Origin: Piscinibacter sp. XHJ-5
GTDB taxonomy: Bacteria; Pseudomonadota; Gammaproteobacteria; Burkholderiales; Burkholderiaceae_C
Assembly (NCBI RefSeq): GCF_029855045.1
Contig: NZ_CP123228.1
Coordinates: 6,076,001 to 6,140,000, forward strand
DNA length: 64,000 nucleotides
Reading direction: 5' to 3'
Positions 1-64,000 of the stretch are shown piece after piece (the stretch's first letter is position 1; each line of letters opens with the position of its first letter). The notes beneath the pieces were generated by a model, which was given only the letters and a program-made list of their open reading frames with translations, had not been told where the DNA came from and did no database searches. Both the position numbers and the translations under genes were made by a program.

Positions 1-1427
1 ACCAGCACGGGCAGCAGCTCGAGGCGCCCGAGCAGCATGCCGAAGGTGCAGACCCAGGTCTGGAAATCGGTCAGGCCGGCGTAGTTGGACCCCGGCCCGA
101 CCCCTCCCAGCCCGGCGCCGATGTTGTTCACGCACGCGATGACGGCGGTGAACGCTGTCACCAGGTCGAGGCCCGAGAACAGCAGCAGCATCGTCAGCGA
201 CACGATGGAGCCGCCGTAGATCATCATGAAGGCGAGCACGCTGTGGATCACGCGCGGCGGGACGGCCGCGCCGCCCATCACCACCGGGTTGACCACGCTG
301 GGATGCAGGATTCGCACGAGCTCGCGATGGGTCTGCTTCATCAGCAGCAGCATGCGCATCATCTTGATGCCGCCGCCCGCCGACCCTGCGCAGGTGGCAA
401 AGCAGCCCAGCACCAGCAGCAGCACCGGTGCGAAGGCAGGCCACTGCGCATAGTCGACCGTCGTGAAGCCGCCGGTGGTCGCCACCGACATCACGTGGAA
501 CGCCGCGTGGCGCAGCGTCTGTGCCTGATCGGCATACACGCCGTGCACGTGCAGGTACCCGGCCACCAGCAGCACGGCGCCCAGCACGACCAGCAGGAAG
601 GCGCGCAGCTCGCTGTCGCGCCACATCACCCGCAGCGAGCGCTGCCGCCAGGCGATGAAGTACATCGCGAAGCTGATGCCGGCGGCCATCATGAAGAGCA
701 TCGCCACCCCCTCCAGCACGGGCGAGTCCCAGTGGGCGAACCCGGCGTCGTGCGACGACAGGCCGCCGAGGCTGATGGTCGAGCACATGTGCATGAAGGC
801 ATCGGACCAGGTCATGCCTGCGGCGCGATACGCCACGAAGCAGGCAAAGGAGAGAGCGAAGTACACGATCCACAGGCCCCGCGCGGTCTCGGCGATGCGC
901 GGCGTGAGCTTCTGGTCCTTCATCGGCCCGGGCGTCTCCGCGCGAAAGAGCTGGGTGCCGCCCACGCCCAGCAGCGGCAGGATCGCGACCGCCAGCACGA
1001 CGATGCCGAGCCCGCCGACGAAGGTCAGGAAGCAGCGCCACACGTTGACCGACAGCGGCAGGCTGTCGAGCCCGGACAGCACCGTCGCGCCGGTGGCCGT
1101 GAAGGCGGACATCGCCTCGAAGTAGGCGTCGGTCGCGCTGAGGCCGGGCAGCGCCAGCCACAGCGGCAGGGCACCGAAGACCGGCAGCACCAGCCAGGTC
1201 AGGGTCACCAGCACGAAGCCGTCGCGCGGCTGCAGCTCGCGGCGAAAGCGCCGCGTCGTGAGGCTCAGCACGATGCCCGCGCCCAGCGTGATGACGAGGG
1301 CCTGGAAGAACGGCTTCTCCGCGCGGTCATGGTCGGCCCAGGCGAAGGCCATCGGCACCAGCATCAGCAGCGAGAACAGGACGACCATGCGGCCGATCAG
1401 GGCGACGACGGCGAGCGGGCTCGACAT
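1..1427 (-). CDS. trkH: TrkH-type potassium uptake transmembrane protein (3' end cut by window)
   Basis: Membrane pore subunit of the Trk K+ uptake system. The minus frame opens at ATG 1427 and stays open to the window edge, about 475 codons of a family usually near 483 residues, so only the last few residues are missing. It begins with hydrophobic helices (MSSPLAVVALIGRMVVLFSL) and contains the selectivity-filter-like segment SAFTATGATVLSGLD and a second one, MCSTISLGGLSSHD, as expected for the repeated M1-P-M2 units of TrkH. It starts 6 bp after the trkA stop, so the pair is almost certainly one transcript. Confidence is high because of the TrkA neighbour. Confidence 0.93.
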   Translation of the reverse strand, partial: MSSPLAVVALIGRMVVLFSLLMLVPMAFAWADHDRAEKPFFQALVITLGAGIVLSLTTRRFRRELQPRDGFVLVTLTWLVLPVFGALPLWLALPGLSATDAYFEAMSAFTATGATVLSGLDSLPLSVNVWRCFLTFVGGLGIVVLAVAILPLLGVGGTQLFRAETPGPMKDQKLTPRIAETARGLWIVYFALSFACFVAYRAAGMTWSDAFMHMCSTISLGGLSSHDAGFAHWDSPVLEGVAMLFMMAAGISFAMYFIAWRQRSLRVMWRDSELRAFLLVVLGAVLLVAGYLHVHGVYADQAQTLRHAAFHVMSVATTGGFTTVDYAQWPAFAPVLLLVLGCFATCAGSAGGGIKMMRMLLLMKQTHRELVRILHPSVVNPVVMGGAAVPPRVIHSVLAFMMIYGGSIVSLTMLLLFSGLDLVTAFTAVIACVNNIGAGLGGVGPGSNYAGLTDFQTWVCTFGMLLGRLELLPVL

Positions 1428-1433
1428 GGCCGG

Positions 1434-2837
1434 TCAGAAGAACAGTGCGCTGACCTGGAACAGCTTTTCCACTTCGCGCACCATCCGCTTGTGCGGCACG
1501 AACACGATCACGTGGTCGTCGGGCTCGATGACGGTGTCGTGGTGGGCGATGATGACCTGAGCGTCCTCGCCTTCGCCGCGCACGATCGCGCCGATCTGCG
1601 CGCCGCTCGGCAGCGGGATCTCATCGATGCGGCGTCGCACCACCTTCGACGACTTGCGGTCGCCGCGCGCCACCGTCTGCAGCGCCTCGGCGGCGCCGCG
1701 GCGCAGGCTGTACACCGCCTCCACGTCGCCGCGGCGCACGTGCGCGAGCAGCTCGCCGATCACCGTCTGCGCCGGCGAGAGCGCGATGTCGATCTGCGTG
1801 CCCTGCACCAGGTCGGCGTAGGCCCGCCGGTTGATCAACGCCAGCACCCGCTTGGCGCCCAGCCGCTTGGCGAGCAGGCACCCCATGATGTTGTCCTCGT
1901 CGTCGCTGGTGAGTGCGAGGAAGAGGTCGCAGTCGCGCACGCCTTCGTCCTCGAGCAGCTCCTCGTCGGTGCTGTCGCCTTGCAGCACGAGCGTGTCGGC
2001 GGGAAGCTGCGTGGTCAGGTACTCGCATCGCTTGGCGTCGGTCTCGATGACCTTGACCCGGCAGTGGCCCGCGATGTCGCGCGCCAGCCGCAATCCGACG
2101 CGTCCGCCGCCGGCGATCAGCACGCGCTTGACCGGCTGGTCGCGCCGACGCAGCGTATCGAGCACGCGCCGGATGTCGCGGGTCGCGGCCAGCACGAAGA
2201 CTTCGTCGCCGGGCTCGATGCGCGTGGTGCCGTCGCAGATGATCTGGTGGTCCTGCCCGCGCTCGTCGGTGCGGTAGATCGCGACGAAGCGCATCGCGAT
2301 GTCGGGCACGAGCTGCGGCAGCTCGGAGATGACGTGGCGCACCATCGGCCCGCCGCTGATGGCGCGCACGGCGATCAGGCTGACCAGCCCCTGCGAGAAC
2401 TCCAGCACCTGCAGGGCCTCGGGGTAGTCGATCAGCTTGCGGATGTAGTTGGTGAGCGAGACCTCGGGCGCGATCACCGCGTCCACGGCGAACCCGGCGC
2501 GGCTCATCAGCGCACTCTCTTCAGGGAATTCGGGCGAGCGCACGCGCGCTATGGTCGTCTGGATGTTGAAGACGTCGTGCGCCACCTTGCAGGCGACCAG
2601 GTTGGTCTCGTCCATCGGACAGCAGGCGATCAGCATGTCGGCATCGGGCGCGCCGGCCTGCTCCAGCACGGACGGCTGGATGCCGTTGCCCGTGACGCCG
2701 CGCAGGTCCAGGCGCTCCTGCAGCGCGCGCAGCCGGTCGGGGTTGGTGTCGATGACGGTGATGTCGTTGCGCTCGGTGACGAGGCTTTCCGCCACGCTTT
2801 CACCGACGCGTCCGGCGCCGAGGATGATGATGTTCAC
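1434..2837 (-). CDS. trkA: Trk system potassium transporter, NAD-binding peripheral subunit
   Basis: Cytoplasmic gating subunit of Trk, 467 residues, close to the usual 458-470. It has two RCK halves. The first Rossmann fold starts at residue 1 (MNIIILGAGRVGESVAESL), with an acidic ribose-binding residue in VIDTNPDRL. The second starts near residue 233 (VLIAGGGRVGLRLARDIA) with VIETDAKRCEYL. Each is followed by a TrkA-C domain (for example GDEVFVLAA and DDHVIVFVP). The gene precedes trkH by 6 bp on the same strand, and 64 bp separate it from the acyl-CoA dehydrogenase upstream, which is enough for its own promoter. Confidence 0.96.
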   Translation of the reverse strand: MNIIILGAGRVGESVAESLVTERNDITVIDTNPDRLRALQERLDLRGVTGNGIQPSVLEQAGAPDADMLIACCPMDETNLVACKVAHDVFNIQTTIARVRSPEFPEESALMSRAGFAVDAVIAPEVSLTNYIRKLIDYPEALQVLEFSQGLVSLIAVRAISGGPMVRHVISELPQLVPDIAMRFVAIYRTDERGQDHQIICDGTTRIEPGDEVFVLAATRDIRRVLDTLRRRDQPVKRVLIAGGGRVGLRLARDIAGHCRVKVIETDAKRCEYLTTQLPADTLVLQGDSTDEELLEDEGVRDCDLFLALTSDDEDNIMGCLLAKRLGAKRVLALINRRAYADLVQGTQIDIALSPAQTVIGELLAHVRRGDVEAVYSLRRGAAEALQTVARGDRKSSKVVRRRIDEIPLPSGAQIGAIVRGEGEDAQVIIAHHDTVIEPDDHVIVFVPHKRMVREVEKLFQVSALFF

Positions 2838-2901
2838 TGCGGCCCCTCGATCATTCTTTTGAGCTGCGGCTGGTCGGGGTTCCGCTGCGCTGCGCCCCCG
2901 C

Positions 2902-4032
2902 CTACGCCAAGGCCCGTCCGATGAGGATTTTCTGCACGTCGCTCGTTCCCTCGTAGATCTGACAAACCCGCACGTCGCGGTAGATGCGCTCGACCGGGAA
3001 GTCGCTGACGTAGCCGTAGCCGCCGTGGATCTGGATGGCGGCGCTGCACACCGCTTCGGCCATCTCGCTGGCGAACAGCTTCGCCATCGCGGCTTCCTTC
3101 AGGCAAGGCAAGCCGGCGTCCTTCAGGCTCGCCGCATGGTGGATGAGCTGGCGCGCGGCCTCGATCTTCATCGCCATCTCGCCGAGGCGGAACTGCACGG
3201 CCTGATGCTCGAAGATGGGCTGGCCGAACGCGACGCGCTCCTTGGCATAGGCCAGCGCCGCCTCGAACGCGGCACGCGCCATGCCGACGCTTTGCGCGGC
3301 AATGCCGATGCGCCCGCCTTCCAGGCCCGACAGCGCGATCTTCAGTCCCTGCCCCTCCTCGCCCAGCAGGTTGGCCGCCGGCACGCGGCAGTTCTCGAAC
3401 ACGATCTGCGCCGTGTCGCTCGCGTGCTGGCCCATCTTGTCCTCCAGCCGGGCGACGATGTAGCCGGGCGTGGAAGTCGGCACGACGAAGGCGCTGATGC
3501 CCTTCTTGCCGGCGGCCTTGTCGGTCACCGCCATCACGATGGCGACGTCGCCGTTCTTGCCGCTGGTGATGAACTGCTTGACGCCGTTGAGCACGTAGTC
3601 GCCGCCATCCTTGACCGCCGTCGTCCTCAGCCCGTCGGCCTGCGAGCCGACATGCGGCTCGGTGAGGCAGAACGCGCCCAGCATCTCGCCGCGTGCCAGC
3701 GGCTTGAGCCATTGGTCCTTCTGCGCATCGCTGGCCCACGCCGTCAGGATGGAGCACACCGGACAGTTGTTGACGCTGACCACCGTCGAGGTGGCGCCGT
3801 CGCCGGCGGCGATCTCTTCGAGGATCAGCGCCAGGCTCAGGTAGTCGAGGCCCGCGCCGTCCCACTCGGTGGGCACGGCCACGCCGTAGCAGCCCAGCTC
3901 GGCCAGGCCGCGCAGCTCGTCCCTGGGAAAGTGGCATTCGCGGTCCCACTGCGCCGCCTTCGGCGCGATGTGGTCCTGCACGTAGGCACGCACGGCGTCC
4001 TGCACGGCGCGATGGTCTTCGGAAAGCAGCAT
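2902..4032 (-). CDS. Acyl-CoA dehydrogenase
   Basis: FAD-dependent alpha,beta-dehydrogenation of an acyl-CoA, delivering electrons to ETF. The 376 residues match the family length. Visible signatures are [15 protein letters not shown] (FAD/substrate loop), the FAD-binding [20 protein letters not shown] and the carboxy-terminal [20 protein letters not shown], with the catalytic glutamate at about residue 361 (short/branched-chain type placement). It is the last gene of a tight operon with SDR, MaoC, thiolase, aceK and can (7 bp gap to the SDR), which suggests a short- or branched-chain acyl-CoA substrate. Exact chain specificity cannot be read from the sequence. Confidence 0.93.
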
Positions 4033-4039
4033 GTGATTC

Positions 4040-4705
4040 TCACCAGGGTATCGGTGAGCCGTCGTGGTTCAGGAAGCGGCCGTTGTCGGCCGGGGTCAGG
4101 CCCGCGACGAGGCGGCGCAGATCGCTGACGCTCTGCGCCGGCGGCAAGTCGGCGCTCGCCCCGCCCATGTCCGTCTGCACCCAGCCCGGATGAACGCTGA
4201 TGCAGATGGCACGCTCGCCGAGCAGCAGCGAGGCGTCCTTGAGCACCGAATTGACCGCCGCCTTGGAGGCGCGGTAGAGCCAGCCGCTTGCCGAGCCGCG
4301 CGGACCGATGGCGCCCATGCGCGACGACAGCACCACCAGGCGTGCGCCCGGGGCGAGGGCATCGGAGATCTGCGAGATGACGCGCATCGGGCCGAGCACG
4401 TTGGTGCGCATCACGGCGTCGAAGTCGGCGTCCGAGGGCGGCTGCAGGCCGCTGGTGCGCGGCCCGTACACGCCGGCACAGACGATGGCGACCTCGAAGG
4501 CCGCACCGTCGATCTGCCAGGCCAGGCGCGACACGCTCTCCGCGCTGGTCACGTCGAGGGCGATCGGCTTGGCGCCGATGGCGCGCAGCGCGGCCATCGC
4601 TTCGTCGCTGCGCGCGGTGGCGGTGACCTGGTCGCCGGCTGCGCGGTACTGCCGCACGAACTCGAGGCCGATGCCGCGCGACGCGCCGACGACCAGCACG
4701 TTCAT
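4040..4705 (-). CDS. SDR family oxidoreductase
   Basis: NAD(P)-dependent short-chain dehydrogenase, 221 residues. The cofactor motif GASRGIG is at residues 7-13 and the catalytic pair is in YRASKAAVNS (Tyr about 144, Lys about 148), preceded by the serine stretch VVLSSRMG. The chosen ATG at 4705 overlaps the maoC stop by 4 bp (ATGA), which favours it over longer upstream starts and implies translational coupling. By context it would act on a hydroxyacyl- or ketoacyl-CoA in the operon's degradation route. That role is inference, since the family is functionally broad. Confidence 0.88.
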   Translation of the reverse strand: MNVLVVGASRGIGLEFVRQYRAAGDQVTATARSDEAMAALRAIGAKPIALDVTSAESVSRLAWQIDGAAFEVAIVCAGVYGPRTSGLQPPSDADFDAVMRTNVLGPMRVISQISDALAPGARLVVLSSRMGAIGPRGSASGWLYRASKAAVNSVLKDASLLLGERAICISVHPGWVQTDMGGASADLPPAQSVSDLRRLVAGLTPADNGRFLNHDGSPIPW

Positions 4706-5184
4706 GACTGCCCGTCCTTGACCAGGATGGTGCCGCGCGCGATCACCGCCGGCTTGCCTGGCACGACGGCCGCGCTGCCGTCGAGGTGCGCCAGCACGCC
4801 TTGCAGCTTGGTGTTCCACTGAGTGGCGTTCACCTTCCAGGCGAGCGTGACGTCCTGGTCGGCGAACACCGGCCCCTTGAACGCGAAGTTCATGTTGAGG
4901 CACAGCATCTCGCGCCGCACGCCGTCGTCGCTGCGCGAGAAATGGCTGGCCAGGAACCCCATCAGCATGGCGGCCGTGTGCTGGCCGCTGGCGATGATCT
5001 CGCCGAAGCGCGCCCGCTGCGCCGCCTGGGTGTCGCGGTGCAGCGGGTTCGCGTCGTGGCTCATCCCGGCGAAGGCGACGATCTCCTCGCGCGAGACGCG
5101 CACCAGCTTCGCGATGGCCTCGCCGAGGGTGATGAGGCCTGTCCTGAGCTCGGTGGAAGGGCGATCGGTCGTGCGGGTGTCCAC
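4702..5184 (-). CDS. MaoC-like hotdog hydratase/dehydratase
   Basis: Hotdog-fold protein of 160 residues, probably an enoyl-CoA hydratase-type enzyme. The MaoC signature is AFAGMSHDANPLHRDTQAAQRARFGEIIASGQHTAAML, with the Asp/His catalytic pair in DANPLH. The start is a GTG 4 bp after the thiolase stop, with no strong Shine-Dalgarno sequence. The first residues (PSTELRTGL) are encoded by a copy of a dispersed repeat at 5137-5162, so the amino terminus may have been extended by repeat insertion, or translation may begin further in. It overlaps the next SDR gene by 4 bp. Confidence 0.86.
   Translation of the reverse strand: MDTRTTDRPSTELRTGLITLGEAIAKLVRVSREEIVAFAGMSHDANPLHRDTQAAQRARFGEIIASGQHTAAMLMGFLASHFSRSDDGVRREMLCLNMNFAFKGPVFADQDVTLAWKVNATQWNTKLQGVLAHLDGSAAVVPGKPAVIARGTILVKDGQS
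5137..5162. repeat. Dispersed GC-rich repeat inside a coding region
   Basis: On the minus strand these 26 bases begin GCCCTTCCACCGAGCTCAGG and end ACAGGC. They resemble the short interspersed element of Comamonadaceae-type genomes whose usual form reads CCTTCGACAAGCTCAGGACAGG; this identification is from memory. Here it lies in frame at the start of the maoC-like gene and adds PSTELRTGL to the predicted protein. No second copy was seen in the window. Confidence 0.55.
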
Positions 5185-5188
5185 TGGC

Positions 5189-6370
5189 CTAGACCAGCTC
5201 GAGCGCCATCGCGGTCGCCTCCCCGCCGCCGATGCAAAGCGCGGCCACCCCCTTCTTCAGCCCGCGCTTCTTCAGTGCACCGAGCAGCGTGACGACGATG
5301 CGCGCGCCGCTGGCCCCGATGGGGTGGCCGAGCGCGACGGCGCCGCCGTGGACGTTGACGATCTCGTGCGGCAGCTTGAACTCGGCCATCGCCGCCATCG
5401 TCACCGCCGCGAAGGCCTCGTTGACCTCCCACAGGTCGACGTTCTTGGCCGACCAGCTCGCCTTCTTCAGCACCTTGTCGATGGCGCCGATCGGGGCGGT
5501 GGTGAACCAGTTCGGCGCCTGCGCGTGCACCGAATGGGCGAGGATGCGCGCCACCGGCTTGCAGCCGAGCCGCGACGCGGTCGACTCGCGCATCAGCACC
5601 AGCGCCGCGGCGCCATCGGAGATGCTCGACGAGGTGGCCGCGGTGATCTTGCCTTCCTTGATGAAGGCGGCCTTCAGGCCGGGAATCTTGTCGAGCTTGG
5701 CCTTGAACGGCTGCTCGTCGTACCTGACGACGGTGTCGCCTTTCGGACCGGAGAGGGTGACCGGCGTGATTTCCCAGTCGAAGCTGCCGTCCTCGTTGGC
5801 CTTCTTGCTGCGCTCGGTGGACGCGATGGCGAACTGGTCCATCGCCTCGCGCGTGAACTCGTACTTGGCGACGCAGTCCTCGGCGAAAACGCCCATGGCC
5901 TTGCCCCGCTGGTACGCGTCTTCCAGGCCGTCGAGCGCCATGTGGTCGTAGAGCTGCGTCATGCCGTACTTGACGCCCTTGCGCGCAAAGGTGAGGTGCG
6001 GCGCATTGGTCATGCTCTCCATGCCGCCGGCCACGACGATGTCGGCGGTGTCGGCGCGCAGCATGTCGTGCCCGAACATCATCGCCCGCATGCCCGAGCC
6101 GCACATCTTCGACAGCGTGACCGCGCCTGCGGTCTGCGGCAGGCCGGCGCCCAGCGCGGCCTGGCGCGCTGGCGCCTGCCCCTGGCCGGCCATCAGGCAG
6201 TTGCCCAGCAGCACCTCGTCGACGGCGTCGCCGGTGATGCCGGCGCGCTCGACCGCGGCCTTCACCGCGACGGCGCCGAGCTGGTGCGCCGACAGCGCCG
6301 AGAAGTCACCCAGCAGGCCGCCGATCGGCGTGCGGGCGGCGGAGACGATGACGATGGGGTCTTGAGTCAT
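5189..6370 (-). CDS. atoB: Acetyl-CoA acetyltransferase (thiolase)
   Basis: Thiolase II of 393 residues when started at MTQDPIVIVSAARTPIG (ATG 6370); a longer start at 6394 would add an atypical MTVRRSSS. It interconverts two acetyl-CoA with acetoacetyl-CoA, or cleaves 3-ketoacyl-CoA. The nucleophile Cys90 is in SKMCGSGMRA, and the other catalytic residues lie in NVHGGAVALGHPIGASGAR and CIGGGEATA. It sits 20 bp downstream of aceK and 4 bp upstream of maoC in the same operon. As acetyl-CoA-producing thiolase, it fits a pathway that feeds the TCA/glyoxylate branch controlled by AceK. Confidence 0.95.
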   Translation of the reverse strand: MTQDPIVIVSAARTPIGGLLGDFSALSAHQLGAVAVKAAVERAGITGDAVDEVLLGNCLMAGQGQAPARQAALGAGLPQTAGAVTLSKMCGSGMRAMMFGHDMLRADTADIVVAGGMESMTNAPHLTFARKGVKYGMTQLYDHMALDGLEDAYQRGKAMGVFAEDCVAKYEFTREAMDQFAIASTERSKKANEDGSFDWEITPVTLSGPKGDTVVRYDEQPFKAKLDKIPGLKAAFIKEGKITAATSSSISDGAAALVLMRESTASRLGCKPVARILAHSVHAQAPNWFTTAPIGAIDKVLKKASWSAKNVDLWEVNEAFAAVTMAAMAEFKLPHEIVNVHGGAVALGHPIGASGARIVVTLLGALKKRGLKKGVAALCIGGGEATAMALELV

Positions 6371-6390
6371 GGAGGAACTCCTTCGAACGG

Positions 6391-8193
6391 TCATGCAGAG
6401 AACAGGGCGCGTCCCGCATCGCGCAGGCGGCGCTGGTGCTTGAAGCGCTTGGTGGCTTCGTAAGGAAATACATCATGCACATGGCCCGCAAGAATGCGTT
6501 CCTTGTGGGATTGCCAGAAGGCAGCGTCCAGCAGGTCGGCGTGGTGGCGCATGAACACCTCGCGGATCGTCGGGTTGCCGAGCAGGAACGGGCCGAAGGT
6601 CTCGGGGAACACGTCCTTCGGCCCGACGCGGTACCAGACCTCGCCCGACATCTCTTCCTCCTCCGTGCGCGGCGGCGGCACGCGGCGGAAGTTGCACTCG
6701 GTGAGGTACTCGATCTCGTCGTAGTCGTAGAAGACGATCTTGCCGTGGCGCGTGACGCCGAAGTTCTTGAACAGCATGTCGCCCGGGAAGATGTTGGCCG
6801 CCACCAGGTCCTTGATGGCGTTGCCGTACTCCACGACCGCCCGCTCGATCTGCTCGCGCGTGGCGTCCTGCAGGTAGATGTTCAGCGGCACCATGCGGCG
6901 CTCGATGTACACGTGGCGGATCACCAGGTCGTCGCCGTCTTCCTCGATCAGGCTGCCGCAGAAGTGCCTCAGCTCGTCGACCAGCTCGTCCTCGAAGCGC
7001 GCGCGCGGGAAGGCGACATTGGAGTACTCCAGCGTGTCGGCCATGCGTCCGACGCGATCGTGCGTCTTCACCAGCAGGTACTTGCTCTTGATGATCTCTC
7101 GCGTGGTCTCCTTCTGCGGCGGGAAGAAGTCCTTGATGACCTTGAAGACGAAGGGGAACGACGGCAGGTCGAACACCAGCATCACCATGCCCTTGATGCC
7201 GGGGGCGATGCGGAACTTGTCGCTCGAGTGGCGCAGGTGGTACAGGAAGTCGCGGTAGAAGAGGTTCTTGCCCTGCTTGTGCAGGCCGAGCGCGCTGTAG
7301 ATCTCGGAGCGCGGCTTGCGCGGCATCATCGAGCGCAGGAACTGCACGTAGGCCGACGGCACCTCCATCGCCACCATGAAGTACGCGCGGGCGAAGCTGA
7401 ACAGCATCTGCAGGTCGTCTTCGCCGAACAGCGCCGCGTCGATGGTGAGCTGGCCCTGGGCGGTGTGCAGGACGGGCAGCGCGAACGGCAGCTCCCAGAA
7501 GCCGTTGATCACCTTGCCGACGACGTAGGCGCCCTTGTTGCGGAAGAACAGGCTGGACAGCACCTGCACCTGGAAGTTGGCGCGCGGCCGGTAGTCGCCC
7601 AGCTGCGTCGCCACCGCCGCGAGCACGTGGTCGATGTCGCGGTCGAGGTCCTCGAAGGGCCGCCGCAGCTGGAAGTTGGTGATGATGCGCAGCCAGCATT
7701 CGCGCAGCGAGTCGCGCGTCGGGTAGTAGGCGCGGTAGGTCGGCAGCGACGCGGGCTCGTCGTTCTCGATGTACTCGGTGGAGACCGCCGGGCGCACGAA
7801 GATGAAGTCGTTGTTGAAGTAGCTGCGGTGCAGGATCTTCGTCGTCACCGAGTTGAAGAAGGTCTCTGCGAGCTCGGGCTGGTGGTGGTTGGTGAGCAGG
7901 CCGATGTAGTGCAGCTTGACCTGCTGCCACGTGTCCATCGACAGCGCGCCGGCGTCGAACTCGTTGACCAGCCGGTCGGCGCCTTCGTCCACGCGCTTGT
8001 CGTAGTACTCGATGCGCTCTCGCTGCGCGCGCTGCTGGCCGTGCCAATCGGCCGACTCGAAGCGCTCCTTGGCGCCGGCGCTGGATTCCTGGAACAGCCG
8101 GTAGTGGCGGTTGAAGCCGTCCAGCATCGCCTGCGCGATGTCGAACGCCCGGCTGTCGCTGAGCGCCCGCGGGAAGACGGCGTTGTGGCGCAT
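6391..8193 (-). CDS. aceK: Isocitrate dehydrogenase kinase/phosphatase
   Basis: Bifunctional enzyme that phosphorylates and dephosphorylates isocitrate dehydrogenase, setting flux between the TCA cycle and the glyoxylate shunt. The start at ATG 8193 ([21 protein letters not shown]) gives 600 residues, within the usual 575-610. Family stretches include [50 protein letters not shown] and [13 protein letters not shown]. It overlaps the carbonic anhydrase stop by one base (TGATG), so the two are translationally coupled. The frame continues far upstream through antisense sequence, but nothing before 8193 resembles the family. Confidence 0.97.
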
Positions 8194-8852
8194 CAGCGGC
8201 TGAAGCGCTCGCGCACCGCGGCGAGTGCCTTCTCGTACGCCGGGCCGACGTCCTCGGCGCCGCCGACCGTCATGCGCAGGTCCTGCAGCAGGCCGTTGTG
8301 CAGCCCGTAGACCCAGCCGTGCACGACGACTTCCTGGCCGCGCTGCCAGGCGTCCTGCACGATGGTGGTCTGGCAGACGTTCAGCGCCTGCTCGACGACG
8401 TTGAGCTCCACCAGCGCATTCACGCGGTGCTCCGGATCGATGCTGGCCAGCCATTCCTGATGGCGGTTGCGCACATCCTGCACGTGGCGGATCCAGTTGT
8501 CGGCCAGGCCGATGCGACGGTCGGTCAGCGCGGCATGGACGCCGCCGCAGTTGGAATGGCCGACGACGATGATGTGCTTGACCTGCAGCACGTCGGTGGC
8601 GAACTGGATCACCGACAGGCAGTTCAGGTCCGAGTGCACCACGACGTTGGCGACGTTGCGATGAACGAACAGCTCGCCCGGCGCGAGGTCGACCAGCTCG
8701 TTGGCCGGCACGCGGCTGTCGGCGCAGCCGATCCACAGGTACTGCGGTGCCTGCTGCTGCAGCAAGCCGGTGAAGAAGCCGGGGCTGCGCGCCTCCATCT
8801 TCTTTGCCCACTGTCGGTTGCTGTCGAGCAGTTCGTGGAGCTGGGTCGTCAT
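8193..8852 (-). CDS. can: Beta-class carbonic anhydrase
   Basis: Zinc enzyme interconverting CO2 and bicarbonate, 219 residues. The zinc ligands and catalytic dyad are visible: Cys43, Asp45 and Arg47 in CADSRV, and His99 and Cys102 in GHSNCGG. It is the first gene of a minus-strand operon running through aceK, atoB, maoC, SDR and acyl-CoA dehydrogenase. A perfect palindromic operator lies about 75 bp upstream, just after a TATGAT -10-like box. In context it could supply bicarbonate to the biotin-dependent carboxylases of branched-chain amino acid or propionyl-CoA breakdown, which are not in this window; that is inference. Confidence 0.95.
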
Positions 8853-8926
8853 GGTGTTGCGGTGCAGCGAAGGCCTGGTGGAGTGTACGCAGCGGAGCCG
8901 ACCCAGAGGCCCTGTCGGCGCAGCCG

Positions 8927-8944
8927 ATTGACGTATACGTCAAT
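8927..8944. promoter_or_regulatory. LiuR-like operator between can and the molybdenum hydroxylase gene
   Basis: Perfect 18-bp palindrome with core TTGACGTATACGTCAA. It lies in the 142-bp divergent region, 51 bp before the plus-strand gene at 8995 and 75 bp before can. On the minus strand the box TATGAT (8953-8948) lies 3 bp upstream of the palindrome, placing the operator at the expected transcription start of can, a repressor-like arrangement. The core matches the sites at 12995, 21935 and 39291. Confidence 0.8.
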
Positions 8945-8994
8945 TCGATCATACCGGACGCTGTGTACGATGGCCGCCCACGACGAGGTGCCTC

Positions 8995-11325
8995 ATGAGC
9001 GTTCAGTTCGATGCGGGTCGGTTCGGAAGCGGCAAGGCGGTGGCGCGCGTCGAGGACGCAGCGCTGCTCGCAGGACGCGGCCGCTTCACTGGCGATCTGG
9101 TCCTGCCGGGACAAACCCACTTGGTGTTCGTGCGATCGCCGCATGCCCACGCGCGCATCGCCTCGGTGGATGTGTCGCCCGCACAGGCGGTGCCCGGGGT
9201 GCTGGCGATCTTCACCGGCAGCGACCTCGCGCAAGCGGGCGTGAAGCCGATCCCCAACGTCCAGGGCTTCCGGCGCGCCGACGGCTCGCCGGGCGCCGCG
9301 CCGCCGCTGCTCGCACTGGCACGCGAGACGGTCCGCTTCGTCGGCGAGCCGGTGGCCGCCGTGGTGGCGTCGAGCCGCGAGGCGGCGCGCGACGCCGCGG
9401 AGGCGGTCTTCGTCGAGTACGAGGACCTGCCGGCGGTCGTCGATCCGGTCGCGGCCACCGCGCCCGGCGCGCCCCTGGTCTGGCCCCAGGCGTCCGGCAA
9501 CATCGCCGCGGAGTCGCGCTACGGCGACGCCGCCGCGGCCGATCAGGCCTTTGCCGGCGCGGCGCACGCCGTGTCGCTGGACATCGTCAACCAGCGGCTC
9601 GCGCCGAGTCCGCTGGAGCCGCGCGGCGTGCTGGCCGACGTCGATCCCGCGAGCGGGCGCCTGACGCTGAGCATGAGCAGCCAGATGCCCAGCGGCGTGC
9701 TGACCTCGCTGTGCCAGATCCTGCCGGGGCTGGCGCCGGAGCAGGTGCGCGTGACCGTCGGCGACGTCGGCGGCGGGTTCGGCATGAAGACCGGCATCTA
9801 TCCCGAGGACGTCGTCGTCGCGCACGCCGCGCGCGTGCTGCAGCGGCCGGTGAAGTGGCAGGCCGACCGTGTCGACGAGTTCCTCTCGGGCTATCACGGC
9901 CGCGACGTGGTCAGCCGCGCCGAGCTGGCGCTCGACGCCGAAGGCAAGGTGCTGGCGCTTCGGGTGCGCTCGCTCGCCAACGTCGGGGCCTATGCCGGCA
10001 ACGCGGGCGTGGCGATCGCGCTGCTCGTCGGCCCGTGGGTGTCCACCAGCATCTACGACATCCGCACCATCGATCTTCATCTGCGCGCCGTCCTGACCCA
10101 CACCACGCCGACCGGCCCCTACCGCGGCGCGGGCCGTCCGGAGGCGATCTACCTCATCGAGCGACTGTTCGACGCGGCGGCGCGCGAGATGAAGCTCGAC
10201 CCCGCCGAGCTGCGACGGCGCAACATGATCCGCCCCGATCAGATGCCGTACACGAGCCCGATGGAGCAGGTGTACGACAGCGGGCGCTTCGAGCAGATCC
10301 TGGACCGGGGACTGGCGCTGGCCGACTGGCACGGCTTCGCGGCGCGCCGCGAAGCCTCGCGCGTCCGCGGCCGGCTGCGCGGCCGCGGCATCGCGACCTT
10401 CCTCGAGTGGACCGGCGGCATGGCGCTGGACGAGCAGGCCGGCATCAACGTGCTGGCCGACGGCACCATCGAGATCCATTCGGCCACGCAGGCGATGGGC
10501 CAGGGCATCGTGACCAGCTACGCGCAGCTGGCGGTCGATGTGTTCGGCGTGCCGATCGAGCGCATCCGCGTGCTGCAGGGCGACACCGACCGCGCCCGCG
10601 GCTTCGGCAGCGCCGGCTCGCGCTCGCTGTTCACCGGCGGCGCGGCGGTGCACGTGGCCTCGCAGCGCACCGTCGAGCACGCGAAGGGGCTGGCGTCCGA
10701 CCTGCTCGAAGCAGCGGCTGGCGACATCGAGTACCGGGCCGGCCGCTTCAGCGTGGCAGGCACCGACATCGGCATCGGCCTGTTCGAGCTGGCCGCGCGG
10801 CAGCCCGAAGCGCGCATCTTCGTCGAGGCGGCGGCGAGCGCCTCGGCGCCGAGCTGGCCCAACGGCTGCCATGTGTGCGAAGTGGAGATCGATCCGGACA
10901 GCGGCGCCGTCGAGGTGATCTCCTACGCGTCGGTCAACGACATCGGGCGCGTCGTCAACCCGTTGATCGCCGGCGGCCAGATCGAAGGCGGCGCGGTCCA
11001 GGGCATCGGGCAGGCCTTGTGCGAGCAGGTGGTCTACGACCCGGACAGCGGCCAGATGCTGACCGGCAGCTTCATGGACTACGCGATGCCGCGTGCGGAC
11101 GTGAACCGCCTGTTCCGCACCGAGTTCGACACGTCCATCCCTTGCCTGACCAACGCGCTGGGCGTGAAGGGGGTCGGCGAGCTGGGCACGATAGGCGCGA
11201 CGCCGGCGGTGGTGAACGCCGTGATCGATGCGCTGGACCACGCCGGACTGGGCCGCGACGCGGAACGCATCCAGATGCCGGTGACGGCCGAGCGCGTGTG
11301 GCGAGCGTTGAACCGCTCCAATTAG
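8995..11325 (+). CDS. Molybdopterin-dependent hydroxylase large subunit (CoxL-like, form II / aldehyde oxidase type)
   Basis: 776-residue large subunit of the xanthine dehydrogenase/aldehyde oxidase/CO dehydrogenase family. Cofactor segments include [44 protein letters not shown] and, near the end, the catalytic-glutamate motif [20 protein letters not shown] differs from the Cys-containing active-site loop of genuine form I CO dehydrogenase, so oxidation of an aldehyde or N-heterocycle is more likely than CO oxidation. The FAD (medium) and 2Fe-2S (small) subunits that normally accompany it are absent from both flanks, so partners must be encoded elsewhere. A LiuR-like operator lies 51 bp upstream. 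Confidence 0.88.
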
Positions 11326-11335
11326 GGAGACGGCA

Positions 11336-12514
11336 TCACATCGTCTCGGCGAACAGCTCCCGGCCGATCAGCATCCTTCGGATCTCCGAGGTCCCTGCCC
11401 CGATCTCGTAGAGCTTGGCGTCGCGCCACAGCCGACCCAGCGGGTACTCGTTGATGTAGCCGTTGCCGCCGAAGAGCTGGATGCCCTCGCCGGCCATCCA
11501 GGTCGCCTTCTCGGCGCACCAGAGGATCACCGAAGCGCAGTCCTTGCGCACCTGGCGCACATGCCCGGCGCCCAGCATGTCGAGGTTCTTGCCCACCGTG
11601 TAGCAGAAGGCGCGCGCCGCCTGCAGCACGGTGTACATGTCGGCCACCTTGCCCTGCACCAGCTGGAACTCGCCGATGCTCTGCCCGAACTGCTTGCGGT
11701 CGTGGATGTAGGGCATCACGTTGTCCATCACCGACTGCATGATGCCGACGGGCCCGGCGGCCAGCACCGCGCGCTCGTAGTCCAGGCCGCTCATCAGCAC
11801 CTTGGCGCCGCCGTTGAGCGCACCCAGCACGTTCTCCGCCGGCACCTCGACGTTCTGGAACACCAGCTCGCCGGTGTGGCTGCCGCGCATGCCGAGCTTG
11901 TCGAGCTTCTGCGCGATCGAGAAGCCCTTCATGCCCTTCTCGATCAGGAAGGCGGTGACGCCGCGCGCGCCGAGCTCGGGCTCGGTCTTCGCGTAGACCA
12001 CCAGCGTGTCGGCGTCCGGGCCATTGGTGATCCACATCTTGGTGCCGTTGAGCACGTAGTGGCCGCCCTTGTCCTCGGCCTTCAGCTTCATGCCGATGAC
12101 GTCGGAGCCGGCGCCCGATTCGCTCATCGCCAAGGCCCCCACGTGCTCGCCGCTGATCAGCTTGGGCAGGTACTTGCGCCTCTGCGCCTCGTTGCCGTTG
12201 CGCTTGATCTGGTTGACGCACAGGTTGCTGTGAGCGCCGTACGACAGGCCGACCGAGGCAGAGGCGCGGCTGATCTCCTCCATCGCGATCATGTGCGCGA
12301 GGTAGCCCATGTTCGCGCCGCCGTATTCCTCGGACACGGTGACGCCCAGCACGCCGAGCTCGCCCATCTTGCGCCACAGGTCCATCGGGAACTGGTCGCT
12401 CCTGTCGATCTCGGCCGCGCGCGGTGCGATTTCGGCCTGCGCGAATTCGCGCACCGCGTCGCGCAGGGAGTTGATGTCGTCGCCGAGTTGGAAGTCGAGG
12501 CCGGGCAGGTTCAT
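11336..12514 (-). CDS. liuA: Isovaleryl-CoA dehydrogenase
   Basis: FAD enzyme oxidising isovaleryl-CoA to 3-methylcrotonyl-CoA in leucine degradation; 392 residues. Specific marks are [30 protein letters not shown], the catalytic glutamate about residue 247 in [15 protein letters not shown] (the helix-G position used by this subfamily), and glycine instead of glutamate in [18 protein letters not shown]. It follows the thioesterase gene by 12 bp and is therefore under the operator at 12995-13016. The rest of the liu pathway (methylcrotonyl-CoA carboxylase, methylglutaconyl-CoA hydratase, HMG-CoA lyase) is not here, so liuA is separated from its usual partners. Confidence 0.92.
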
Positions 12515-12526
12515 GGGGCAAGTCTC

Positions 12527-12979
12527 CTAGTGATGGATGCCGCCGCGGCCGCTCACCGACATCACGGTGGCCACCATCGTGGCGATGAGTTTCGGGCTGG
12601 CGCCGTCGGCGCCCAGCTCGAACGCGCGGCCGTCGACGACGCTGATCGTGCGTCCGGGCTTGACGACCTGGCCCTCGAAGCGGAAGCGCGGCCCGCGCGC
12701 AGGGGCCAGCAGGTTGATCTTGAACTCGATCGTCAGCACCGCCGCGTCGGCAGGCATCAGTGAAAACGCGGCATAACCGCAGGCCGAATCGAGTGCCGCC
12801 GACAGCATGCCGGCATGCAGGAATCCGTGCTGCTGGGTGAACTCCTCGCGGTGCGACATCGCCACGACGACACGCCCCTGCTCGACGCTCTCCAGCGTCG
12901 CGCCCAGCGTGCGCATCGCCGCCTGGCGCTCGAACGAGCCGCGAACGCGGGCGGCGAAATCGGGATCGGCGGCTTGCAT
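12527..12979 (-). CDS. PaaI-family hotdog acyl-CoA thioesterase
   Basis: Hotdog-fold protein of 150 residues. The family signature is FTQQHGFLHAGMLSAALDSACGYAAFSL, with a HGG-like turn (HAG) and an acidic residue (Asp of ALDSACG) at the usual active-site positions, followed by IEFKINLLAPARG. It likely hydrolyses a short or branched acyl-CoA, perhaps to relieve CoA trapping during isovaleryl-CoA oxidation. It is the first gene of a two-gene unit with liuA. Its ATG is only 15 bp downstream of a 22-bp operator, so the operator lies in the promoter/5' leader. Confidence 0.88.
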   Translation of the reverse strand: MQAADPDFAARVRGSFERQAAMRTLGATLESVEQGRVVVAMSHREEFTQQHGFLHAGMLSAALDSACGYAAFSLMPADAAVLTIEFKINLLAPARGPRFRFEGQVVKPGRTISVVDGRAFELGADGASPKLIATMVATVMSVSGRGGIHH

Positions 12980-12994
12980 GGCGGGGTCGTGCGG

Positions 12995-13016
12995 TTGACG
13001 TTTACGTAAACGTCAA
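12995..13016. promoter_or_regulatory. LiuR-like operator upstream of thioesterase-liuA
   Basis: Perfect 22-bp palindrome formed by two overlapping 16-bp units, TTGACGTTTACGTAAA (12995-13010) and its reverse complement (13001-13016). On the minus strand a TATGAT box (13021-13016) abuts it, so the operator covers the likely transcription start. It lies 15 bp upstream of the thioesterase ATG. The presence of two overlapping units suggests room for more than one dimer, which is inference. Confidence 0.85.
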
Positions 13017-13042
13017 TCATACCGAACCGCCGGACGCCGACC

Positions 13043-14281
13043 TCAGCGCCGCGGCAGCGCCTGCTCCAGGTCGGCCAACAGGTCGGCCCCCTCCTCCAGG
13101 CCGATCGACAGCCGCACCAGCCCGTCGGCGATGCCCATCTCGGCGCGTCCTTCGGCACCCGCCTCCCAGAAGATCGTCGGCGCAACCGGGATCACGAGCG
13201 TTCGCGTGTCTCCCAGTCCGGTGGCCTTGATCGGGATGCGCAGCCGGTCGATCGTCGCCAGCGTCGTCGCGGCGTCGCGCAGCTCGAACGACAGCAGCCA
13301 GGATCCCGCCGAGAAGTGCGCCTTCGCCAGCGCGTGCTGCGGGTGAGACTCCAGCATCGGATAGTGCACCGCGGCGACCGCCGGATGGCCGGCCAGGAAA
13401 CGTGCCACGGCGAGCGCCGTGGCGCTGGTGTGGGCCACCCGCAGCGCCGCGGTCTCGGCGCCCAGGCCGATCTGATGCGCCTGCTCGGACGACAGGGAGC
13501 CGCCCATGTCGCGCAGTCCCTTCTTGCGGAGCTGCGTCAGCCCCCATTGCGCCGGGTCGCCGCGGCGGTAGGCGGCGAAGAGGTTCGGCCAGCCTTGCCA
13601 GTCGAAGCCGCCCACGTCGGTGACGGCGCCGCCGAGCGCGGCCCCGTGGCCGGCGAGGGTCTTGCTCAGCGAATTGACCACCAGCCCGGCGCCGACGGTG
13701 CGCGGCCGGAACAGCAGCGGCGACGTGACGGTGTTGTCGACGACGTACAGCAGTCCGCGCCGGCGGCACAGGTCGCCGATGGCCGCGAGATCGGGCACCT
13801 GGGTACCCGGGTTGGCCACGGTCTCGACGAACACCATGCGCGTGCTCGGCCGCAGCGCCGCCTCGACGGCGGCCACCGAGCCCGCATCCACCTTGCTCAC
13901 CGCGATGCCCAGCTCGCCCAGCGTGCCGAACAGGCTGTTGGTGTTGCCGAACACGAAGCGGCTGCTGATCAGGTGATCCCCGGCGCGCAGCAGCGTGAGG
14001 AACACCGCGCTCAGCGCCGCCATGCCGCTGGCGAAGCACACCGTGCCGACGCCCTGCTCGAGCGCCGTGATCTTGCGCTCCAGCGCCGCCGTCGTGGGCG
14101 TCCCCTGGCGGGCATAGTTGAAGCCGCCCTTGACGGTGCCCTGGAACACGCCGATCAGGTCCTCGACGCGCTCGAAGCCGTACTGCACCGAGCTGTGAAT
14201 CGGCTTGTGCAGCCCGCCATGCTCGACGCCGCCGTGGCGATCGGAATGGACGATGCGAGTGGTGATGCCCTGCTCTGTCAT
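13043..14281 (-). CDS. Cys/Met-metabolism PLP-dependent enzyme (cystathionine gamma-synthase/beta-lyase family)
   Basis: 412-residue fold-type I PLP enzyme. Visible signatures are the phosphate-binding FASGMAALSAVFLTLLRAGDH, the PLP-contacting Asp in VVDNTVTSPLLFRP, the Schiff-base lysine in VVNSLSKTLAGHG and the carboxyl-binding Arg in VRLSIGLEEGADLLADLEQAL. It acts on cysteine/homocysteine-type substrates; whether it is a lyase, gamma-synthase or sulfhydrylase cannot be decided from motifs alone. Its stop is 26 bp before the LiuR-like operator of the downstream gene on the same strand, so that operator may also lie within its read-through transcript. Confidence 0.9.
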   Translation of the reverse strand: MTEQGITTRIVHSDRHGGVEHGGLHKPIHSSVQYGFERVEDLIGVFQGTVKGGFNYARQGTPTTAALERKITALEQGVGTVCFASGMAALSAVFLTLLRAGDHLISSRFVFGNTNSLFGTLGELGIAVSKVDAGSVAAVEAALRPSTRMVFVETVANPGTQVPDLAAIGDLCRRRGLLYVVDNTVTSPLLFRPRTVGAGLVVNSLSKTLAGHGAALGGAVTDVGGFDWQGWPNLFAAYRRGDPAQWGLTQLRKKGLRDMGGSLSSEQAHQIGLGAETAALRVAHTSATALAVARFLAGHPAVAAVHYPMLESHPQHALAKAHFSAGSWLLSFELRDAATTLATIDRLRIPIKATGLGDTRTLVIPVAPTIFWEAGAEGRAEMGIADGLVRLSIGLEEGADLLADLEQALPRR

Positions 14282-14329
14282 GGATGCTGCACTCCCGGCG
14301 CCTCGAGGGACGCCGAGAATAGCAGCGCC

Positions 14330-14734
14330 TCAGCGGGCGGCCATGCCGTTCAGCGCGGCTTGCATCGCCTTGACGCCGGCCGCCATGCGCTGGGCGATCG
14401 GCTCGCGCAGCGTTTCGGGCAGCAGGTCCGCGATCCACACCACCCGGCTGCGACCGTCGGCCTCCTCGAACACCTGGAACGACGCGTTGTGATGGCTCAT
14501 CGCCGTGCCGACCGCCGCGTAGGCGAGGCGCCGCCGCGCGTCATCGACGGTCACGATGAGCTCGCGCGCGACCAGGCCGTCGGCGAAGGTGACGATGCGC
14601 GCGCCTTCCTCCAGCTGCACATCGCGCACGAATCCCGGCGCAAGCCGTCGGTGCACCGCCCCGACGTCGCGAAACACATCCCATGCCGCTGCGGGCGGCG
14701 CGTCGACGACGAATTCCTCGACGATCGTGGCCAT
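14330..14734 (-). CDS. SRPBCC (START-like) family protein
   Basis: 134-residue polyketide-cyclase/START-like ligand-binding protein. It opens MATIVEEFVVDAPPAAAWDVFRDVGAVHRRLAPGF, the typical beta-alpha-alpha start of SRPBCC proteins, and ends with the long carboxy-terminal helix LREPIAQRMAAGVKAMQAALNG. ATG 14734 was preferred over one 15 bp upstream because GGGAAG lies at a proper distance. It follows the VOC gene by 11 bp in a minus-strand cluster with AraC and pirin. Ligand unknown. Confidence 0.85.
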   Translation of the reverse strand: MATIVEEFVVDAPPAAAWDVFRDVGAVHRRLAPGFVRDVQLEEGARIVTFADGLVARELIVTVDDARRRLAYAAVGTAMSHHNASFQVFEEADGRSRVVWIADLLPETLREPIAQRMAAGVKAMQAALNGMAAR

Positions 14735-14745
14735 GGTGCTTCCCT

Positions 14746-15108
14746 TCAATCGAAGCAGACCGCCTCGACGTTGTGGCCGTCGGGGTCGATGAGGAAGGCG
14801 GCGTAGTAGGTGTCGCTGTAGTCGGGCCGCGGCCCGGGCGCGCCGTTGTCGCGTCCGCCGGCGGCCAGGCCCTGCGCATGAAAGCGCTGCACCGCCTCGC
14901 GGCCGGACGCACGGAACGCGACGTGCGTGCCGGGCCCGATGTCGCCGGCGTGCCGATACAGCCAGAACGCCGGCTCGCCCTTCGGGCCGAAGCCCGCGTA
15001 GCTGTCGTCGCCGCCTTGCTGTGTGTGGCCCAGCGCGCCGAGTGCGCTGCGATAGAACGCGACACTCTTGTCGAGATCACGCACCTTCAATCCGATGTGG
15101 TCGTACAT
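14746..15108 (-). CDS. VOC superfamily (glyoxalase/dioxygenase-like) protein
   Basis: 120-residue protein with two beta-alpha-beta-beta-beta modules, starting MYDHIGLKVRDLDKSVAFYRSALGALG and ending IDPDGHNVEAVCFD. Candidate metal ligands are His4 and the Glu of VEAV. The start is preceded by CAGGAGAACAGC, a good ribosome binding site. It lies 29 bp downstream of an AraC-family regulator and just ahead of the SRPBCC gene, suggesting a small inducible detoxification or catabolic unit. The substrate cannot be named. Confidence 0.87.
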   Translation of the reverse strand: MYDHIGLKVRDLDKSVAFYRSALGALGHTQQGGDDSYAGFGPKGEPAFWLYRHAGDIGPGTHVAFRASGREAVQRFHAQGLAAGGRDNGAPGPRPDYSDTYYAAFLIDPDGHNVEAVCFD

Positions 15109-15137
15109 GCTGTTCTCCTGATGAAGGAGAAGCGATG

Positions 15138-15980
15138 CTAGAGACGGCGCGCCAGGCGTTCTTGGAAAATCTTGCGGTCGCCACGGGCCGCCCGCCTGAA
15201 GCCGCGCGGGGACGTGCCCGCGGCGCGCTGGAAGCTGCGCACGAAGTTCGAGAGGTCGGCAAAGCCGACGTCGAGCGCGATGTCGGTGATGGAGCGATCG
15301 TCGTCGGCCAGCAGGCCGGCCGCGCGGCGCAGCCGGCAGCGCACGAGGTACTGGTGCGGCGTCACCCCCAGCACCGCCGCGAACACCCGCAGATAGTGGT
15401 AGGCGCTCCAGCCGCTGCGCGCCGCAAGCGCCTCCAGCGTGAGCGCCTCGTCGGCATGGGCGTCGATCCACAGCGCCGACTCGACGGCGCGGCGCTTGTC
15501 TGCCGAGGTCGGCCTGGCGGGACGCTGTCCGCCCGCGGCCACGGCCACGAAGCGCGCCGCCAGCGCGAGGCCGATCTCGTCGAGCCCCAGGTCGTTCGCG
15601 CCGCCGGCCGCGTGCTGCGCCAGCTCGCCGAGCACGACCAGCTCGGCCAGGGGCGGCACGCCGCCGCTCTGCCAGGCGCGTCCGCGGCGGTCGATCTCGC
15701 CGACGAGCTCCGGCGACACGAAGAACGCAAGGCACTCGTCGCCGCCCAGGTGATGCTCGTGGGTGCAGGTGTATTCGTCGCCGGGCCTGCCGACCAGCAG
15801 CGAACCGGGCACCAGCTCATGCGTGTGGCCGCGGCAACGGCAGCCGAAGCTGCCGCGCCGCACGTACGACACCGACCAGGCCTGATGGTGCTCGGCATAG
15901 GGCCTGTCGTCGGGCCCCGCGGCGCAGCGGTAGTCGACGACCGACACCGGCCCGCGCAGCAGGGGCGTGGAGGCGAGCAT
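15138..15980 (-). CDS. AraC-family transcriptional regulator
   Basis: 280 residues. The amino-terminal cupin-like sensor contains several Cys and His residues ([25 protein letters not shown]), which could bind a metal or act as a thiol sensor. The carboxy-terminal double helix-turn-helix starts at about residue 175 ([34 protein letters not shown]) and ends with [27 protein letters not shown], the AraC consensus. It lies 11 bp downstream of the pirin gene and probably regulates the pirin/VOC/SRPBCC cluster. ATG 15980 was chosen because longer frames run into the pirin gene. Confidence 0.9.
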
Positions 15981-15991
15981 CGCGCGCGGCC

Positions 15992-16909
15992 TCAGGGATA
16001 GTGCACCGGCTTGCCCGGGATCTCGGGCAGCGGAATGAACTCGGTCTCGCCGGGCACCGGCGCGAAGCGCTGATGGCGCCAGTCGTCCTTGGCCTGCTCG
16101 ATGCGCTCGGCCGAGCTGGCGACGAAGTTCCAGCTGAGGAAGCGCGGGCCGTCCATCGGCTCGCCCCCCAGCAGCATGAGCCGCGCCGGCGAGCTGTCGG
16201 GCGCGGCCAGCGTGACCGCGGCGCCCTGCTTCAGCACGACGAGACGGCCGGCTTCGAAGCGGCCGTCGGCGCCGAGGTCGAGCACGCCGTCGACGACGTA
16301 GATCGCCTGCTCGGCATAGGCAGCCGGCATCGTGATGCGCGCGCCCGGCTGCAGGTGCAGGTCGACATAGAACAGCGGCGACAGCGTCGGCACCGGCGCG
16401 CGGCGGCCGAAGAACTCGCCCGCCACGATGCGCGCCGTTGCGCCTTCGCCCTCGACCACCGGCAGGCGGTCGACCTCGACGTGGACGAAGCTGGGCTCGT
16501 CCTCCTCGCGCTCTCGCGGCAGCGCAACCCAGCACTGCAGTCCGGCCAGGGAAGAGCCACGCGCGCGAACCTCGGGAGCGCTGCGTTCCGAGTGCACGAT
16601 GCCGCGGCCGGCGGTCATCCAGTTGACCTCGCCGGGGCGGATCGCCTGCACGCTGCCGACGCTGTCTCGGTGCAGGATCTCGCCGCTGTGCAGGTAGGTC
16701 ACGGTCGCCAGGCCGATGTGCGGATGCGGCCGCACGTCGAGCCCGCGTCCCGGAGCGAACACCACCGGGCCCATTGCATCGAGGAACACGAAGGGTCCGA
16801 CCATGCGCCGCTCCACGGAAGGCAGCGCGCGCCGCACCTCGAAGCGGTCGCCCAGGTCATGGGTGCGCGGCACGACGACCACGTCGACCGTCAGGCTCGA
16901 ATCGTCCAT
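15992..16909 (-). CDS. Pirin family protein
   Basis: Bicupin of 305 residues. The metal site of the first cupin is visible in [24 protein letters not shown] (two His plus a further His) with the downstream Glu in HSERSAPE. The second cupin covers [38 protein letters not shown]. Bacterial pirins include quercetin 2,3-dioxygenases and redox-responsive regulators. It is the first gene of a likely four-gene minus-strand unit with AraC, VOC and SRPBCC (gaps 11, 29 and 11 bp). Confidence 0.92.
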
Positions 16910-16991
16910 GTCGCGCCCCTCCTGCTGAATGGTCGGCCAGGGTAGCGCAGTCGGGCGACACCACCGCCGGCAGGGCTGAATTCCCGCCTGC

Positions 16992-19900
16992 CTAGGCCGC
17001 GACGTCCGCGCCCGCGTGCAGCACGGCGAGCAGGCGGTCAGGATCGACGGGCTTCGTCAGGTGGTGATCGAAGCCGGCCGCGACCGCACGGCGCTTGTCG
17101 TCTTCCTGCCCCCAGCCGGTCAGCGCGACGATTCGCGTGCGCGTGCCACCGGCCTCGCGCCAGCGGCGCGCCACCTCGTAGCCGTTCATGCCGGGCATGC
17201 CGATATCGAGCAGCACCACGTCGGGATCGAACGCTTCGCGATGCGTCAGCGCACCTTCGCCGTCGTGCGCGATGGCCACCTGGTGCCCGGACAGCTCCAG
17301 CATCATCGCGAGGCTGTCGGCGGCGTCACGGTTGTCGTCGACCACCAGCACGCGCTGCCGCGCCCCGGCAGGCGCCGGGCCGGCGGCCGGCGCCGGCACC
17401 ACCTGGGCTGGGGCCAGCGGCAGCCGCACGATGAATTCGCTGCCGCAGCCGACGCCGCCGCTGTGCGCCTCGATGCGGCCGCCGTGCAGGTCGACGAGCC
17501 CGCGCGCCAGCGCGAGGCCGATGCCCAGCCCGCCTTGCGAACGCTCCAGCGCAGGCGCGACCTGCGAGAACATCTCGAAGACGCGCGCGAGGTGCTCGGC
17601 GGCGATGCCGATGCCGTTGTCGCGCACCGTGATCGCTGCTTCGCCCGCCGCCGCGGCCTCCACCTCGATGCGGCCGCCGCGCGGCGTGTACTTGGCGGCG
17701 TTGTTCAGAAGATTCAGCAGCACCTGCGTGAGGCGGGTCGCATCCGCCTCCAGCCACACCGGCTCGGCCGGCAGCCGCACATCGAGGGTGTGGCCGGACG
17801 CCTCGATGAAGGGCCGCGCCGCCTCGATCGCTCCGTGCACGATGCCGGCCAGCGTGACCCGCTCCAGGCGCAGCTGGATCTTGCCGCGCGTGATGCGCGC
17901 GACATCGAGCAGGTCGTCGACCAGCCGCGTCATCTGCCGCACCTGGCGATCGATGACGTCGCGCGTCCAGCGCGTCTCCGCATCGGCCGGGTCCTTGAGC
18001 CGCAGGATCTCGAGCGCGTTGGTGATGGGCGCCAGCGGGTTGCGCAGCTCGTGCGCGAGCGTCGCCAGGAATTCGTCCTTGCGACGGTCGGCATCGGACA
18101 GCTCCGCATTCAGGCGACGCAGCTCCTGCTCGATGTGCTTGCGGTCGTGGATGTCGATGCCCAGCCCGTACAGCATCGTCGGCCGACCGTCGGCGCCGTA
18201 CACGGCACGCCCGCGGCCCTCCATCCAGCGCCAGTCGCCGCTCGCGTGATGGAAGCGGAACTCGACCGAGTAGTCCTCGCGCGTCTCCAGGGCGCGGGCG
18301 ATGGCCTGGGCCAATCGCGCGCGGTCCTCCGGATGGACCAGCAGGCGAAACGCGTCCACCCGGCCGCCGAAGGTGCCTGGCTCGAGGCCGAAGATCTCCT
18401 CCAGCTCGCGGCTCCACCAGACGCGATCGGCAATCAGGTCTCGCGACCACGCACCCATGCGCCCGCTGCGCATCGCCAGGGACAGGACGTCCCGGCTCTC
18501 GCGCAGCGCCGAGGCGGCGCGCGCATTCTCGACGGCGAACCAGCTGCGCTCCGCGAGCTGCTCCAGCAGCGCCACATCCTCGGCCGAAAAGGGCCGCGGC
18601 CGACTGTCGTGCAACACGAGCACCGCCACCAGGCGTGCGTCCTTGACCAGCGGCACGGCCAGCATCGCGCGGGTGTCGATGCGCTCGTACGCCGCCTGCA
18701 CCGCCGGCGCCGCCACGCGTGCATCGTCGACCCGGTCGGACATCGCCACGCTGCGCCCGGCGCGCAGCTGCTCGATGATCTGGGCGCCGTAGTCCTCGAG
18801 GCTGTGCCGCCCGGCCATGCTCGCCACTCCGTGCGTGTAGTCGCGGTGGATGCTGAAGGACTGCTGGTCGGCTTCGATCTCGCCGTAGGTGCAGCGGCTC
18901 GCGCCGAAGTGACGGCCGACGCGGCAGACGATCTCCCACTGCACCTGCACGGGGTCGCTCAGGCCGCGCGTCGCGTCGTTGATCTGCACCAGCAGCCGTT
19001 GCGACTCCTCGCCGCGGCGCAGCTCGTCGATCGCATGCTGGCGCTCCGACAGGTCCAGCGCGGCCTGCATGCCGGCGCGGCGCAGCGCCGTGCCGACGGC
19101 GTCGGCTTCGGCCAGGCCGCTGGGCGGAAGGTCGGGCACCACGTCGCGCTCCAGCTGCCGAGCCGCACGCTCGAGCATTGCAATCGGCTCGCGGATGCGT
19201 CGCGCGGCCCAGGTGGCCAGTGCGAGCGCGAAAGCGCCCAGCAGCGCGGCCGCCGCGGCGGCTCTCCAGGCCGCAGTGCGCGCGGCCTCGGTGAGGGCCT
19301 CTTGCGGGACGCCGATGATGAAGCTCCAGCCATGCACCGGCGACCGGCTGAAGAACGCCGACCGCAGCACGCCGTCGAGCGCGACCGCGTCGACGCGGCC
19401 GTCCGCCCTGGCGCGCAGCGCCGAACTGAGGGCCGCCGGCAGCGGCTGGCCGAGCCAGCGCTCGATGTCGGGCACCCGGGCGACGATGCGGTGCTCGCGA
19501 TCAGCGATCTCGGCCGTCCAGCCGGGCGGCAGGTGCTGACCCGCGACGATGGCCTGCAGCGCCGCCGGGCTGAAGACGACGCCCACGTTGTAGCGCGCCG
19601 GCGAGAAATGACGCTCCGGCGCGAACACCGCCAGCACCGGCTGCCGGGTCACGGGCCCGATGCGCAGGTTGCTCACCTCGACGCGGTCGCCGTCGGCGAG
19701 AGAGCGGTCCGGCGTCCAGCTGCGCTTGGGCAGCGGCGTGCCGAACGGCACGGAGGTGTTCAGGAGCTGGTCGTCGTGGTCGACCAGCACGATCCAGCTG
19801 CCGGTGTCTTGCGTCGCCGCGCGCGCCTGCGCGTGAAACGCCTGCCAGTCGCCGGCCGCGATGGCCGGCGAGCTGGCCAGCGTGCGTGCGACCGCGGCGC

Positions 19901-20075
19901 GCTTGTCGAACTCGCGGTCCACCACCAGCGACAGCGCCCGCACCGTCTCGCGCAGCCGCTGTTGCGAGGATTCGGCTTCGCGCAGATAGGCCGACGACAC
20001 GACCCACAGCACCAGGCCGGCGGTCGGCAGCAGCACGGCCAACACCAGCAGCAGCAGTCGTGCACGCAGCGTCAT
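16992..20075 (-). CDS. Hybrid sensor histidine kinase with extracytoplasmic sensor, GAF, PAS and receiver domains
   Basis: 1027-residue membrane sensor. An amino-terminal helix (LLLLVLAVLLPTAGLVLWVV), a periplasmic dCache-like region of roughly 230 residues and a second helix (AAAAALLGAFALALATWAARRI) are followed by a HAMP-like linker, a GAF domain (LVQINDATRGLSD...), a PAS/PAC domain (WSRELEEIFGLEPGTF) and the kinase. Phospho-acceptor His675 is in LATLAHELRNPLAPITNALEIL, with ATPase boxes NLLNNAAKYT, DNGIGI and GGLGIGLALARG. The receiver domain has phospho-acceptor Asp957 (VVLLDIGMPGMNGYE). There is no DNA-binding output and no cognate regulator beside it. The signal is unknown. Confidence 0.93.
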   Translation of the reverse strand: MTLRARLLLLVLAVLLPTAGLVLWVVSSAYLREAESSQQRLRETVRALSLVVDREFDKRAAVARTLASSPAIAAGDWQAFHAQARAATQDTGSWIVLVDHDDQLLNTSVPFGTPLPKRSWTPDRSLADGDRVEVSNLRIGPVTRQPVLAVFAPERHFSPARYNVGVVFSPAALQAIVAGQHLPPGWTAEIADREHRIVARVPDIERWLGQPLPAALSSALRARADGRVDAVALDGVLRSAFFSRSPVHGWSFIIGVPQEALTEAARTAAWRAAAAAALLGAFALALATWAARRIREPIAMLERAARQLERDVVPDLPPSGLAEADAVGTALRRAGMQAALDLSERQHAIDELRRGEESQRLLVQINDATRGLSDPVQVQWEIVCRVGRHFGASRCTYGEIEADQQSFSIHRDYTHGVASMAGRHSLEDYGAQIIEQLRAGRSVAMSDRVDDARVAAPAVQAAYERIDTRAMLAVPLVKDARLVAVLVLHDSRPRPFSAEDVALLEQLAERSWFAVENARAASALRESRDVLSLAMRSGRMGAWSRDLIADRVWWSRELEEIFGLEPGTFGGRVDAFRLLVHPEDRARLAQAIARALETREDYSVEFRFHHASGDWRWMEGRGRAVYGADGRPTMLYGLGIDIHDRKHIEQELRRLNAELSDADRRKDEFLATLAHELRNPLAPITNALEILRLKDPADAETRWTRDVIDRQVRQMTRLVDDLLDVARITRGKIQLRLERVTLAGIVHGAIEAARPFIEASGHTLDVRLPAEPVWLEADATRLTQVLLNLLNNAAKYTPRGGRIEVEAAAAGEAAITVRDNGIGIAAEHLARVFEMFSQVAPALERSQGGLGIGLALARGLVDLHGGRIEAHSGGVGCGSEFIVRLPLAPAQVVPAPAAGPAPAGARQRVLVVDDNRDAADSLAMMLELSGHQVAIAHDGEGALTHREAFDPDVVLLDIGMPGMNGYEVARRWREAGGTRTRIVALTGWGQEDDKRRAVAAGFDHHLTKPVDPDRLLAVLHAGADVAA

Positions 20076-20149
20076 GTGCCGATGATGCCTTCGCGCCGAG
20101 GCGCCCGGCGCAGGCATTTCACCGAATGTCCGTAGACTGCCGACCCTGC

Positions 20150-21481
20150 ATGCACCCCACCGACCGACCCGCCGCCCCCTCTTTCCGCGAGGCCTTCCTT
20201 TTCTGGCTGAAGCTCGGTTTCATCAGCTTCGGCGGGCCGGCCGGGCAGATCGCCGTGATGCACCAGGAGCTCGTCGAACGGCGGCGCTGGATCTCGGAGC
20301 GACGCTTCCTGCATGCGCTGAACTACTGCATGGTGCTGCCGGGACCCGAGGCGCAGCAGCTCGCCACCTACATCGGCTGGCTGTTGCACCGCACCTGGGG
20401 CGGCATCGTCGCGGGCGGGCTGTTCGTGCTGCCGTCGCTCGTCATCCTGATCGCGCTGTCGTGGATCTACCTCGCCTTCGGCCATACACCGCTGGTGGCC
20501 GGCCTTTTCCACGGCATCAAGCCTGCGGTGACGGCGATCGTGCTGCACGCGGCGCACCGCATCGGGTCGCGCGCGCTGAAGAACGGCGCGCTGTGGGCCA
20601 TCGCCGCCGCCTCCTTCGTGGCCATCTTCGTGCTGAATCTGCCCTTCCCGCTGATCGTGCTGGCCGCCGGGGTGATCGGCGCGATCGGCGGGCGCTTCGC
20701 GCCGCAGCGCTTCGCCATCGGCGCCAACCATGCCGGCGAGGCAGCCAGCGCTGGCGCAGCCGTCATCGACGACGACACGCCGACGCCGCCGCATGCGCTG
20801 CATCGCTGGAGTCGCTTCGCGCGCCTGGCGACGGTCGGCCTGCTGCTGTGGGCCATCGCAATGGGCGCGCTGCTGGCGGCGGTCGGCTGGGACGGCACGC
20901 TGACCCAGATGGGCTGGTTCTTCACCAAGGCCGCGCTGCTGACCTTCGGCGGCGCCTATGCCGTGCTGCCCTACGTGTACCAGGGCGCGGTGGAGCAGCA
21001 CCACTGGCTCAGCGCGCCGCAGATGATCGACGGCCTGGCGCTGGGCGAGACCACGCCCGGGCCGCTGATCATGGTGGTGGCCTTCGTCGGGTTCGTCGGC
21101 GGCTGGACGCGCCAGGTGCTCGGCCCCGACGTGCTCGCGGCGTCCGGGGCGCTGGCGGCGGCGGTCGTCACCTACTTCACGTTCCTGCCCTCGTTCGTCT
21201 TCATCCTGCTCGGCGGGCCGCTGGTCGAGACCACCCACCGCAACCTGAAGTTCACCGCACCGCTCACCGCGATCACGGCGGCCGTCGTCGGTGTCATCCT
21301 CAACCTGGCGCTGTTCTTCGCCTACCACGTGCTGTGGCCGCAGGGGCTGTCGGGGCGCTTCGATGCAGTCAGCGCGCTGATCGCCGTCTCCGCGGCGATC
21401 GCGCTGATCCGCTTCAAGCGCGGCGTGATGGAGGTGATCGGCGCGTCCGCGGCGCTGGGCCTGCTGGCCTCTCAGCTCTGA
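20150..21481 (+). CDS. chrA: Chromate transporter, long-chain ChrA family
   Basis: Polytopic membrane protein of 443 residues, with two homologous CHR domains: about residues 8-190 (FREAFLFWLKLGFISFGGPAGQIAVMH, RFLHALNYCMVLPGPEAQQLATYIGW) and about 230-440 (FFTKAALLTFGGAYAVLPYVYQGA, GLALGETTPGPLIMVVAFVGF). The repeated FGG and PGP motifs are diagnostic. It exports chromate or takes part in related anion transport. An in-frame ATG at 20126 would add eight residues; neither start has a strong ribosome binding site. It is divergent from the sensor kinase and convergent with the MerR gene. Confidence 0.93.
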   Translation: MHPTDRPAAPSFREAFLFWLKLGFISFGGPAGQIAVMHQELVERRRWISERRFLHALNYCMVLPGPEAQQLATYIGWLLHRTWGGIVAGGLFVLPSLVILIALSWIYLAFGHTPLVAGLFHGIKPAVTAIVLHAAHRIGSRALKNGALWAIAAASFVAIFVLNLPFPLIVLAAGVIGAIGGRFAPQRFAIGANHAGEAASAGAAVIDDDTPTPPHALHRWSRFARLATVGLLLWAIAMGALLAAVGWDGTLTQMGWFFTKAALLTFGGAYAVLPYVYQGAVEQHHWLSAPQMIDGLALGETTPGPLIMVVAFVGFVGGWTRQVLGPDVLAASGALAAAVVTYFTFLPSFVFILLGGPLVETTHRNLKFTAPLTAITAAVVGVILNLALFFAYHVLWPQGLSGRFDAVSALIAVSAAIALIRFKRGVMEVIGASAALGLLASQL

Positions 21482-21487
21482 CGGTCC

Positions 21488-21919
21488 TCAGGCCTTCTTG
21501 CGCGCGCCTTCGGCGAGCAGCCGCCGGGCTTCCTTCTCGTGCACCCGCACCTCGTCGAGGTTGGCATGCAGGTCGGCCAGCTGCTGCTCGAGCTGCGCAC
21601 GGTGCGCCGCCAGCACCGAGAGGAACTTGCGCAGCTGGGCCTCGGTGTCCCTCGGCGACTCGTACATGTCGACGAGCTCCTTGACCTCGGCCAGCGTCAG
21701 GCCCAGGCGCTTGCCGCGCAGCGTGAGCTTGAGCCGCGTGCGGTCGCGCGCCGTGTAGACGCGGTTGCGTCCGCTGCGCTGCGGCGAGAGCAGCCCGCAG
21801 TCCTCGTAGAAGCGGATCGCGCGCGTCGTGAGGTCGAACTCCTTGGCGAGCTGGCTGATCGTGTAGGTGGCCGCCGGCGCAGGCGACACGTGGGCGACAG
21901 CAGGGGCAGGCATGGGCAC
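21488..21919 (-). CDS. liuR: MerR-family transcriptional regulator, LiuR-like
   Basis: 143-residue MerR protein. The winged helix-turn-helix is at about residues 18-60 (YTISQLAKEFDLTTRAIRFYEDCGLLSPQRSGRNRVY), with the characteristic DRTRLKLTLRGKRLGLTLAEVKELVDMYES and a coiled coil thereafter (LRKFLSVLAAHRAQLEQQLADLHANLDEV). The carboxy-terminal region lacks the cysteines of metal sensors, and the whole resembles LiuR, the repressor of leucine/isovalerate catabolism genes in proteobacteria. A matching operator lies 15 bp upstream of its start, implying autoregulation. Three further copies of the operator occur in the window. The symbol rests on this resemblance and on the regulon context. Confidence 0.85.
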   Translation of the reverse strand: MPMPAPAVAHVSPAPAATYTISQLAKEFDLTTRAIRFYEDCGLLSPQRSGRNRVYTARDRTRLKLTLRGKRLGLTLAEVKELVDMYESPRDTEAQLRKFLSVLAAHRAQLEQQLADLHANLDEVRVHEKEARRLLAEGARKKA

Positions 21920-21934
21920 GTAGACTCGGAGGGA

Positions 21935-21956
21935 TTGACGTTTACGTAAAGTGTAA
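21935..21956. promoter_or_regulatory. LiuR-like operator between liuR and the MBL-fold gene
   Basis: One intact 16-bp unit, TTGACGTTTACGTAAA (21935-21950), identical to the left unit of the 12995 site. The position of a second half-site is degenerate and instead reads TACACT on the minus strand (21955-21950), a plausible -10 box for liuR. The intact unit would cover the transcription start of liuR. The plus-strand MBL gene starts 13 bp beyond 21950, so it is either leaderless or read from a promoter inside liuR. Confidence 0.78.
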
Positions 21957-21962
21957 AGCTCG

Positions 21963-23018
21963 ATGAATCCCCTCGAACACGAGCTGAGCTACCCGCTGGG
22001 CGAAGCGCTGCCCGAGCCCGGCGCGACGCTGGAGATCGCGTCCGGCGTGCGCTGGGTCCGCATGGCGCTGCCGTTCGCGCTGGACCACATCAACCTCTGG
22101 CTGCTGCGCGACGACGTCGACGGCCGCGCCGGCTGGACCATCGTCGATTGCGGCATCGCCAACGACGCGACGCGCGCGGCCTGGGAGCAGGTGTTCGCGC
22201 AGGCGCTCGAAGGGCTGCCGGTGCTGCGCGTCATCGTCACCCACATGCACCCCGATCACATCGGGCTTGCGCACTGGCTCACCGAGCGCTGGCAATGCCG
22301 CATGTGGATCAGCGCCACCGACTTCAACGCGGCGACGCTCGCCAGCGCGTCGACCACCGGCTTCGGCGGCGGCAGCGCGGCGCGCTTCATGGCCAGTCAC
22401 GGTCTCACCGATCCCGAAGCGGTCGAGAAGATCAAGGCGCGGTCCAACTACTACGCGAGCATGGTGCCCAAGGTGCCGGACCGCTTTCGCCGGCTGCTCG
22501 GCGGCGACACCCTGCGCATCGGCGGGCGCGACTGGGTCTGCCACGTCGGCTACGGCCACGCGCCGGAGCACATGTCGCTGCACTGCCCGTCGCTCGGGCT
22601 GCTGATCTCCGGCGACATGGTCCTGCCGCGCATCTCCACCAACGTCAGCGTGATCGACATCGAGCCGGAGGCGAATCCGTTGCCGCTGTACCTCGCCTCG
22701 ATCGAGCGGCTGCGTTCCTTGCCCGCCGACACGCTGGTCCTGCCTTCGCACGGCCGGCCGTTTCGCGGGCTGCACCAGCGCATCGATCAGCTCGAGGCCC
22801 ACCACGACGAGCGCTACGCCGAGCTCATCGCCGCCTGCGACAGCGGGCCGAAGAGCGCGGCCGATCTGCTCGGCGTGCTGTTCAAGCGCAAGCTCGACCT
22901 GCACCAGACCACCTTCGCCATGGGCGAGGCGATCGCGCACCTGAACGCGCTGTGGCTGGCCGGGCGGCTGCGCCGGTCGCTCGACGACGATGGGGTGTAC
23001 CGGTTCTCGTCGGCGTGA
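21963..23018 (+). CDS. MBL-fold metallo-hydrolase
   Basis: 351-residue metallo-beta-lactamase-fold hydrolase. The metal motif THMHPDHIGLAHWL supplies His-X-His-X-Asp-His; further ligands are His in CHVGYGHAPEHMSLHCPSLGLLISGDMVL (including the bridging Asp) and in LPSHGRPFRGLHQR. The carboxy-terminal extension (FKRKLDLHQTTFAMGEAIAHLNALWLAGRLRRSL) resembles the winged-helix tail of LACTB2-like thioesterases. Divergent from liuR with a shared operator, it may hydrolyse an acyl-CoA or related thioester of the same pathway; that role is inference. Confidence 0.88.
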   Translation: MNPLEHELSYPLGEALPEPGATLEIASGVRWVRMALPFALDHINLWLLRDDVDGRAGWTIVDCGIANDATRAAWEQVFAQALEGLPVLRVIVTHMHPDHIGLAHWLTERWQCRMWISATDFNAATLASASTTGFGGGSAARFMASHGLTDPEAVEKIKARSNYYASMVPKVPDRFRRLLGGDTLRIGGRDWVCHVGYGHAPEHMSLHCPSLGLLISGDMVLPRISTNVSVIDIEPEANPLPLYLASIERLRSLPADTLVLPSHGRPFRGLHQRIDQLEAHHDERYAELIAACDSGPKSAADLLGVLFKRKLDLHQTTFAMGEAIAHLNALWLAGRLRRSLDDDGVYRFSSA

Positions 23019-23031
23019 CGCGTGACCGGAT

Positions 23032-23928
23032 TCAATCGAACACCGGCAGCACGTCGTCCTTCAACCCGCCGCGCAGCTGCTCGTAGTCAGGCACCACCGA
23101 GCGCACCACGTCCCAGAAGCGCGGGCTGTGGTCCATGTGCCGCAGGTGGGCCAGCTCGTGGGCAACGACGTAGTCGATCGTCGGCATCGCGAAGTGGACC
23201 AGCCGCCAGTTGAGCCGGATCGAGCCGTCGGCGCTCGCGCTGCCCCAGCGCGTCTGCGCCGACGACAGCGACAGCCGCTTGACGTGCACGCCGAGCTGTT
23301 GCGCGAAGTGCCGGCAGCGATCGTCGAACACGCGCCGGGCCTGTCGCTGCAGCCAGCTCTGGACCGCGTCGCGGATCTGCTCGGCGGCGGCGGTGTGGGG
23401 CAGGCCGACGTGCAGCGTGAGCCGCGCCACGCCCGGCAGGGCTTCGGCTCCGGTGTGCAGCACCGCGCCGGTGGCGCGTGCGTCCAGCACGACGATGACG
23501 GGCTCGCCGAGGAATGGAATGCTGGTGCCGTCCTTCCACTCGACGCGCGCCTGCTGCAGCCGCTGGTGCCGTTCCTGCTGCTCGCGCAGCTTGCGCAGGA
23601 TCCACGAGCCCTTCTCGCGCAGGGCGGATTCGATGTCGCCGAGGTTCACCCACTTCGGCGCATTCACGCTGAGGCCGTCGGTGCCGACGATGAACCCGAT
23701 GCTGCGCCGGCGCACGCGCTTGAGCGCATACGCGACGAGGTGCTCGTCGAGTCGAATCTCGCGGTTGGCTTGCGGGTGGCGGAACATCGCGGGGCTCAGC
23801 ACGCTGGCAAGGGACAAGGCGGGCGGCGGCGGCGCCGCGGGCGGGACGGCGGGAAGGGCTTGTGCCGCCGGCGCCGCGACCTCGAACAGCGAGAGCTGCG
23901 CGGGATCGGGGCTGGGGGAGCGCGCCAT
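23032..23928 (-). CDS. YgjP/SprT-like metal-dependent hydrolase (DUF45)
   Basis: 298 residues. The carboxy-terminal domain carries the zinc-protease motif VVAHELAHLRHMDHSPRFW (HEXXH plus a downstream His) preceded by LSSAQTRWGSASADGSIRLNWRL, the DUF45/YgjP signature. An amino-terminal stretch of about 45 residues is rich in Ala and Pro and probably disordered. It is the last gene of a minus-strand run glyQ-glyS-gmhB-plsC, a gene order common in Burkholderiales. Substrate unknown. Confidence 0.9.
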   Translation of the reverse strand: MARSPSPDPAQLSLFEVAAPAAQALPAVPPAAPPPPALSLASVLSPAMFRHPQANREIRLDEHLVAYALKRVRRRSIGFIVGTDGLSVNAPKWVNLGDIESALREKGSWILRKLREQQERHQRLQQARVEWKDGTSIPFLGEPVIVVLDARATGAVLHTGAEALPGVARLTLHVGLPHTAAAEQIRDAVQSWLQRQARRVFDDRCRHFAQQLGVHVKRLSLSSAQTRWGSASADGSIRLNWRLVHFAMPTIDYVVAHELAHLRHMDHSPRFWDVVRSVVPDYEQLRGGLKDDVLPVFD

Positions 23929-23939
23929 GGGCCGCGATT

Positions 23940-24704
23940 CTAGGGAGCCGCCGCGTACGCCTGCGGATCGAGGCGGCGCATCTCGCCCTCGATCCATGAC
24001 TCGACTTCGCGCATCAGCTCGTCGGCCTCGCGGCCCTGCGAGGGGATGAGCTTGCCGATGGACACGTCGACGATGCCCGGCCTCAGCATGAACGACTTGC
24101 GCGGCCAGCAGCGCGCCGACGTGACGGCGATCGGCAGGACCGAGGCGCCGGTGGTCACCGCGAGCCGCGTGCCGCCGGTCTTGTAGGTCCCCTGGCTGCC
24201 GCGCGGCGTGCGCGTCCCCTCGGGGAACATGATCACCCAGTTGCCCTGCGCCATGAAGCGCCGGCCCTGCTCCGCCACCAGCGTCCAGGCTTCGGCGCGC
24301 TTGCTGCGGTCGATGTGGACCATGTCGAGCCGGGCCATTGCCCAGCCGAAGAACGGAATCATCAGCAGCTCGCGCTTGAAGACGTAGCACAGCGGATGCG
24401 GCATCAGCACGGGAAAGGCGAAGGTCTCCCAGGTGGACTGGTGCTTGGGCAGCAGGATCACGGCGCGCGCGCGGTCGGCCTCCAGCAGGTTGTCGAGGCC
24501 GGTCACGCGCCAGCGCACGCCGCAGATCCATCGGGCGCCGTGGATGGCGAACTGCAGCCAGAACGTGGTGAGCCAGTACAGCGGCGTGCCGCGCAGGAAG
24601 ATGGAGGCGATCAGCGACAGCACCGCCCACGGAATGACCGTGGCGATGAGCCACAGGACGAACACGGCCGAGCGCAGCGACCAGAAGAAGCGTTGCATCG
24701 GCAT
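23940..24704 (-). CDS. plsC: 1-acyl-sn-glycerol-3-phosphate acyltransferase family (PlsC)
   Basis: 254-residue membrane acyltransferase that makes phosphatidic acid from lysophosphatidic acid. A hydrophobic amino-terminal helix is followed by the catalytic motif LPKHQSTWETFAFP (an HX4D-like box with Glu in place of Asp), then FKRELLMIPFFGWAMARLDMVHIDR and the substrate motif MFPEGTRTPRGSQGTYKTGG. HX4E is a known variation of this family. The ATG at 24704 overlaps the gmhB stop by one base, indicating translational coupling. Confidence 0.92.
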   Translation of the reverse strand: MPMQRFFWSLRSAVFVLWLIATVIPWAVLSLIASIFLRGTPLYWLTTFWLQFAIHGARWICGVRWRVTGLDNLLEADRARAVILLPKHQSTWETFAFPVLMPHPLCYVFKRELLMIPFFGWAMARLDMVHIDRSKRAEAWTLVAEQGRRFMAQGNWVIMFPEGTRTPRGSQGTYKTGGTRLAVTTGASVLPIAVTSARCWPRKSFMLRPGIVDVSIGKLIPSQGREADELMREVESWIEGEMRRLDPQAYAAAP

Positions 24705-25306
24705 CAGCTGAACCGGCCGGAATCGCTCTCGCCCTTCAGGCCGCGCAGCAGGCGCTCCTCCTGGATGATGGCGTCGGCGAAGGCGCCGAGATCCGCATGC
24801 ACCTTGGTGCCCGGCACCTGCTGCAGCATCACCTCGAGCTCGGCTTCGTCGAGCAGGCCGCATTTGCCGGTGCGCACCAGATGCGTGGGACAGCCGGCGG
24901 CCCGGCCCGCCTGCACGTCGCGCAACGTGTCGCCGACGACGTGCACCTCGCCCAGGTCGAGGCCGTATCGCTCCCCGATCAGCAGCATCAGGCCCGGCAG
25001 CGGCTTGCGGCAGTCGCACTGGTCCTCGGGGGCATGTGGACAGAAGAACACCGCGTCGATGCGCCCGCCGTGCTTGGCCAGCATCTGGTTCATGCGCACG
25101 TGCATCGCGTTGAGCATCGCCATGTCGAACAGGCCGCGTCCCAGGCCCGACTGGTTGGTGGCCAGCACCGTGTGCCAGCCGGCGTGGTTCAGGCGCGCGA
25201 TGGCCTCCAGCGCGCCGGGCAGCGGCACCCATTCCTCCGGCGACTTGACGAAGTCGTCGCGGTCCTCGTTGATGGTGCCGTCGCGGTCGAGGATGATCAG
25301 TTTCAT
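24704..25306 (-). CDS. gmhB: D-glycero-beta-D-manno-heptose 1,7-bisphosphate 7-phosphatase
   Basis: HAD-superfamily phosphatase of 200 residues in the ADP-heptose branch of lipopolysaccharide core synthesis. The nucleophile motif LDRDGTINED is at residues 6-15, motif II is in VLATNQSGLGRG, and the zinc-binding cysteines characteristic of GmhB are in FFCPHAPEDQCDCRKPLPG. VHVVGDTLRDVQAGRAAGC is the acidic motif III/IV. It lies 13 bp downstream of glyS and is coupled to plsC. Confidence 0.94.
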   Translation of the reverse strand: MKLIILDRDGTINEDRDDFVKSPEEWVPLPGALEAIARLNHAGWHTVLATNQSGLGRGLFDMAMLNAMHVRMNQMLAKHGGRIDAVFFCPHAPEDQCDCRKPLPGLMLLIGERYGLDLGEVHVVGDTLRDVQAGRAAGCPTHLVRTGKCGLLDEAELEVMLQQVPGTKVHADLGAFADAIIQEERLLRGLKGESDSGRFS

Positions 25307-25319
25307 CGGCGCAAGGGGG

Positions 25320-27425
25320 TCAGCTCGCGAGCTTGGACAAGTCTGCCACGCGGTTCATCGCCGCGTGCATCTGCGCGAGCAGCCCGAGCCGGTTGGCACG
25401 CAGCGCGGGATCCTCGGCGTTGACCATCACGCCGTCGAAGAAGGCATCGACCGGTGTCCTCAGGGCGGCCAGCAGCTGCAGCGAGCCGGTGTAGTCGCCG
25501 GCCTCGAATGCCGCCTGCGACTTCGGTGCGACCGACTGCAACGCCTCGAACAGCGCCTGCTCCGCCGGTTCGGCCAGGCGCGCCGTGTCGACGACCGCCG
25601 CCACGCTCTCGTCGCTCTTCTTCAGGATGTTGCCCACCCGCTTGTTGGCGGCGGCCAGCGCCTCGGCCTCGGGAAGCGTCTTGAAGGCGCGCACCGCGGC
25701 CAGCCGCTTCGGAATCTCGGCCCAGAGCGCCGGCCGGGCCTCGACGACGGCTTCCACCTCCTGCGCGGTATAGCCGGTCTCGCGCAGATAGCCGACCAGC
25801 CGCTCGCGCAGGAAGAAGGCCAGCTCGGCCTGCGCCTGTCCGTGCGTGGGTGCGAAGGCGTGGAAGGCCACCGACACCAGCTCCGCGGTGTTCAGCGGCA
25901 GTGCGCGCTCGACCAGCATGCGGATCAGGCCCAGCGCATGGCGGCGCAATGCGAACGGATCCTTGTCGCCGGTGGGCACCTGGCCGATGCCGAACAGGCC
26001 CGCCAAGGTCTCGAGCTTGTCGGCCAGCGCGACGACGATGCCGGCGTCGCCGCGCGGCAGCTCGTCGCCGGCGAAGCGCGGCTTGTAGTGGTCCTCGATC
26101 GCGAACGCGATCGCTTCGGGCAGGCCGTCGTGGCGAGCGTAGTAGGCGCCCATCACGCCCTGGAGCTCGGGAAACTCGCCGACCATGTCGGTCAGCAGGT
26201 CGGCCTTGGCGAGCATCGCCGCCTGGTCGGCATGCTGCACCAGCACGCCGCCGCCGAGCTGCCCGGCGATGGCCCGGGCGATGGTGCGCACCCGCTCGAC
26301 ACGCTCGCCCTGGGTGCCGAGCTTGTTGTGATAGACCACCTTGGCCAGGCCCGGCACGCGCGAAGCCAGTGTCTTCTTGCGGTCCTGGTCGAAGAAGAAC
26401 TTCGCGTCGGCCAGCCGCGGCCGCACGACGCGCTCGTTGCCTCCGATCACCCGGCTCGGGTCGGCGGGCCGGATGTTGCTGACGACGAGGAAGCGGTTGG
26501 TGAGCTTGCCCGCGGCGTCGAGCAGCGGAAAGTACTTCTGGTTGGCCTTCATCGTGAGGATGAGGCACTCCTGCGGGACGTCCAGGAACTCGCTCTCGAA
26601 CTGACACAGCAGCACGTTGGGCCGCTCGACCAGGGCGGTCACCTCGTCGAGCAGCGCGTCGTCCTCGATGGGCTTCAGGCCCTCGCCCGCGGCGGCCGCA
26701 TCGAGCTGGCGGGCGATGTCGGCGCGGCGCTCGGCGAAGCCGGCGATCACCGCGCCTTCGTCGCGCAGCTGCTGCGCGTAGCTGTCCGCATCGCGCAGCT
26801 CGATCTGGGCAGTGGCGGCCTCGAAGCGATGGCCTTGCGTGACCCGGCCCGCCTGCAGGCCCAGCACGCTCACAGGCACCACCTCGGCGCCGTGCAGGGC
26901 GACCAGCCCATGCGCGGGACGCACGAAATTGACGCTGGTCCAGCCGTCGGCAAGCTGGTACTGCATCACCTTCGGGATGGGAAGCTTGGCGAGCGCTTCC
27001 TCGATCGACTTCTGCAGCGCTGCGGCGAGCGTCGCGCCCTTGGCCACGCTGTCCAGGAACAGGGCCTCGGCCTTGCCGTCCAGCTGGCGCTTCAGCGTGG
27101 GCACGACCGACGCATCGGCCCCCAGCGCAGCCAGCTTCTTCAGCAGCGCCGGCGTCGGCTGGCCGTCGGCTGCCAGACCGACGCTCACCGGCATCAGCTT
27201 CTGCGAGACCGACTTGTCGCTCGCCGCCGAGGCGACGTCCTTCACGTGCACGGCCAGGCGGCGCGGCGAGGCGAATGAACTGACGGCCGGCGCAGCCGGC
27301 ACGAGCCCTTGGGATCGCAGGCCATCGGCCAGGTCCCTGGCAAACGATTCGCCCAGCTTCTTCAGCGCCTTGGGCGGCAGTTCCTCGACGAACAGCTCGA
27401 CGAGCAGATTCCGGGTGGTGCTCAT
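25320..27425 (-). CDS. glyS: Glycine--tRNA ligase beta subunit
   Basis: Beta subunit of the bacterial alpha2beta2 glycyl-tRNA synthetase, 701 residues, of normal length. It begins [25 protein letters not shown], the diagnostic [13 protein letters not shown] start, and includes [19 protein letters not shown]-like [14 protein letters not shown] and an HD-like/anticodon-binding carboxy-terminal part ending [38 protein letters not shown]. The ATG overlaps the glyQ stop by 4 bp (ATGA). Essential translation gene. Confidence 0.97.
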
Positions 27426-28339
27426 GCAGCGTTCTTCTCGAGTTGTGCGATCACTTCCTGGGCCCAGGCCTTGGGCGCCATCGGGAAGCCCAGCCGCGCG
27501 CGGCTGTCGACATAGCTTTGCGCCACGCTGCGCGCCAGGTTGCGGATGCGGCCGATGTACGCGGCGCGCTCCGTGACGCTGATCGCCCCGCGCGCATCGA
27601 GCAGGTTGAAGGTGTGGCCGGCCTTGAGCACCTGCTCGTAGGCCGGCAGCGCCAGCTCCTGCGCCATCAGGTACTTGGCCTGCTTCTCGTGCTGGCCGAA
27701 GGCGCCGAGCAGGAAGTCGACGTCGCTGTGCTCGAAGTTGTAGGTGCTCTGCTCGACCTCGTTCTGGTGGTAGACGTCGCCGTACTTCAGCGTGTCGGTC
27801 CACTGCAGGTTGTAGACGTTGTCCACGCCCTGCAGGTACATCGCCAGGCGCTCCAGGCCGTAGGTGATCTCGCCGGTGATCGGCTTGCAGTCGATGCCGC
27901 CGACCTGCTGGAAGTAGGTGAACTGCGTCACCTCCATGCCGTTGAGCCACACCTCCCAGCCGAGGCCCCAGGCGCCGAGCGTCGGGTTCTCCCAGTCGTC
28001 CTCGACGAATCGGATGTCGTTGCTCTTCAGGTCGAAGCCGAGCGCCTCCAAGGAGCCCAGGTACAGCTCTAGGATGTCGGCCGGCGCGGGCTTGAGCACG
28101 ACCTGGTACTGGTAATAGTGCTGCAGTCGGTTCGGGTTCTCGCCGTAGCGGCCGTCCTTGGGGCGGCGGCTGGGCTGCACGTAGGCGGCCTTCCACGGTT
28201 CCGGCCCGAGCGCGCGCAGGAAGGTCGCGGTGTGGCTCGTGCCCGCCCCGACCTCCATGTCGTAGGGCTGCAGCAGCGCGCAGCCCTGGCGGTCCCAGTA
28301 GTCTTGCAGGCGCAGGATGATTTGCTGAAACGTCAGCAT
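27422..28339 (-). CDS. glyQ: Glycine--tRNA ligase alpha subunit
   Basis: Catalytic class II subunit of glycyl-tRNA synthetase, 305 residues. Class II motifs are visible in [43 protein letters not shown] and in [35 protein letters not shown]. First gene of the glyQ-glyS-gmhB-plsC-ygjP-like unit. Its start is 129 bp from the divergent PEP-CTERM gene, so both promoters must lie in that gap. Confidence 0.97.
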
Positions 28340-28468
28340 GGAGGTCCGTCGAAGCGCGAAAAACGGCGATTTTACGGGGCGGGCCGTCGATCGACGCCAT
28401 CGTGCGACCGGCCTTCCCTTTATGCGGCGGCGACCTAAACTGGTCTATCAGCCCAGAGGAGGTCTCCC

Positions 28469-29233
28469 ATGCATGCCTGCAAGAGCTGCACGCTGGCGGT
28501 TGCTGCGCTGGCCACGAGTCTGCTCACTGCGTCGCCGGCGGCGCTGGCGGACGTCACCCAGATCATCAACAGCGGACCGCTCATCAAGACGGAACTGTTC
28601 CGCAGCGACGGGGCCTCCAACCTGATCTGGGAGGAGCTGTCGTTCAGCTTCGTCGTCCAGGAGAATGCCACCGGCGACGGCGTGTTCAACCTGTTCGCCG
28701 GCGGCGACCTGAACAACATCGGCATCGACTGGATCGACGTGACCGAGGGCCCGTTCGGCGACCGCACCCTTCTGGGCACCTTTGCCTTTCCGATCAGCGA
28801 GGTGCACTTCACCGCCTGCGAGAACCCGCCGCACAGCAACCCGGCGGGCTGCCCGCTGCCGGAGACCGTGCCGGGCGGCATGTTCTACGACCCGTCGCGC
28901 GGCCCGCCCGTCGGCGACGTGCAGGGACGCCGCGACGTGACGATGTCCAGCCCGGGCACGCCGGGGCTGATCGTGCCGCAGGAGATGCTCGTCGAAGGTG
29001 CGCACCTGCTGATCAGCCTGTTCCCGCGCAACGAGATCTACGACCTGTACATCGACCGCATGGAGCTGTCGTACCCGACCGCCGCCGCGCCCATCCCCGA
29101 ACCGTCGACCTGGGCGCTGCTGGTCCTCGGCCTGACCGCCATGGCCGGTCGCGCGGTTCAGCGCCGGCGGGACCACCAGCGCAGCAACAGCACCGCGGCC
29201 ACGGCGAAGGCGGCCAGCGGCCACAGGCTGTAG
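28469..29233 (+). CDS. PEP-CTERM sorting-domain protein, exported, function unknown
   Basis: 254 residues. A signal peptide (MHACKSCTLAVAALATSLLTASPAALA) leads a beta-rich body with no recognised enzyme motif. At residues 210-213 lies PEPS followed by a hydrophobic helix (about 216-227) and an Arg cluster (232-234), the tripartite PEP-CTERM signal processed by exosortase and linked to extracellular polysaccharide. The frame continues 20 residues past the Arg cluster, and its last 76 bp are antisense to the 3' end of lnt. A strong AGAGGAGG (28455-28462) supports ATG 28469. No exosortase gene is in the window. Confidence 0.9.
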   Translation: MHACKSCTLAVAALATSLLTASPAALADVTQIINSGPLIKTELFRSDGASNLIWEELSFSFVVQENATGDGVFNLFAGGDLNNIGIDWIDVTEGPFGDRTLLGTFAFPISEVHFTACENPPHSNPAGCPLPETVPGGMFYDPSRGPPVGDVQGRRDVTMSSPGTPGLIVPQEMLVEGAHLLISLFPRNEIYDLYIDRMELSYPTAAAPIPEPSTWALLVLGLTAMAGRAVQRRRDHQRSNSTAATAKAASGHRL

Positions 29234-30690
29234 CGGGCGGCCCACGCGGCGAACGGCGTCAGGCCCTCGCGGCCCTGCACTGCGCCGTCGAGCACGCCGC
29301 GCGTGTAGGGCTTGAGCCCTTGGGCGACGTGCCCGCGGTGATCGATGACGGCGGTCGCGCCGGTGTTGGTGGCTCGCAGCATGGGACGCTGGAACTCGAG
29401 CGAGCGCATGCGCGAGATGTTGAGGTGCTGATCGACGGCGATGGTGTCGCCGAACCAGCCGATGTTGCTGAGGTTGGCGAACATCGTCGGCGCCGTGGCC
29501 GGATGGCGAAAGCGCGCGGCAAGTTCCTCGCCGAACAGGTCTTCGTAGCAGATGTTGGGTGCCACCCGTTCGCTTCGCACGGCGAACGAAGGCGCCTCGA
29601 GCGCGCCGCGGTTGAAGTCGCCCAGCGGGATGTTCATCATCTGCGTGAACCACCGAAAGCCGGGGGGAATGAACTCGCCGAAGGGCACCAGGTGGTGCTT
29701 GTCGTAGCGGTACTCCGGGCGGCCCGGCGCGAAGCCGACCGCGGAGTTGGTGTAGCCCGACCTGTCGTCACCCAACGGCACGCCGAACAGGGCATGTGTC
29801 CGGCCGGACGCGAAGCGCTCGCGCAGCCCGGCCCAGAACCCCTCGGGCATCTGCTGGGGCAGAAAGGGCACCGCCGTTTCCGGTGCCAGCACCAGGTCGG
29901 AGCGCGCGGACAGCATGCCGTTCACATGCCATTCGAGGGCCGCGCCCTGGTGCTCGGAGGCGAACTTCTCCTCCTGCGGGATGTTGCCTTGCAGCAGCGT
30001 GACGTCGAGGGTGCCCGTCGGCGTGGTGAACTTCACCGGGCCGGTGTGGGCGTCGACATAGCCCAGCAGCCCCGCCGCGACGACGATGCCGGCCGTGCGC
30101 CGCACGCCGATCCGCGGCCGCGCCAGCGCCACCCACGCCGCGAGAAAGGCGGCGACCGCGCCGATGCCGTACACGCCGATCCAGGGCGCGAGCTTCGCCA
30201 ACGGCCCGTCGACATGCGCGTAGCCGGAGGCCACCCAGGGAAATCCGGTGAACAGCACACCGCGCGCCAGCTCGGCCAGCAGCCACAGCGAGGCGAACAG
30301 CAGCGCGTCGGGCAGCGGCCGGGCGCTGCGCCAGCGTGCGAACAAGAGCAGCGCCGTTCCCAGGTACAGCGACAGCACCGCGCTCAGCGCCAGCACGGCC
30401 GCCGCGGCCATCCACGCGGGCAGGCCGCCGTACTGGTGCATGCTGATGAACATCCACCAGGTGCCCGCGACGAGCCAGGCGGTGCCGAAGGTGAGCCCGA
30501 TGGCAAAGGCACGTGCGGGCTCGGCCACGCAGGCGCGCCATGCCAGCATGCCCACGCACAAGAGCTGAAGCCACCAGAATTCGGTGTAGACGTGGGCGGC
30601 CGTCTGCAGCGCGCCGAGCGCTGCGGCGACGATCAGGTCGAACCCGAGCGACCAGGGCCGCGCCCAGGCGGCGGTGGACGCGCGCGGCAT
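29158..30690 (-). CDS. lnt: Apolipoprotein N-acyltransferase
   Basis: Inner-membrane enzyme performing the final N-acylation of lipoproteins, 510 residues. The amino-terminal half holds multiple transmembrane helices (LQLLCVGMLAWRACVAEPARAFAIG, VASGYAHVDGPLAKLAPWIGVYG). The nitrilase domain carries the catalytic Glu (LVLAPETAVPF), Lys (YDKHHLVPFGEFIPP) and Cys (PNICYEDLFGEE). Its start overlaps the corC stop by one base. Its 3' end overlaps the convergent PEP-CTERM gene by 76 bp. Confidence 0.96.
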   Translation of the reverse strand: MPRASTAAWARPWSLGFDLIVAAALGALQTAAHVYTEFWWLQLLCVGMLAWRACVAEPARAFAIGLTFGTAWLVAGTWWMFISMHQYGGLPAWMAAAAVLALSAVLSLYLGTALLLFARWRSARPLPDALLFASLWLLAELARGVLFTGFPWVASGYAHVDGPLAKLAPWIGVYGIGAVAAFLAAWVALARPRIGVRRTAGIVVAAGLLGYVDAHTGPVKFTTPTGTLDVTLLQGNIPQEEKFASEHQGAALEWHVNGMLSARSDLVLAPETAVPFLPQQMPEGFWAGLRERFASGRTHALFGVPLGDDRSGYTNSAVGFAPGRPEYRYDKHHLVPFGEFIPPGFRWFTQMMNIPLGDFNRGALEAPSFAVRSERVAPNICYEDLFGEELAARFRHPATAPTMFANLSNIGWFGDTIAVDQHLNISRMRSLEFQRPMLRATNTGATAVIDHRGHVAQGLKPYTRGVLDGAVQGREGLTPFAAWAARYSLWPLAAFAVAAVLLLRWWSRRR

Positions 30691-31586
30691 CAGGCGCCGT
30701 CGCCGTCCCGCGCGTCTTCGGGCACGCGGGTCACCTTGAACCAGCGCACCGCGCCGCCGCGGGTCAGCATCACCATGAACTGCAGCCCGCCGAGCGCGGC
30801 CGATTCGCCGCGCCGCGGCACGCGCCCCATCTCGTGGGCCACCAGGCCGCCGATGGTGTCGAAGTCCTGGTCGGGCAGCCTTGCGGCGAACGCTTCATTG
30901 ACCGCGGCGATGTCCGCATCGCCGGCCACGCGGTGGCTGCCGTCGGCCAGCGTGTAGATGCTGCTCTCGGCGTCCTTCTCGTCGAACTCGTCCTCGATCT
31001 CGCCGACGATCTCCTCGAGCACGTCTTCGATGGTGATCAGCCCGGCCGTGCTGCCGAACTCGTCGATCACGATCGCCAGGTGGTTCCGGTTGGCGCGAAA
31101 GTCGCGCAACAGCTCGTTGAGCCCCTTGGACTCCGGCACGAACACGGTGGGGCGCAGCAGCGTGCGCAGATTGAGCTCGGGGGCACGCTGCAGCTTGAGC
31201 AGGTCCTTGGCCATCAGGATGCCGATGATGTTGTCGCGCTCGCCTTCATAGACGGGGAAGCGCGAGTGGCCGGTGTCGATGACCAGGTGCAGCACGTCGT
31301 CATAGGGGGCGTCGATGTCGAGCATGTCCATGCGCGGCGCCGCGACCATCACGTCGCCGGCGATCATGTCGGCCATTCGGATCACGCCCTCGAGCATCAT
31401 CCGTGACTCGGGCGCGATGAGCTCGCGGTCCTCGGCGTCGGCGAGCGTCTCGATCAGCTCGTCGGTGGAATCGGGGCCGGGGTGGACGAACTCGACGATG
31501 CGCTGGAACAGATTGCGCTTGTCGGGATGGGCAGCTTGTCTTTCGCCCTTGGTGCGGGCGCTCACGCCGGGGTGGGGGTCAGGCAT
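30690..31586 (-). CDS. corC: CorC/HlyC-family CBS-domain transporter-associated protein (YbeX)
   Basis: 298-residue cytoplasmic protein with paired CBS domains (MVAAPRMDMLDIDAPYDDVLHLVIDTGHSRFPVYEGERDNIIGILMAKDLL, and LRPTVFVPESKGLNELLRDFRANRNHLAIVIDEFGSTAGLITIEDVLEEIVGEIEDE) followed by a CorC/HlyC transporter-associated domain. It is linked to magnesium/cobalt handling and ribosome function in other bacteria. It starts the corC-lnt unit, a gene order well conserved in Burkholderiales, and is divergent from the CobW GTPase across 142 bp. Confidence 0.94.
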   Translation of the reverse strand: MPDPHPGVSARTKGERQAAHPDKRNLFQRIVEFVHPGPDSTDELIETLADAEDRELIAPESRMMLEGVIRMADMIAGDVMVAAPRMDMLDIDAPYDDVLHLVIDTGHSRFPVYEGERDNIIGILMAKDLLKLQRAPELNLRTLLRPTVFVPESKGLNELLRDFRANRNHLAIVIDEFGSTAGLITIEDVLEEIVGEIEDEFDEKDAESSIYTLADGSHRVAGDADIAAVNEAFAARLPDQDFDTIGGLVAHEMGRVPRRGESAALGGLQFMVMLTRGGAVRWFKVTRVPEDARDGDGA

Positions 31587-31728
31587 CGCACGAGGCGAGG
31601 AGTGGGGCAGAGCGCCAGCTTACCCCAACGGATTTCGCAAGTGTGCTAGGTTGACGGGTTGCCATTCGTCGCTCCGGCCCCATCTGGCCCGGATCCCCAG
31701 ACCCCCGCACTGAATCCACGAGACCGCC

Positions 31729-32772
31729 ATGGCCCTCATTCCCGCCACCATCCTCACGGGCTTTCTCGGCTCCGGCAAGACCACGCTGCTGAAGCGGGTG
31801 TTGACCGAGGCCCACGGCCAGAAGATCGCCGTCATCGAGAACGAATTCGGCGACGAGAACATCGACAACGACATCCTCGTGCAGGACTCTCGCGAGCAGA
31901 TCATCCAGCTCAACAACGGCTGCGTCTGCTGCACGATCCGCGAAGACTTGCGCACCACGCTGTCCGACCTGGCCGCCAAGAAGCGCAAGGGCGAGCTCGA
32001 CTTCGATCGCGTGGTCATCGAGACCACCGGCCTGGCCGACCCCGGTCCCGTCGCGCAGACCTTCTTCATGGACGACGAGATCGCCGAAAGCTACCTGCTC
32101 GACTCCATCCTGACCCTGGTCGACGCCAAGCACGGCGAGAAGCAGCTCGACGACCGCCAGGAGGCGCGTCGCCAGATCGGCTTTGCCGACCAGATCTTCA
32201 TCAGCAAGACCGACCTCGTCGAGGAGACGGCGGTCGACGCGCTGGCCCACCGGGTGCGCCACATGAATCCGCGCGCGCCGCAGCGGCGTGTGCATTTCGG
32301 CGAAGTGCCGATCTCCGAGGTGTTCGACCTGCGCGGCTTCAACCTCAACGCCAAGCTCGACATCGACCCCGACTTCCTCAAGGCCGAGGAGCACGACCAT
32401 GACCATGACCATGATCACGATCACGAGCACGAGCACGGCGAGCATTGCGACCATCCGCACCACCACGCCCACGATGACGACGTGAAGTCGTTCGTGTTTC
32501 GCTCCGACCGGCCGTTCAATCCCGCCAAGCTGGAAGACTTTCTCGGCGCCATCGTCCAGGTCTACGGCCCGAAGATGCTGCGCTACAAGGGCGTGCTCCA
32601 CATGAAGGGCACCGACAAGAAGGTCATCTTCCAGGGCGTGCACCAGCTGATGGGCAGCGACCTGGGTCCGAAATGGGCGCCGGGCGAGAAGAAGACCAGC
32701 AAGATGGTCTTCATCGGCATCGACCTGCCCAAGGACGTGTTCCTGCAGGGCCTGGAGCAGTGCCTGGCCTGA
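31729..32772 (+). CDS. CobW/COG0523-family metallochaperone GTPase
   Basis: 347-residue G3E GTPase. The P-loop is GFLGSGKTTLLKR, the metal-binding CXCC motif is in NNGCVCCTIRED, and later GTPase motifs are ETTGLADP and ISKTDLVEE. A His/Asp/Glu-rich linker at about residues 222-252 (HDHDHDHDHDHEHEHGEH...) precedes the CobW carboxy-terminal domain. Such proteins deliver Zn2+ or other metals to client enzymes. No Zur site or metal transporter adjoins it, so the metal is not settled. Confidence 0.93.
   Translation: MALIPATILTGFLGSGKTTLLKRVLTEAHGQKIAVIENEFGDENIDNDILVQDSREQIIQLNNGCVCCTIREDLRTTLSDLAAKKRKGELDFDRVVIETTGLADPGPVAQTFFMDDEIAESYLLDSILTLVDAKHGEKQLDDRQEARRQIGFADQIFISKTDLVEETAVDALAHRVRHMNPRAPQRRVHFGEVPISEVFDLRGFNLNAKLDIDPDFLKAEEHDHDHDHDHDHEHEHGEHCDHPHHHAHDDDVKSFVFRSDRPFNPAKLEDFLGAIVQVYGPKMLRYKGVLHMKGTDKKVIFQGVHQLMGSDLGPKWAPGEKKTSKMVFIGIDLPKDVFLQGLEQCLA
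32394..32440 (+). repeat. Six-base tandem repeat encoding a His-Asp/His-Glu tract
   Basis: Consecutive six-base units of the type GACCAT, GATCAC and GAGCAC encode alternating Asp/Glu-His pairs in the metal-binding linker of the CobW-like GTPase. Synonymous variation between units shows that the tract is maintained at protein level. Copy number could vary between strains. Confidence 0.75.
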
Positions 32773-32900
32773 CCGGAGTCACCCGCCCGCGCAGACGCTG
32801 AGCCCGCCAGACGGCCGGCGCGAGAAGGATTGCTCACCCCGGTGTTCAGGGGGCGGAAAACCCGCTGAAAACAGCTACGGCGGCGCGTATACAACGTGGC

Positions 32901-32906
32901 TACAAT
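32901..32906 (+). promoter_or_regulatory. Possible -10 box of the DksA-like gene
   Basis: TACAAT in the 212-bp gap upstream of the DksA-like gene matches the -10 consensus at five of six positions. No convincing -35 element precedes it, so the assignment is weak. The rest of the gap shows no terminator with a U-tract. Confidence 0.35.
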
Positions 32907-32984
32907 CCGCGGCGCCCAAATTCGCCCCGGTGGTCAAGACACCGAGGACAGAGCGGGTATAACCGCCGTTGCGAGGAGACTCAC

Positions 32985-33929
32985 GTGAGCACGACCCCGG
33001 CCAAGAAAGCGACGACCAAGAAGCCCCCGGCCAAGACGTCTGCGGCCAAGCCGGCCACGAAGCCAGCACCCAAGGCCGCTGCCAAGGCGCCCGCCAAGCC
33101 GGCTCCCAAGGCAGCCCCCAAACCAGCGGCCAAGTCCTCCGCCACGAAGGCCCACGCGCCCGCTGCGGCAACCAAGAGCCACCCGAAACCCGCCGCTGCG
33201 CCGCACCATGCGCCTGCCAAGCCGGCAGTGCACGCGCCGGCCGCCCACGCGCCCGCGGCACACGCCCCGGCACACGCCCCGGCACACGCCGCTGCACACG
33301 CTCCGGCCAAGCCGGCGCCGGCTCCCAAGGCCAGCTCGCGCGCCCATGCAGTCGCCCCGGCGGCTGCGCCCTTGCCACCCCCGACATCGCGATTCGCCGA
33401 CCGGTTCGCTCCGCCTCGGCCTCCGACCCGCCAAATGAACAACCTTGCAGTCGATACACCCAAGCAGCCCCACAAGCCGGACCCCAAGCTCGCCAACGCC
33501 TGGAAGACCAAGGCTGGCAAGGACCTCACCGAAGAGGAAATCCTCGCCATGCCGGACAGCGAGTACATGAACGACAAGCAACTCGAGTTCTTCCGCGCGC
33601 GCCTGCAGATGCTGAAGGACGACCTGCTGTCCAACGCCGGCGAGACCACCGAGCACCTGCGCGAAGACACCTCGATCGTCCCCGACCCGGCCGACCGCGC
33701 GACGATCGAGGAAGAGCACGCGCTCGAGCTGCGCACCCGCGATCGCGAGCGCAAGCTGCTGAAGAAGATTTCGCAGTCCTTGGCCAGCATCGACGCCGGA
33801 GACTACGGTTTCTGTGACGAAACCGGCGAACCGATCGGACTCGGCCGTTTGATCGCACGACCCACCGCTACACTGTCGCTCGAAGCCCAGCAACGCCGCG
33901 AGCTCAGGCAAAAGATGTTCGGCGACTGA
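32985..33929 (+). CDS. dksA: DksA/TraR-family RNA polymerase-binding protein with a long Ala/Pro/Lys/His-rich amino-terminal tail
   Basis: 314 residues, about twice the usual DksA. Residues 1-150 are a histone H1/AlgP-like low-complexity tail rich in Ala, Pro and Lys, then His. Residues about 155-314 are a full DksA: the coiled coil includes EYMNDKQLEFFRARLQMLKDDLL and the Asp-rich tip. The zinc-finger region, YGFCDETGEPIGLGRL...TATLSLEAQQRRE, keeps one cysteine (C/T/S/A positions). The GTG start at 32985 is supported by GAGGAGA seven bases upstream. An internal ATG at 33435 would give a normal-length DksA but lacks a ribosome binding site. Likely mediates ppGpp-linked control of transcription. 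Confidence 0.9.
   Translation: MSTTPAKKATTKKPPAKTSAAKPATKPAPKAAAKAPAKPAPKAAPKPAAKSSATKAHAPAAATKSHPKPAAAPHHAPAKPAVHAPAAHAPAAHAPAHAPAHAAAHAPAKPAPAPKASSRAHAVAPAAAPLPPPTSRFADRFAPPRPPTRQMNNLAVDTPKQPHKPDPKLANAWKTKAGKDLTEEEILAMPDSEYMNDKQLEFFRARLQMLKDDLLSNAGETTEHLREDTSIVPDPADRATIEEEHALELRTRDRERKLLKKISQSLASIDAGDYGFCDETGEPIGLGRLIARPTATLSLEAQQRRELRQKMFGD
33258..33305 (+). repeat. Four 12-bp tandem units in the DksA tail
   Basis: Four in-frame units based on GCACACGCCCCG, encoding Ala-His-Ala-Pro repeats; the first two are identical and the last two are diverged. The tract sits in the low-complexity tail of the DksA-like protein and is a likely site of length variation by slippage. Confidence 0.8.
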
Positions 33930-33957
33930 GGCACTCCCACGCGGCGACATCCCCGAC

Positions 33958-35682
33958 ATGGCGGACCCCAAGGACACGACCAGCTTTTTCCGCAAGGTCG
34001 TGAAGTTCGTGGCCAATCCGGCCACCGAATGGAGCGACCTGGAAGCCCCCTCGCAGGAAGCGCGGGAGACCGAGTTCGCCAAGTCCGAGCTGAAGGCGAT
34101 GATCGAGCGCAAGCGGCGCAACGACTTCGTCCGCAAGCGCGAGTTCGACATGCTGCGCAAGGTGCGCCGCGAGGGCCTGTCCAGCGAGCAGCTTGCCGCG
34201 CTGGGCGGCTCGTCGAAGATCGACGACTCCGAGGCGCGCATCGACAGCGGCGCCAAGCCTGACAGCGGCGTGAAGGCCAAGATCGACGAGATCGAGCAGC
34301 AGATGGTCGGCGACGGCTATCGCGGCTCGCAACGCCGGGCGCCGGAGTTCTACAACGCCCGCACGCAGCCGGCTCCGATGGACCACGCCGCGCCGCGCGC
34401 CTCCGCGGCCGCCCCGCTGGGCCCGCCGGTCGACGGCGCGCGCGTGGTCGACGCCGGGGTGCCCAGCGATCGCGGCAAGCCGGCGCCTGCGGCGCCGGCA
34501 GCCGCGGTGATGAGCCCGGGCATGTCGCCGCTGACGCCGCTCACGCTCGACGCCAATACCTCCGACTTCGCCAACCCGTTCGCGGTCGAGGTCAGCGAAG
34601 TCGCGCACGATCCCGAGCTCGACGAGGCGGTGATTGCTTTCGCCAACGCCGACTTCGAGCTCTGCGAGCAGTCGCTGTCCACGCTGACCGCGATGACCGG
34701 CAGCCGCGCCGGCCATGCCGAGACGTGGCTGGTGCTCTTCGACCTGTACCGCGCCATCGGGCAGCAGCCGAAGTTCGAGAGCCTGGCGCTCGACTACGCG
34801 CAGCAGTTCGGCTGGTCCGCACCGCAATGGTTCTCCATGCCCCGGCTCGTCGCCGAGGCGGCGAGCCACGAAGACCGTCCGAAGGCCGCGCGCGTCGAAG
34901 GCCAGGTCGGCTGGGTCTGTCCCGATTTCGTCGACTCCGACGCCGTCGCCAAGCTGCGCTCGCAGACGCTGCAGATGCCGCTGCCGTGGGTGTTCGACTG
35001 GGGCGCGCTGCGCAACATCGATCCTGAGGCCTGCGCGCGCATGAGCGAGCTGTTCCGCGGCTGGATCGGCCAGAAGCTCGACATGCGATGGCTCAATGGC
35101 GAACGCCTGTTCACCGTGCTGAGCGACGCGGCGCCCACCGGGGTGCGCGACGCGGATCCGGCGTACTGGCAGCTTCGCCTCGACGCGCTGCGCATGGCCA
35201 ATCGCCCCGACCAGTTCGACGAAGCCGCCATCGACTATTGCGTCACGTACGAGGTGTCGCCGCCGTCGTGGGAGCCGGCGCAGTGCCAGGTGCGCATCAG
35301 CGGTGGCGAGCAGAGCACCAGCTCCCCGCCCCTGTCGGTCGTGAGCGAGGTCTCCACCAGCTTCGTCGAATCGCAGCTCACCGAAGACACCGGCATGGTC
35401 CAGGTCGCGAGCGTCGAGCTCTCCGGACAGTTGGTCGGCGACATCGGCGACACGCTGACGAAGCTGAACGGCGAGCTCGGCAGCGCGTCCATCGTCAACG
35501 TCTCGTGCGCCAAGCTGATCCGCGTCGATTTCATCGCTGCCGGCGACCTGCTGAACTGGGTGCTTGCCCGGCGCGGCGAGAACCGCACGGTCGGCTTCGT
35601 CGAGGCGCACCGCCTGGTCGCGCTGTTCTTCGGCGCCATGGGTATCACCGAGCACGCCAGGGTCAAGGTACGCACGGTTTAA
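33958..35682 (+). CDS. STAS-domain protein of unknown function upstream of hslV
   Basis: 574 residues with no signal peptide. A charged amino-terminal region (FFRKVVKFVANPATEWSDL...RKREFDMLRKVRREGL) is followed by an Ala/Pro linker, a middle part that looks TPR-like (FANADFELCEQSLSTLTAMTGSRAGHAETWLVLFDLYRAIG) and a carboxy-terminal STAS-like domain (VQVASVELSGQLVGDIGDTLTKLNGELGSASIVNVSCAKLIRVDFIAAGDLLNWVLARR). Similar proteins are, from memory, common beside hslVU in Burkholderiales. It starts 29 bp after dksA and may share its transcript. No function can be assigned. Confidence 0.85.
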   Translation: MADPKDTTSFFRKVVKFVANPATEWSDLEAPSQEARETEFAKSELKAMIERKRRNDFVRKREFDMLRKVRREGLSSEQLAALGGSSKIDDSEARIDSGAKPDSGVKAKIDEIEQQMVGDGYRGSQRRAPEFYNARTQPAPMDHAAPRASAAAPLGPPVDGARVVDAGVPSDRGKPAPAAPAAAVMSPGMSPLTPLTLDANTSDFANPFAVEVSEVAHDPELDEAVIAFANADFELCEQSLSTLTAMTGSRAGHAETWLVLFDLYRAIGQQPKFESLALDYAQQFGWSAPQWFSMPRLVAEAASHEDRPKAARVEGQVGWVCPDFVDSDAVAKLRSQTLQMPLPWVFDWGALRNIDPEACARMSELFRGWIGQKLDMRWLNGERLFTVLSDAAPTGVRDADPAYWQLRLDALRMANRPDQFDEAAIDYCVTYEVSPPSWEPAQCQVRISGGEQSTSSPPLSVVSEVSTSFVESQLTEDTGMVQVASVELSGQLVGDIGDTLTKLNGELGSASIVNVSCAKLIRVDFIAAGDLLNWVLARRGENRTVGFVEAHRLVALFFGAMGITEHARVKVRTV

Positions 35683-35764
35683 GCTGTGCGCCGCGGGGTG
35701 CGAGCCCTGCTCTTTGTCGATCCCGCGGGCTTGAACCCCGCATCCCCCGCCTGCAGATACCCCG

Positions 35765-36298
35765 ATGGAAAACTACCACGGCACCACCATCGTCAGCGTG
35801 CGCCGCGGCAACGTCGTCGCCCTTGGCGGCGATGGCCAGGTGACGCTAGGCAACGTCGTCGTCAAGGCCACGGCCCGCAAGGTGCGCAAGCTCTACCGCG
35901 ACCAGGTGGTGGCCGGCTTCGCCGGCGCCACCGCCGACGCCTTCACGCTGTTCGAGCGCTTCGAGGCCAAGCTGGAGAAGCATCAGGGGCACCTGGTGCG
36001 GGCTGCCATCGAGCTGACCAAGGATTGGCGCACCGACCGCGTCCTGCGGCGCCTGGAGGCGATGCTCGCCGTCGCCGACAAGGAAGCCTCGCTGATCATC
36101 ACCGGCAATGGCGACGTCCTCGAGCCCGAGCACGGCATCATCGCCATCGGCTCGGGCGGCGCCTATGCGCAGGCCGCGGCGCGCGCCCTGCTCGAGCACA
36201 CCGAGCTGTCCCCGGCGGACATCGTCAAGAAGTCGCTCGAGATCGCGGGCGAGCTGTGCATCTACACCAACCAGCATCACACGGTGGAAGTCCTATGA
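35765..36298 (+). CDS. hslV: ATP-dependent protease subunit HslV
   Basis: Proteasome-like peptidase of the HslUV (ClpQY) complex, 177 residues. After processing, the threonine of GTTIVSVRR (residue 7) becomes the nucleophile; GDGQVTLGN, and the lysine of [10 protein letters not shown] follow the family. The carboxy end, [11 protein letters not shown], fits the HslU-binding tail. hslU follows 76 bp downstream. Confidence 0.96.
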
Positions 36299-36374
36299 GC
36301 CCCCACGCTCACCTTGTTCACTGCCAACCGGGGCGGCCGCTCAGCGCGTTTCGAGCGGCCGGGCGGGCGCCGAG

Positions 36375-37709
36375 ATGAAGTCGTCCATGACCCCCCAGGA
36401 AATCGTCTCCGAGCTCGACCGCCACATCGTCGGCCAGGGCAGCGCCAAGCGCGCCGTCGCCATCGCGCTGCGCAACCGCTGGCGCCGCCAGCAGGTCGAC
36501 GAAAAGCTGCGCGGCGAGATCACGCCGAAGAACATCCTGATGATCGGCCCCACCGGCGTGGGGAAGACGGAGATCGCGCGACGCCTGGCCAAGCTCGCGG
36601 ACGCGCCGTTCATCAAGGTCGAGGCAACCAAGTTCACCGAGGTCGGCTACGTCGGCAAGGACGTCGACTCGATCGTGCGCGACCTCGTCGACATGGCCGT
36701 CAAGCAGGAGCGCGAAAGCGCGATGCGCCGTCAGCGCGCGCGTGCCGAAGATGCGGCCGAAGACCGCGTGCTCGACATCCTGGTGCCGCCACCGCGCAGC
36801 GACTTCGGCCTGTCGCCCGGCACGTCGACCGACAATGCCGCCCGCCAGACGATGCGCAAGCGATTGCGCGAAGGCACGCTCGACGACAAGGAGGTCGAGG
36901 TCGATGTCGCCGACGCCAAGCCGGCGCTCGAGATCATGGGGCCGGCCGGCATGGAGGACATGGCCGAGCAGCTGCGCGGCATGTTCGCCAACCTGGGCAG
37001 CGGCAAGCGCAAGCTGCGCAAGATGAAGATCGCCGAGGCGATGAAGCTGCTCGTCGATGAAGAAGCGGCCAAGCTGGTCAACGAGGACGAGATCCGCGCC
37101 GAGGCGCTCGCCAACGCCGAGCAGAACGGCATCGTGTTCATCGACGAGATCGACAAGGTCACCTCCCGGTCGGAGCACGGCGGCGCGGAAGTGTCGCGTC
37201 AGGGCGTGCAGCGCGACCTGCTGCCGCTGGTGGAGGGCACCTCGGTCAACACGAAGTACGGCATGGTCAAGACCGACCACATCCTCTTCATCGCCTCGGG
37301 TGCGTTCCACCTGACCAAGCCGAGCGACCTCATTCCCGAGCTGCAGGGACGCTTTCCGATCCGCGTCGAGCTGGGTTCCCTCAGCGTCGGCGACTTCGAG
37401 GCCATCCTCACGCAAACCCACGCCAGCCTGGTCAAGCAGTACCAGGCGCTGCTGGCCACCGAAGGTGTCACGCTGGAGCTGCGCCCCGACGGGATCCGTC
37501 GCCTCGCGCAGATCGCGTACGACGTCAACGAGCGCACCGAAAACATCGGCGCGCGGCGCCTGTCGACCGTGATGGAGCGGCTGCTCGACGAGGTGAGCTT
37601 CGACGCCCCCAACCTGGGCGGCCAGACCGTCTCGCTCGGGGCGGCCGAAGTCGATGCCAAGCTTGCGGAGCTGGCGAAGAACGAGGACCTCTCGCGCTAC
37701 ATCCTGTAG
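36375..37709 (+). CDS. hslU: ATP-dependent protease ATPase subunit HslU
   Basis: AAA+ unfoldase of HslUV, 444 residues from ATG 36375 (a second ATG at 36387 gives [17 protein letters not shown], also plausible). Walker A GPTGVGKT is at about residues 58-65, Walker B is in [10 protein letters not shown], the pore motif is [16 protein letters not shown], and the sensor/arginine-finger region is [24 protein letters not shown]. The terminal DLSRYIL is the tail that docks into HslV. Confidence 0.96.
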
Positions 37710-37720
37710 CGCGACGGCGC

Positions 37721-38488
37721 TCACATCGCCAGGCGGTGCGACTGCAGCGCCAGCAGCCCTTCGAAGATGAGCGTGTCGACCGTCTCGAACGGCAGGTCGG
37801 TGATGGGTGCGAGCTTCACCGCCGCGCCGCCGCTCATCAGCAGCACCGGATCCTGACCCGTGCGCGCGAGCAGGCGCCGGTGCATGCGCTCGATGGCACC
37901 AGCGATGGAGTGCGCGCCGCCGCTCATCAGCGCGTCGCTGGTGTTGGTGGGGAAGTCTCGCACGTCGCCGGTGGGGGCCTTGAGCCCGGCGGTGCCCATT
38001 TCGAGCGCACGCAGCATCAGGCCGAAGCCGGGCAGGATGAGGCCACCGAGGAAGCGTCCGGTCCCGTCGAGCGCATCGACCGTGACCGCCGTGCCCACCA
38101 TCACCACCAGCGCCGGCCGCGGCGCGCCCATGGCCAGCACGCGATGCCGTGCGCCGATCAGCGCCACCCAGCGGTCGGTGCCCAGCCGGTTCGGATGGTC
38201 GTAGCCGTTGGTGACGCCGGCCGCATGCGGGGACGACACGACCCAGCGCGGCGCGATGTCCCAGATCTCCATCTGCTCCTCGACGCGCCGCTTGACGCCT
38301 TCGCCAGCGACGATGCTGCCCAGCATGCTGGCCGGCGGATCGAGGTCCTTCCACTCGGTGTCGGCGAGGTTGTCGATCTGCTCGAGGAACACCGCGCCGT
38401 GGGCCATCAGGCCCGCACCGGGTTGAGGCGAGGCGTACAGCGCCCACTTGAGGCGGGTGTTGCCGACGTCGACGGCGAGGAAGCTCAT
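37721..38488 (-). CDS. coaX: Type III pantothenate kinase
   Basis: First enzyme of coenzyme A synthesis, 255 residues. Motifs are [10 protein letters not shown] (phosphate 1, residues about 6-15), [12 protein letters not shown] with the pantothenate-binding [32 protein letters not shown] (phosphate 2) and SGGAA. It ends 11 bp from the convergent hslU. The birA gene that often precedes coaX in related genomes is not here; a conserved hypothetical protein lies immediately upstream. Confidence 0.94.
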
Positions 38489-38498
38489 CGGCGGCAAT

Positions 38499-39146
38499 CT
38501 AACTCGCCGGCTGAACCGCGTCGCGGCGAGGGATGAGCAGATGCCGCACATGGCGCAGCGTCTGCTGTGCCGAAAGCGTGCGGTAGGGCTTCATGATGCG
38601 CGCCTCGACCTCGTCGATCAGCTCGGCAAGCTCGCTGCGGGTGCGGGCGCGGCGCAGGCGAAGCAGCGTCAGCGATCCGGCGACCGGCGCCTCGGCCCGC
38701 AGCGCGCGAATGAGGATGCCGCGCGCTTCCTCGAGCGTGGCGTCGGCTCCGGCCTCCAGCGCATCGAAGTCGGTGGGCCGGGAGACGTCCGACGGGTGGC
38801 CGCTGTTGAGGGTGTCGTCGAGCACCGACTCGGGCTGCAGGGTGCGCGCGGCAGGCAGCACCGATTCGATCGCGTCCAGCGGAATGTCGACGTGCTGCAA
38901 GGAGGCATGGAGCGGGCCTGGCGACTCCGCCGGCCGCGGCAGCACGATGAGCCCGAGCTCGAGCAGGTCGCCGAAGCAGCTCTCGCTGGCGCCGGCCTGG
39001 CGGGCCAGGGTTTGCACCTGCTCGGCGGTGCGGCGTCCGTCCACCAGCAGCAGCACGGTGCGATGTCGCTGGCTGAGGCGGCGCTGGCGGCTGCTGAGCT
39101 CGGCCTGGCCGTCGGAGGTCTTGACGGGGATGAGTGGGGTCGCCAC
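38499..39146 (-). CDS. Conserved hypothetical protein
   Basis: 215 residues from the GTG at 39146, chosen because AGAAGGAGA lies nine or so bases upstream; an ATG 30 bp further up lacks such a site. The amino end ([52 protein letters not shown]) looks like a compact helical fold; the carboxy end ([33 protein letters not shown]) is helical and basic. No signal peptide or membrane helix. It lies 10 bp upstream of coaX, so it is probably co-transcribed. No function recognised. Confidence 0.8.
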
Positions 39147-39290
39147 GAACGCTTTCTCCTTCTCTGCGGCGCGCAACCCGCATGGTCACCGGCGGCGCGC
39201 GCTGCAGTCCCAACCGGCGCGATTGTGAGGCCAAAGCCCTGCCGATGGCAGCGCGGCAATCCATCGGATGTGCGACCGGGATACACTGTG

Positions 39291-39312
39291 CAATTGACGT
39301 ATACGTCAATTG
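39291..39312. promoter_or_regulatory. LiuR-like operator upstream of ppk2-icmF
   Basis: Perfect 22-bp palindrome centred on the core TTGACGTATACGTCAA (39294-39309), flanked by CAA and TTG. The core is identical to the 8927 site. A TACACT box (39282-39287), the same -10-like sequence as at liuR, lies 3 bp upstream, so the operator again covers the expected transcription start. It is 25 bp ahead of the TTG start of ppk2. Confidence 0.83.
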
Positions 39313-39337
39313 GGCATGGTGCCCGCACGAGGACAGA

Positions 39338-40177
39338 TTGGCCCGCCGCTCCCCCGACCTCGCAGACTTCCAGCATCGCAGCGCCTTGTCCGCCAAGGCC
39401 GCGCCGTTCAAGCTGTCCAGCATCGATCCGTCCGCCAAGCCGTTCTCCAGCGGCGACAAGCTGGCCGACAAGGCTGCCGTGGAGACGCTCGCGACCGAGC
39501 TCGACCAGTTGCAGGATCTTTTCTATGCCGACCGCCGCTTCAAGATGCTGGTGGTGCTGCAGGGCACCGACACCAGCGGCAAGGACGGCACGATCCGCGG
39601 CGTGTTCGGCAAGATGAGTGCGCTGGGCGTGCACACCGTGTCCTGGAAGGCGCCGAGCCGCGAAGAGCTGGCGCACGACTACCTGTGGCGCATCCACCAG
39701 CGCGTGCCGGCCAGCGGCGACATCGTCATCTTCAACCGCAGCCACTACGAGGACGTGCTGGTGCCCGCGGTCAACGGCTGGATCAAGCCTGAACAGGTAC
39801 GCCAGCGCTATGCCCAGATCAACGACTTCGAGCGGCTGCTGTCCGAAAACGGCACCGTCATCCTCAAGTTCCTGCTGCACATCTCGAAGGACGAGCAGCG
39901 CGAACGGCTGCAGGCGCGGATCGACGATCCGACCAAGCACTGGAAGTTCGAAAGCGGCGACATCGAGGTGCGCAAGCAGTGGGATGCGTACCAGAAGGCA
40001 TACGCCGCCGCCGTGGCCGCCACCGGCACCGAATGGGCGCCGTGGACAGTGGTGCCGGCCGATTCGAAGACGCACCGCAACCTGATGGTCGCGACCGTCG
40101 TCAAGCGCACGTTCGAAAGCCTGAAGCTGCGCTATCCGCCGGGCGATCCGGCGCTGGCCAAGCTGAAGATCGAATAG
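39338..40177 (+). CDS. ppk2: Polyphosphate kinase 2 family protein
   Basis: Transfers phosphate between polyphosphate and nucleotides. 279 residues from a TTG start at 39338 preceded by GAGGA; this is the first in-frame start after the operator, and longer frames would translate the operator itself. Walker A is VVLQGTDTSGKDGTIRGVFGKM, Walker B is IVIFNRSHYEDVLVP, and the lid region includes RLQARIDDPTKHWKFESGDIEVRKQWDAY. It is followed by icmF after 12 bp in one operon. Whether it prefers AMP, ADP or GDP cannot be seen from motifs alone. Confidence 0.9.
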   Translation: MARRSPDLADFQHRSALSAKAAPFKLSSIDPSAKPFSSGDKLADKAAVETLATELDQLQDLFYADRRFKMLVVLQGTDTSGKDGTIRGVFGKMSALGVHTVSWKAPSREELAHDYLWRIHQRVPASGDIVIFNRSHYEDVLVPAVNGWIKPEQVRQRYAQINDFERLLSENGTVILKFLLHISKDEQRERLQARIDDPTKHWKFESGDIEVRKQWDAYQKAYAAAVAATGTEWAPWTVVPADSKTHRNLMVATVVKRTFESLKLRYPPGDPALAKLKIE

Positions 40178-40189
40178 CCGGAGCTCCGC

Positions 40190-43100
40190 ATGACCGACCT
40201 CTCCGCCGAATTCAAGGCCCTCGCCGAATACCGTCCGACGAACAAGGTGCGCTTCGTCACCGCCGCGTCGCTGTTCGACGGCCACGACGCCGCCATCAAC
40301 ATCATGCGGCGCATCCTGCAGAGCATGGGCGCCGAGGTGATCCACCTGGGCCACAACCGCTCGGTCGACGAGGTCGTCACGGCGGCGCTGCACGAGGACG
40401 TGCAGGGCATCGCGATCAGCTCGTACCAGGGCGGGCACGTCGAGTACTTCAAGTACATGGTCGACCTGCTCAAGGCGCGCGGCGGGGAGCACATCCAGGT
40501 CTTCGGCGGCGGCGGCGGCGTCATCGTGCCGGCGGAGATCGCCGAGCTGCAGGGCTACGGTGTGGCGCGCATCTACAGCCCCGAAGACGGCCAGCGCATG
40601 GGCCTGCAGGGAATGATCGGCGAGATGGTCATGAGGAGCGATGGCGACCTCTCGGTCTACGCGCCGAAGCAGGTCTCATCGATTCAAGGCGGCGACGAGA
40701 AGCACTGGCGCGCGCTGGCGCAGCTCATCACCGCACTCGAGAACGGGAAGGCCTCCGACGAGCTGAAGGCCGCGCTGGCCGCCGAGGCCGCGAAGGCAAG
40801 GACGCCGGTGGTCGGCATCACGGGCACCGGCGGCGCGGGCAAGTCCTCCCTGACCGACGAGCTCATTCGCCGGCTGCGGCTGGACCAGGACGACCGCTTG
40901 CGCGTCGCGGTGATCAGCATCGATCCGTCGCGCCGCAAGAGCGGCGGCGCGCTGCTCGGCGACCGCATCCGGATGAACGCGATCGGGCCGTGGCAGCATG
41001 GCCACCGCGTGTTCATGCGCAGCCTCGCCACCCGCGACTTCGGCAGCGAGATCAGCCAGGCGCTGCCCGACGTGCTCGCCGCCTGCAAGGCCGCCGGCTT
41101 CGACCTGATCGTCGTCGAGACGTCCGGCATCGGCCAGGGCGATGCGGCCATCGTGCCGCTGGTCGACGTGCCGGTGTACGTGATGACGCCCGAGTACGGA
41201 GCGGCCAGCCAGCTGGAGAAGATCGACATGCTCGACTTCGCCGAGTTCGTCGCCATCAACAAGTTCGACCGCAAGGGCGCGGCCGATGCCCTGCGCGACG
41301 TGGCCAAGCAGGTGCAGCGCAACAAGGAGGCGTGGAAGCGCAGGCCCGACGAGATGCCTGTGTTCGGCACCATGGCCAGCCGCTTCAACGACGACGGCGT
41401 GACGGCGCTGTACCAGGCGCTGCTGCCGCGCCTCGCCGAGCTCGGCCTGAAGACGGGCGAAAGCCGCCTGCCCGCGATCGACACGCGCCACAGTACGCAC
41501 CAGGTGCCGATCGTGCCGGGCGCGCGCGTGCGCTACCTGGCGGAGATCGCCGACAGCGTGCGCGATTACAAGCAGCGCGCACGGCAGCAGGCGAGGCTGG
41601 CGCGCGAAGCCCAGCAGCTGCGCGAAAGCGCGCGCATGCTCGGCGAAGCCAAGCACGACGCGCCGGCGGCGCTGCAGCAGCTCGCGTCCGAGCGCGAGGC
41701 GCAGCTCGATGCCCACGGCAGGAAGCTGCTCGCGATGTGGCCGCAGATGCAGAAGGCCTACGCCGGCGACGAGTACGTCGTGAGGATCCGCGACAGGGAG
41801 ATCCGCACCGCCCTCACGCACACGACGTTGTCGGGCAGCAAGATCCGCAAGGTCGCGCTGCCGCAGTACGAAGACCACGGCGAGATCCTCAAGTGGCTGC
41901 TGCTCGACAACGTGCCCGGCAGCTTCCCCTACACGGCCGGCACCTTCGCCTTCAAGCGCGAAGGCGAGGACCCGACGCGCATGTTCGCCGGCGAGGGCGA
42001 TGCCTTCCGCACCAACCGGCGCTTCAAGCTGCTGTCCGAAGGCATGCCGGCCAAGCGGCTGTCGACCGCCTTCGACTCGGTCACGCTGTACGGAAACGAT
42101 CCCGACGTGCGACCCGACATCTACGGCAAGGTCGGCAATTCGGGCGTCAGCATCGCCACGCTGGACGACATGAAGGTGCTGTACTCGGGCTTCGACCTGT
42201 GCTCGCCGAGCACCTCGGTGTCGATGACGATCAACGGCCCGGCGCCGACCATCCTCGCGATGTTCATGAACACCGCGATCGACCAGCAGCTCGAGCGCTT
42301 CGCTGCAGACAACGGCCGCGAGCCCACCGACGACGAGGCGCAGAAGATCCGCGCCTGGGTGCTGCAGAACGTGCGCGGCACGGTGCAGGCCGACATCCTC
42401 AAGGAAGACCAGGGCCAGAACACCTGCATCTTCTCGACCGAGTTCTCGCTGAAGGTGATGGGCGACATCGCCCAGTACTTCGTGCACCACCAGGTCCGCA
42501 ACTTCTATTCGGTGAGCATCTCGGGCTATCACATCGCCGAGGCCGGGGCCAATCCGATCTCGCAGCTCGCCTTCACGCTGAGCAACGGCTTCACCTTCGT
42601 CGAGGCGTACCTCGCCCGCGGGATGCACATCGACGACTTCGCCCCGAACCTGAGCTTCTTCTTCAGCAATGGCATGGACCCCGAGTACACCGTGCTCGGC
42701 CGCGTGGCGCGGCGCATCTGGTCAGTGGCGATGCGCGACCGGTACGGCGCCAACGAGCGCAGCCAGAAGCTCAAGTACCACGTGCAGACGAGCGGCCGCT
42801 CGCTGCACGCCCAGGAGATCCAGTTCAACGACATCCGCACGACGCTTCAGGCGCTGATCGCGATCTACGACAACTGCAATTCGCTGCACACCAACGCGTT
42901 CGACGAGGCGATCACGACGCCCACGGAGGACAGCGTACGCCGCGCGATGGCCATCCAGCTCATCATCAACCGCGAGTGGGGACTGGCGAAGAACGAGAAC
43001 CCCAACCAGGGCGCGTTCATCGTCGACGAGCTGACCGAGCTTGTGGAGGAAGCCGTGCTGGCCGAGTTCGAGAAGATCGCCGAGCGAGGCGGCGTGCTCG

Positions 43101-43474
43101 GCGCGATGGAGACGGGCTACCAGCGCGGCAAGATCCAGGAAGAGAGCATGCATTACGAGATGCTCAAGCACACCGGCGAGTACCCCATCATCGGCGTCAA
43201 CACCTTCCGCAACCCGCACGGCGATCCCGTGCCCGAGCACATCGAGCTGGCGCGCTCCACCGAGGAAGAGAAGCAGTCACAGCTCAAGCGGCTCGCGGAC
43301 TTCCACCAGCGTGGCGCTTCGGCGGCGCCGGCGATGCTCAAGCGGCTTCAGCAAGCGGTGATCGACAACCGCAACGTGTTCGAGGTGCTGATGGACGCGG
43401 TTCGGGTCTGCTCGCTGGGGCAGATCACGAACGCGCTGTTCGAAGTGGGCGGGCAGTACCGGCGAAGCATGTGA
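40190..43474 (+). CDS. icmF: Fused isobutyryl-CoA mutase IcmF
   Basis: Adenosylcobalamin enzyme of 1094 residues fusing three parts. Residues 1-150 are the B12-binding domain ([16 protein letters not shown] with the lower-ligand His, [26 protein letters not shown]). About 205-430 is the G-protein chaperone (P-loop [48 protein letters not shown]). About 530-1094 is the mutase barrel ([49 protein letters not shown]). The F and Q residues fit IcmF rather than methylmalonyl-CoA mutase. It interconverts isobutyryl- and n-butyryl-CoA and, in studied homologues, isovaleryl- and pivalyl-CoA. Its placement under a LiuR-like operator fits branched-chain acyl-CoA metabolism. Confidence 0.95.
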
Positions 43475-43501
43475 GTCGGCCCCGGCTTGCGGGGTGGCGC
43501 G

Positions 43502-44428
43502 TCATGCGCCGTTCTGCAGCACCGGCTCGCGCCGAAGCCGCTCGACGGCAAAGTCGATGAAGGCGCGCACCTTGGCCGCGGCGCGCCGTCCGTCGGCATG
43601 CACCACCTGCACCGGAATCGGCGGCGGTTCGTGGTCGGCAAGCACGATGCGCAGGCGTCCCTGCTTCACGGATTCCGCCACCTGGTACGACAGCGCCCGC
43701 GCCAGCCCGTGCCCGGCCAGTGCCGCCGCGATGCCGACCTCGCCCGTGTTGGCGACGAGCTGCATGCGCGGGTGGGCGATTTCGCGTTGGGCCCTGCTCT
43801 TGCGCCCGGGCGGATAGAGCGCCCACGGCGCGACGACGCCGCCGTGCATCGCGAAACCCACGCCGTCGTGGCGCGCCAGGTCGGCCGGCGTGCGCGGCTC
43901 GCCGTGCGCTTCAAGGTAGGCCGGCGACGCCACGATGACACGCCGCACGTGTCCCACGCGAATCGCGGTGAGCCCCGAGTCCGGCAAGTGCGCGATGCGC
44001 ACGGCAACGTCGAACCCCTCCTCGAGCAGATGCACGATGTGGTCGACGAAGTGCGCCCGCGCGCTCACCTGAGGGTGCTGCGCCAGGAACGCCAGCAGCA
44101 CCGGCGCGACGTGCATCCGGCCGAACATCTGCGGCGCGGTGATCGCGAGCTGGCCCTGCGGCGCGCTGTGGGTGCCGCCGGCCACCGCCTCGGCCTCGGC
44201 GACCTCCGCCAGGATGCGCTTGCAATGGGCATGGAAGCGTTCACCTGCCTCGGTGAGCGAGACGCTGCGCGTCGTTCGCCTCAACAGCTGTGCGCCGACG
44301 TGCTCTTCCAGCGCGACGATGGCGCGGCTCACCGCCGGCGGGGACATTCCCAGCAGCCGCGCGGCCGGCGCGAAGCCCTTCGCGTCGGCCACGGTCACGA
44401 ACACCCTCATGCCTTCGAATCGGTCCAT
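43502..44428 (-). CDS. LysR-family transcriptional regulator
   Basis: 308 residues. The winged helix-turn-helix is at residues 1-60 (MDRFEGMRVFVTVADAKGFAPAARLLGMSPPAVSRAIVALEEHVGAQLLRRTTRSVSLTEAG), followed by a periplasmic-binding-protein-like effector domain. It is divergent from the GST/FMN-protein pair across 105 bp, the classical LysR arrangement, and so probably controls them. Inducer unknown. Confidence 0.93.
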   Translation of the reverse strand: MDRFEGMRVFVTVADAKGFAPAARLLGMSPPAVSRAIVALEEHVGAQLLRRTTRSVSLTEAGERFHAHCKRILAEVAEAEAVAGGTHSAPQGQLAITAPQMFGRMHVAPVLLAFLAQHPQVSARAHFVDHIVHLLEEGFDVAVRIAHLPDSGLTAIRVGHVRRVIVASPAYLEAHGEPRTPADLARHDGVGFAMHGGVVAPWALYPPGRKSRAQREIAHPRMQLVANTGEVGIAAALAGHGLARALSYQVAESVKQGRLRIVLADHEPPPIPVQVVHADGRRAAAKVRAFIDFAVERLRREPVLQNGA

Positions 44429-44533
44429 CCCAGCATTCCACGCGGCGTAACGGTGAAGTGTCCCTCACGGGCATTCCGTTTCGCGCAACCGGCCGCGAAG
44501 ATGCGCCCTGCACGCCAAACCCGAAAGACGACC

Positions 44534-45157
44534 ATGACCCCGATCCGCCTGTACGCCTATCCGCTGTCCGGCCACGCTCACCGCGTCGAGCTCTTCCTTT
44601 CGCTGCTCGGGCTGCCGTTCGACAAGGTCGACATCGACATCGTCAAGGGCGAGCAGAAGCAGGCCGAGTTCCTGGCCCTGAATCCCTTCGGCCAGGTGCC
44701 TGTGATCCAGGACGGCGAGCTCACGCTGGCCGACAGCAACGCGATCCTCACCTATCTGGCGCTGCGCTATGACACCGGCGGCCGCTGGCTGCCTCGCGAT
44801 CCGATCGGCGCGGCGCAGGTGCAGCGCTGGCTCTCGGTGGCTGCCGGCCCGCTGGTCAACGGGCCCGGCAGCGCACGCGTCAACGTGCTGTTCCGGCGTC
44901 CGCACGACCCGCGCTGCCTCGACATCGCGACGGTGCTGCTGACGCGCATCGAGCACCACCTGGCCGCGCGCGATTTCCTCGCTGCCGACGGGCCGACCAT
45001 CGCCGACATCGCGCTGTACACCTACACCTCCCACGCGCCGGAGGGCGGCGTCTCGCTGCAGCCCTATCCCAAGGTGCGGGCCTGGCTGGCGCGAATCGAG
45101 GCCTTGCCGGGCTTCGTCGGCATGCCGCGGCAAGCCGCGGCCGAGGCGGCTCGATGA
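44534..45157 (+). CDS. Glutathione S-transferase family protein
   Basis: 207 residues. The thioredoxin-like amino-terminal half holds the glutathione-binding LNPFGQVPVIQDGELTLADSNAILTYLA, with a candidate Ser/Tyr in YPLSGHAHRVELFLSLL; the helical carboxy half contains the ADGPTIADIALYTY capping motif. The next gene overlaps its stop by 4 bp. Divergent from a LysR regulator. Substrate unknown. Confidence 0.92.
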   Translation: MTPIRLYAYPLSGHAHRVELFLSLLGLPFDKVDIDIVKGEQKQAEFLALNPFGQVPVIQDGELTLADSNAILTYLALRYDTGGRWLPRDPIGAAQVQRWLSVAAGPLVNGPGSARVNVLFRRPHDPRCLDIATVLLTRIEHHLAARDFLAADGPTIADIALYTYTSHAPEGGVSLQPYPKVRAWLARIEALPGFVGMPRQAAAEAAR

Positions 45158-46128
45158 GCGCGCCGCCACCGGATGCGCCGTTTCATGCCGGCGAGCGGGC
45201 GGTCCAGGAGCGTGTCGGCGTGCGCGACAGGATCGAGGCGATCGGCCAGCGCGTGATCCGCTCCTTCATGCCCGAGCAGCATCGCGAGCTGTTCGGCAAG
45301 TTGCCGTGGTTCTTCGTCGGCAGCCTCGACGCGCAGCGGCGTCCCTGGGCCTCGGTGCTCGCCGGTCGACCGGGCTTCGTGTCTGCCCCCGACGAGCGCA
45401 CGCTGCGCATCGCGGCCGTGCCGTCGTCCGCCGATCCGCTCGCGCAGGCCTTGCGGCCCGGCGTGCCGCTCGGGCTGCTGGGGCTGGAGCCGCACACCCG
45501 CCGGCGCAATCGCATGAACGGCACCGTCAGTGACATCGATGCCGACGGCTTCACGGTTGCCGTGGACCAGAGCTTCGGCAACTGCCCGCAGTACATCCAG
45601 GCGCGTGAGCCGCAATGGGCCCGCCCGCCGGACACGGCCGAGCCGGCCGCCGAATCCCTCGGGGCGGCGCTCCACGACGCAGCGATACGGCTGGTGCGAG
45701 CGGCCGACACGCTGTTCATCGCGTCCGCGGCGGCGCGGGCGCGCGGTCACGGGGGCGCCGATGGCGTCGACGTCTCGCATCGCGGCGGCAACCCGGGCTT
45801 CGTGCGCGTGGACAGCGACGGCAGCAACGGCACGGTGCTGACCCTGCCCGACTTTCGCGGCAACTTCCTCTTCAACACGCTCGGCAACATCGCGGCCCAC
45901 CCGCAGTCGGGCCTGCTGTTCATCGATCATGCGAGCGGAGACCTGCTGCAGCTGACCGGCCGCGCGGAGATCGTGTGGGGCGGACCCGAAGTGCAAGCCT
46001 TCGAAGGCGCGCAGCGCCTGCTGCGGGTTCGCGTCGACGAGGCCGTCTGGCGGCCGGAGGCGCTGCCGCTGCGCTGGTCTGCCCCGCAGTTTGCGCCGCA
46101 GCTGGCCACGACGGGGCGCTGGCGGTAG
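45154..46128 (+). CDS. Pyridoxamine 5'-phosphate oxidase-like FMN-binding protein
   Basis: 324 residues with a split-barrel flavin-binding region: LPWFFVGSLDAQRRPWASVLAGRPGFVSAPDERTLRIA at about 49-86 and a second related segment, DTLFIASAAARARGHGGADGVDVSHRGGNPGFVRVD and FRGNFLFNTLGNIAAHPQSGLLFIDH. Proteins of this type, often paired or fused with ferredoxin reductases, bind FMN or related cofactors. It overlaps the GST stop by 4 bp (ATGA), so the two are translationally coupled. Confidence 0.88.
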   Translation: MSAPPPDAPFHAGERAVQERVGVRDRIEAIGQRVIRSFMPEQHRELFGKLPWFFVGSLDAQRRPWASVLAGRPGFVSAPDERTLRIAAVPSSADPLAQALRPGVPLGLLGLEPHTRRRNRMNGTVSDIDADGFTVAVDQSFGNCPQYIQAREPQWARPPDTAEPAAESLGAALHDAAIRLVRAADTLFIASAAARARGHGGADGVDVSHRGGNPGFVRVDSDGSNGTVLTLPDFRGNFLFNTLGNIAAHPQSGLLFIDHASGDLLQLTGRAEIVWGGPEVQAFEGAQRLLRVRVDEAVWRPEALPLRWSAPQFAPQLATTGRWR

Positions 46129-46236
46129 CGAGCACAAGCACGCGCGGGTTCGCCCCGGCGACATGTTGTTGCCTAGGCGACTGCCTCGAAGGTGCGCGGG
46201 CGCTAGCCTTGGCCCTTCTCGCTTCATCCCGCTGCC

Positions 46237-47001
46237 ATGAATGATCTGTTTTCCCTCGAAGGCCGCACGGCGCTGATCACCGGCGGCTCGCGCGGCATCG
46301 GCCGCATGATCGCGGCCGGCTTTCTGCAGGCCGGCGCGCGCGTCTACATTTCCGCCCGCAAGGCCGACGCCTGCCGGCAGACCGCCGCCGAGCTGTCGGC
46401 GCTGGGGCCCTGCGTCGCGCTGCCGGCCGACGTGTCGACGCTCGAAGGCGCGCAGGCGCTGGTCCAGGCCTACTCGGCGCACGAGTCGCAGCTCGACATC
46501 CTGGTCAACAACGCCGGCGCCGCCTGGGGGGCGCCGTACGACGAGTTTCCCGAAAAGGGATGGGACAAGGTGCTGGACCTGAATCTGAAGAGTCCCTTCT
46601 TCCTGACGCAGGCGTTGAGCCCGGCACTGCGCAAGGCAGCCGAGTTCCGGCCGGCGAAGGTGATCAACATCGCCTCCATCGACGGCATCTCGGTGAATGC
46701 ACAGGAAACGTATTCGTATGCCGCCAGCAAGGCAGGGTTGATCCACCTCACGCGGCGCATGTCGCTGCGCTTGATCCAGGACAACATCGTGGTGAGCGCC
46801 ATCGCCCCGGGTGCGTTCGCCTCGGACATGAACCGCGACGCACGCGACCGCGCAGGCGAAGTCGCGGCACATGTGCCTGCCGGCCGCATCGGCCAGGACG
46901 ACGACATGGCGGGGGCCGCGGTGTACCTCGCCTCGCGTGCAGGCGACTACGTCGTGGGCGCCACGCTGGTCGTCGACGGCGGTGTCACCCTGGCGCGATA
47001 G
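46237..47001 (+). CDS. SDR-family oxidoreductase (RhlG-like)
   Basis: 254-residue classical short-chain dehydrogenase: TGGSRGIG at about residues 15-22, NNAGAAWG, the catalytic Ser in INIASIDGIS and YSYAASKAGLIHLTRRM with Tyr and Lys. Overall it resembles RhlG/3-ketoacyl-ACP reductase-like enzymes. Monocistronic; no clear ribosome binding site ahead of the ATG. NADPH versus NADH preference suggested only by the basic residues in SARKADACRQ. Confidence 0.9.
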   Translation: MNDLFSLEGRTALITGGSRGIGRMIAAGFLQAGARVYISARKADACRQTAAELSALGPCVALPADVSTLEGAQALVQAYSAHESQLDILVNNAGAAWGAPYDEFPEKGWDKVLDLNLKSPFFLTQALSPALRKAAEFRPAKVINIASIDGISVNAQETYSYAASKAGLIHLTRRMSLRLIQDNIVVSAIAPGAFASDMNRDARDRAGEVAAHVPAGRIGQDDDMAGAAVYLASRAGDYVVGATLVVDGGVTLAR

Positions 47002-47167
47002 AGACGCCGAGGGACCATCCGACACCGGCGGCATCGACTGAATCCGGACGTTGCCCGCGTAGTCCCGCTCCTACAGCAACTCCACTGCTCACCCGATAGC
47101 CAGGGGCCGTGCGGCTCGGCAGGATCGCTTTGCGGGCCCGCCGGTGCCGGGTCGATGGAGTGAAGCA

Positions 47168-47371
47168 ATGGCCAGCGATGCGAGGGAGATCCTTCCAAGC
47201 GGATCGGTACCGCATACCGAGGCCGCGCTCGTCGACGCGTCGCCTTCGACGATCGATTCGACGGCGACCGATGTGCTCAATGCGATGGGGTACGAGGCCG
47301 CCGATCCGGCCTTGCATGCGCCGCTGTGGGCCGAAGCGATGGCCGACGCGGAGCGCAGGAGCCTGCGATGA
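47168..47371 (+). CDS. Small acidic hypothetical protein
   Basis: 67 residues (MASDAREILPSGSVPHTEAAL...), with GGAG seven bases before the ATG, which decides this start over one 24 bp upstream. Soluble, acidic, no cysteine. The stop overlaps the next ATG by 4 bp (ATGA), indicating a coupled pair. No family recognised. Confidence 0.6.
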   Translation: MASDAREILPSGSVPHTEAALVDASPSTIDSTATDVLNAMGYEAADPALHAPLWAEAMADAERRSLR

Positions 47372-47715
47372 GCGAGCGGCATCCGGAAAGCCCGGCCCTG
47401 CGCCAGCAATGGCGGGATTGGTGGCAGCGCCTGCCCGAGCCGGTACGCGCCCCGGCGTGGCAACTCGGGTTCGCGGTCCTTGTCATCGTCGCGCTGTTGC
47501 TCGGCTTTCACCATGTCGTGCGCCAGTCGGTGCGCCAGGGCGAGGTGCTGCGCATGAGCGTCAGCACCCACGCCGAGGCGGTGTGGCGCTGTCAAGCGCT
47601 GAGCAGCCCACGCAGCCGCGAGCAATGCCTGCATCAACTTCAGGCGCCGCCCGCCCAACCGGGGCGGACGCCGCCCAACACCGCGCCGCTGCGCGTGGTG
47701 CGGCTCGGATCCTGA
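47368..47715 (+). CDS. Small single-pass membrane protein, hypothetical
   Basis: 115 residues with one transmembrane helix at about 33-48 (WQLGFAVLVIVALLLGFHHVV) between a charged, Trp-rich amino end and a periplasmic-looking tail with two cysteines (WRCQALSSPRSREQCL), which could pair. Coupled to the 67-residue gene by ATGA overlap. Convergent with the barrel-like gene after 4 bp. Function unknown. Confidence 0.65.
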   Translation: MSERHPESPALRQQWRDWWQRLPEPVRAPAWQLGFAVLVIVALLLGFHHVVRQSVRQGEVLRMSVSTHAEAVWRCQALSSPRSREQCLHQLQAPPAQPGRTPPNTAPLRVVRLGS

Positions 47716-47719
47716 GTGG

Positions 47720-48136
47720 TCAGTACTCGACCATGACATGGAGCACGTGTGACTCGATGCGCTTTTCCACACGGGGAATGAAGGCGACGCGCGCCGTCAC
47801 GCCCTGCGCGCTGAACAGCGCCACCGAGGGCACCAGCAGCGGTTGCACGTCGTCGGCGTAGCCGGTGACGCCGCCCGCCGTCAGGGCCAGCGCACGCCAT
47901 TGCCAGCTGTAGCCGGCATAAGCGCTGGTGCGGTCCAGCGAATTGCGATAGGCCCCCAGCGTCCAGCCTGCATCGCTTCGCCAGTAGAGACCGGGGTTCA
48001 CGTTGTTGAAATGGCGCGCCGGAAAGTGCACGCTTCCCAGGTGCACCCCGACGGTTCCCGCACTGGCGCCGGGTGCGGCAGCGAGACAGACGGCCGCGCC
48101 GCACGCGGTGAAGAAGCAGGGCCAGAAACGCGACAT
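47720..48136 (-). CDS. Exported small beta-barrel-like protein, function unknown
   Basis: 138 residues from ATG 48136. A signal peptide (MSRFWPCFFTACGAAVCLAAAPGASA) precedes alternating aromatic/polar strands: VGVHLGSVHFPARHFNNVNPGLYWRSDAGWTLGAYRNSLDRTSAYAGYSWQW and RVAFIPRVEKRIESHVLHVMVEY. From memory, similar sequences occur in Burkholderiales chromosomes and phages and look like a small PagP-sized outer-membrane barrel. That comparison is unverified and no function is known. Confidence 0.75.
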   Translation of the reverse strand: MSRFWPCFFTACGAAVCLAAAPGASAGTVGVHLGSVHFPARHFNNVNPGLYWRSDAGWTLGAYRNSLDRTSAYAGYSWQWRALALTAGGVTGYADDVQPLLVPSVALFSAQGVTARVAFIPRVEKRIESHVLHVMVEY

Positions 48137-48285
48137 GGCGGTGTCTCGATACAGCGATGCCGCTTCTTCGGCACGCGCAGGGTCGGCCATGAGGCCGTCC
48201 GTCCACTCGAAGGCGTCCGATTCGGGATCGCTTGCGGCAAGCGTGAGCTGTTGCCGGCAGGCTGCGGGTCAACCCGCGGCGAGAT

Positions 48286-49101
48286 TTACAAAAGCCGCTG
48301 CAGCAACGCCAGCGCGGCAGCCGGTGCGCGCTCCTTGGCCCCGCTGATGAAGTAGATGAAGACGTCGCGCGGCGTGTCCGGCGCCGGTGTCGAAGTGACA
48401 CGCGGGGCATCGGCAGGCTCGCCCCCGGCCGCCCATGTCTTGGCGGCCTGCGCCCACCGATCGAGTGACGAGGCGCCGTAGCCCGTGTCGACGTCGGCCT
48501 GTGAGCGCATCAGGCGCGCATACACCAGGTCGGACGTGATGTCGGCGAAGGACGGGTATTCGTCGGTGTCGGCATACACCACGCCGGTCTTGTATTGGCG
48601 CAACAGCGCGATGAACTCGGGTACCTTGAAGCTCGGATGGCGGACATCGACGACGTGCCGCAGCGCCAACCCATCCACACGATGGGGCAGCAGCGCCAGG
48701 AAGGCCTCGAAGTCTTCGGGCTCGAAGCGCTTGGTCGGCATGAACTGCCAGACGATGGGCCCGAGCTTCTTGCCGAGTTCGCTGATGCCGCTGCCGATGA
48801 AGCGCTCGATCGACTCACCGGCAGTGGCCAGCTCCCGCCGGTTGGTGGAGTAGCGCGACGCCTTCATCGAGAAGACGAAGTCGTCAGGGGTATCGTCGCG
48901 CCACTTCGCGAAGCTGGCCGGCTTCTGGGTGCTGTAGTACGTGCCGTTGATCTCGATCGCCGTGAGCTTGCCCGCCGCGTATTCGAGTTCGCGCGCGTGC
49001 GGCCAGCCGGCAGGATAGAAGTTGTTGCGCCACGGCTCGTAGGTCCAGCCGCCGACGCCCACGCGGATGCGGGATGCGCCTTTCGATGCGTTCTTCGCCA
49101 A
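48286..49101 (-). CDS. DUF72 family protein (YecE-like)
   Basis: 271-residue TIM-barrel protein. Signature pieces are IRVGVGGWTYEPWRNNFYPAGWPHARELEYAAGKLTAIEINGTYYSTQKPASFAKWRDDTPDDFVFSMKASRYSTNRREL, KLGPIVWQFMPTKRF and LRHVVDVRHPSF. The family is widespread and its biochemical role is unsettled. Transcribed alone; 149 bp separate it from the barrel-like gene downstream. Confidence 0.92.
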   Translation of the reverse strand: MAKNASKGASRIRVGVGGWTYEPWRNNFYPAGWPHARELEYAAGKLTAIEINGTYYSTQKPASFAKWRDDTPDDFVFSMKASRYSTNRRELATAGESIERFIGSGISELGKKLGPIVWQFMPTKRFEPEDFEAFLALLPHRVDGLALRHVVDVRHPSFKVPEFIALLRQYKTGVVYADTDEYPSFADITSDLVYARLMRSQADVDTGYGASSLDRWAQAAKTWAAGGEPADAPRVTSTPAPDTPRDVFIYFISGAKERAPAAALALLQRLL

Positions 49102-49168
49102 GGTGAGTCCTCCGCTGCAGCGAAGGCGCGATCATGCGCTGAAACGCTCGCCTTGAAGGGGGCGCGAG

Positions 49169-49393
49169 TCAGATGCGGGCGCTCGCACGGCGCGCCAGGC
49201 GCGCCTGCTCGACACGGCTCCAGGCATCGGTGTTCGCGGGTTCGTCGGCGATCGACGACAAGTCGACCGACGCGCTCCAGTCCGCGTGCGTGGCGGCGCC
49301 GAGATCCCTGGGTTCGCAGGCCATCAGCACGACCGTCGCGCCCAACGTGGCGAGGGCCACCGATTTGTATGCCGCCTGCAACCGCCTCTTCAT
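49169..49393 (-). CDS. Small putative lipoprotein
   Basis: 74 residues from ATG 49393, preceded by GGGGAGACGACG. A hydrophobic amino end (SVALATLGATVVLMAC) ends in a lipobox-like VLMAC, so the mature protein would begin with a lipidated cysteine at about residue 25. The remaining 50 residues are polar. No homologue recognised. It is divergent from the M61 peptidase gene. Confidence 0.65.
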   Translation of the reverse strand: MKRRLQAAYKSVALATLGATVVLMACEPRDLGAATHADWSASVDLSSIADEPANTDAWSRVEQARLARRASARI

Positions 49394-49584
49394 CGTCGTC
49401 TCCCCGTGACCGGCCCCTGGGCCTTCGCAAGGAGCTTGCCGCCGGCCAGGGGCCCGCGATGCCGGCACCGGCCGGCGATGCGGGTCGGGCGTCCCCCCCG
49501 CTCGATGTAGGACGACGCCGGCTCGCGATCACGCCGACGCGTCATGACGTATCGTCGCGGACTTTCAACCCATCCCCAGTTCCG

Positions 49585-51498
49585 ATGAAACGTCTGTTCG
49601 CCAGCATCGCGCTGGCGGCCGCCGCCGGCGCCACCAGCGCTCAGGCGATCCCGGCCGTCGGCCAACAGCCCTACCCGGGCGCGATGACGCTGCAGGTCGA
49701 CGCGACCGACCTGGACCGAAAGATCTTTCGTGCCGTGCAGAGCCTGCCGGTCCGCCCTGGACCGCTGGTGCTGTACTACCCGCGCTGGCTGCCCGGCACG
49801 CACGCGCCCCAGGGCAACGCCTCGACATTGACCGGCCTGCAGGTGCGTGGCAACGGCCAGCGCATCGAGTGGCGGCGCGACACGCTCGACGTGCACGCCT
49901 TCCATCTGCACGTGCCCGCGGGAGTGAGCCGGATCGAACTCGAGTTCCAGTTCGTCTCGCCGCTCGAAGGCAGCCAGGGCCAGCGGGTCGTTGCCACGCC
50001 CGACATGCTGGGCCTGCAATGGAACACGGTGCTGCTGTACCCGGCCGGCTACGCGGCGTCGCAGATCACCGTGCAGCCTAGCGTGTCGCTGCCGGCCGGC
50101 TGGTCGTTCGGCAGCGCGCTGGCTGTCGCTTCGCGCAGCGGCGACACCGTGCGCTTCAAGCCGGTAAGCGCCGAGACGCTCGTCGACTCGCCGCTGTTCG
50201 CCGGCCGCCACTACCAGCTCGTCGACCTGGACCCCGGCGCGGCCGAGGCCGGCCGGCCGCCCGTGCGCCTGCACATCGTCGCGGACCAGCCGTCGCAGCT
50301 GAAGGCCACGCCGGAGCAGATCGCCCTCCATCGGGCACTGGTCACGCAGGCCGACAAGGTGTTCGGCACTCGCCATTTCACGCAGTACGAGTTCCTGCTG
50401 GCCCTCAGCGATCAGTTCGGCGCCATCGGGCTCGAGCACCACCAGTCGAGCGAGAACGGCGTCAAGACCGGCTACTTCACCGACTGGGCCAAGACGCCGG
50501 TCGGCCGCGATCTGCTGGCTCACGAATACGCCCATTCGTGGAACGGCAAGTTCCGCCGGCCGCTCGACCTGCTGACGCCCAACTTCAACATCCCCATGCA
50601 GAACAGCCTGCTGTGGGTCTACGAAGGCCAGACCCAATACTGGGGCAAGGTGCTTGCCGCACGCTCGGGCCTGATGAACGCGTCCGATGCGCGTGACGAC
50701 CTCGCGGCCGCAGCCGCCTGGCTGGAGATGCGCACCGGCCGCGCCTGGCGCAACTTGCAGGACACGACCAACGAGGCGATCGTCAATTCGCGCTGGCACC
50801 GCGACTGGACCAACTGGCAGCGCGCGGCGGACTACTACGACGAGGCGCGACTGTTCTGGCTGGAAGCCGACATGCTGATCCGGGACGCGTCGAAGGGACA
50901 GCGCTCCCTCGACGACTTCGCACGTGCCTTCTTCGGCGTCGAGCCCGGCCGGGTCTCGCCGCTGGCCTACCGCTTCGAGGACGTGGTGCGCGAGCTCGAC
51001 CGTGTGCAGCCACACGACTGGGCCGGCTTCCTGCGCCGGCACCTGGACCGGCACGACGGCGGCGCGCCGCTCGAAGGACTGGCCAGGAGCGGCTGGCGCC
51101 TCGCCTGGACCGACAAGCCCAGCGAGTTCTACAAGGCGCTCGAGACGCGCAACAGGGTGGCCGACTTCGGCTATTCGCTCGGTTTCGAGGTGAGCACCGA
51201 GCCGAACAAGGACGGCCACAAGATCGCACAAGTGCTGTGGGGAAGTCCGGCCTTCGAAGCCGGTGTCGCACCGTCGTCGACGCTGGTCGCCGTCAATGGC
51301 CGCGCCTACAAGGCCGAATGGCTGAAGGACCAGATCACCGAAGCCAGGGACAGCGGCAAGCCCATCGAGCTGCTGGTGCGCAGCGGCGATCTCTACCGGA
51401 CGGTGAAGGTGGCCTATCGCGGCGGTCTGCGCTATCCGACGCTGCAACGCATCGAGGGCGTGCCGGACCGCCTGAGCGAGGTGCTGGCGCCGCGCTGA
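49585..51498 (+). CDS. M61-family glycyl aminopeptidase with PDZ domain
   Basis: 637 residues. A signal peptide (MKRLFASIALAAAAGATSAQA) directs export. The amino-terminal M61 beta domain is followed by the gluzincin catalytic core: zinc motif LLAHEYAHSWNGK with His313 and His317, then the downstream Glu in WVYEGQTQYWG. A carboxy-terminal PDZ domain (LGFEVSTEPNKDGHKIAQVLWGSPAFEAGVAPSSTLVAVNGR) probably binds peptide ends. It is a periplasmic aminopeptidase with preference expected for N-terminal Gly/Ala by family. Confidence 0.93.
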   Translation: MKRLFASIALAAAAGATSAQAIPAVGQQPYPGAMTLQVDATDLDRKIFRAVQSLPVRPGPLVLYYPRWLPGTHAPQGNASTLTGLQVRGNGQRIEWRRDTLDVHAFHLHVPAGVSRIELEFQFVSPLEGSQGQRVVATPDMLGLQWNTVLLYPAGYAASQITVQPSVSLPAGWSFGSALAVASRSGDTVRFKPVSAETLVDSPLFAGRHYQLVDLDPGAAEAGRPPVRLHIVADQPSQLKATPEQIALHRALVTQADKVFGTRHFTQYEFLLALSDQFGAIGLEHHQSSENGVKTGYFTDWAKTPVGRDLLAHEYAHSWNGKFRRPLDLLTPNFNIPMQNSLLWVYEGQTQYWGKVLAARSGLMNASDARDDLAAAAAWLEMRTGRAWRNLQDTTNEAIVNSRWHRDWTNWQRAADYYDEARLFWLEADMLIRDASKGQRSLDDFARAFFGVEPGRVSPLAYRFEDVVRELDRVQPHDWAGFLRRHLDRHDGGAPLEGLARSGWRLAWTDKPSEFYKALETRNRVADFGYSLGFEVSTEPNKDGHKIAQVLWGSPAFEAGVAPSSTLVAVNGRAYKAEWLKDQITEARDSGKPIELLVRSGDLYRTVKVAYRGGLRYPTLQRIEGVPDRLSEVLAPR

Positions 51499-52764
51499 TC
51501 AACGGTAGGCGTGGCGGTAACGCTCCACCGTCAGTCCTTCCATGTCGATCTCCGGCTCGCGGCCGGAGATCAGGTCGGTCATCACGCAGCCGGTGCCCGC
51601 GGCCATCGTCCAGCCCAGCGTGCCGTGGCCGGTGGCAATAAAGAGATTGGGCAGCCGCGTGCCGCCGACGATCGGCGTGCCGTCGGGCGTCATCGGCCGA
51701 AGCCCGCACCAGAATTCGGCGCGCGAGACGTCGCCGCCCCGCGGGAACAGGTCGGCCACCACGTGCTCCAGGGTGTTCCGTCGCGCGTCGTGCAACTTGA
51801 GCGTGTAGCCGGCGAGCTCGGCCGTCCCGCCGACACGGATGCGCTCGCCGAGGCGGGTCACCGCCACCTTGTGCGTCTCGTCCATCACGGTGGACTCCGG
51901 GGCGCCGCGCGCGTCGGTGATCGGCACGGTGATCGAATAGCCCTTGACCGGATACACCGGAATGTGAATGCCTATGCCCTCCAGCAGCAGCGGCGAATAG
52001 CTGCCCAGGGCCACGAGATAGGCGTCGGCGCGCTCGGTGCCCGTCTCGGTGACGACGCCGGCGATGCGCATTCCCTCGCGCAGCAGGCCCTTGATCGGCG
52101 TGCCGTGGCGGAACACGACGCCGCGCTCGGCGGCCAGCGCGGCGAGCCTCTGCGTGAACTGGAAGCAGTCGCCGGTCTCGTCGCCGGGCAGCACCAGGCC
52201 GCCCACGAACTTGTCCTCCACGGCCGCGAGCGCTGGTTCCTGGCGGATGCAGCCAGCCCGATCGAGCACCTCGAAGCGCACGCCGTAGCGACGCAGGATG
52301 GCGACGTCCGCGCCCGTGCCGTCGAGCTGCTGACGTGTGCGAAACAGCTGCAGCGTGCCCTGCATGCGCTCGTCGTAGCGGATGCCGGTCTGCTCTCGCA
52401 GCTCGCGCAGGCAGTCTCGGCTGTACTCGGCAAGCCGCACCATGCGACTCTTGTTGAGGTCGTAGCGCGCCGCCGTGCAATTGCGCAGCATGGACAGCAC
52501 CCATCCCACCATGCCCCAGTCGACATGCGGTCGAATCACCAGCGGGCGATGCCGCATCAGCAGCCATTTCACCGCCTTGACCGGCACGCCGGGACCCGCC
52601 CAGGGCGCGGAGTATCCCGGCGACACCTCCCCCGCGTTGGCGTAGCTGGTCTCGAGACCGGGTGCCGGCTGCCTGTCGATCACCGTCACTTCGTGGCCCG
52701 CCGCCGCGAGCTGCCAGGCGCACGACACGCCGATGACACCACTGCCGAGAACCATCACGCGCAT
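51499..52764 (-). CDS. dadA: D-amino acid dehydrogenase
   Basis: FAD-dependent oxidative deamination of D-amino acids, 421 residues. The dinucleotide motif [27 protein letters not shown] is at residues 4-31; [24 protein letters not shown] and [19 protein letters not shown] plus [16 protein letters not shown] are typical of DadA. Divergent from amn over 102 bp. The alanine racemase (dadX) that often accompanies dadA is not in this window. Confidence 0.93.
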
Positions 52765-52866
52765 GCATGCACCTCGAAGGGCTGGAAGGGCGCGTCGAGT
52801 GTAGCCATGCGTTGCAGGGGTCGCGGGGCGAGAATAGGCACAACGATCCCCAAGGAACAGAACAAC

Positions 52867-54348
52867 ATGCCATCGGTCCCGCCCTTCATCGCGCCGGCCA
52901 GCTTCGAGGACCCGGCCGCAGCGCTCGATCAGCTGCGCGGCATCTACGACGCCAGCGTCGCGCACCTGCGAGACGCGCTGCAGCGCTTCGTCGCCGGCGA
53001 AACACTGACGCAGCACGTGCGCGCCTGCTACCCCTTCGTGCGCGTGCACACCGACACCGTTGCGCGTGCCGACTCTCGCCTGTCGTACGGCTTCGTTGCC
53101 GGGCCCGGCACCTACGAGACCACGCTGACACGCCCGGATCTTTTCGGCGAGTACTACCTCGACCAGTTCCGTCTGCTGATGAAGAACCACCACGTGGCGT
53201 TGGAGATCGGCACCAGCGCCCAGCCCATCCCGGTGCATTTCTCGCTCGCGGAGAACGACCACCTCGAAGGGTCGCTCGACGCCGGCCGGCGCCTGCTGAT
53301 GCGCGACCTCTTCGATTTGCCCGACCTCGGCGCGATGGACGACGGCATCGCCAACGGCACGCACGAGCTGCGGCCGGGTGAGGCGCAGCCGCTCTCGCTG
53401 TTCACCGCCCCCCGGGTCGACTATTCATTGCACCGGCTGCGCCACTACACCGGCACGGCGCCGGAGCACTTCCAGAACTTCGTCCTGTTCACCAACTACC
53501 AGTTCTACATCGACGAGTTCGTGCGCCTCGGCCACGAGGCCATGGCCGGCGGCAACGGCGACTACAGCGCCTTCGTCGAGCCGGGCAACGTGATCACGCG
53601 GCGCGCCGGCCTGCCGATGCGCCCCGGCGACGACCTGGGCGCGCCGCCACCGCGGCTGCCGCAGATGCCGGCCTACCACCTGGTGCGCAACGACCGCAGC
53701 GGCATCACCATGGTCAACATCGGCGTCGGCCCGGCGAATGCGAAGACCATCACCGACCACATCGCCGTGCTGCGCCCGCATGCCTGGATCATGCTCGGCC
53801 ACTGTGCCGGGCTGCATACCACGCAGCAGCTCGGCGACTACGTCCTCGCACACGGCTACGTCCGCGAGGACCACGTGCTTGACGAGGACCTGCCGCTGTG
53901 GGTGCCGCTGCCGCCGCTGGCCGAGGTGCAGCTCGCGCTCGAGGCGGCGGTGGCCGACATCACGAAGCTCAAGGGGCGCGAGCTGAAGCGCATCATGCGC
54001 ACCGGCACCGTCGCCAGCACCGACAACCGCAACTGGGAGCTGCTGCCGCAACGCACGCCGGAGCGCCGCTTCAGCCAGAGCCGCGCGATTGCGCTCGACA
54101 TGGAAAGCGCGACCATCGCGGCCAACGGCTTTCGCTTCCGCGTTCCGTACGGGACCCTGCTGTGCGTCTCGGACAAGCCGCTGCACGGCGAGATCAAGCT
54201 GCCCGGCATGGCCAACCATTTCTATCGCGAGCGCGTGGATCAGCACCTTCGCATCGGCATCCGGGCCATCGAGCTGCTGCGCCAGGCCGGCGTGGACCAG
54301 CTGCACAGCCGAAAGCTGCGCAGCTTCGCCGAGGTGGCGTTCCAGTAG
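52867..54348 (+). CDS. amn: AMP nucleosidase
   Basis: Hydrolyses AMP to adenine and ribose 5-phosphate, 493 residues, of normal length. Family stretches include [101 protein letters not shown] and the purine phosphorylase-like [48 protein letters not shown] upstream supports ATG 52867. It adjusts adenylate pools. Confidence 0.95.
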
Positions 54349-54358
54349 CGCGCCCGCG

Positions 54359-54601
54359 CTACTTGCGCAGCTTGTGGTAGGTGGCGTCGGCCACCGGGCC
54401 GCGGTCGGTATCCTGCTTGCCGCTGGTCACGTCGTCGTGACCCTGGCGCATGCGCTCGCGCGACTGCCCGGTGGCGGCGCTGTCGGCGGCCGGCGTCTCA
54501 CCGGTCTGGTCTTCGGCGGACTCGTCCCGCTCGTGCGGCAGCTTGGGCCGCGTCTCGTCTTGCTGCGACACGGACGTGCCGCGCTTGGTGGTTCGGGGCA
54601 T
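54359..54601 (-). CDS. Small hydrophilic hypothetical protein
   Basis: 80 residues (MPRTTKRGTSVSQQDETRPKLPHERDESAEDQ...YHKLRK), highly charged, with no hydrophobic segment; likely disordered. It follows the barrel-like gene by 10 bp and is convergent with amn. Such short Asp/Glu/Lys-rich proteins resemble stress-induced hydrophilins, but no family is certain. Confidence 0.6.
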   Translation of the reverse strand: MPRTTKRGTSVSQQDETRPKLPHERDESAEDQTGETPAADSAATGQSRERMRQGHDDVTSGKQDTDRGPVADATYHKLRK

Positions 54602-54611
54602 GGAACTCCGT

Positions 54612-55274
54612 TCAGAACTGGCCGCGCAGGTAGACACCCAGGCCGCCCTTGCGCGGCCGCACCGAAAGCCGGTAGCCGGAATCGAAGTGCACGCCGATCG
54701 TGCCGTGATCGAAGCCGAGCGTGCTCTTGGCGGGCTTCCATTCCATGCCGACCTTGGTGTTGACGTAGTAGCCCTCGCCGTCGGGTGGCAGTCCGCGCGC
54801 ACCGAGCGCGTCGGCGTAGACGGCCGAATGCATGGACGTGCGATAGCGCAAGCCGACCGAGAGTGTCGGTGCTGCGCCGGTGAGCGTGACGGGTGCGCCG
54901 ATTCCTTCGGACGGAGGTCGGACGTAGCCGAGCGTGCCGACACCGACACCCATCGCTGCCGGTCCCCGCGACAACCACAATCGGTAATTCACACCGGCAA
55001 GTTCTGTCATCTGGCGACCGTCCGAGGTCAGCGCGGGAGCACCGGGAGGCGTCAGGCGGCTGCGGGTAGCGTCGACCTCGGGCGCCACGCTCCAGCGGCT
55101 CGGGATGCTGTTCCTGCTTTCCACCGCGGCGGTGGTCATCTCGGCGGCGGTCTCTGCGGGGGGCTCGGCCCAGGCGCCCATGGCGAGCGACGCTGCGGCA
55201 CAGCAGAGCGCTCTTCCGGCAACCGGGATCCGGGTCGACCCGAACAACGACAGACATGGAGCGCTGGTCGTCAT
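54612..55274 (-). CDS. Exported outer-membrane-like protein, function unknown
   Basis: 220 residues from ATG 55274. An amino-terminal signal (IPVAGRALCCAAASLAMGAWA) is followed by repeated amphipathic strands (NYRLWLSRGPAAMGVGVGTLGYV, PTLSVGLRYRTSMHSAVYADALG, FDSGYRLSVRPRKGGLGVYLRGQF) ending in a terminal Phe, the hallmark of an outer-membrane beta-barrel. Not otherwise recognised. Divergent from the YHS gene over 169 bp, which should hold both promoters. Confidence 0.75.
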   Translation of the reverse strand: MTTSAPCLSLFGSTRIPVAGRALCCAAASLAMGAWAEPPAETAAEMTTAAVESRNSIPSRWSVAPEVDATRSRLTPPGAPALTSDGRQMTELAGVNYRLWLSRGPAAMGVGVGTLGYVRPPSEGIGAPVTLTGAAPTLSVGLRYRTSMHSAVYADALGARGLPPDGEGYYVNTKVGMEWKPAKSTLGFDHGTIGVHFDSGYRLSVRPRKGGLGVYLRGQF

Positions 55275-55443
55275 GGCCGTATATGAGCAAGTGAAATGCC
55301 TGAGCGACAGTTTCGTCCTCGGACAGTCCCGGGTCTGTCGGCCGCGATTGTCACTGCCTGTAGGACGTGATGCATGCCGATGCCGATTGGCGCGCAGGGG
55401 CCGCTGTCGCATACTGCGGCCCCTTCGCCTGCGGAGCGCCTGC

Positions 55444-56085
55444 ATGACGCATGTCCTCTTTCTTCGACGCTGGCTCTGCATGGCGGTACTCGGCCTGGCG
55501 GCCACCGCGTTCGCCCAGGACTTCGATTCGCCCAACCAGGGGCCGTTTCGCACGACGAGCGACGGCGCCGACGACAAGCTGATGCTCATGGGCTACGACG
55601 CCGTCGGCTACTTCACCGAGGGCCGTGCGTTGAAGGGCGATCCGGCGATCAAGACGGAGCATCTGGGCGTCACCTACCGTTTCGCCAGCGAGGCGAACAA
55701 GGCAGAGTTCCTCAGGCAGCCGCAGAAGTACATGCCGCAGTTTGGGGGGTTCTGCTCCAACGGCATCAACTACGCCGTGCCTTGGGGCGCGGGCGGCGGA
55801 CCCGACACCTGGCGCATCTACCGCGGCAAGCTCTACGTCTTCGGGGGACAGGCCTCACGCGACCACTTCGAGATGGACACCGAGCGCAACCTGCGCCTGG
55901 CCCACCGGTACTGGAACGAGGAGGTGGCCGGGTCCAACGCTTTCCTGACACGCGCCAGGCGCCTCGTGTTCCGCGTGCCGCACTACAAGACAGACCGGGA
56001 GCTGCGCGAGGAGTGGGAGGGCAAGCGGGCGGCAGGGACGCTGCCCGTGATGCCTGGTGCGCCGCAGGTGGTGCCGGCGCAGTAG
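55444..56085 (+). CDS. Exported YHS-domain protein
   Basis: 213 residues. A signal peptide (RRWLCMAVLGLAATAFAQD) precedes a YHS-like domain: MLMGYDAVGYFTEGRALKGDPAIKTEHLGVTYRFASEANKAEFLRQPQKYMPQFGGFCSNGINYAVPWGAG. YHS domains usually bind metal or sit beside copper and redox proteins; a single Cys is seen here. The basic tail has no known role. Start chosen at the ATG directly before the signal peptide. Confidence 0.88.
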   Translation: MTHVLFLRRWLCMAVLGLAATAFAQDFDSPNQGPFRTTSDGADDKLMLMGYDAVGYFTEGRALKGDPAIKTEHLGVTYRFASEANKAEFLRQPQKYMPQFGGFCSNGINYAVPWGAGGGPDTWRIYRGKLYVFGGQASRDHFEMDTERNLRLAHRYWNEEVAGSNAFLTRARRLVFRVPHYKTDRELREEWEGKRAAGTLPVMPGAPQVVPAQ

Positions 56086-56222
56086 CACGGTCAACATCAA
56101 GGGCACCCGATCCCGATTGCCGCTGGGCCCGCGATCCCGTACGCTCAGCGCCATCGGACCGCCCCCACCACGGCGCGCCGCGCCGCGGGCTGCTTCGGGT
56201 CGGCCTTCACGGGAGAGCGCGC

Positions 56223-58283
56223 ATGTCGACAGCGAATCCGGAGATTGCCTGCATCCGAACGATCGCCCTCGTCGGGCAGACGGCGGCGGGCAAGACCAGT
56301 CTGGTGGAGGCGCTGCTGTGCAAGGCGGGGGCGATCGGGGCGCCGGGCAGCCTCGAGCGCGGCACGACGGTATCCGACTTCGATCCGCTCGAGCGCCGCG
56401 CGCAGCATTCGCTCAACGCCGCCGTGGTGCACTTCAGCCACAACGGCGCCAACATCCACCTGATCGACACGCCGGGTTACGCCGACTTCGTCGGGCAGTC
56501 GATGACCGCGCTCGAGGCGGTGGACACCGCCGCGGTCGTGATCAATGCGCAGGTCGGCATCGAGATGATGACCACCCGCATGATGGAATGGGCCGCCAAG
56601 CGCAACCTGTGCCGCATGATCATCGTCAACAAGATCGATGCGCAGGGTGTGGACCTGCCCGAGCTGGTGGCGCAGGTCCAGCTCCAGTTCGGCAAGGAGT
56701 GCCTGCCGCTGACCCTGCCGGCCGCCGGCGGCACCGAGGTCGTCGACTGCTTTTTCAATCCGGCCGCGAAGCCGGGCCACGAAGCCGACTTCTCGTCGGT
56801 GGAGAAAGCGCACCGGGCGCTGGTGGAGCAGGTGGTCGAGGTCGATCCGGACTTCGTGGAGCGCTACCTCAACGACGGCGACGTCGATCCGCGCGAGCTG
56901 CATGCGCCCCTGGAGCAGGCGCTGCGCGAGGGGCACCTCATTCCCATCTGCTTCGTGTCGGCGCGCAACGGCGCCGGCGTCAGCGAGCTGCTGGACGTCT
57001 TCGAGAAGCTGCTGCCGAACCCCACCGAAGGCAACCCGCCGCAGTTCTATCGCGGCGAAGGCGCCGACGCGGTCGAGTTGCATGCCGATCCCGATGCCGG
57101 CAAGCACGTCATCGCCCATGTGTTCAAGGTCACCGTCGATCCGTACGTCGGCAAGATGGGCATCTTCCGTATCCACCAGGGCACCGTCACCAAGGACAGC
57201 CAGCTCTACATCGGAGACGGTCGCAAGCCGTTCAAGGTGGGACACCTGTTCAAGCTTCAGGGCAAGGAGCACGTCGAGGTGGTCAAGGGGGTGCCGGGCG
57301 ACATCTGCGCAGTGGCCAAGATCGACGAGATGCACTTCGACGCGGTGCTGCACGACGCCGCCGAGGACGACCACCTGCACCTGAAGCCGCTCGAGTTCCC
57401 GGTGCCGGTGCACGGCCTGGCGATCGAGCCCAAGCGGCGCGGCGACGAGCAGCGCATGTGGGAGATCCTGCAGAAGCTCGTCGACGAGGACCCCTGCCTC
57501 AAGGTCGAGCACGTGGCCACCACCAACGAGACGGTGGTCTACGGGCTGGGGGACCTGCACCTGCGCACGCTGCTCGAGCGCATGAGCGAGACGTACAAGT
57601 GCGAGGTCAATACCCGGCCGCCACGCATTGCCTACCGCGAGACCATCACGGCGCCGGCCGACGGGCACCATCGGCACAAGAAGCAGAGCGGCGGTGCGGG
57701 ACAGTTTGGCGAGGTCTTCCTGAAGGTCGAGCCGTTGCCCCGTGGCAGCGGCTTCGAGTTCGTCGATCAGGTCAAGGGGGGAACGATTCCCACCCAGTTC
57801 ATCCCCGCGGTCGAAAAGGGCGTCCGCCAGGCGATGGACAGTGGCGTGATCGCCGGCTTTCCGGTGAAGGACGTGCGCGTCATCGTCTATGACGGCAAGT
57901 CGCATTCGGTCGACTCCAAGGACATCGCCTTTGCCACGGCCGGCCGCAAGGCCTTCGTCGATGCGATGCTCAAGGCCAGGCCCATCGTGCTGGAGCCCAT
58001 CGTCAAGGTCGAGATCACTGCGCCCGAGCAGTCCATGGGCGACATCACCGGCGACCTCTCGTCCAAGCGAGGCCAAGTCAGCGGCACGCACGCCATGCAA
58101 GCCGGCAGCATGACGGTGAGCGGCCAAGTGCCGCTGTCCGAGTTGAACGGCTACCAGGCGCGGCTGAACGGCATGACCGGAGGGCAGGGCCGCTACACGC
58201 TGGAGCTGAGCCATTACGAAGCTGTGCCGCCGAACATCCAGCAACAGCTGATGGGGCAGTACAAGGTCAAGGAAGAAGACTGA
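56223..58283 (+). CDS. Elongation factor G-like GTPase (FusA2 type)
   Basis: 686-residue EF-G paralogue. The G1 motif is VGQTAAGKTS (residues about 17-26) rather than the GHVDHGKTT of canonical EF-G, with DTPGYADF and VNKIDAQG as G3 and G4. Domains II-V follow (HVFKVTVDPYVGKMGIFRIHQG, KKQSGGAGQFGEVFLKVEP, MGDITGDLSSKRGQVSGT). It stands alone, away from the str operon, so it is a secondary EF-G; possible roles are ribosome recycling or stress. No tuf or rps genes adjoin it. Confidence 0.93.
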   Translation: MSTANPEIACIRTIALVGQTAAGKTSLVEALLCKAGAIGAPGSLERGTTVSDFDPLERRAQHSLNAAVVHFSHNGANIHLIDTPGYADFVGQSMTALEAVDTAAVVINAQVGIEMMTTRMMEWAAKRNLCRMIIVNKIDAQGVDLPELVAQVQLQFGKECLPLTLPAAGGTEVVDCFFNPAAKPGHEADFSSVEKAHRALVEQVVEVDPDFVERYLNDGDVDPRELHAPLEQALREGHLIPICFVSARNGAGVSELLDVFEKLLPNPTEGNPPQFYRGEGADAVELHADPDAGKHVIAHVFKVTVDPYVGKMGIFRIHQGTVTKDSQLYIGDGRKPFKVGHLFKLQGKEHVEVVKGVPGDICAVAKIDEMHFDAVLHDAAEDDHLHLKPLEFPVPVHGLAIEPKRRGDEQRMWEILQKLVDEDPCLKVEHVATTNETVVYGLGDLHLRTLLERMSETYKCEVNTRPPRIAYRETITAPADGHHRHKKQSGGAGQFGEVFLKVEPLPRGSGFEFVDQVKGGTIPTQFIPAVEKGVRQAMDSGVIAGFPVKDVRVIVYDGKSHSVDSKDIAFATAGRKAFVDAMLKARPIVLEPIVKVEITAPEQSMGDITGDLSSKRGQVSGTHAMQAGSMTVSGQVPLSELNGYQARLNGMTGGQGRYTLELSHYEAVPPNIQQQLMGQYKVKEED

Positions 58284-58400
58284 CCTGGTTCGTTATTCCG
58301 CTGTAGGACAGGGCGGACAGGTTTTGGCCGCAGTGTCCGACTGACGCGGCATGCTGCCTGAAGCATTCTTATGGCACCGAAAGCCATAGGAGAAGCAGTG

Positions 58401-58625
58401 ATGAACACGACTGGACGAACCCTCTCGACCACTGCGCTGGTCGTCGCGCTCGCCGCAGGCCTGGGAGCCTGCTCGGGCATGTCGCACCGGGACAAGACGA
58501 CGGCTGCCGGCGCGGCCGTCGGCGGCGTCGCCGGCTCGGTTCTGACGAACGGCAGCGCGATCGGCACCATCGGCGGTGCAGCCGTGGGTGGCGTGGTCGG
58601 CAACGAAGTCGGCAAGAAGAAGTAG
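58401..58625 (+). CDS. Small glycine-zipper lipoprotein
   Basis: 74 residues from ATG 58401, with AGGAG eight bases upstream. Signal peptide with lipobox LGAC (cysteine about residue 24). The mature part is a glycine zipper (TTAAGAAVGGVAGSVLTNGSAIGTIGGAAVGGVVGNEVG) ending in three lysines, as in osmotically inducible lipoproteins (OsmB/SlyB-like). Likely outer-membrane associated and stress linked. Confidence 0.85.
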   Translation: MNTTGRTLSTTALVVALAAGLGACSGMSHRDKTTAAGAAVGGVAGSVLTNGSAIGTIGGAAVGGVVGNEVGKKK

Positions 58626-58684
58626 TAGTTTCGCCCCGGTGGGGTGAACAGGCTGGACGGATCGACCATCGACCGAACCAGCCG

Positions 58685-58716
58685 GAGGCGGGCCCTGCGG
58701 GGCCCGCCTCTCATTT
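58685..58716 (+). terminator. Hairpin terminator after the glycine-zipper gene
   Basis: An 11-bp perfect stem, GAGGCGGGCCC (58685-58695) with its complement (58700-58710), a four-base loop (TGCG) and then TCATTT. The stem is strong but the U-tract is poor, so termination may be partial or act in both directions. Confidence 0.7.
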
Positions 58717-58744
58717 CGGGACGCACGGAACGCGCCGGTCCTGT

Positions 58745-59362
58745 ATGGATCAACAGGGCAACGAAGCTTTATCATGTGCCCTCATGCATGCCGGCCCCAG
58801 AGACGTCGCCCAGATCCGCCTCGACAACGCGCTGGCCCTCTTCGACGAATTTGTCCACCACACGGTGAAGCACCCCGATGCCGCAACGCTGCGCGGCCTC
58901 GAACGCCGCTTTGCCGAGCGTCTCCAGATCCAGCCGAGCTACTGGAGCCAGATCAAGGGCCGCTCGCGGCAGATCGGTGAACGCCTGGCGCGTCAGTTCG
59001 AGCAGCTGTGCCACAAGCCCTACGGGTGGATGGACCAGCCGCACGACGAATTCTCCGCCCCGAATCCGATCGCCTCGCCGTCCCGCACCGAGGACGACGA
59101 CGCACTGCGCAACGTCCCGCGGGACGACGACGAGCGCTTCATCGTGGGCCTGGTGCTCACGTACTACCGCCGCCACCCGCAGAAGGCACGCACCCGGCTG
59201 CTCGATCTGCTGGGAGAGGTGCTGACCCCGGCGCCCTCCCCGACGTCGCCGTCCGCGCGCGGCACGGTCGCCGAGCGCAGGAACGTCGCGCCCGCGGACG
59301 ATCCGCGCGAATTGTGGACACGCACGCAGTCCGGCGTGGCGCCGTTGAAACGCAAGAAGTGA
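58745..59362 (+). CDS. Hypothetical protein with an HTH-like segment
   Basis: 205 residues if started at ATG 58745; an in-frame ATG at 58784 gives 192. The middle contains FAERLQIQPSYWSQIKGRSRQIGERLARQFEQL, which resembles the helix-turn-helix of XRE/Cro regulators. The rest is charged (RTEDDDALRNVPRDDDERFIVGLVLTYYRRHPQKARTRLLDLLGEV) with a disordered, basic end. No operator or partner gene was identified. Probably a small DNA-binding protein; the resemblance is modest. Confidence 0.65.
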   Translation: MDQQGNEALSCALMHAGPRDVAQIRLDNALALFDEFVHHTVKHPDAATLRGLERRFAERLQIQPSYWSQIKGRSRQIGERLARQFEQLCHKPYGWMDQPHDEFSAPNPIASPSRTEDDDALRNVPRDDDERFIVGLVLTYYRRHPQKARTRLLDLLGEVLTPAPSPTSPSARGTVAERRNVAPADDPRELWTRTQSGVAPLKRKK

Positions 59363-59401
59363 CCCCCGTGTCCTAGGGGGTTGAAAAGGCACCCGTGCCT
59401 C

Positions 59402-59431
59402 TTGCGCCGCAGATAATCGATCATTTATCAT
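59402..59431 (+). promoter_or_regulatory. Candidate promoter for the small-gene cluster
   Basis: TTGCGC (59402-59407) and TATCAT (59426-59431) with an 18-bp spacer, inside an unusually AT-rich patch for this genome (59412-59434). A transcript from here would start near 59437 and run through the 38-codon ORF into the terminator at 59637-59676. Confidence 0.5.
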
Positions 59432-59498
59432 TTGCGCAAGCTGTGACTCACCGCAGTTCCGCAGCGAAGCCATCCCGCAACCCCACCGCAACGCCTCA

Positions 59499-59615
59499 AT
59501 GTCCCGCACCCTTGCACTGAATCACACGACGTCGTCCCGCGCGCTGCGCTGGACCGTCGCTGCGAATCGGTTCATGGGCGTCCGGCAGGCGCCGCCCGGT
59601 CCACGCTGTCCCTGA
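59499..59615 (+). CDS. Possible leader peptide or small protein, 38 residues
   Basis: ATG-TGA frame encoding MSRTLALNHTTSSRALRWTV followed by AANRFMGVRQAPPGPRCP. No clear ribosome binding site. A perfect terminator hairpin begins 22 bp after its stop, and a well-initiated small gene follows the hairpin, an arrangement like a transcription attenuator. No run of a single amino acid typical of biosynthetic leaders is seen. Alternatively, the interval 59437-59676 is a small RNA. Confidence 0.35.
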   Translation: MSRTLALNHTTSSRALRWTVAANRFMGVRQAPPGPRCP

Positions 59616-59636
59616 GCGTTCCAAGGAACACTCCAC

Positions 59637-59676
59637 ACGGCCCGGGATGCGCATCGCCCCGGGCCGTTTTGTTTTT
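59637..59676 (+). terminator. Strong intrinsic terminator upstream of the 55-residue ORF
   Basis: Perfect 10-bp stem, ACGGCCCGGG (59637-59646) with CCCGGGCCGT (59658-59667), an 11-base loop and TTTGTTTTT. It lies between the 38-codon ORF and the next ribosome binding site, so it would end a short transcript or regulate read-through into 59696-60172. Confidence 0.88.
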
Positions 59677-59695
59677 GCCGCCGAGGAGACCCACC

Positions 59696-59863
59696 ATGAC
59701 GATGACCATCACGCCCCGCAAGCCACGCAATCCGCTGGTCGCGCCCTCGCATTTCCGCCGCGCTGGATCCCATCGCCCGGGTGGCGGCGCGCTGCGACAG
59801 CAATCCAGCCGTGCGCTGCGTCGCGAGCTCGACCAGCTCGCCCGTCCCAAACCAAGCCCCTGA
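59696..59863 (+). CDS. Small basic protein, hypothetical
   Basis: 55 residues (MTMTITPRKPRNPLVAPSHF...LDQLARPKPSP) with GAGGAGA six bases before the ATG. Very rich in Arg, Pro and Ser, without hydrophobic segments; it could bind nucleic acid. It follows a strong terminator and precedes another small ORF by 42 bp. No family recognised. Confidence 0.55.
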   Translation: MTMTITPRKPRNPLVAPSHFRRAGSHRPGGGALRQQSSRALRRELDQLARPKPSP

Positions 59864-59905
59864 GACCCCGGCGCCCACGAGGCGCCGTCCCGAGAAGGAA
59901 CCATC

Positions 59906-60172
59906 ATGACGAGCTTGAAGCCCCTGCCTTGGAGCCCCGTCGTTTCGAGGCCTCCCTGGATCCACCTGGCGCGCCACGCGGCGGCCGCGGTGTTGCGCAC
60001 CGCCAGCGCGCTGCTGGCGCACCTGGCCCACCGCGTCGCGCTGCCCGCACCGGTGCCGACGCCGCCCCTGCCTGCGGTGCTCGAGTTCTACGCCGATGCC
60101 GGCGCGCCCGAAGGCGCGCTGTACCTCGACGGCGAACTGGTCGGCTGGATCCCCGGCGTGCGTCGCCTCTGA
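59906..60172 (+). CDS. Small hypothetical protein, 88 residues
   Basis: MTSLKPLPWSPVVSRPPWIH..., with GAGAAGGAA upstream of the ATG. The amino half is a helical, Ala/His-rich segment (LARHAAAAVLRTASALLAHLAHRVALPA); the carboxy end has a short beta pattern (VLEFYADAGAPEGALYLDGELVGWIPGVRRL). It ends 14 bp before a strong bidirectional terminator. Function unknown. Confidence 0.65.
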   Translation: MTSLKPLPWSPVVSRPPWIHLARHAAAAVLRTASALLAHLAHRVALPAPVPTPPLPAVLEFYADAGAPEGALYLDGELVGWIPGVRRL

Positions 60173-60186
60173 TGAGCGCCGCACCA

Positions 60187-60224
60187 GACAGCCCGGCCCG
60201 CTTCGGCGGCCGGGCTGTCTTTTG
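60187..60224. terminator. Bidirectional intrinsic terminator
   Basis: Perfect 12-bp stem, GACAGCCCGGCC (60187-60198) with GGCCGGGCTGTC (60208-60219), a nine-base loop and TTTT on the plus strand. It lies between convergent genes (60172 plus and 60225 minus) and probably serves both. Confidence 0.9.
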
Positions 60225-61079
60225 TCAGCTCATCGCGAGCGGCCGTTTGCGCTTCGGAGGCGGAAAGCGTTGATCGAGCTCGGCCATGTCTTCGGCGCGC
60301 AGCACGAGCTCACGCGCCGCCAGGTTTTCGCGCAGGTGGGCTTCGCGCACCGCCTTGGGGATCGGCATCACGCCCGGCTGGGCCAGCACCCAGGCCAGCG
60401 CCACCTGTGTCGGGCTGACGCCGTGCCGGCGGGCCACGTTGGCGAGCGCCGGATCGCCTGCCAACCCCCCTTGCGCGAGCGGGCAGTAAGCCATGCATGG
60501 CATGCGATGAGATCGCAGCCACGGCAGCAGATCGACCTCGATGCCGCGCTCGCTGAGCGCGTAGTACACCTGGTTCGCGGCACACCGATCGCCATGCTCG
60601 ACGCCGATGAGCTCCTCCATGTCGTCGGTGTCGAAGTTGCTGACGCCCCAGTGCCGGATGAGGCCCTGCTGCTTCAGCGCCTCGAAGCCGGCAACGGTTT
60701 CCCCCAGGGCATGCTGGCCGCGCCAGTGCAGCAGGTAGAGATCGATTCGTTCGAGCCGCAGTCGCTTGAGGCTGCGCTCGCAGGCGGCGCGCACGCCGGC
60801 GCGGCTGGCGTTGTGCGGGTAGACCTTGCTGACGACGAACAACTCCTCGCGACGCAGTTCGCCGGCCGCGACCGCCTGGCCCACGGCCTCGCCGACCACC
60901 TCCTCCGCGCCACCCTCGCCATACATCTCCGCCGTGTCGATGACGCGATAGCCCATCTGCAGCGCCAGTCTCACGGCCGCCACTTCGGCTCGTTGACTCC
61001 CGGGCGACTCGCCCGTCCGCCAGGTGCCCAACCCCAAGGCGGGCAGTGTTTCTCCGGTCGGCAGTGTCACGAGCTGCAT
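60225..61079 (-). CDS. Aldo/keto reductase
   Basis: NADPH-dependent carbonyl reductase, 284 residues from ATG 61079, six bases after GAGGAG. The catalytic tetrad positions are visible: Asp and Tyr in VIDTAEMYGEGGAEEVVGEA, Lys in FVVSKVYPHNASR and His in YLLHWRG. WGVSNFDTDDMEELIG and PIPKAVREAHLREN complete the family pattern. Single gene, substrate unknown. Confidence 0.93.
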   Translation of the reverse strand: MQLVTLPTGETLPALGLGTWRTGESPGSQRAEVAAVRLALQMGYRVIDTAEMYGEGGAEEVVGEAVGQAVAAGELRREELFVVSKVYPHNASRAGVRAACERSLKRLRLERIDLYLLHWRGQHALGETVAGFEALKQQGLIRHWGVSNFDTDDMEELIGVEHGDRCAANQVYYALSERGIEVDLLPWLRSHRMPCMAYCPLAQGGLAGDPALANVARRHGVSPTQVALAWVLAQPGVMPIPKAVREAHLRENLAARELVLRAEDMAELDQRFPPPKRKRPLAMS

Positions 61080-61203
61080 GGGCATCTCCTCGGGGAGATG
61101 GCATCGTAGCGGCGGCATGCCGACCCTGTCGCGCGCGTGATAGCGCCGTGCCGCGCAGCCGCGCACGCTGCCCCTCCGGCTTTCCCATCGCAAGGAGACA
61201 CGC

Positions 61204-62310
61204 ATGACTGCGTCCAGCTTCATCGTGAAACGCGACGACCTGCGCCAGACTCGCTCGGTCGACGACGCAGCCGCCACCTCGCCGTTGCCTGCCGGCGCGG
61301 TGCGCGCCCGCATCGACCTGTTCGCGCTGACCTCGAACAACGTCACTTACGGCGCGTTCGGCGACACCATGCACTACTGGGACTTCTTCCCCTGTGAAGT
61401 CGCCGGCTTCGGCCATGTGCCAGTCTGGGGCTTCGCGGACATCGTCGAGTCCCAGGCCGAGGGCGTCGTGGTCGGCGATCGCTGCTACGGCTACTACCCG
61501 ATGAGCAGCCACGTCATCCTGGAGCCGGTGCAGGCGGGTCGCACCGGCTTCGTCGACGCAGCGGCGCACCGCCAGGCGCTGCACGCGCTCTACAACAAGT
61601 ACCTTTGCACCACCGGCGACCCGTTGTACCGGCGCGAGCACGAAGCCGAGATCGCACTGCTGCGCCCGCTGTTCACCACCTCGTTCCTCATCGACGACTT
61701 CCTCGCCGACCAGGGCTTCTTCGGTGCACGCAGCGTCGTGCTCGCCAGTGCCTCGAGCAAGACCGCCTACGGCACCGCCTTTTGCCTGTCGCAGCGGCGC
61801 GGCACGCCCGGTGCGCCGCGCATCGTCGGGCTCACCTCGCCGGCCAACGTCGCGTTCACGCGCGGGCTCGGCTGCTACGACGACGTCGTCGCCTACGACG
61901 AGTTCGAGCGGCTGCCGGCCGATGAGCCTTGCGTGTACGTCGACATGAGCGGCAGCGCCCCGCTGCGCGAGCGCGTCCATGCGCACTGGAACGACCGTCT
62001 GATGCACAGCTGCGCGGTCGGCGGCACGCATTGGAGCGAGCTGGGCGGCGGCCAGGGACTGGCCGGGCCGCGCCCCGTTCTCTTCTTCGCGCCCGCGCAG
62101 GCGCAGAAGCGCATCGCCGAGTGGGGCGGAGCTGGCCTCGCCCAGCGCATCGCCGCGGCCTGGACGGCCTTCATGAAGCCGGTGACCGATCCGGCGTCAC
62201 CGTGGCTCACGGTCGTGCGCGGACACGGAGCGCGCGAGGTGGAGGCCGCCTGGCGCGGACTGATCGAGGGCGGCGCGGATCCCCGCCGAGGTCAGGTGCT
62301 GAGGCTGTGA
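61204..62310 (+). CDS. DUF2855 family protein
   Basis: 368 residues, quinone oxidoreductase/MDR-like architecture without the usual zinc ligands. Recognised by IDLFALTSNNVTYGAFGDTMHYWDFFP, WGFADIVESQAEGVVVGDRCYGYYPMSSHVILEP and SSKTAYGTAFCLSQRRG. The biochemical function of the family is unknown. It starts 124 bp after the divergent aldo/keto reductase start and ends 28 bp before the ABC transporter genes. Confidence 0.88.
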   Translation: MTASSFIVKRDDLRQTRSVDDAAATSPLPAGAVRARIDLFALTSNNVTYGAFGDTMHYWDFFPCEVAGFGHVPVWGFADIVESQAEGVVVGDRCYGYYPMSSHVILEPVQAGRTGFVDAAAHRQALHALYNKYLCTTGDPLYRREHEAEIALLRPLFTTSFLIDDFLADQGFFGARSVVLASASSKTAYGTAFCLSQRRGTPGAPRIVGLTSPANVAFTRGLGCYDDVVAYDEFERLPADEPCVYVDMSGSAPLRERVHAHWNDRLMHSCAVGGTHWSELGGGQGLAGPRPVLFFAPAQAQKRIAEWGGAGLAQRIAAAWTAFMKPVTDPASPWLTVVRGHGAREVEAAWRGLIEGGADPRRGQVLRL

Positions 62311-62338
62311 TCGGCGGCATGGGGCACACTGCCGCCCC

Positions 62339-63109
62339 ATGTCCGAGCGTGCGCTGATCTCGCTGCAGTCCGTCGACAAGCAGTTCGCCAACGGGGTGTG
62401 GGCTCTGCGCGGCGCGACGTTGCAGGTCGTCGAAGGCGAATTCGTGTCGCTGCTCGGCCCTTCGGGATGCGGCAAGAGCACGGTGCTGCGCTTGGTCGCG
62501 GGGCTGGACACGGCCAGTGCCGGACACGTCGTCGCGGCGCCCGGCCACGGCGGCACGGGCTTCGTGTTCCAGGAGCCCACGCTGATGCCCTGGGCAAGCG
62601 TATCGGACAACGTGTGGCTGCCGCTGCGGCTGGCCGGGCGGTCGCGCCGCGAGGCGCGCGAGCGTGTGCATGCGCTGCTGCAGACCGTCGGGCTGGCCGA
62701 GTTCGCGCATGCCTTCCCGGCCGAGCTGTCGGGCGGCATGAAAATGCGCGCGTCGATCGCCCGGGCATTGGTGACGCAGCCACGTGTGCTGCTGATGGAC
62801 GAGCCGTTCGCGGCGCTCGACGAGATCACCCGCCAGCGCCTGAACGACGACTTGCTGCGCTGGTGGCAGTCGCAGCCGCTGACGACGCTGTTCGTCACCC
62901 ACAGCGTGTTCGAGGCGATATTCCTCAGCCAGCGCGTGGTCGTGATGAGCGCGCGACCGGGACGCGTCGTCGCCGACGTCGCCATCGACGAACCCTATCC
63001 GCGGCACGCCGGCTTCCGCACCTCGACGCACTACGCACAGCTGTGCCGCGAGCTGTCGAAGGCGCTCGAGCGCGCCATGCACGGCCAACCTGCTCCCGAG
63101 AGGCAGTGA
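62339..63109 (+). CDS. ABC transporter ATP-binding protein (nitrate/taurine/THI5 type)
   Basis: 256-residue ATPase: Walker A LLGPSGCGKST at about residues 38-48, Q-loop in FVFQEPTLMPWASV, signature LSGGMKMRASIARAL, Walker B RVLLMDEPFAALDE and the switch His in FVTHSVFEA. The sequence is of the SsuB/TauB/ThiZ group. It overlaps the permease start by one base (TGATG). With the downstream genes it forms an importer whose binding protein suggests a pyrimidine or thiamine-precursor-like substrate. Confidence 0.93.
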   Translation: MSERALISLQSVDKQFANGVWALRGATLQVVEGEFVSLLGPSGCGKSTVLRLVAGLDTASAGHVVAAPGHGGTGFVFQEPTLMPWASVSDNVWLPLRLAGRSRREARERVHALLQTVGLAEFAHAFPAELSGGMKMRASIARALVTQPRVLLMDEPFAALDEITRQRLNDDLLRWWQSQPLTTLFVTHSVFEAIFLSQRVVVMSARPGRVVADVAIDEPYPRHAGFRTSTHYAQLCRELSKALERAMHGQPAPERQ

Positions 63110-63870
63110 TGGGACGGCTGCTGCCGCTGGCCAGCCTGCTCGCGCTGATCGCCGGCTGGGAGGCGCTCGTGCGGCTGGCCCATATCCCGCACTACACGCT
63201 GCCCGCGCCATCGCTGGTGCTCGCCACGCTGATCGAGCACTTCGGGTCGCTGGCAGCGAGCTGGTGGTTCACGCTGAAGATCACCGTCGGCGCGCTCGCA
63301 CTGGCATGCGCGGGCGGTGTGCTGATTGCGTCGGCCTTCGCGCTGTCGCGGCCGCTGGAGCGCGCGCTGTGGCCGCTTGCCGTGGTGCTGCAGGTGACGC
63401 CCATCGTCGCCATTGCGCCGCTGATCCTGATCTATGTCGAGAGCACGACGGCCGCACTCCTGCTGTGCGCCTGGATCGTCGCCTTCTTTCCGATCCTGTC
63501 GAACACGGTCATCGGCCTTCGCGCCGCCGATCCGCACTTGCGCGACCTCTTTCGGCTGTACCGCGCGACGCCGCTGCAGCGATTGCGGCTGCTGCTGGTG
63601 CCGTCGGCCTTGCCGTACTTCGTCGCCGGGCTCAAGATCTCGGGCGGCCTGAGCCTCATCGGCGCGGTGACGGCCGAAATGGTGGCCGGCGCAGCAGGCC
63701 GCGAGACCGGTCTGGCATCGCGAATCCTCGAGGCCAGCTTTCGCACCGAGACGCCGAAGATGTTCGCCGCACTCCTGCTGCTCGTTGCGACCGGCGTGCT
63801 GATCTTCTGGACCTTCAACGGCCTGTCGCGTCTGCTGCTCAGCCGCTGGCATGCTTCGGAGAAGGACTGA
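63109..63870 (+). CDS. ABC transporter permease (SsuC/ThiX type)
   Basis: 253-residue permease with six predicted membrane helices (LASLLALIAGWEALVRLA, WWFTLKITVGALALACAGGVLIASAFAL, VVLQVTPIVAIAPLILIYV and others). The EAA-type cytoplasmic loop is LRDLFRLYRATPLQRLRLLLVPSALPYFVAGLKISGG. Start is coupled to the ATPase stop. The binding-protein gene follows after 20 bp. Confidence 0.93.
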   Translation: MGRLLPLASLLALIAGWEALVRLAHIPHYTLPAPSLVLATLIEHFGSLAASWWFTLKITVGALALACAGGVLIASAFALSRPLERALWPLAVVLQVTPIVAIAPLILIYVESTTAALLLCAWIVAFFPILSNTVIGLRAADPHLRDLFRLYRATPLQRLRLLLVPSALPYFVAGLKISGGLSLIGAVTAEMVAGAAGRETGLASRILEASFRTETPKMFAALLLLVATGVLIFWTFNGLSRLLLSRWHASEKD

Positions 63871-63890
63871 TTCCGATGACAGGAGGATCG

Positions 63891-64000
63891 ATGACCCACA
63901 CCCTTGCACGACTGGCCGCCTCCACGCTGCTGCTGGTTGCCACGCTTGCTCCGGCCGACGACAAGGTCGTCTTCGCCACCAACTGGAAGGCCCAGGCCGC
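63891..64000 (+). CDS. ABC transporter substrate-binding protein, NMT1/THI5-like (5' part only)
   Basis: 36 codons before the window ends. ATG 63891 follows AGGAGG at a proper distance; an in-frame ATG at 63876 is less likely. A signal peptide (TLARLAASTLLLVATLAPA) precedes DDKVVFATNWKAQA, which matches the start of NMT1/THI5-type periplasmic binding proteins (beta strand followed by TNW). Truncated by the window edge. Confidence 0.8.
   Translation, partial: MTHTLARLAASTLLLVATLAPADDKVVFATNWKAQA

Follow-up and report, generated by a model that had tools for sequence, protein, structure and literature searches.

Palindromes with ACGT cores as very probable landing sites of a LiuR-type regulator in Piscinibacter sp. 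XHJ-5

Kazakov et al. reportedly treated the LiuR regulon of proteobacteria in 2009. Passages of PMC5343134 and PMC3223726 describe this regulon as combining a MerR-family regulator, branched-chain amino acid catabolic genes and a link to the glyoxylate shunt, and a passage of PMC8871633 describes liuRABCDE of Pseudomonas aeruginosa, in which the repressor LiuR stands with ivd (liuA) and the MCC genes. Among the papers listed as combining at least two of LiuR, aceK, carbonic anhydrase, polyphosphate kinase and isobutyryl-CoA mutase, PMC7238569 alone names LiuR. In this report, we consider a stretch of 64,000 nucleotides from Piscinibacter sp. XHJ-5 (hereafter the window), in which four palindromes are, judging from the sequence, very probably the landing sites of LiuR, a repressor of known type that controls how leucine and related amino acids are broken down. 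The palindrome set is real, conserved and of a known kind, with a few local additions. It shares the MerR-family regulator, the branched-chain amino acid catabolic genes and the glyoxylate shunt link with the proteobacterial LiuR regulon as those passages present it; taken by that description, however, the shunt link here is aceK and not aceBA, and the set here includes carbonic anhydrase, PPK2-IcmF and an MBL hydrolase. LiuR goes with ivd and MCC genes, as in the P. aeruginosa cluster outlined in PMC8871633, but here a distance of about 4.6 kb separates the MCC genes from the window, they carry no site, and ivd is paired with a thioesterase gene.

A pattern search of the window finds TTGACGTWTACGTMAA exactly at the four places listed in Table 1, as the first-pass annotation had reported, and core matches with up to three mismatches number 10, against a mean of 0.12 in shuffled sequence. 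What had been described there as a site plus its mirror does contain both matches, at 12995-13010 (plus strand) and 13001-13016 (minus strand), but it is one single perfect palindrome. The genome is a single contig of 6,648,202 bases, and in all of it the core occurs at six places when up to two mismatches are allowed, while a reversed control pattern at the same tolerance gives 0 matches. The two sites outside the window lie upstream of a gene for an HSD10-type dehydrogenase, which was assigned by PDB sequences with NCBIfam models below cut-off, and upstream of etfBA. By our own gene calls, all six fall between genes, and a gene of the set starts 13-76 bp away from each.

Table 1. Predicted operators, regulator and candidate target genes in the window
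Feature	Position	Strand	Remarks
LiuR operator (predicted)	8928..8943	.	perfect 16-bp palindrome TTGACGTATACGTCAA; 76 bp upstream of CA-aceK operon
LiuR operator (predicted)	12995..13016	.	perfect 22-bp palindrome, three ACGT cores; 16 bp upstream of thioesterase-ivd operon
LiuR operator (predicted)	21935..21950	.	between liuR (-) and MBL-fold gene (+)
LiuR operator (predicted)	39294..39309	.	perfect 16-bp palindrome; 29 bp upstream of PPK2-icmF
LiuR (putative), MerR-family regulator	21488..21919	-	143 aa, GTG start as called
Acyl-CoA dehydrogenase	2902..4032	-	last gene of presumed operon
SDR oxidoreductase (PRK06953 type)	4040..4705	-	
MaoC-like dehydratase	4702..5184	-	
Thiolase, acetyl-CoA C-acyltransferase	5189..6394	-	TIGR01930 above cut-off
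AceK, isocitrate dehydrogenase kinase/phosphatase	6391..8193	-	
Carbonic anhydrase	8193..8852	-	NF007756 above cut-off; PF00484
CoxL-type molybdopterin oxidoreductase	8995..11325	+	between ivd and CA-aceK; reaches no NCBIfam cut-off
Isovaleryl-CoA dehydrogenase (ivd/liuA)	11336..12514	-	PDB sequence matches
Hotdog-fold thioesterase (4HBT)	12527..12979	-	profile matches
MBL-fold metallohydrolase	21963..23018	+	divergent from liuR, 13 bp from site
Polyphosphate kinase 2	about 39338..40177	+	PPK2_rel_1 above cut-off; start codon uncertain
IcmF, fused isobutyryl-CoA mutase/GTPase	40190..43474	+	NF045497, 1957.7 bits vs cut-off 1500

The genes behind the sites include those of branched-chain acyl-CoA catabolism, namely ivd, the HSD10-type dehydrogenase gene and IcmF. 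Compared with PDB sequences, the ivd product matches five IVD sequences with E values no higher than 1.5e-155, and the next entry follows at 3.1e-86. Behind the 39294 site, PPK2 is the first gene and IcmF the second; an alternative GTG start at 39134 would place this site within the PPK2 frame, but PPK2 of two relatives (G091 and G096) also begins 29 bp past the site, by homology. All genes that the first reading had named as targets were named rightly, but PPK2, the divergent MBL-fold gene, the SDR gene, the HSD10-type dehydrogenase gene and etfBA had been left out. The divergent CoxL-like gene begins 52 bp from the 8928 site, and its membership in the regulon is uncertain. The split of the ivd/aceK operon in Piscinibacter sp. 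XHJ-5, with an operator of its own for the aceK half, is possibly new.

As to the promoters, the -10-like boxes claimed earlier are indeed found by eye at all four sites. On the minus strand, one TATGAT abuts 12995-13016 and another stops 4 bp short of the 8928 site; a TACACT overlaps the 21935 site at its edge towards the MerR gene, and a second one ends 6 bp before 39294. No -35 boxes at the sites are clear to the eye. A -10-like box that abuts a site or shortly precedes it fits a presumptive repressor.

The same element recurs among relatives. Of 69 sites in 17 genomes, 66 stand at the start (between 160 bp ahead of the estimated gene start and 20 bp past it) of a small recurring set consisting of liuR/MBL hydrolase, thioesterase-isovaleryl-CoA dehydrogenase, IcmF, HSD10-type dehydrogenase, etfBA and liuB, and PPK2 accompanies IcmF in four of these genomes. 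A third ACGT core is present at 45 of the 69 sites and invariably keeps the 6-bp step, which is possibly new; arrays hold two cores, three or, once, four, with ivd having mostly three and etf mostly two. Among 150 genomes of the family, the 123 with an ortholog of the regulator average 7.2 forward matches and the 24 with neither ortholog nor paralogue 1.0 (one-sided Mann-Whitney p 5e-14, a value that overstates independence, given the relatedness of the genomes and the incompleteness of some). Reversed-pattern controls show no difference between the same two groups (1.8 vs 2.0, p 0.84).

The regulator itself carries a MerR-type DNA-binding domain (PF13411, PF00376 and PF09278 above cut-off), and these MerR domains are its only ones; a TetR-type domain, as in LiuQ of the TetR family, is absent. 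As judged by tree and neighbourhood, the gene is the LiuR ortholog. The tree, which has a midpoint root, some long branches and no named P. aeruginosa sequence, joins the window regulator to the regulators of ivd-liu clusters with support 97/94. In ten loci fetched from other orders of the class, drawn from 32 same-class genomes with regulator matches, the ortholog is clustered with ivd, liuB and liuC in all ten; liuD and liuE are each present in nine, and the missing ones fall near the end of the stretch. The MerR gene has an operator copy in its promoter, as already pointed out in the first-pass annotation; in 13 of the 17 genomes, a strict-pattern site lies at the regulator gene. Of the fetched loci of other orders, seven have a related 16-mer and three no site, and the stretch with the ortholog of one genome, G007 (L147), lacks a strict site. 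The link to LiuR proposed earlier thus appears sound on tree orthology, ivd/liu neighbourhood, a conserved own-promoter operator, predicted control of ivd, and a site number that tracks the regulator.

We consider it highly likely that the MerR gene is LiuR, which would repress through ACGT arrays at the -10 box and be released during branched-chain acyl-CoA catabolism. A LiuR dimer would bind arrays in which ACGT cores follow one another every 6 bp between TTG/CAA or TTT/AAA ends, 16 bp corresponding to two cores and 22 bp to three. Since these arrays are placed on the -10 box or shortly after it, bound LiuR would block RNA polymerase. Set free by a signal when this catabolism is called for, LiuR would allow de-repression of its own gene and the MBL hydrolase gene, as well as of the presumed operon transcripts thioesterase-isovaleryl-CoA dehydrogenase and carbonic anhydrase-aceK-thiolase-MaoC-SDR-acyl-CoA dehydrogenase, and likewise of PPK2-IcmF, the HSD10-type dehydrogenase gene and etfBA.

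It is unlikely, though worth weighing, that the MerR protein is instead a LiuR-like paralogue with another role, such as general short-chain acyl-CoA or fatty acid oxidation, leucine control being exerted elsewhere. The presence of etfBA, aceK, IcmF and acyl-CoA dehydrogenase among the targets would suit such a role, as would the organism's own liuBCDE operon (L169), which counts against the LiuR reading as it has no ACGTNNACGT element and no 16-mer scoring at least 6 with the site matrix (in which positions 3, 8, 9 and 14 alone are free, the others being set by the search pattern). A strict site at liuB occurs in only 3 of 16 relatives, and a liuB(CDE) site is not treated as defining LiuR, because the membership of a single operon in a regulon differs among lineages. 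A paralogue class, 37-49% identical, is present in the family; like the window regulator it is a MerR protein, and in 5 of 10 loci a TTAA-centred ACGT palindrome lies between this regulator and its cluster. However, it forms a separate clade with other neighbours, adjoining in 9 of 10 fetched loci a carboxylase cluster which, from its gene order, we take to be of the atu type (no such gene was found in the tenth, L049), while the window class groups with the regulators of ivd-liu clusters and adjoins ivd-liu genes; the paralogue class was therefore rejected as the true LiuR. In addition, ivd itself is a predicted target of the window regulator, and the Piscinibacter sp. XHJ-5 genome contains neither the paralogue nor any second close homologue, the next match having E 3.3e-7 and 30% identity.

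Metal-type MerR activators have their operator within a long promoter spacer, and activation from between -35 and -10 in this manner is very improbable here. The regulator has the MerR fold, the N-terminal DNA-binding domain and a length similar to that of CueR/CadR-type activators, and its best profile matches are CueR/ZntR-type models, all of them far below cut-off; the copper, zinc and cadmium sensor models give at most 54.2 bits against cut-offs of at least 143. By eye, its sites lie on or after the -10-like box and outside the promoter spacer. It lacks conserved cysteines, its single cysteine (residue 41) falling in an alignment column where Gln is commonest. An origin of the palindromes as a repeated element or by chance, as near-identical copies within one 30-kb stretch might suggest, is scarcely credible given the shuffling expectation, the recurrence of this element ahead of the same genes in 16 further genomes with different flanking DNA, and a genome-wide scan that yields only sites before genes of the set.

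With LiuR as the preferred reading, the result is a well-supported regulon map of a widely conserved regulator, with the gene behind one site corrected to PPK2. It raises the questions of why a carbonic anhydrase and AceK accompany isovaleryl-CoA dehydrogenase, whether the number of cores sets the strength of repression, and which signal reaches a MerR protein of 143 aa that has no obvious ligand domain. One tentative reading, which we regard as possible rather than probable, is that LiuR of this family reads a hexamer array and not a single palindrome, with ACGT cores in strict 6-bp steps, and so grades repression, in combination with regulon coupling and a re-wired split operon. If this were true, the overlapping 16-bp registers would face nearly opposite sides of the helix, and one or two dimers could bind, grading repression by promoter. 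The regulon would then tie branched acyl-CoA breakdown to the supply of bicarbonate, to a polyphosphate-driven nucleotide supply for IcmF and to the isocitrate branch point, and the operon split in Piscinibacter sp. XHJ-5 would have been re-wired by a second operator.

The predicted LiuR regulon of this genome is a real and conserved set, of a known kind. In the window, ten strand-wise matches to the ACGT-core palindrome were found at up to three mismatches, at five positions of which two overlap, against a mean of 0.12 in the shuffled window, and the core positions of the first-pass annotation proved exact. A genome-wide search covered the 6.65-Mb single contig (the window being G000:C1:6076001-6140000) and, at up to two mismatches, returned six places, four in the window and the others at 3,051,337 and 2,458,775, with no match to the reversed core pattern in the whole genome. 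One distant site precedes a 3-hydroxyacyl-CoA dehydrogenase that PDB sequences place with the type II (HSD10) enzymes and that scores below cut-off against the NCBIfam models; the other precedes etfB-etfA-acyl-CoA dehydrogenase.

Predicted operators and neighbouring features (window positions)
Feature	Position	Context
Operator, perfect 22-bp palindrome	12995-13016	16 bp before thioesterase gene, then ivd
Operator, perfect palindrome	8928	76 bp before carbonic anhydrase gene
Operator	21935	between MerR gene and MBL-fold gene
Operator	39294	before PPK2 gene, then IcmF
MerR gene (liuR)	21488-21919 (-)
MBL-fold hydrolase	21963-23018	divergent from liuR
PPK2	39338-40177	before icmF
CoxL-type molybdopterin oxidoreductase	8995-11325	separates ivd from carbonic anhydrase-aceK
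Cys/Met-metabolism PLP enzyme (PRK05939 type)	13043-14281	just upstream of the 12995 operator, same strand, reading towards it; by position outside its control
Hybrid sensor kinase and chromate transporter frame	16992-20117, 19886-21481	between regulon halves, without sites

Judged from its product's sequence, the acyl-CoA dehydrogenase gene behind the thioesterase gene encodes a true isovaleryl-CoA dehydrogenase (ivd), the five best PDB sequences being isovaleryl-CoA dehydrogenases (E 1.5e-155 or better; next 3.1e-86). Behind the carbonic anhydrase gene, in the same orientation, come AceK (one-base overlap), thiolase, MaoC, SDR and acyl-CoA dehydrogenase. The targets named in the first-pass annotation stand, although its list lacked PPK2, the first gene behind the 39294 site. 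However, the leucine-breakdown operon liuBCDE of this genome, about 4.6 kb outside the window, was searched and has no site, which counts against the regulon reading.

Sixteen of the 150 family genomes were picked with a preference for a clear ortholog and few control matches. The places strictly matching TTKACGTNNACGTMAA were fetched from them, giving, together with G000 (the genome holding the window), 69 sites in 17 genomes. All except three (66/69) fall within a range reaching from 160 bp upstream of the estimated gene start to 20 bp into the gene, for genes of a set drawn from the window, from the neighbours of the distant sites and from the liu operon of the relative G091. Sites precede the regulator in 13 of the 17 genomes, the HSD10-type dehydrogenase in 11, etfB, the thioesterase and the MBL-fold gene in 10 each, IcmF directly in 8, ivd directly in 5, PPK2 in 4 and liuB in 3; G114 has a 34% PPK2 match beside its dehydrogenase site in addition to a PPK2 site. 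The three sites outside the set are in G018, G129 and G142: in G018 (L133, G018:C1:5147600-5155600), genes distantly homologous to IcmF and to a carboxylase beta subunit start about 300 bp past the site and may encode methylmalonyl-CoA mutase and propionyl-CoA carboxylase; near that of G129 nothing was found; and that of G142 overlaps the estimated regulator start, beyond the distance rule used. No strict site was found at the G007 regulator gene within the fetched stretch L147. The operator common to liuR and the MBL-fold hydrolase, whose substrate is possibly an acyl-CoA or related ester, occurs in 10 of the 17 genomes.

Site number also follows the regulator. A homologue of the window MerR protein at E <1e-44 is present in 123 of the 150 genomes (G000 included), a paralogue-grade homologue alone in three and neither in 24. 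Forward-strand matches at up to two mismatches average 7.2 in the 123 and 1.0 in the 24, whereas the reversed-pattern control gives 1.8 and 2.0; the p value of 5e-14 for more matches with the ortholog should be read as indicative, given the relatedness of the genomes and the incomplete state of some of the 24. The three paralogue-only genomes have 6, 7 and 1 matches.

The LiuR regulon was reportedly first described in a 2009 paper. The first-pass annotation, which likened the MerR gene to LiuR, was right to name the regulon after it. A second MerR class, 37-49% identical, was initially taken for the true LiuR because a carboxylase cluster adjoins it, a reading dropped since that cluster is atu-like. 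Ten of the 21 listed loci were fetched (L043-L052), and atu-type genes stand beside the paralogue in nine, none being found at the tenth, L049. Clusters of the atu type run carboxylase beta, dehydrogenase, hydratase, carboxylase alpha; the paralogue-side beta subunit, taken from G033, shares 54% identity with its counterpart in the G000 atu-like cluster and 50% with G000 liuB, and the dehydrogenases of the two clusters are 66% identical. In 5 of the 10 loci a TTAA-centred ACGT palindrome lies between the paralogue and the atu-type cluster; G000 has its atu-type cluster at L170 (G000:C1:1564000-1580000), with no site there, and the second MerR class was not found in this genome. The true liu operon was located in G091 (L171), with a predicted 22-bp operator. 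In other orders of the same class, ten loci were fetched from 32 genomes with a homologue (45-55% identical to the window protein), and ivd, liuB and liuC are in the cluster in all ten, liuD and liuE in nine each, the regulator lying about 3 kb from ivd in two (L173, L174). In the tree, the window's class groups with these homologues from ivd-liu clusters at support 97/94, the paralogues falling outside, which bears out the LiuR naming; its deeper part is unsure because of several long branches. Among the regulator's 120 listed relatives, the named ones come from Piscinibacter, Albitalea and Variovorax.

The search pattern requires two ACGT cores and leaves a third free, and 45 of the 69 sites have a third core exactly one 6-bp step off, one site having four; at offsets 3-5 and 7-12 no site has an additional core. 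Three or more cores are found in 14 of 15 thioesterase/ivd sites, versus two in 9 of 10 etf sites (Fisher p 5e-5, which does not count independent events, since orthologous promoters are inherited). Moving on by 6 bp rotates the register by slightly more than half a helix turn, so two LiuR dimers may occupy one array. With sites oriented to the target gene and hexamers read by eye, a -10-like hexamer shares its last T with the first T of the site in thioesterase promoters of nine of ten genomes (CATAAT, GATAAT, TATGAT, TATCAT, TAGAAT or TACAAT; TGAAAT in the tenth). At etf and PPK2 promoters such a hexamer mostly ends 5-7 bp upstream of the site (outliers 4 to 14). Since such hexamers lie at or just before the sites, the operator would cover the start region, as the first-pass annotation had proposed, and LiuR would act there as a repressor. 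Metal sensing seems unlikely, because the sole cysteine of the protein is unconserved. A repressor role agrees with the published view of LiuR as a MerR-family repressor that also controls aceBA in Shewanella (PMC3223726) and, in P. aeruginosa, as a repressor antagonized in its activity by a putative protein that responds to leucine or citronellol (PMC8871633). The number of LiuR regulons given in PMC5343134 is 103 by the table and 104 by the text.

Among the 15 relatives with both genes in one fetched stretch, ivd and carbonic anhydrase (aceK in G096) lie 21-137 bp apart in 13, and 895 and 1,405 bp apart in the other two. The window has a gap of 2,487 bp, occupied by the opposite-strand CoxL-type gene, for which the corresponding stretches of the 15 yielded no homologue exceeding 50% identity. 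Separated from the first promoter, the carbonic anhydrase-aceK half is preceded by a predicted operator of its own, the perfect palindrome at 8928, which argues that control of this half is selected. In 4 of the 17 genomes (the window's, G091, G096 and G114) one operator is followed by PPK2 and then icmF; PPK2 might provide the IcmF GTPase with nucleotide.
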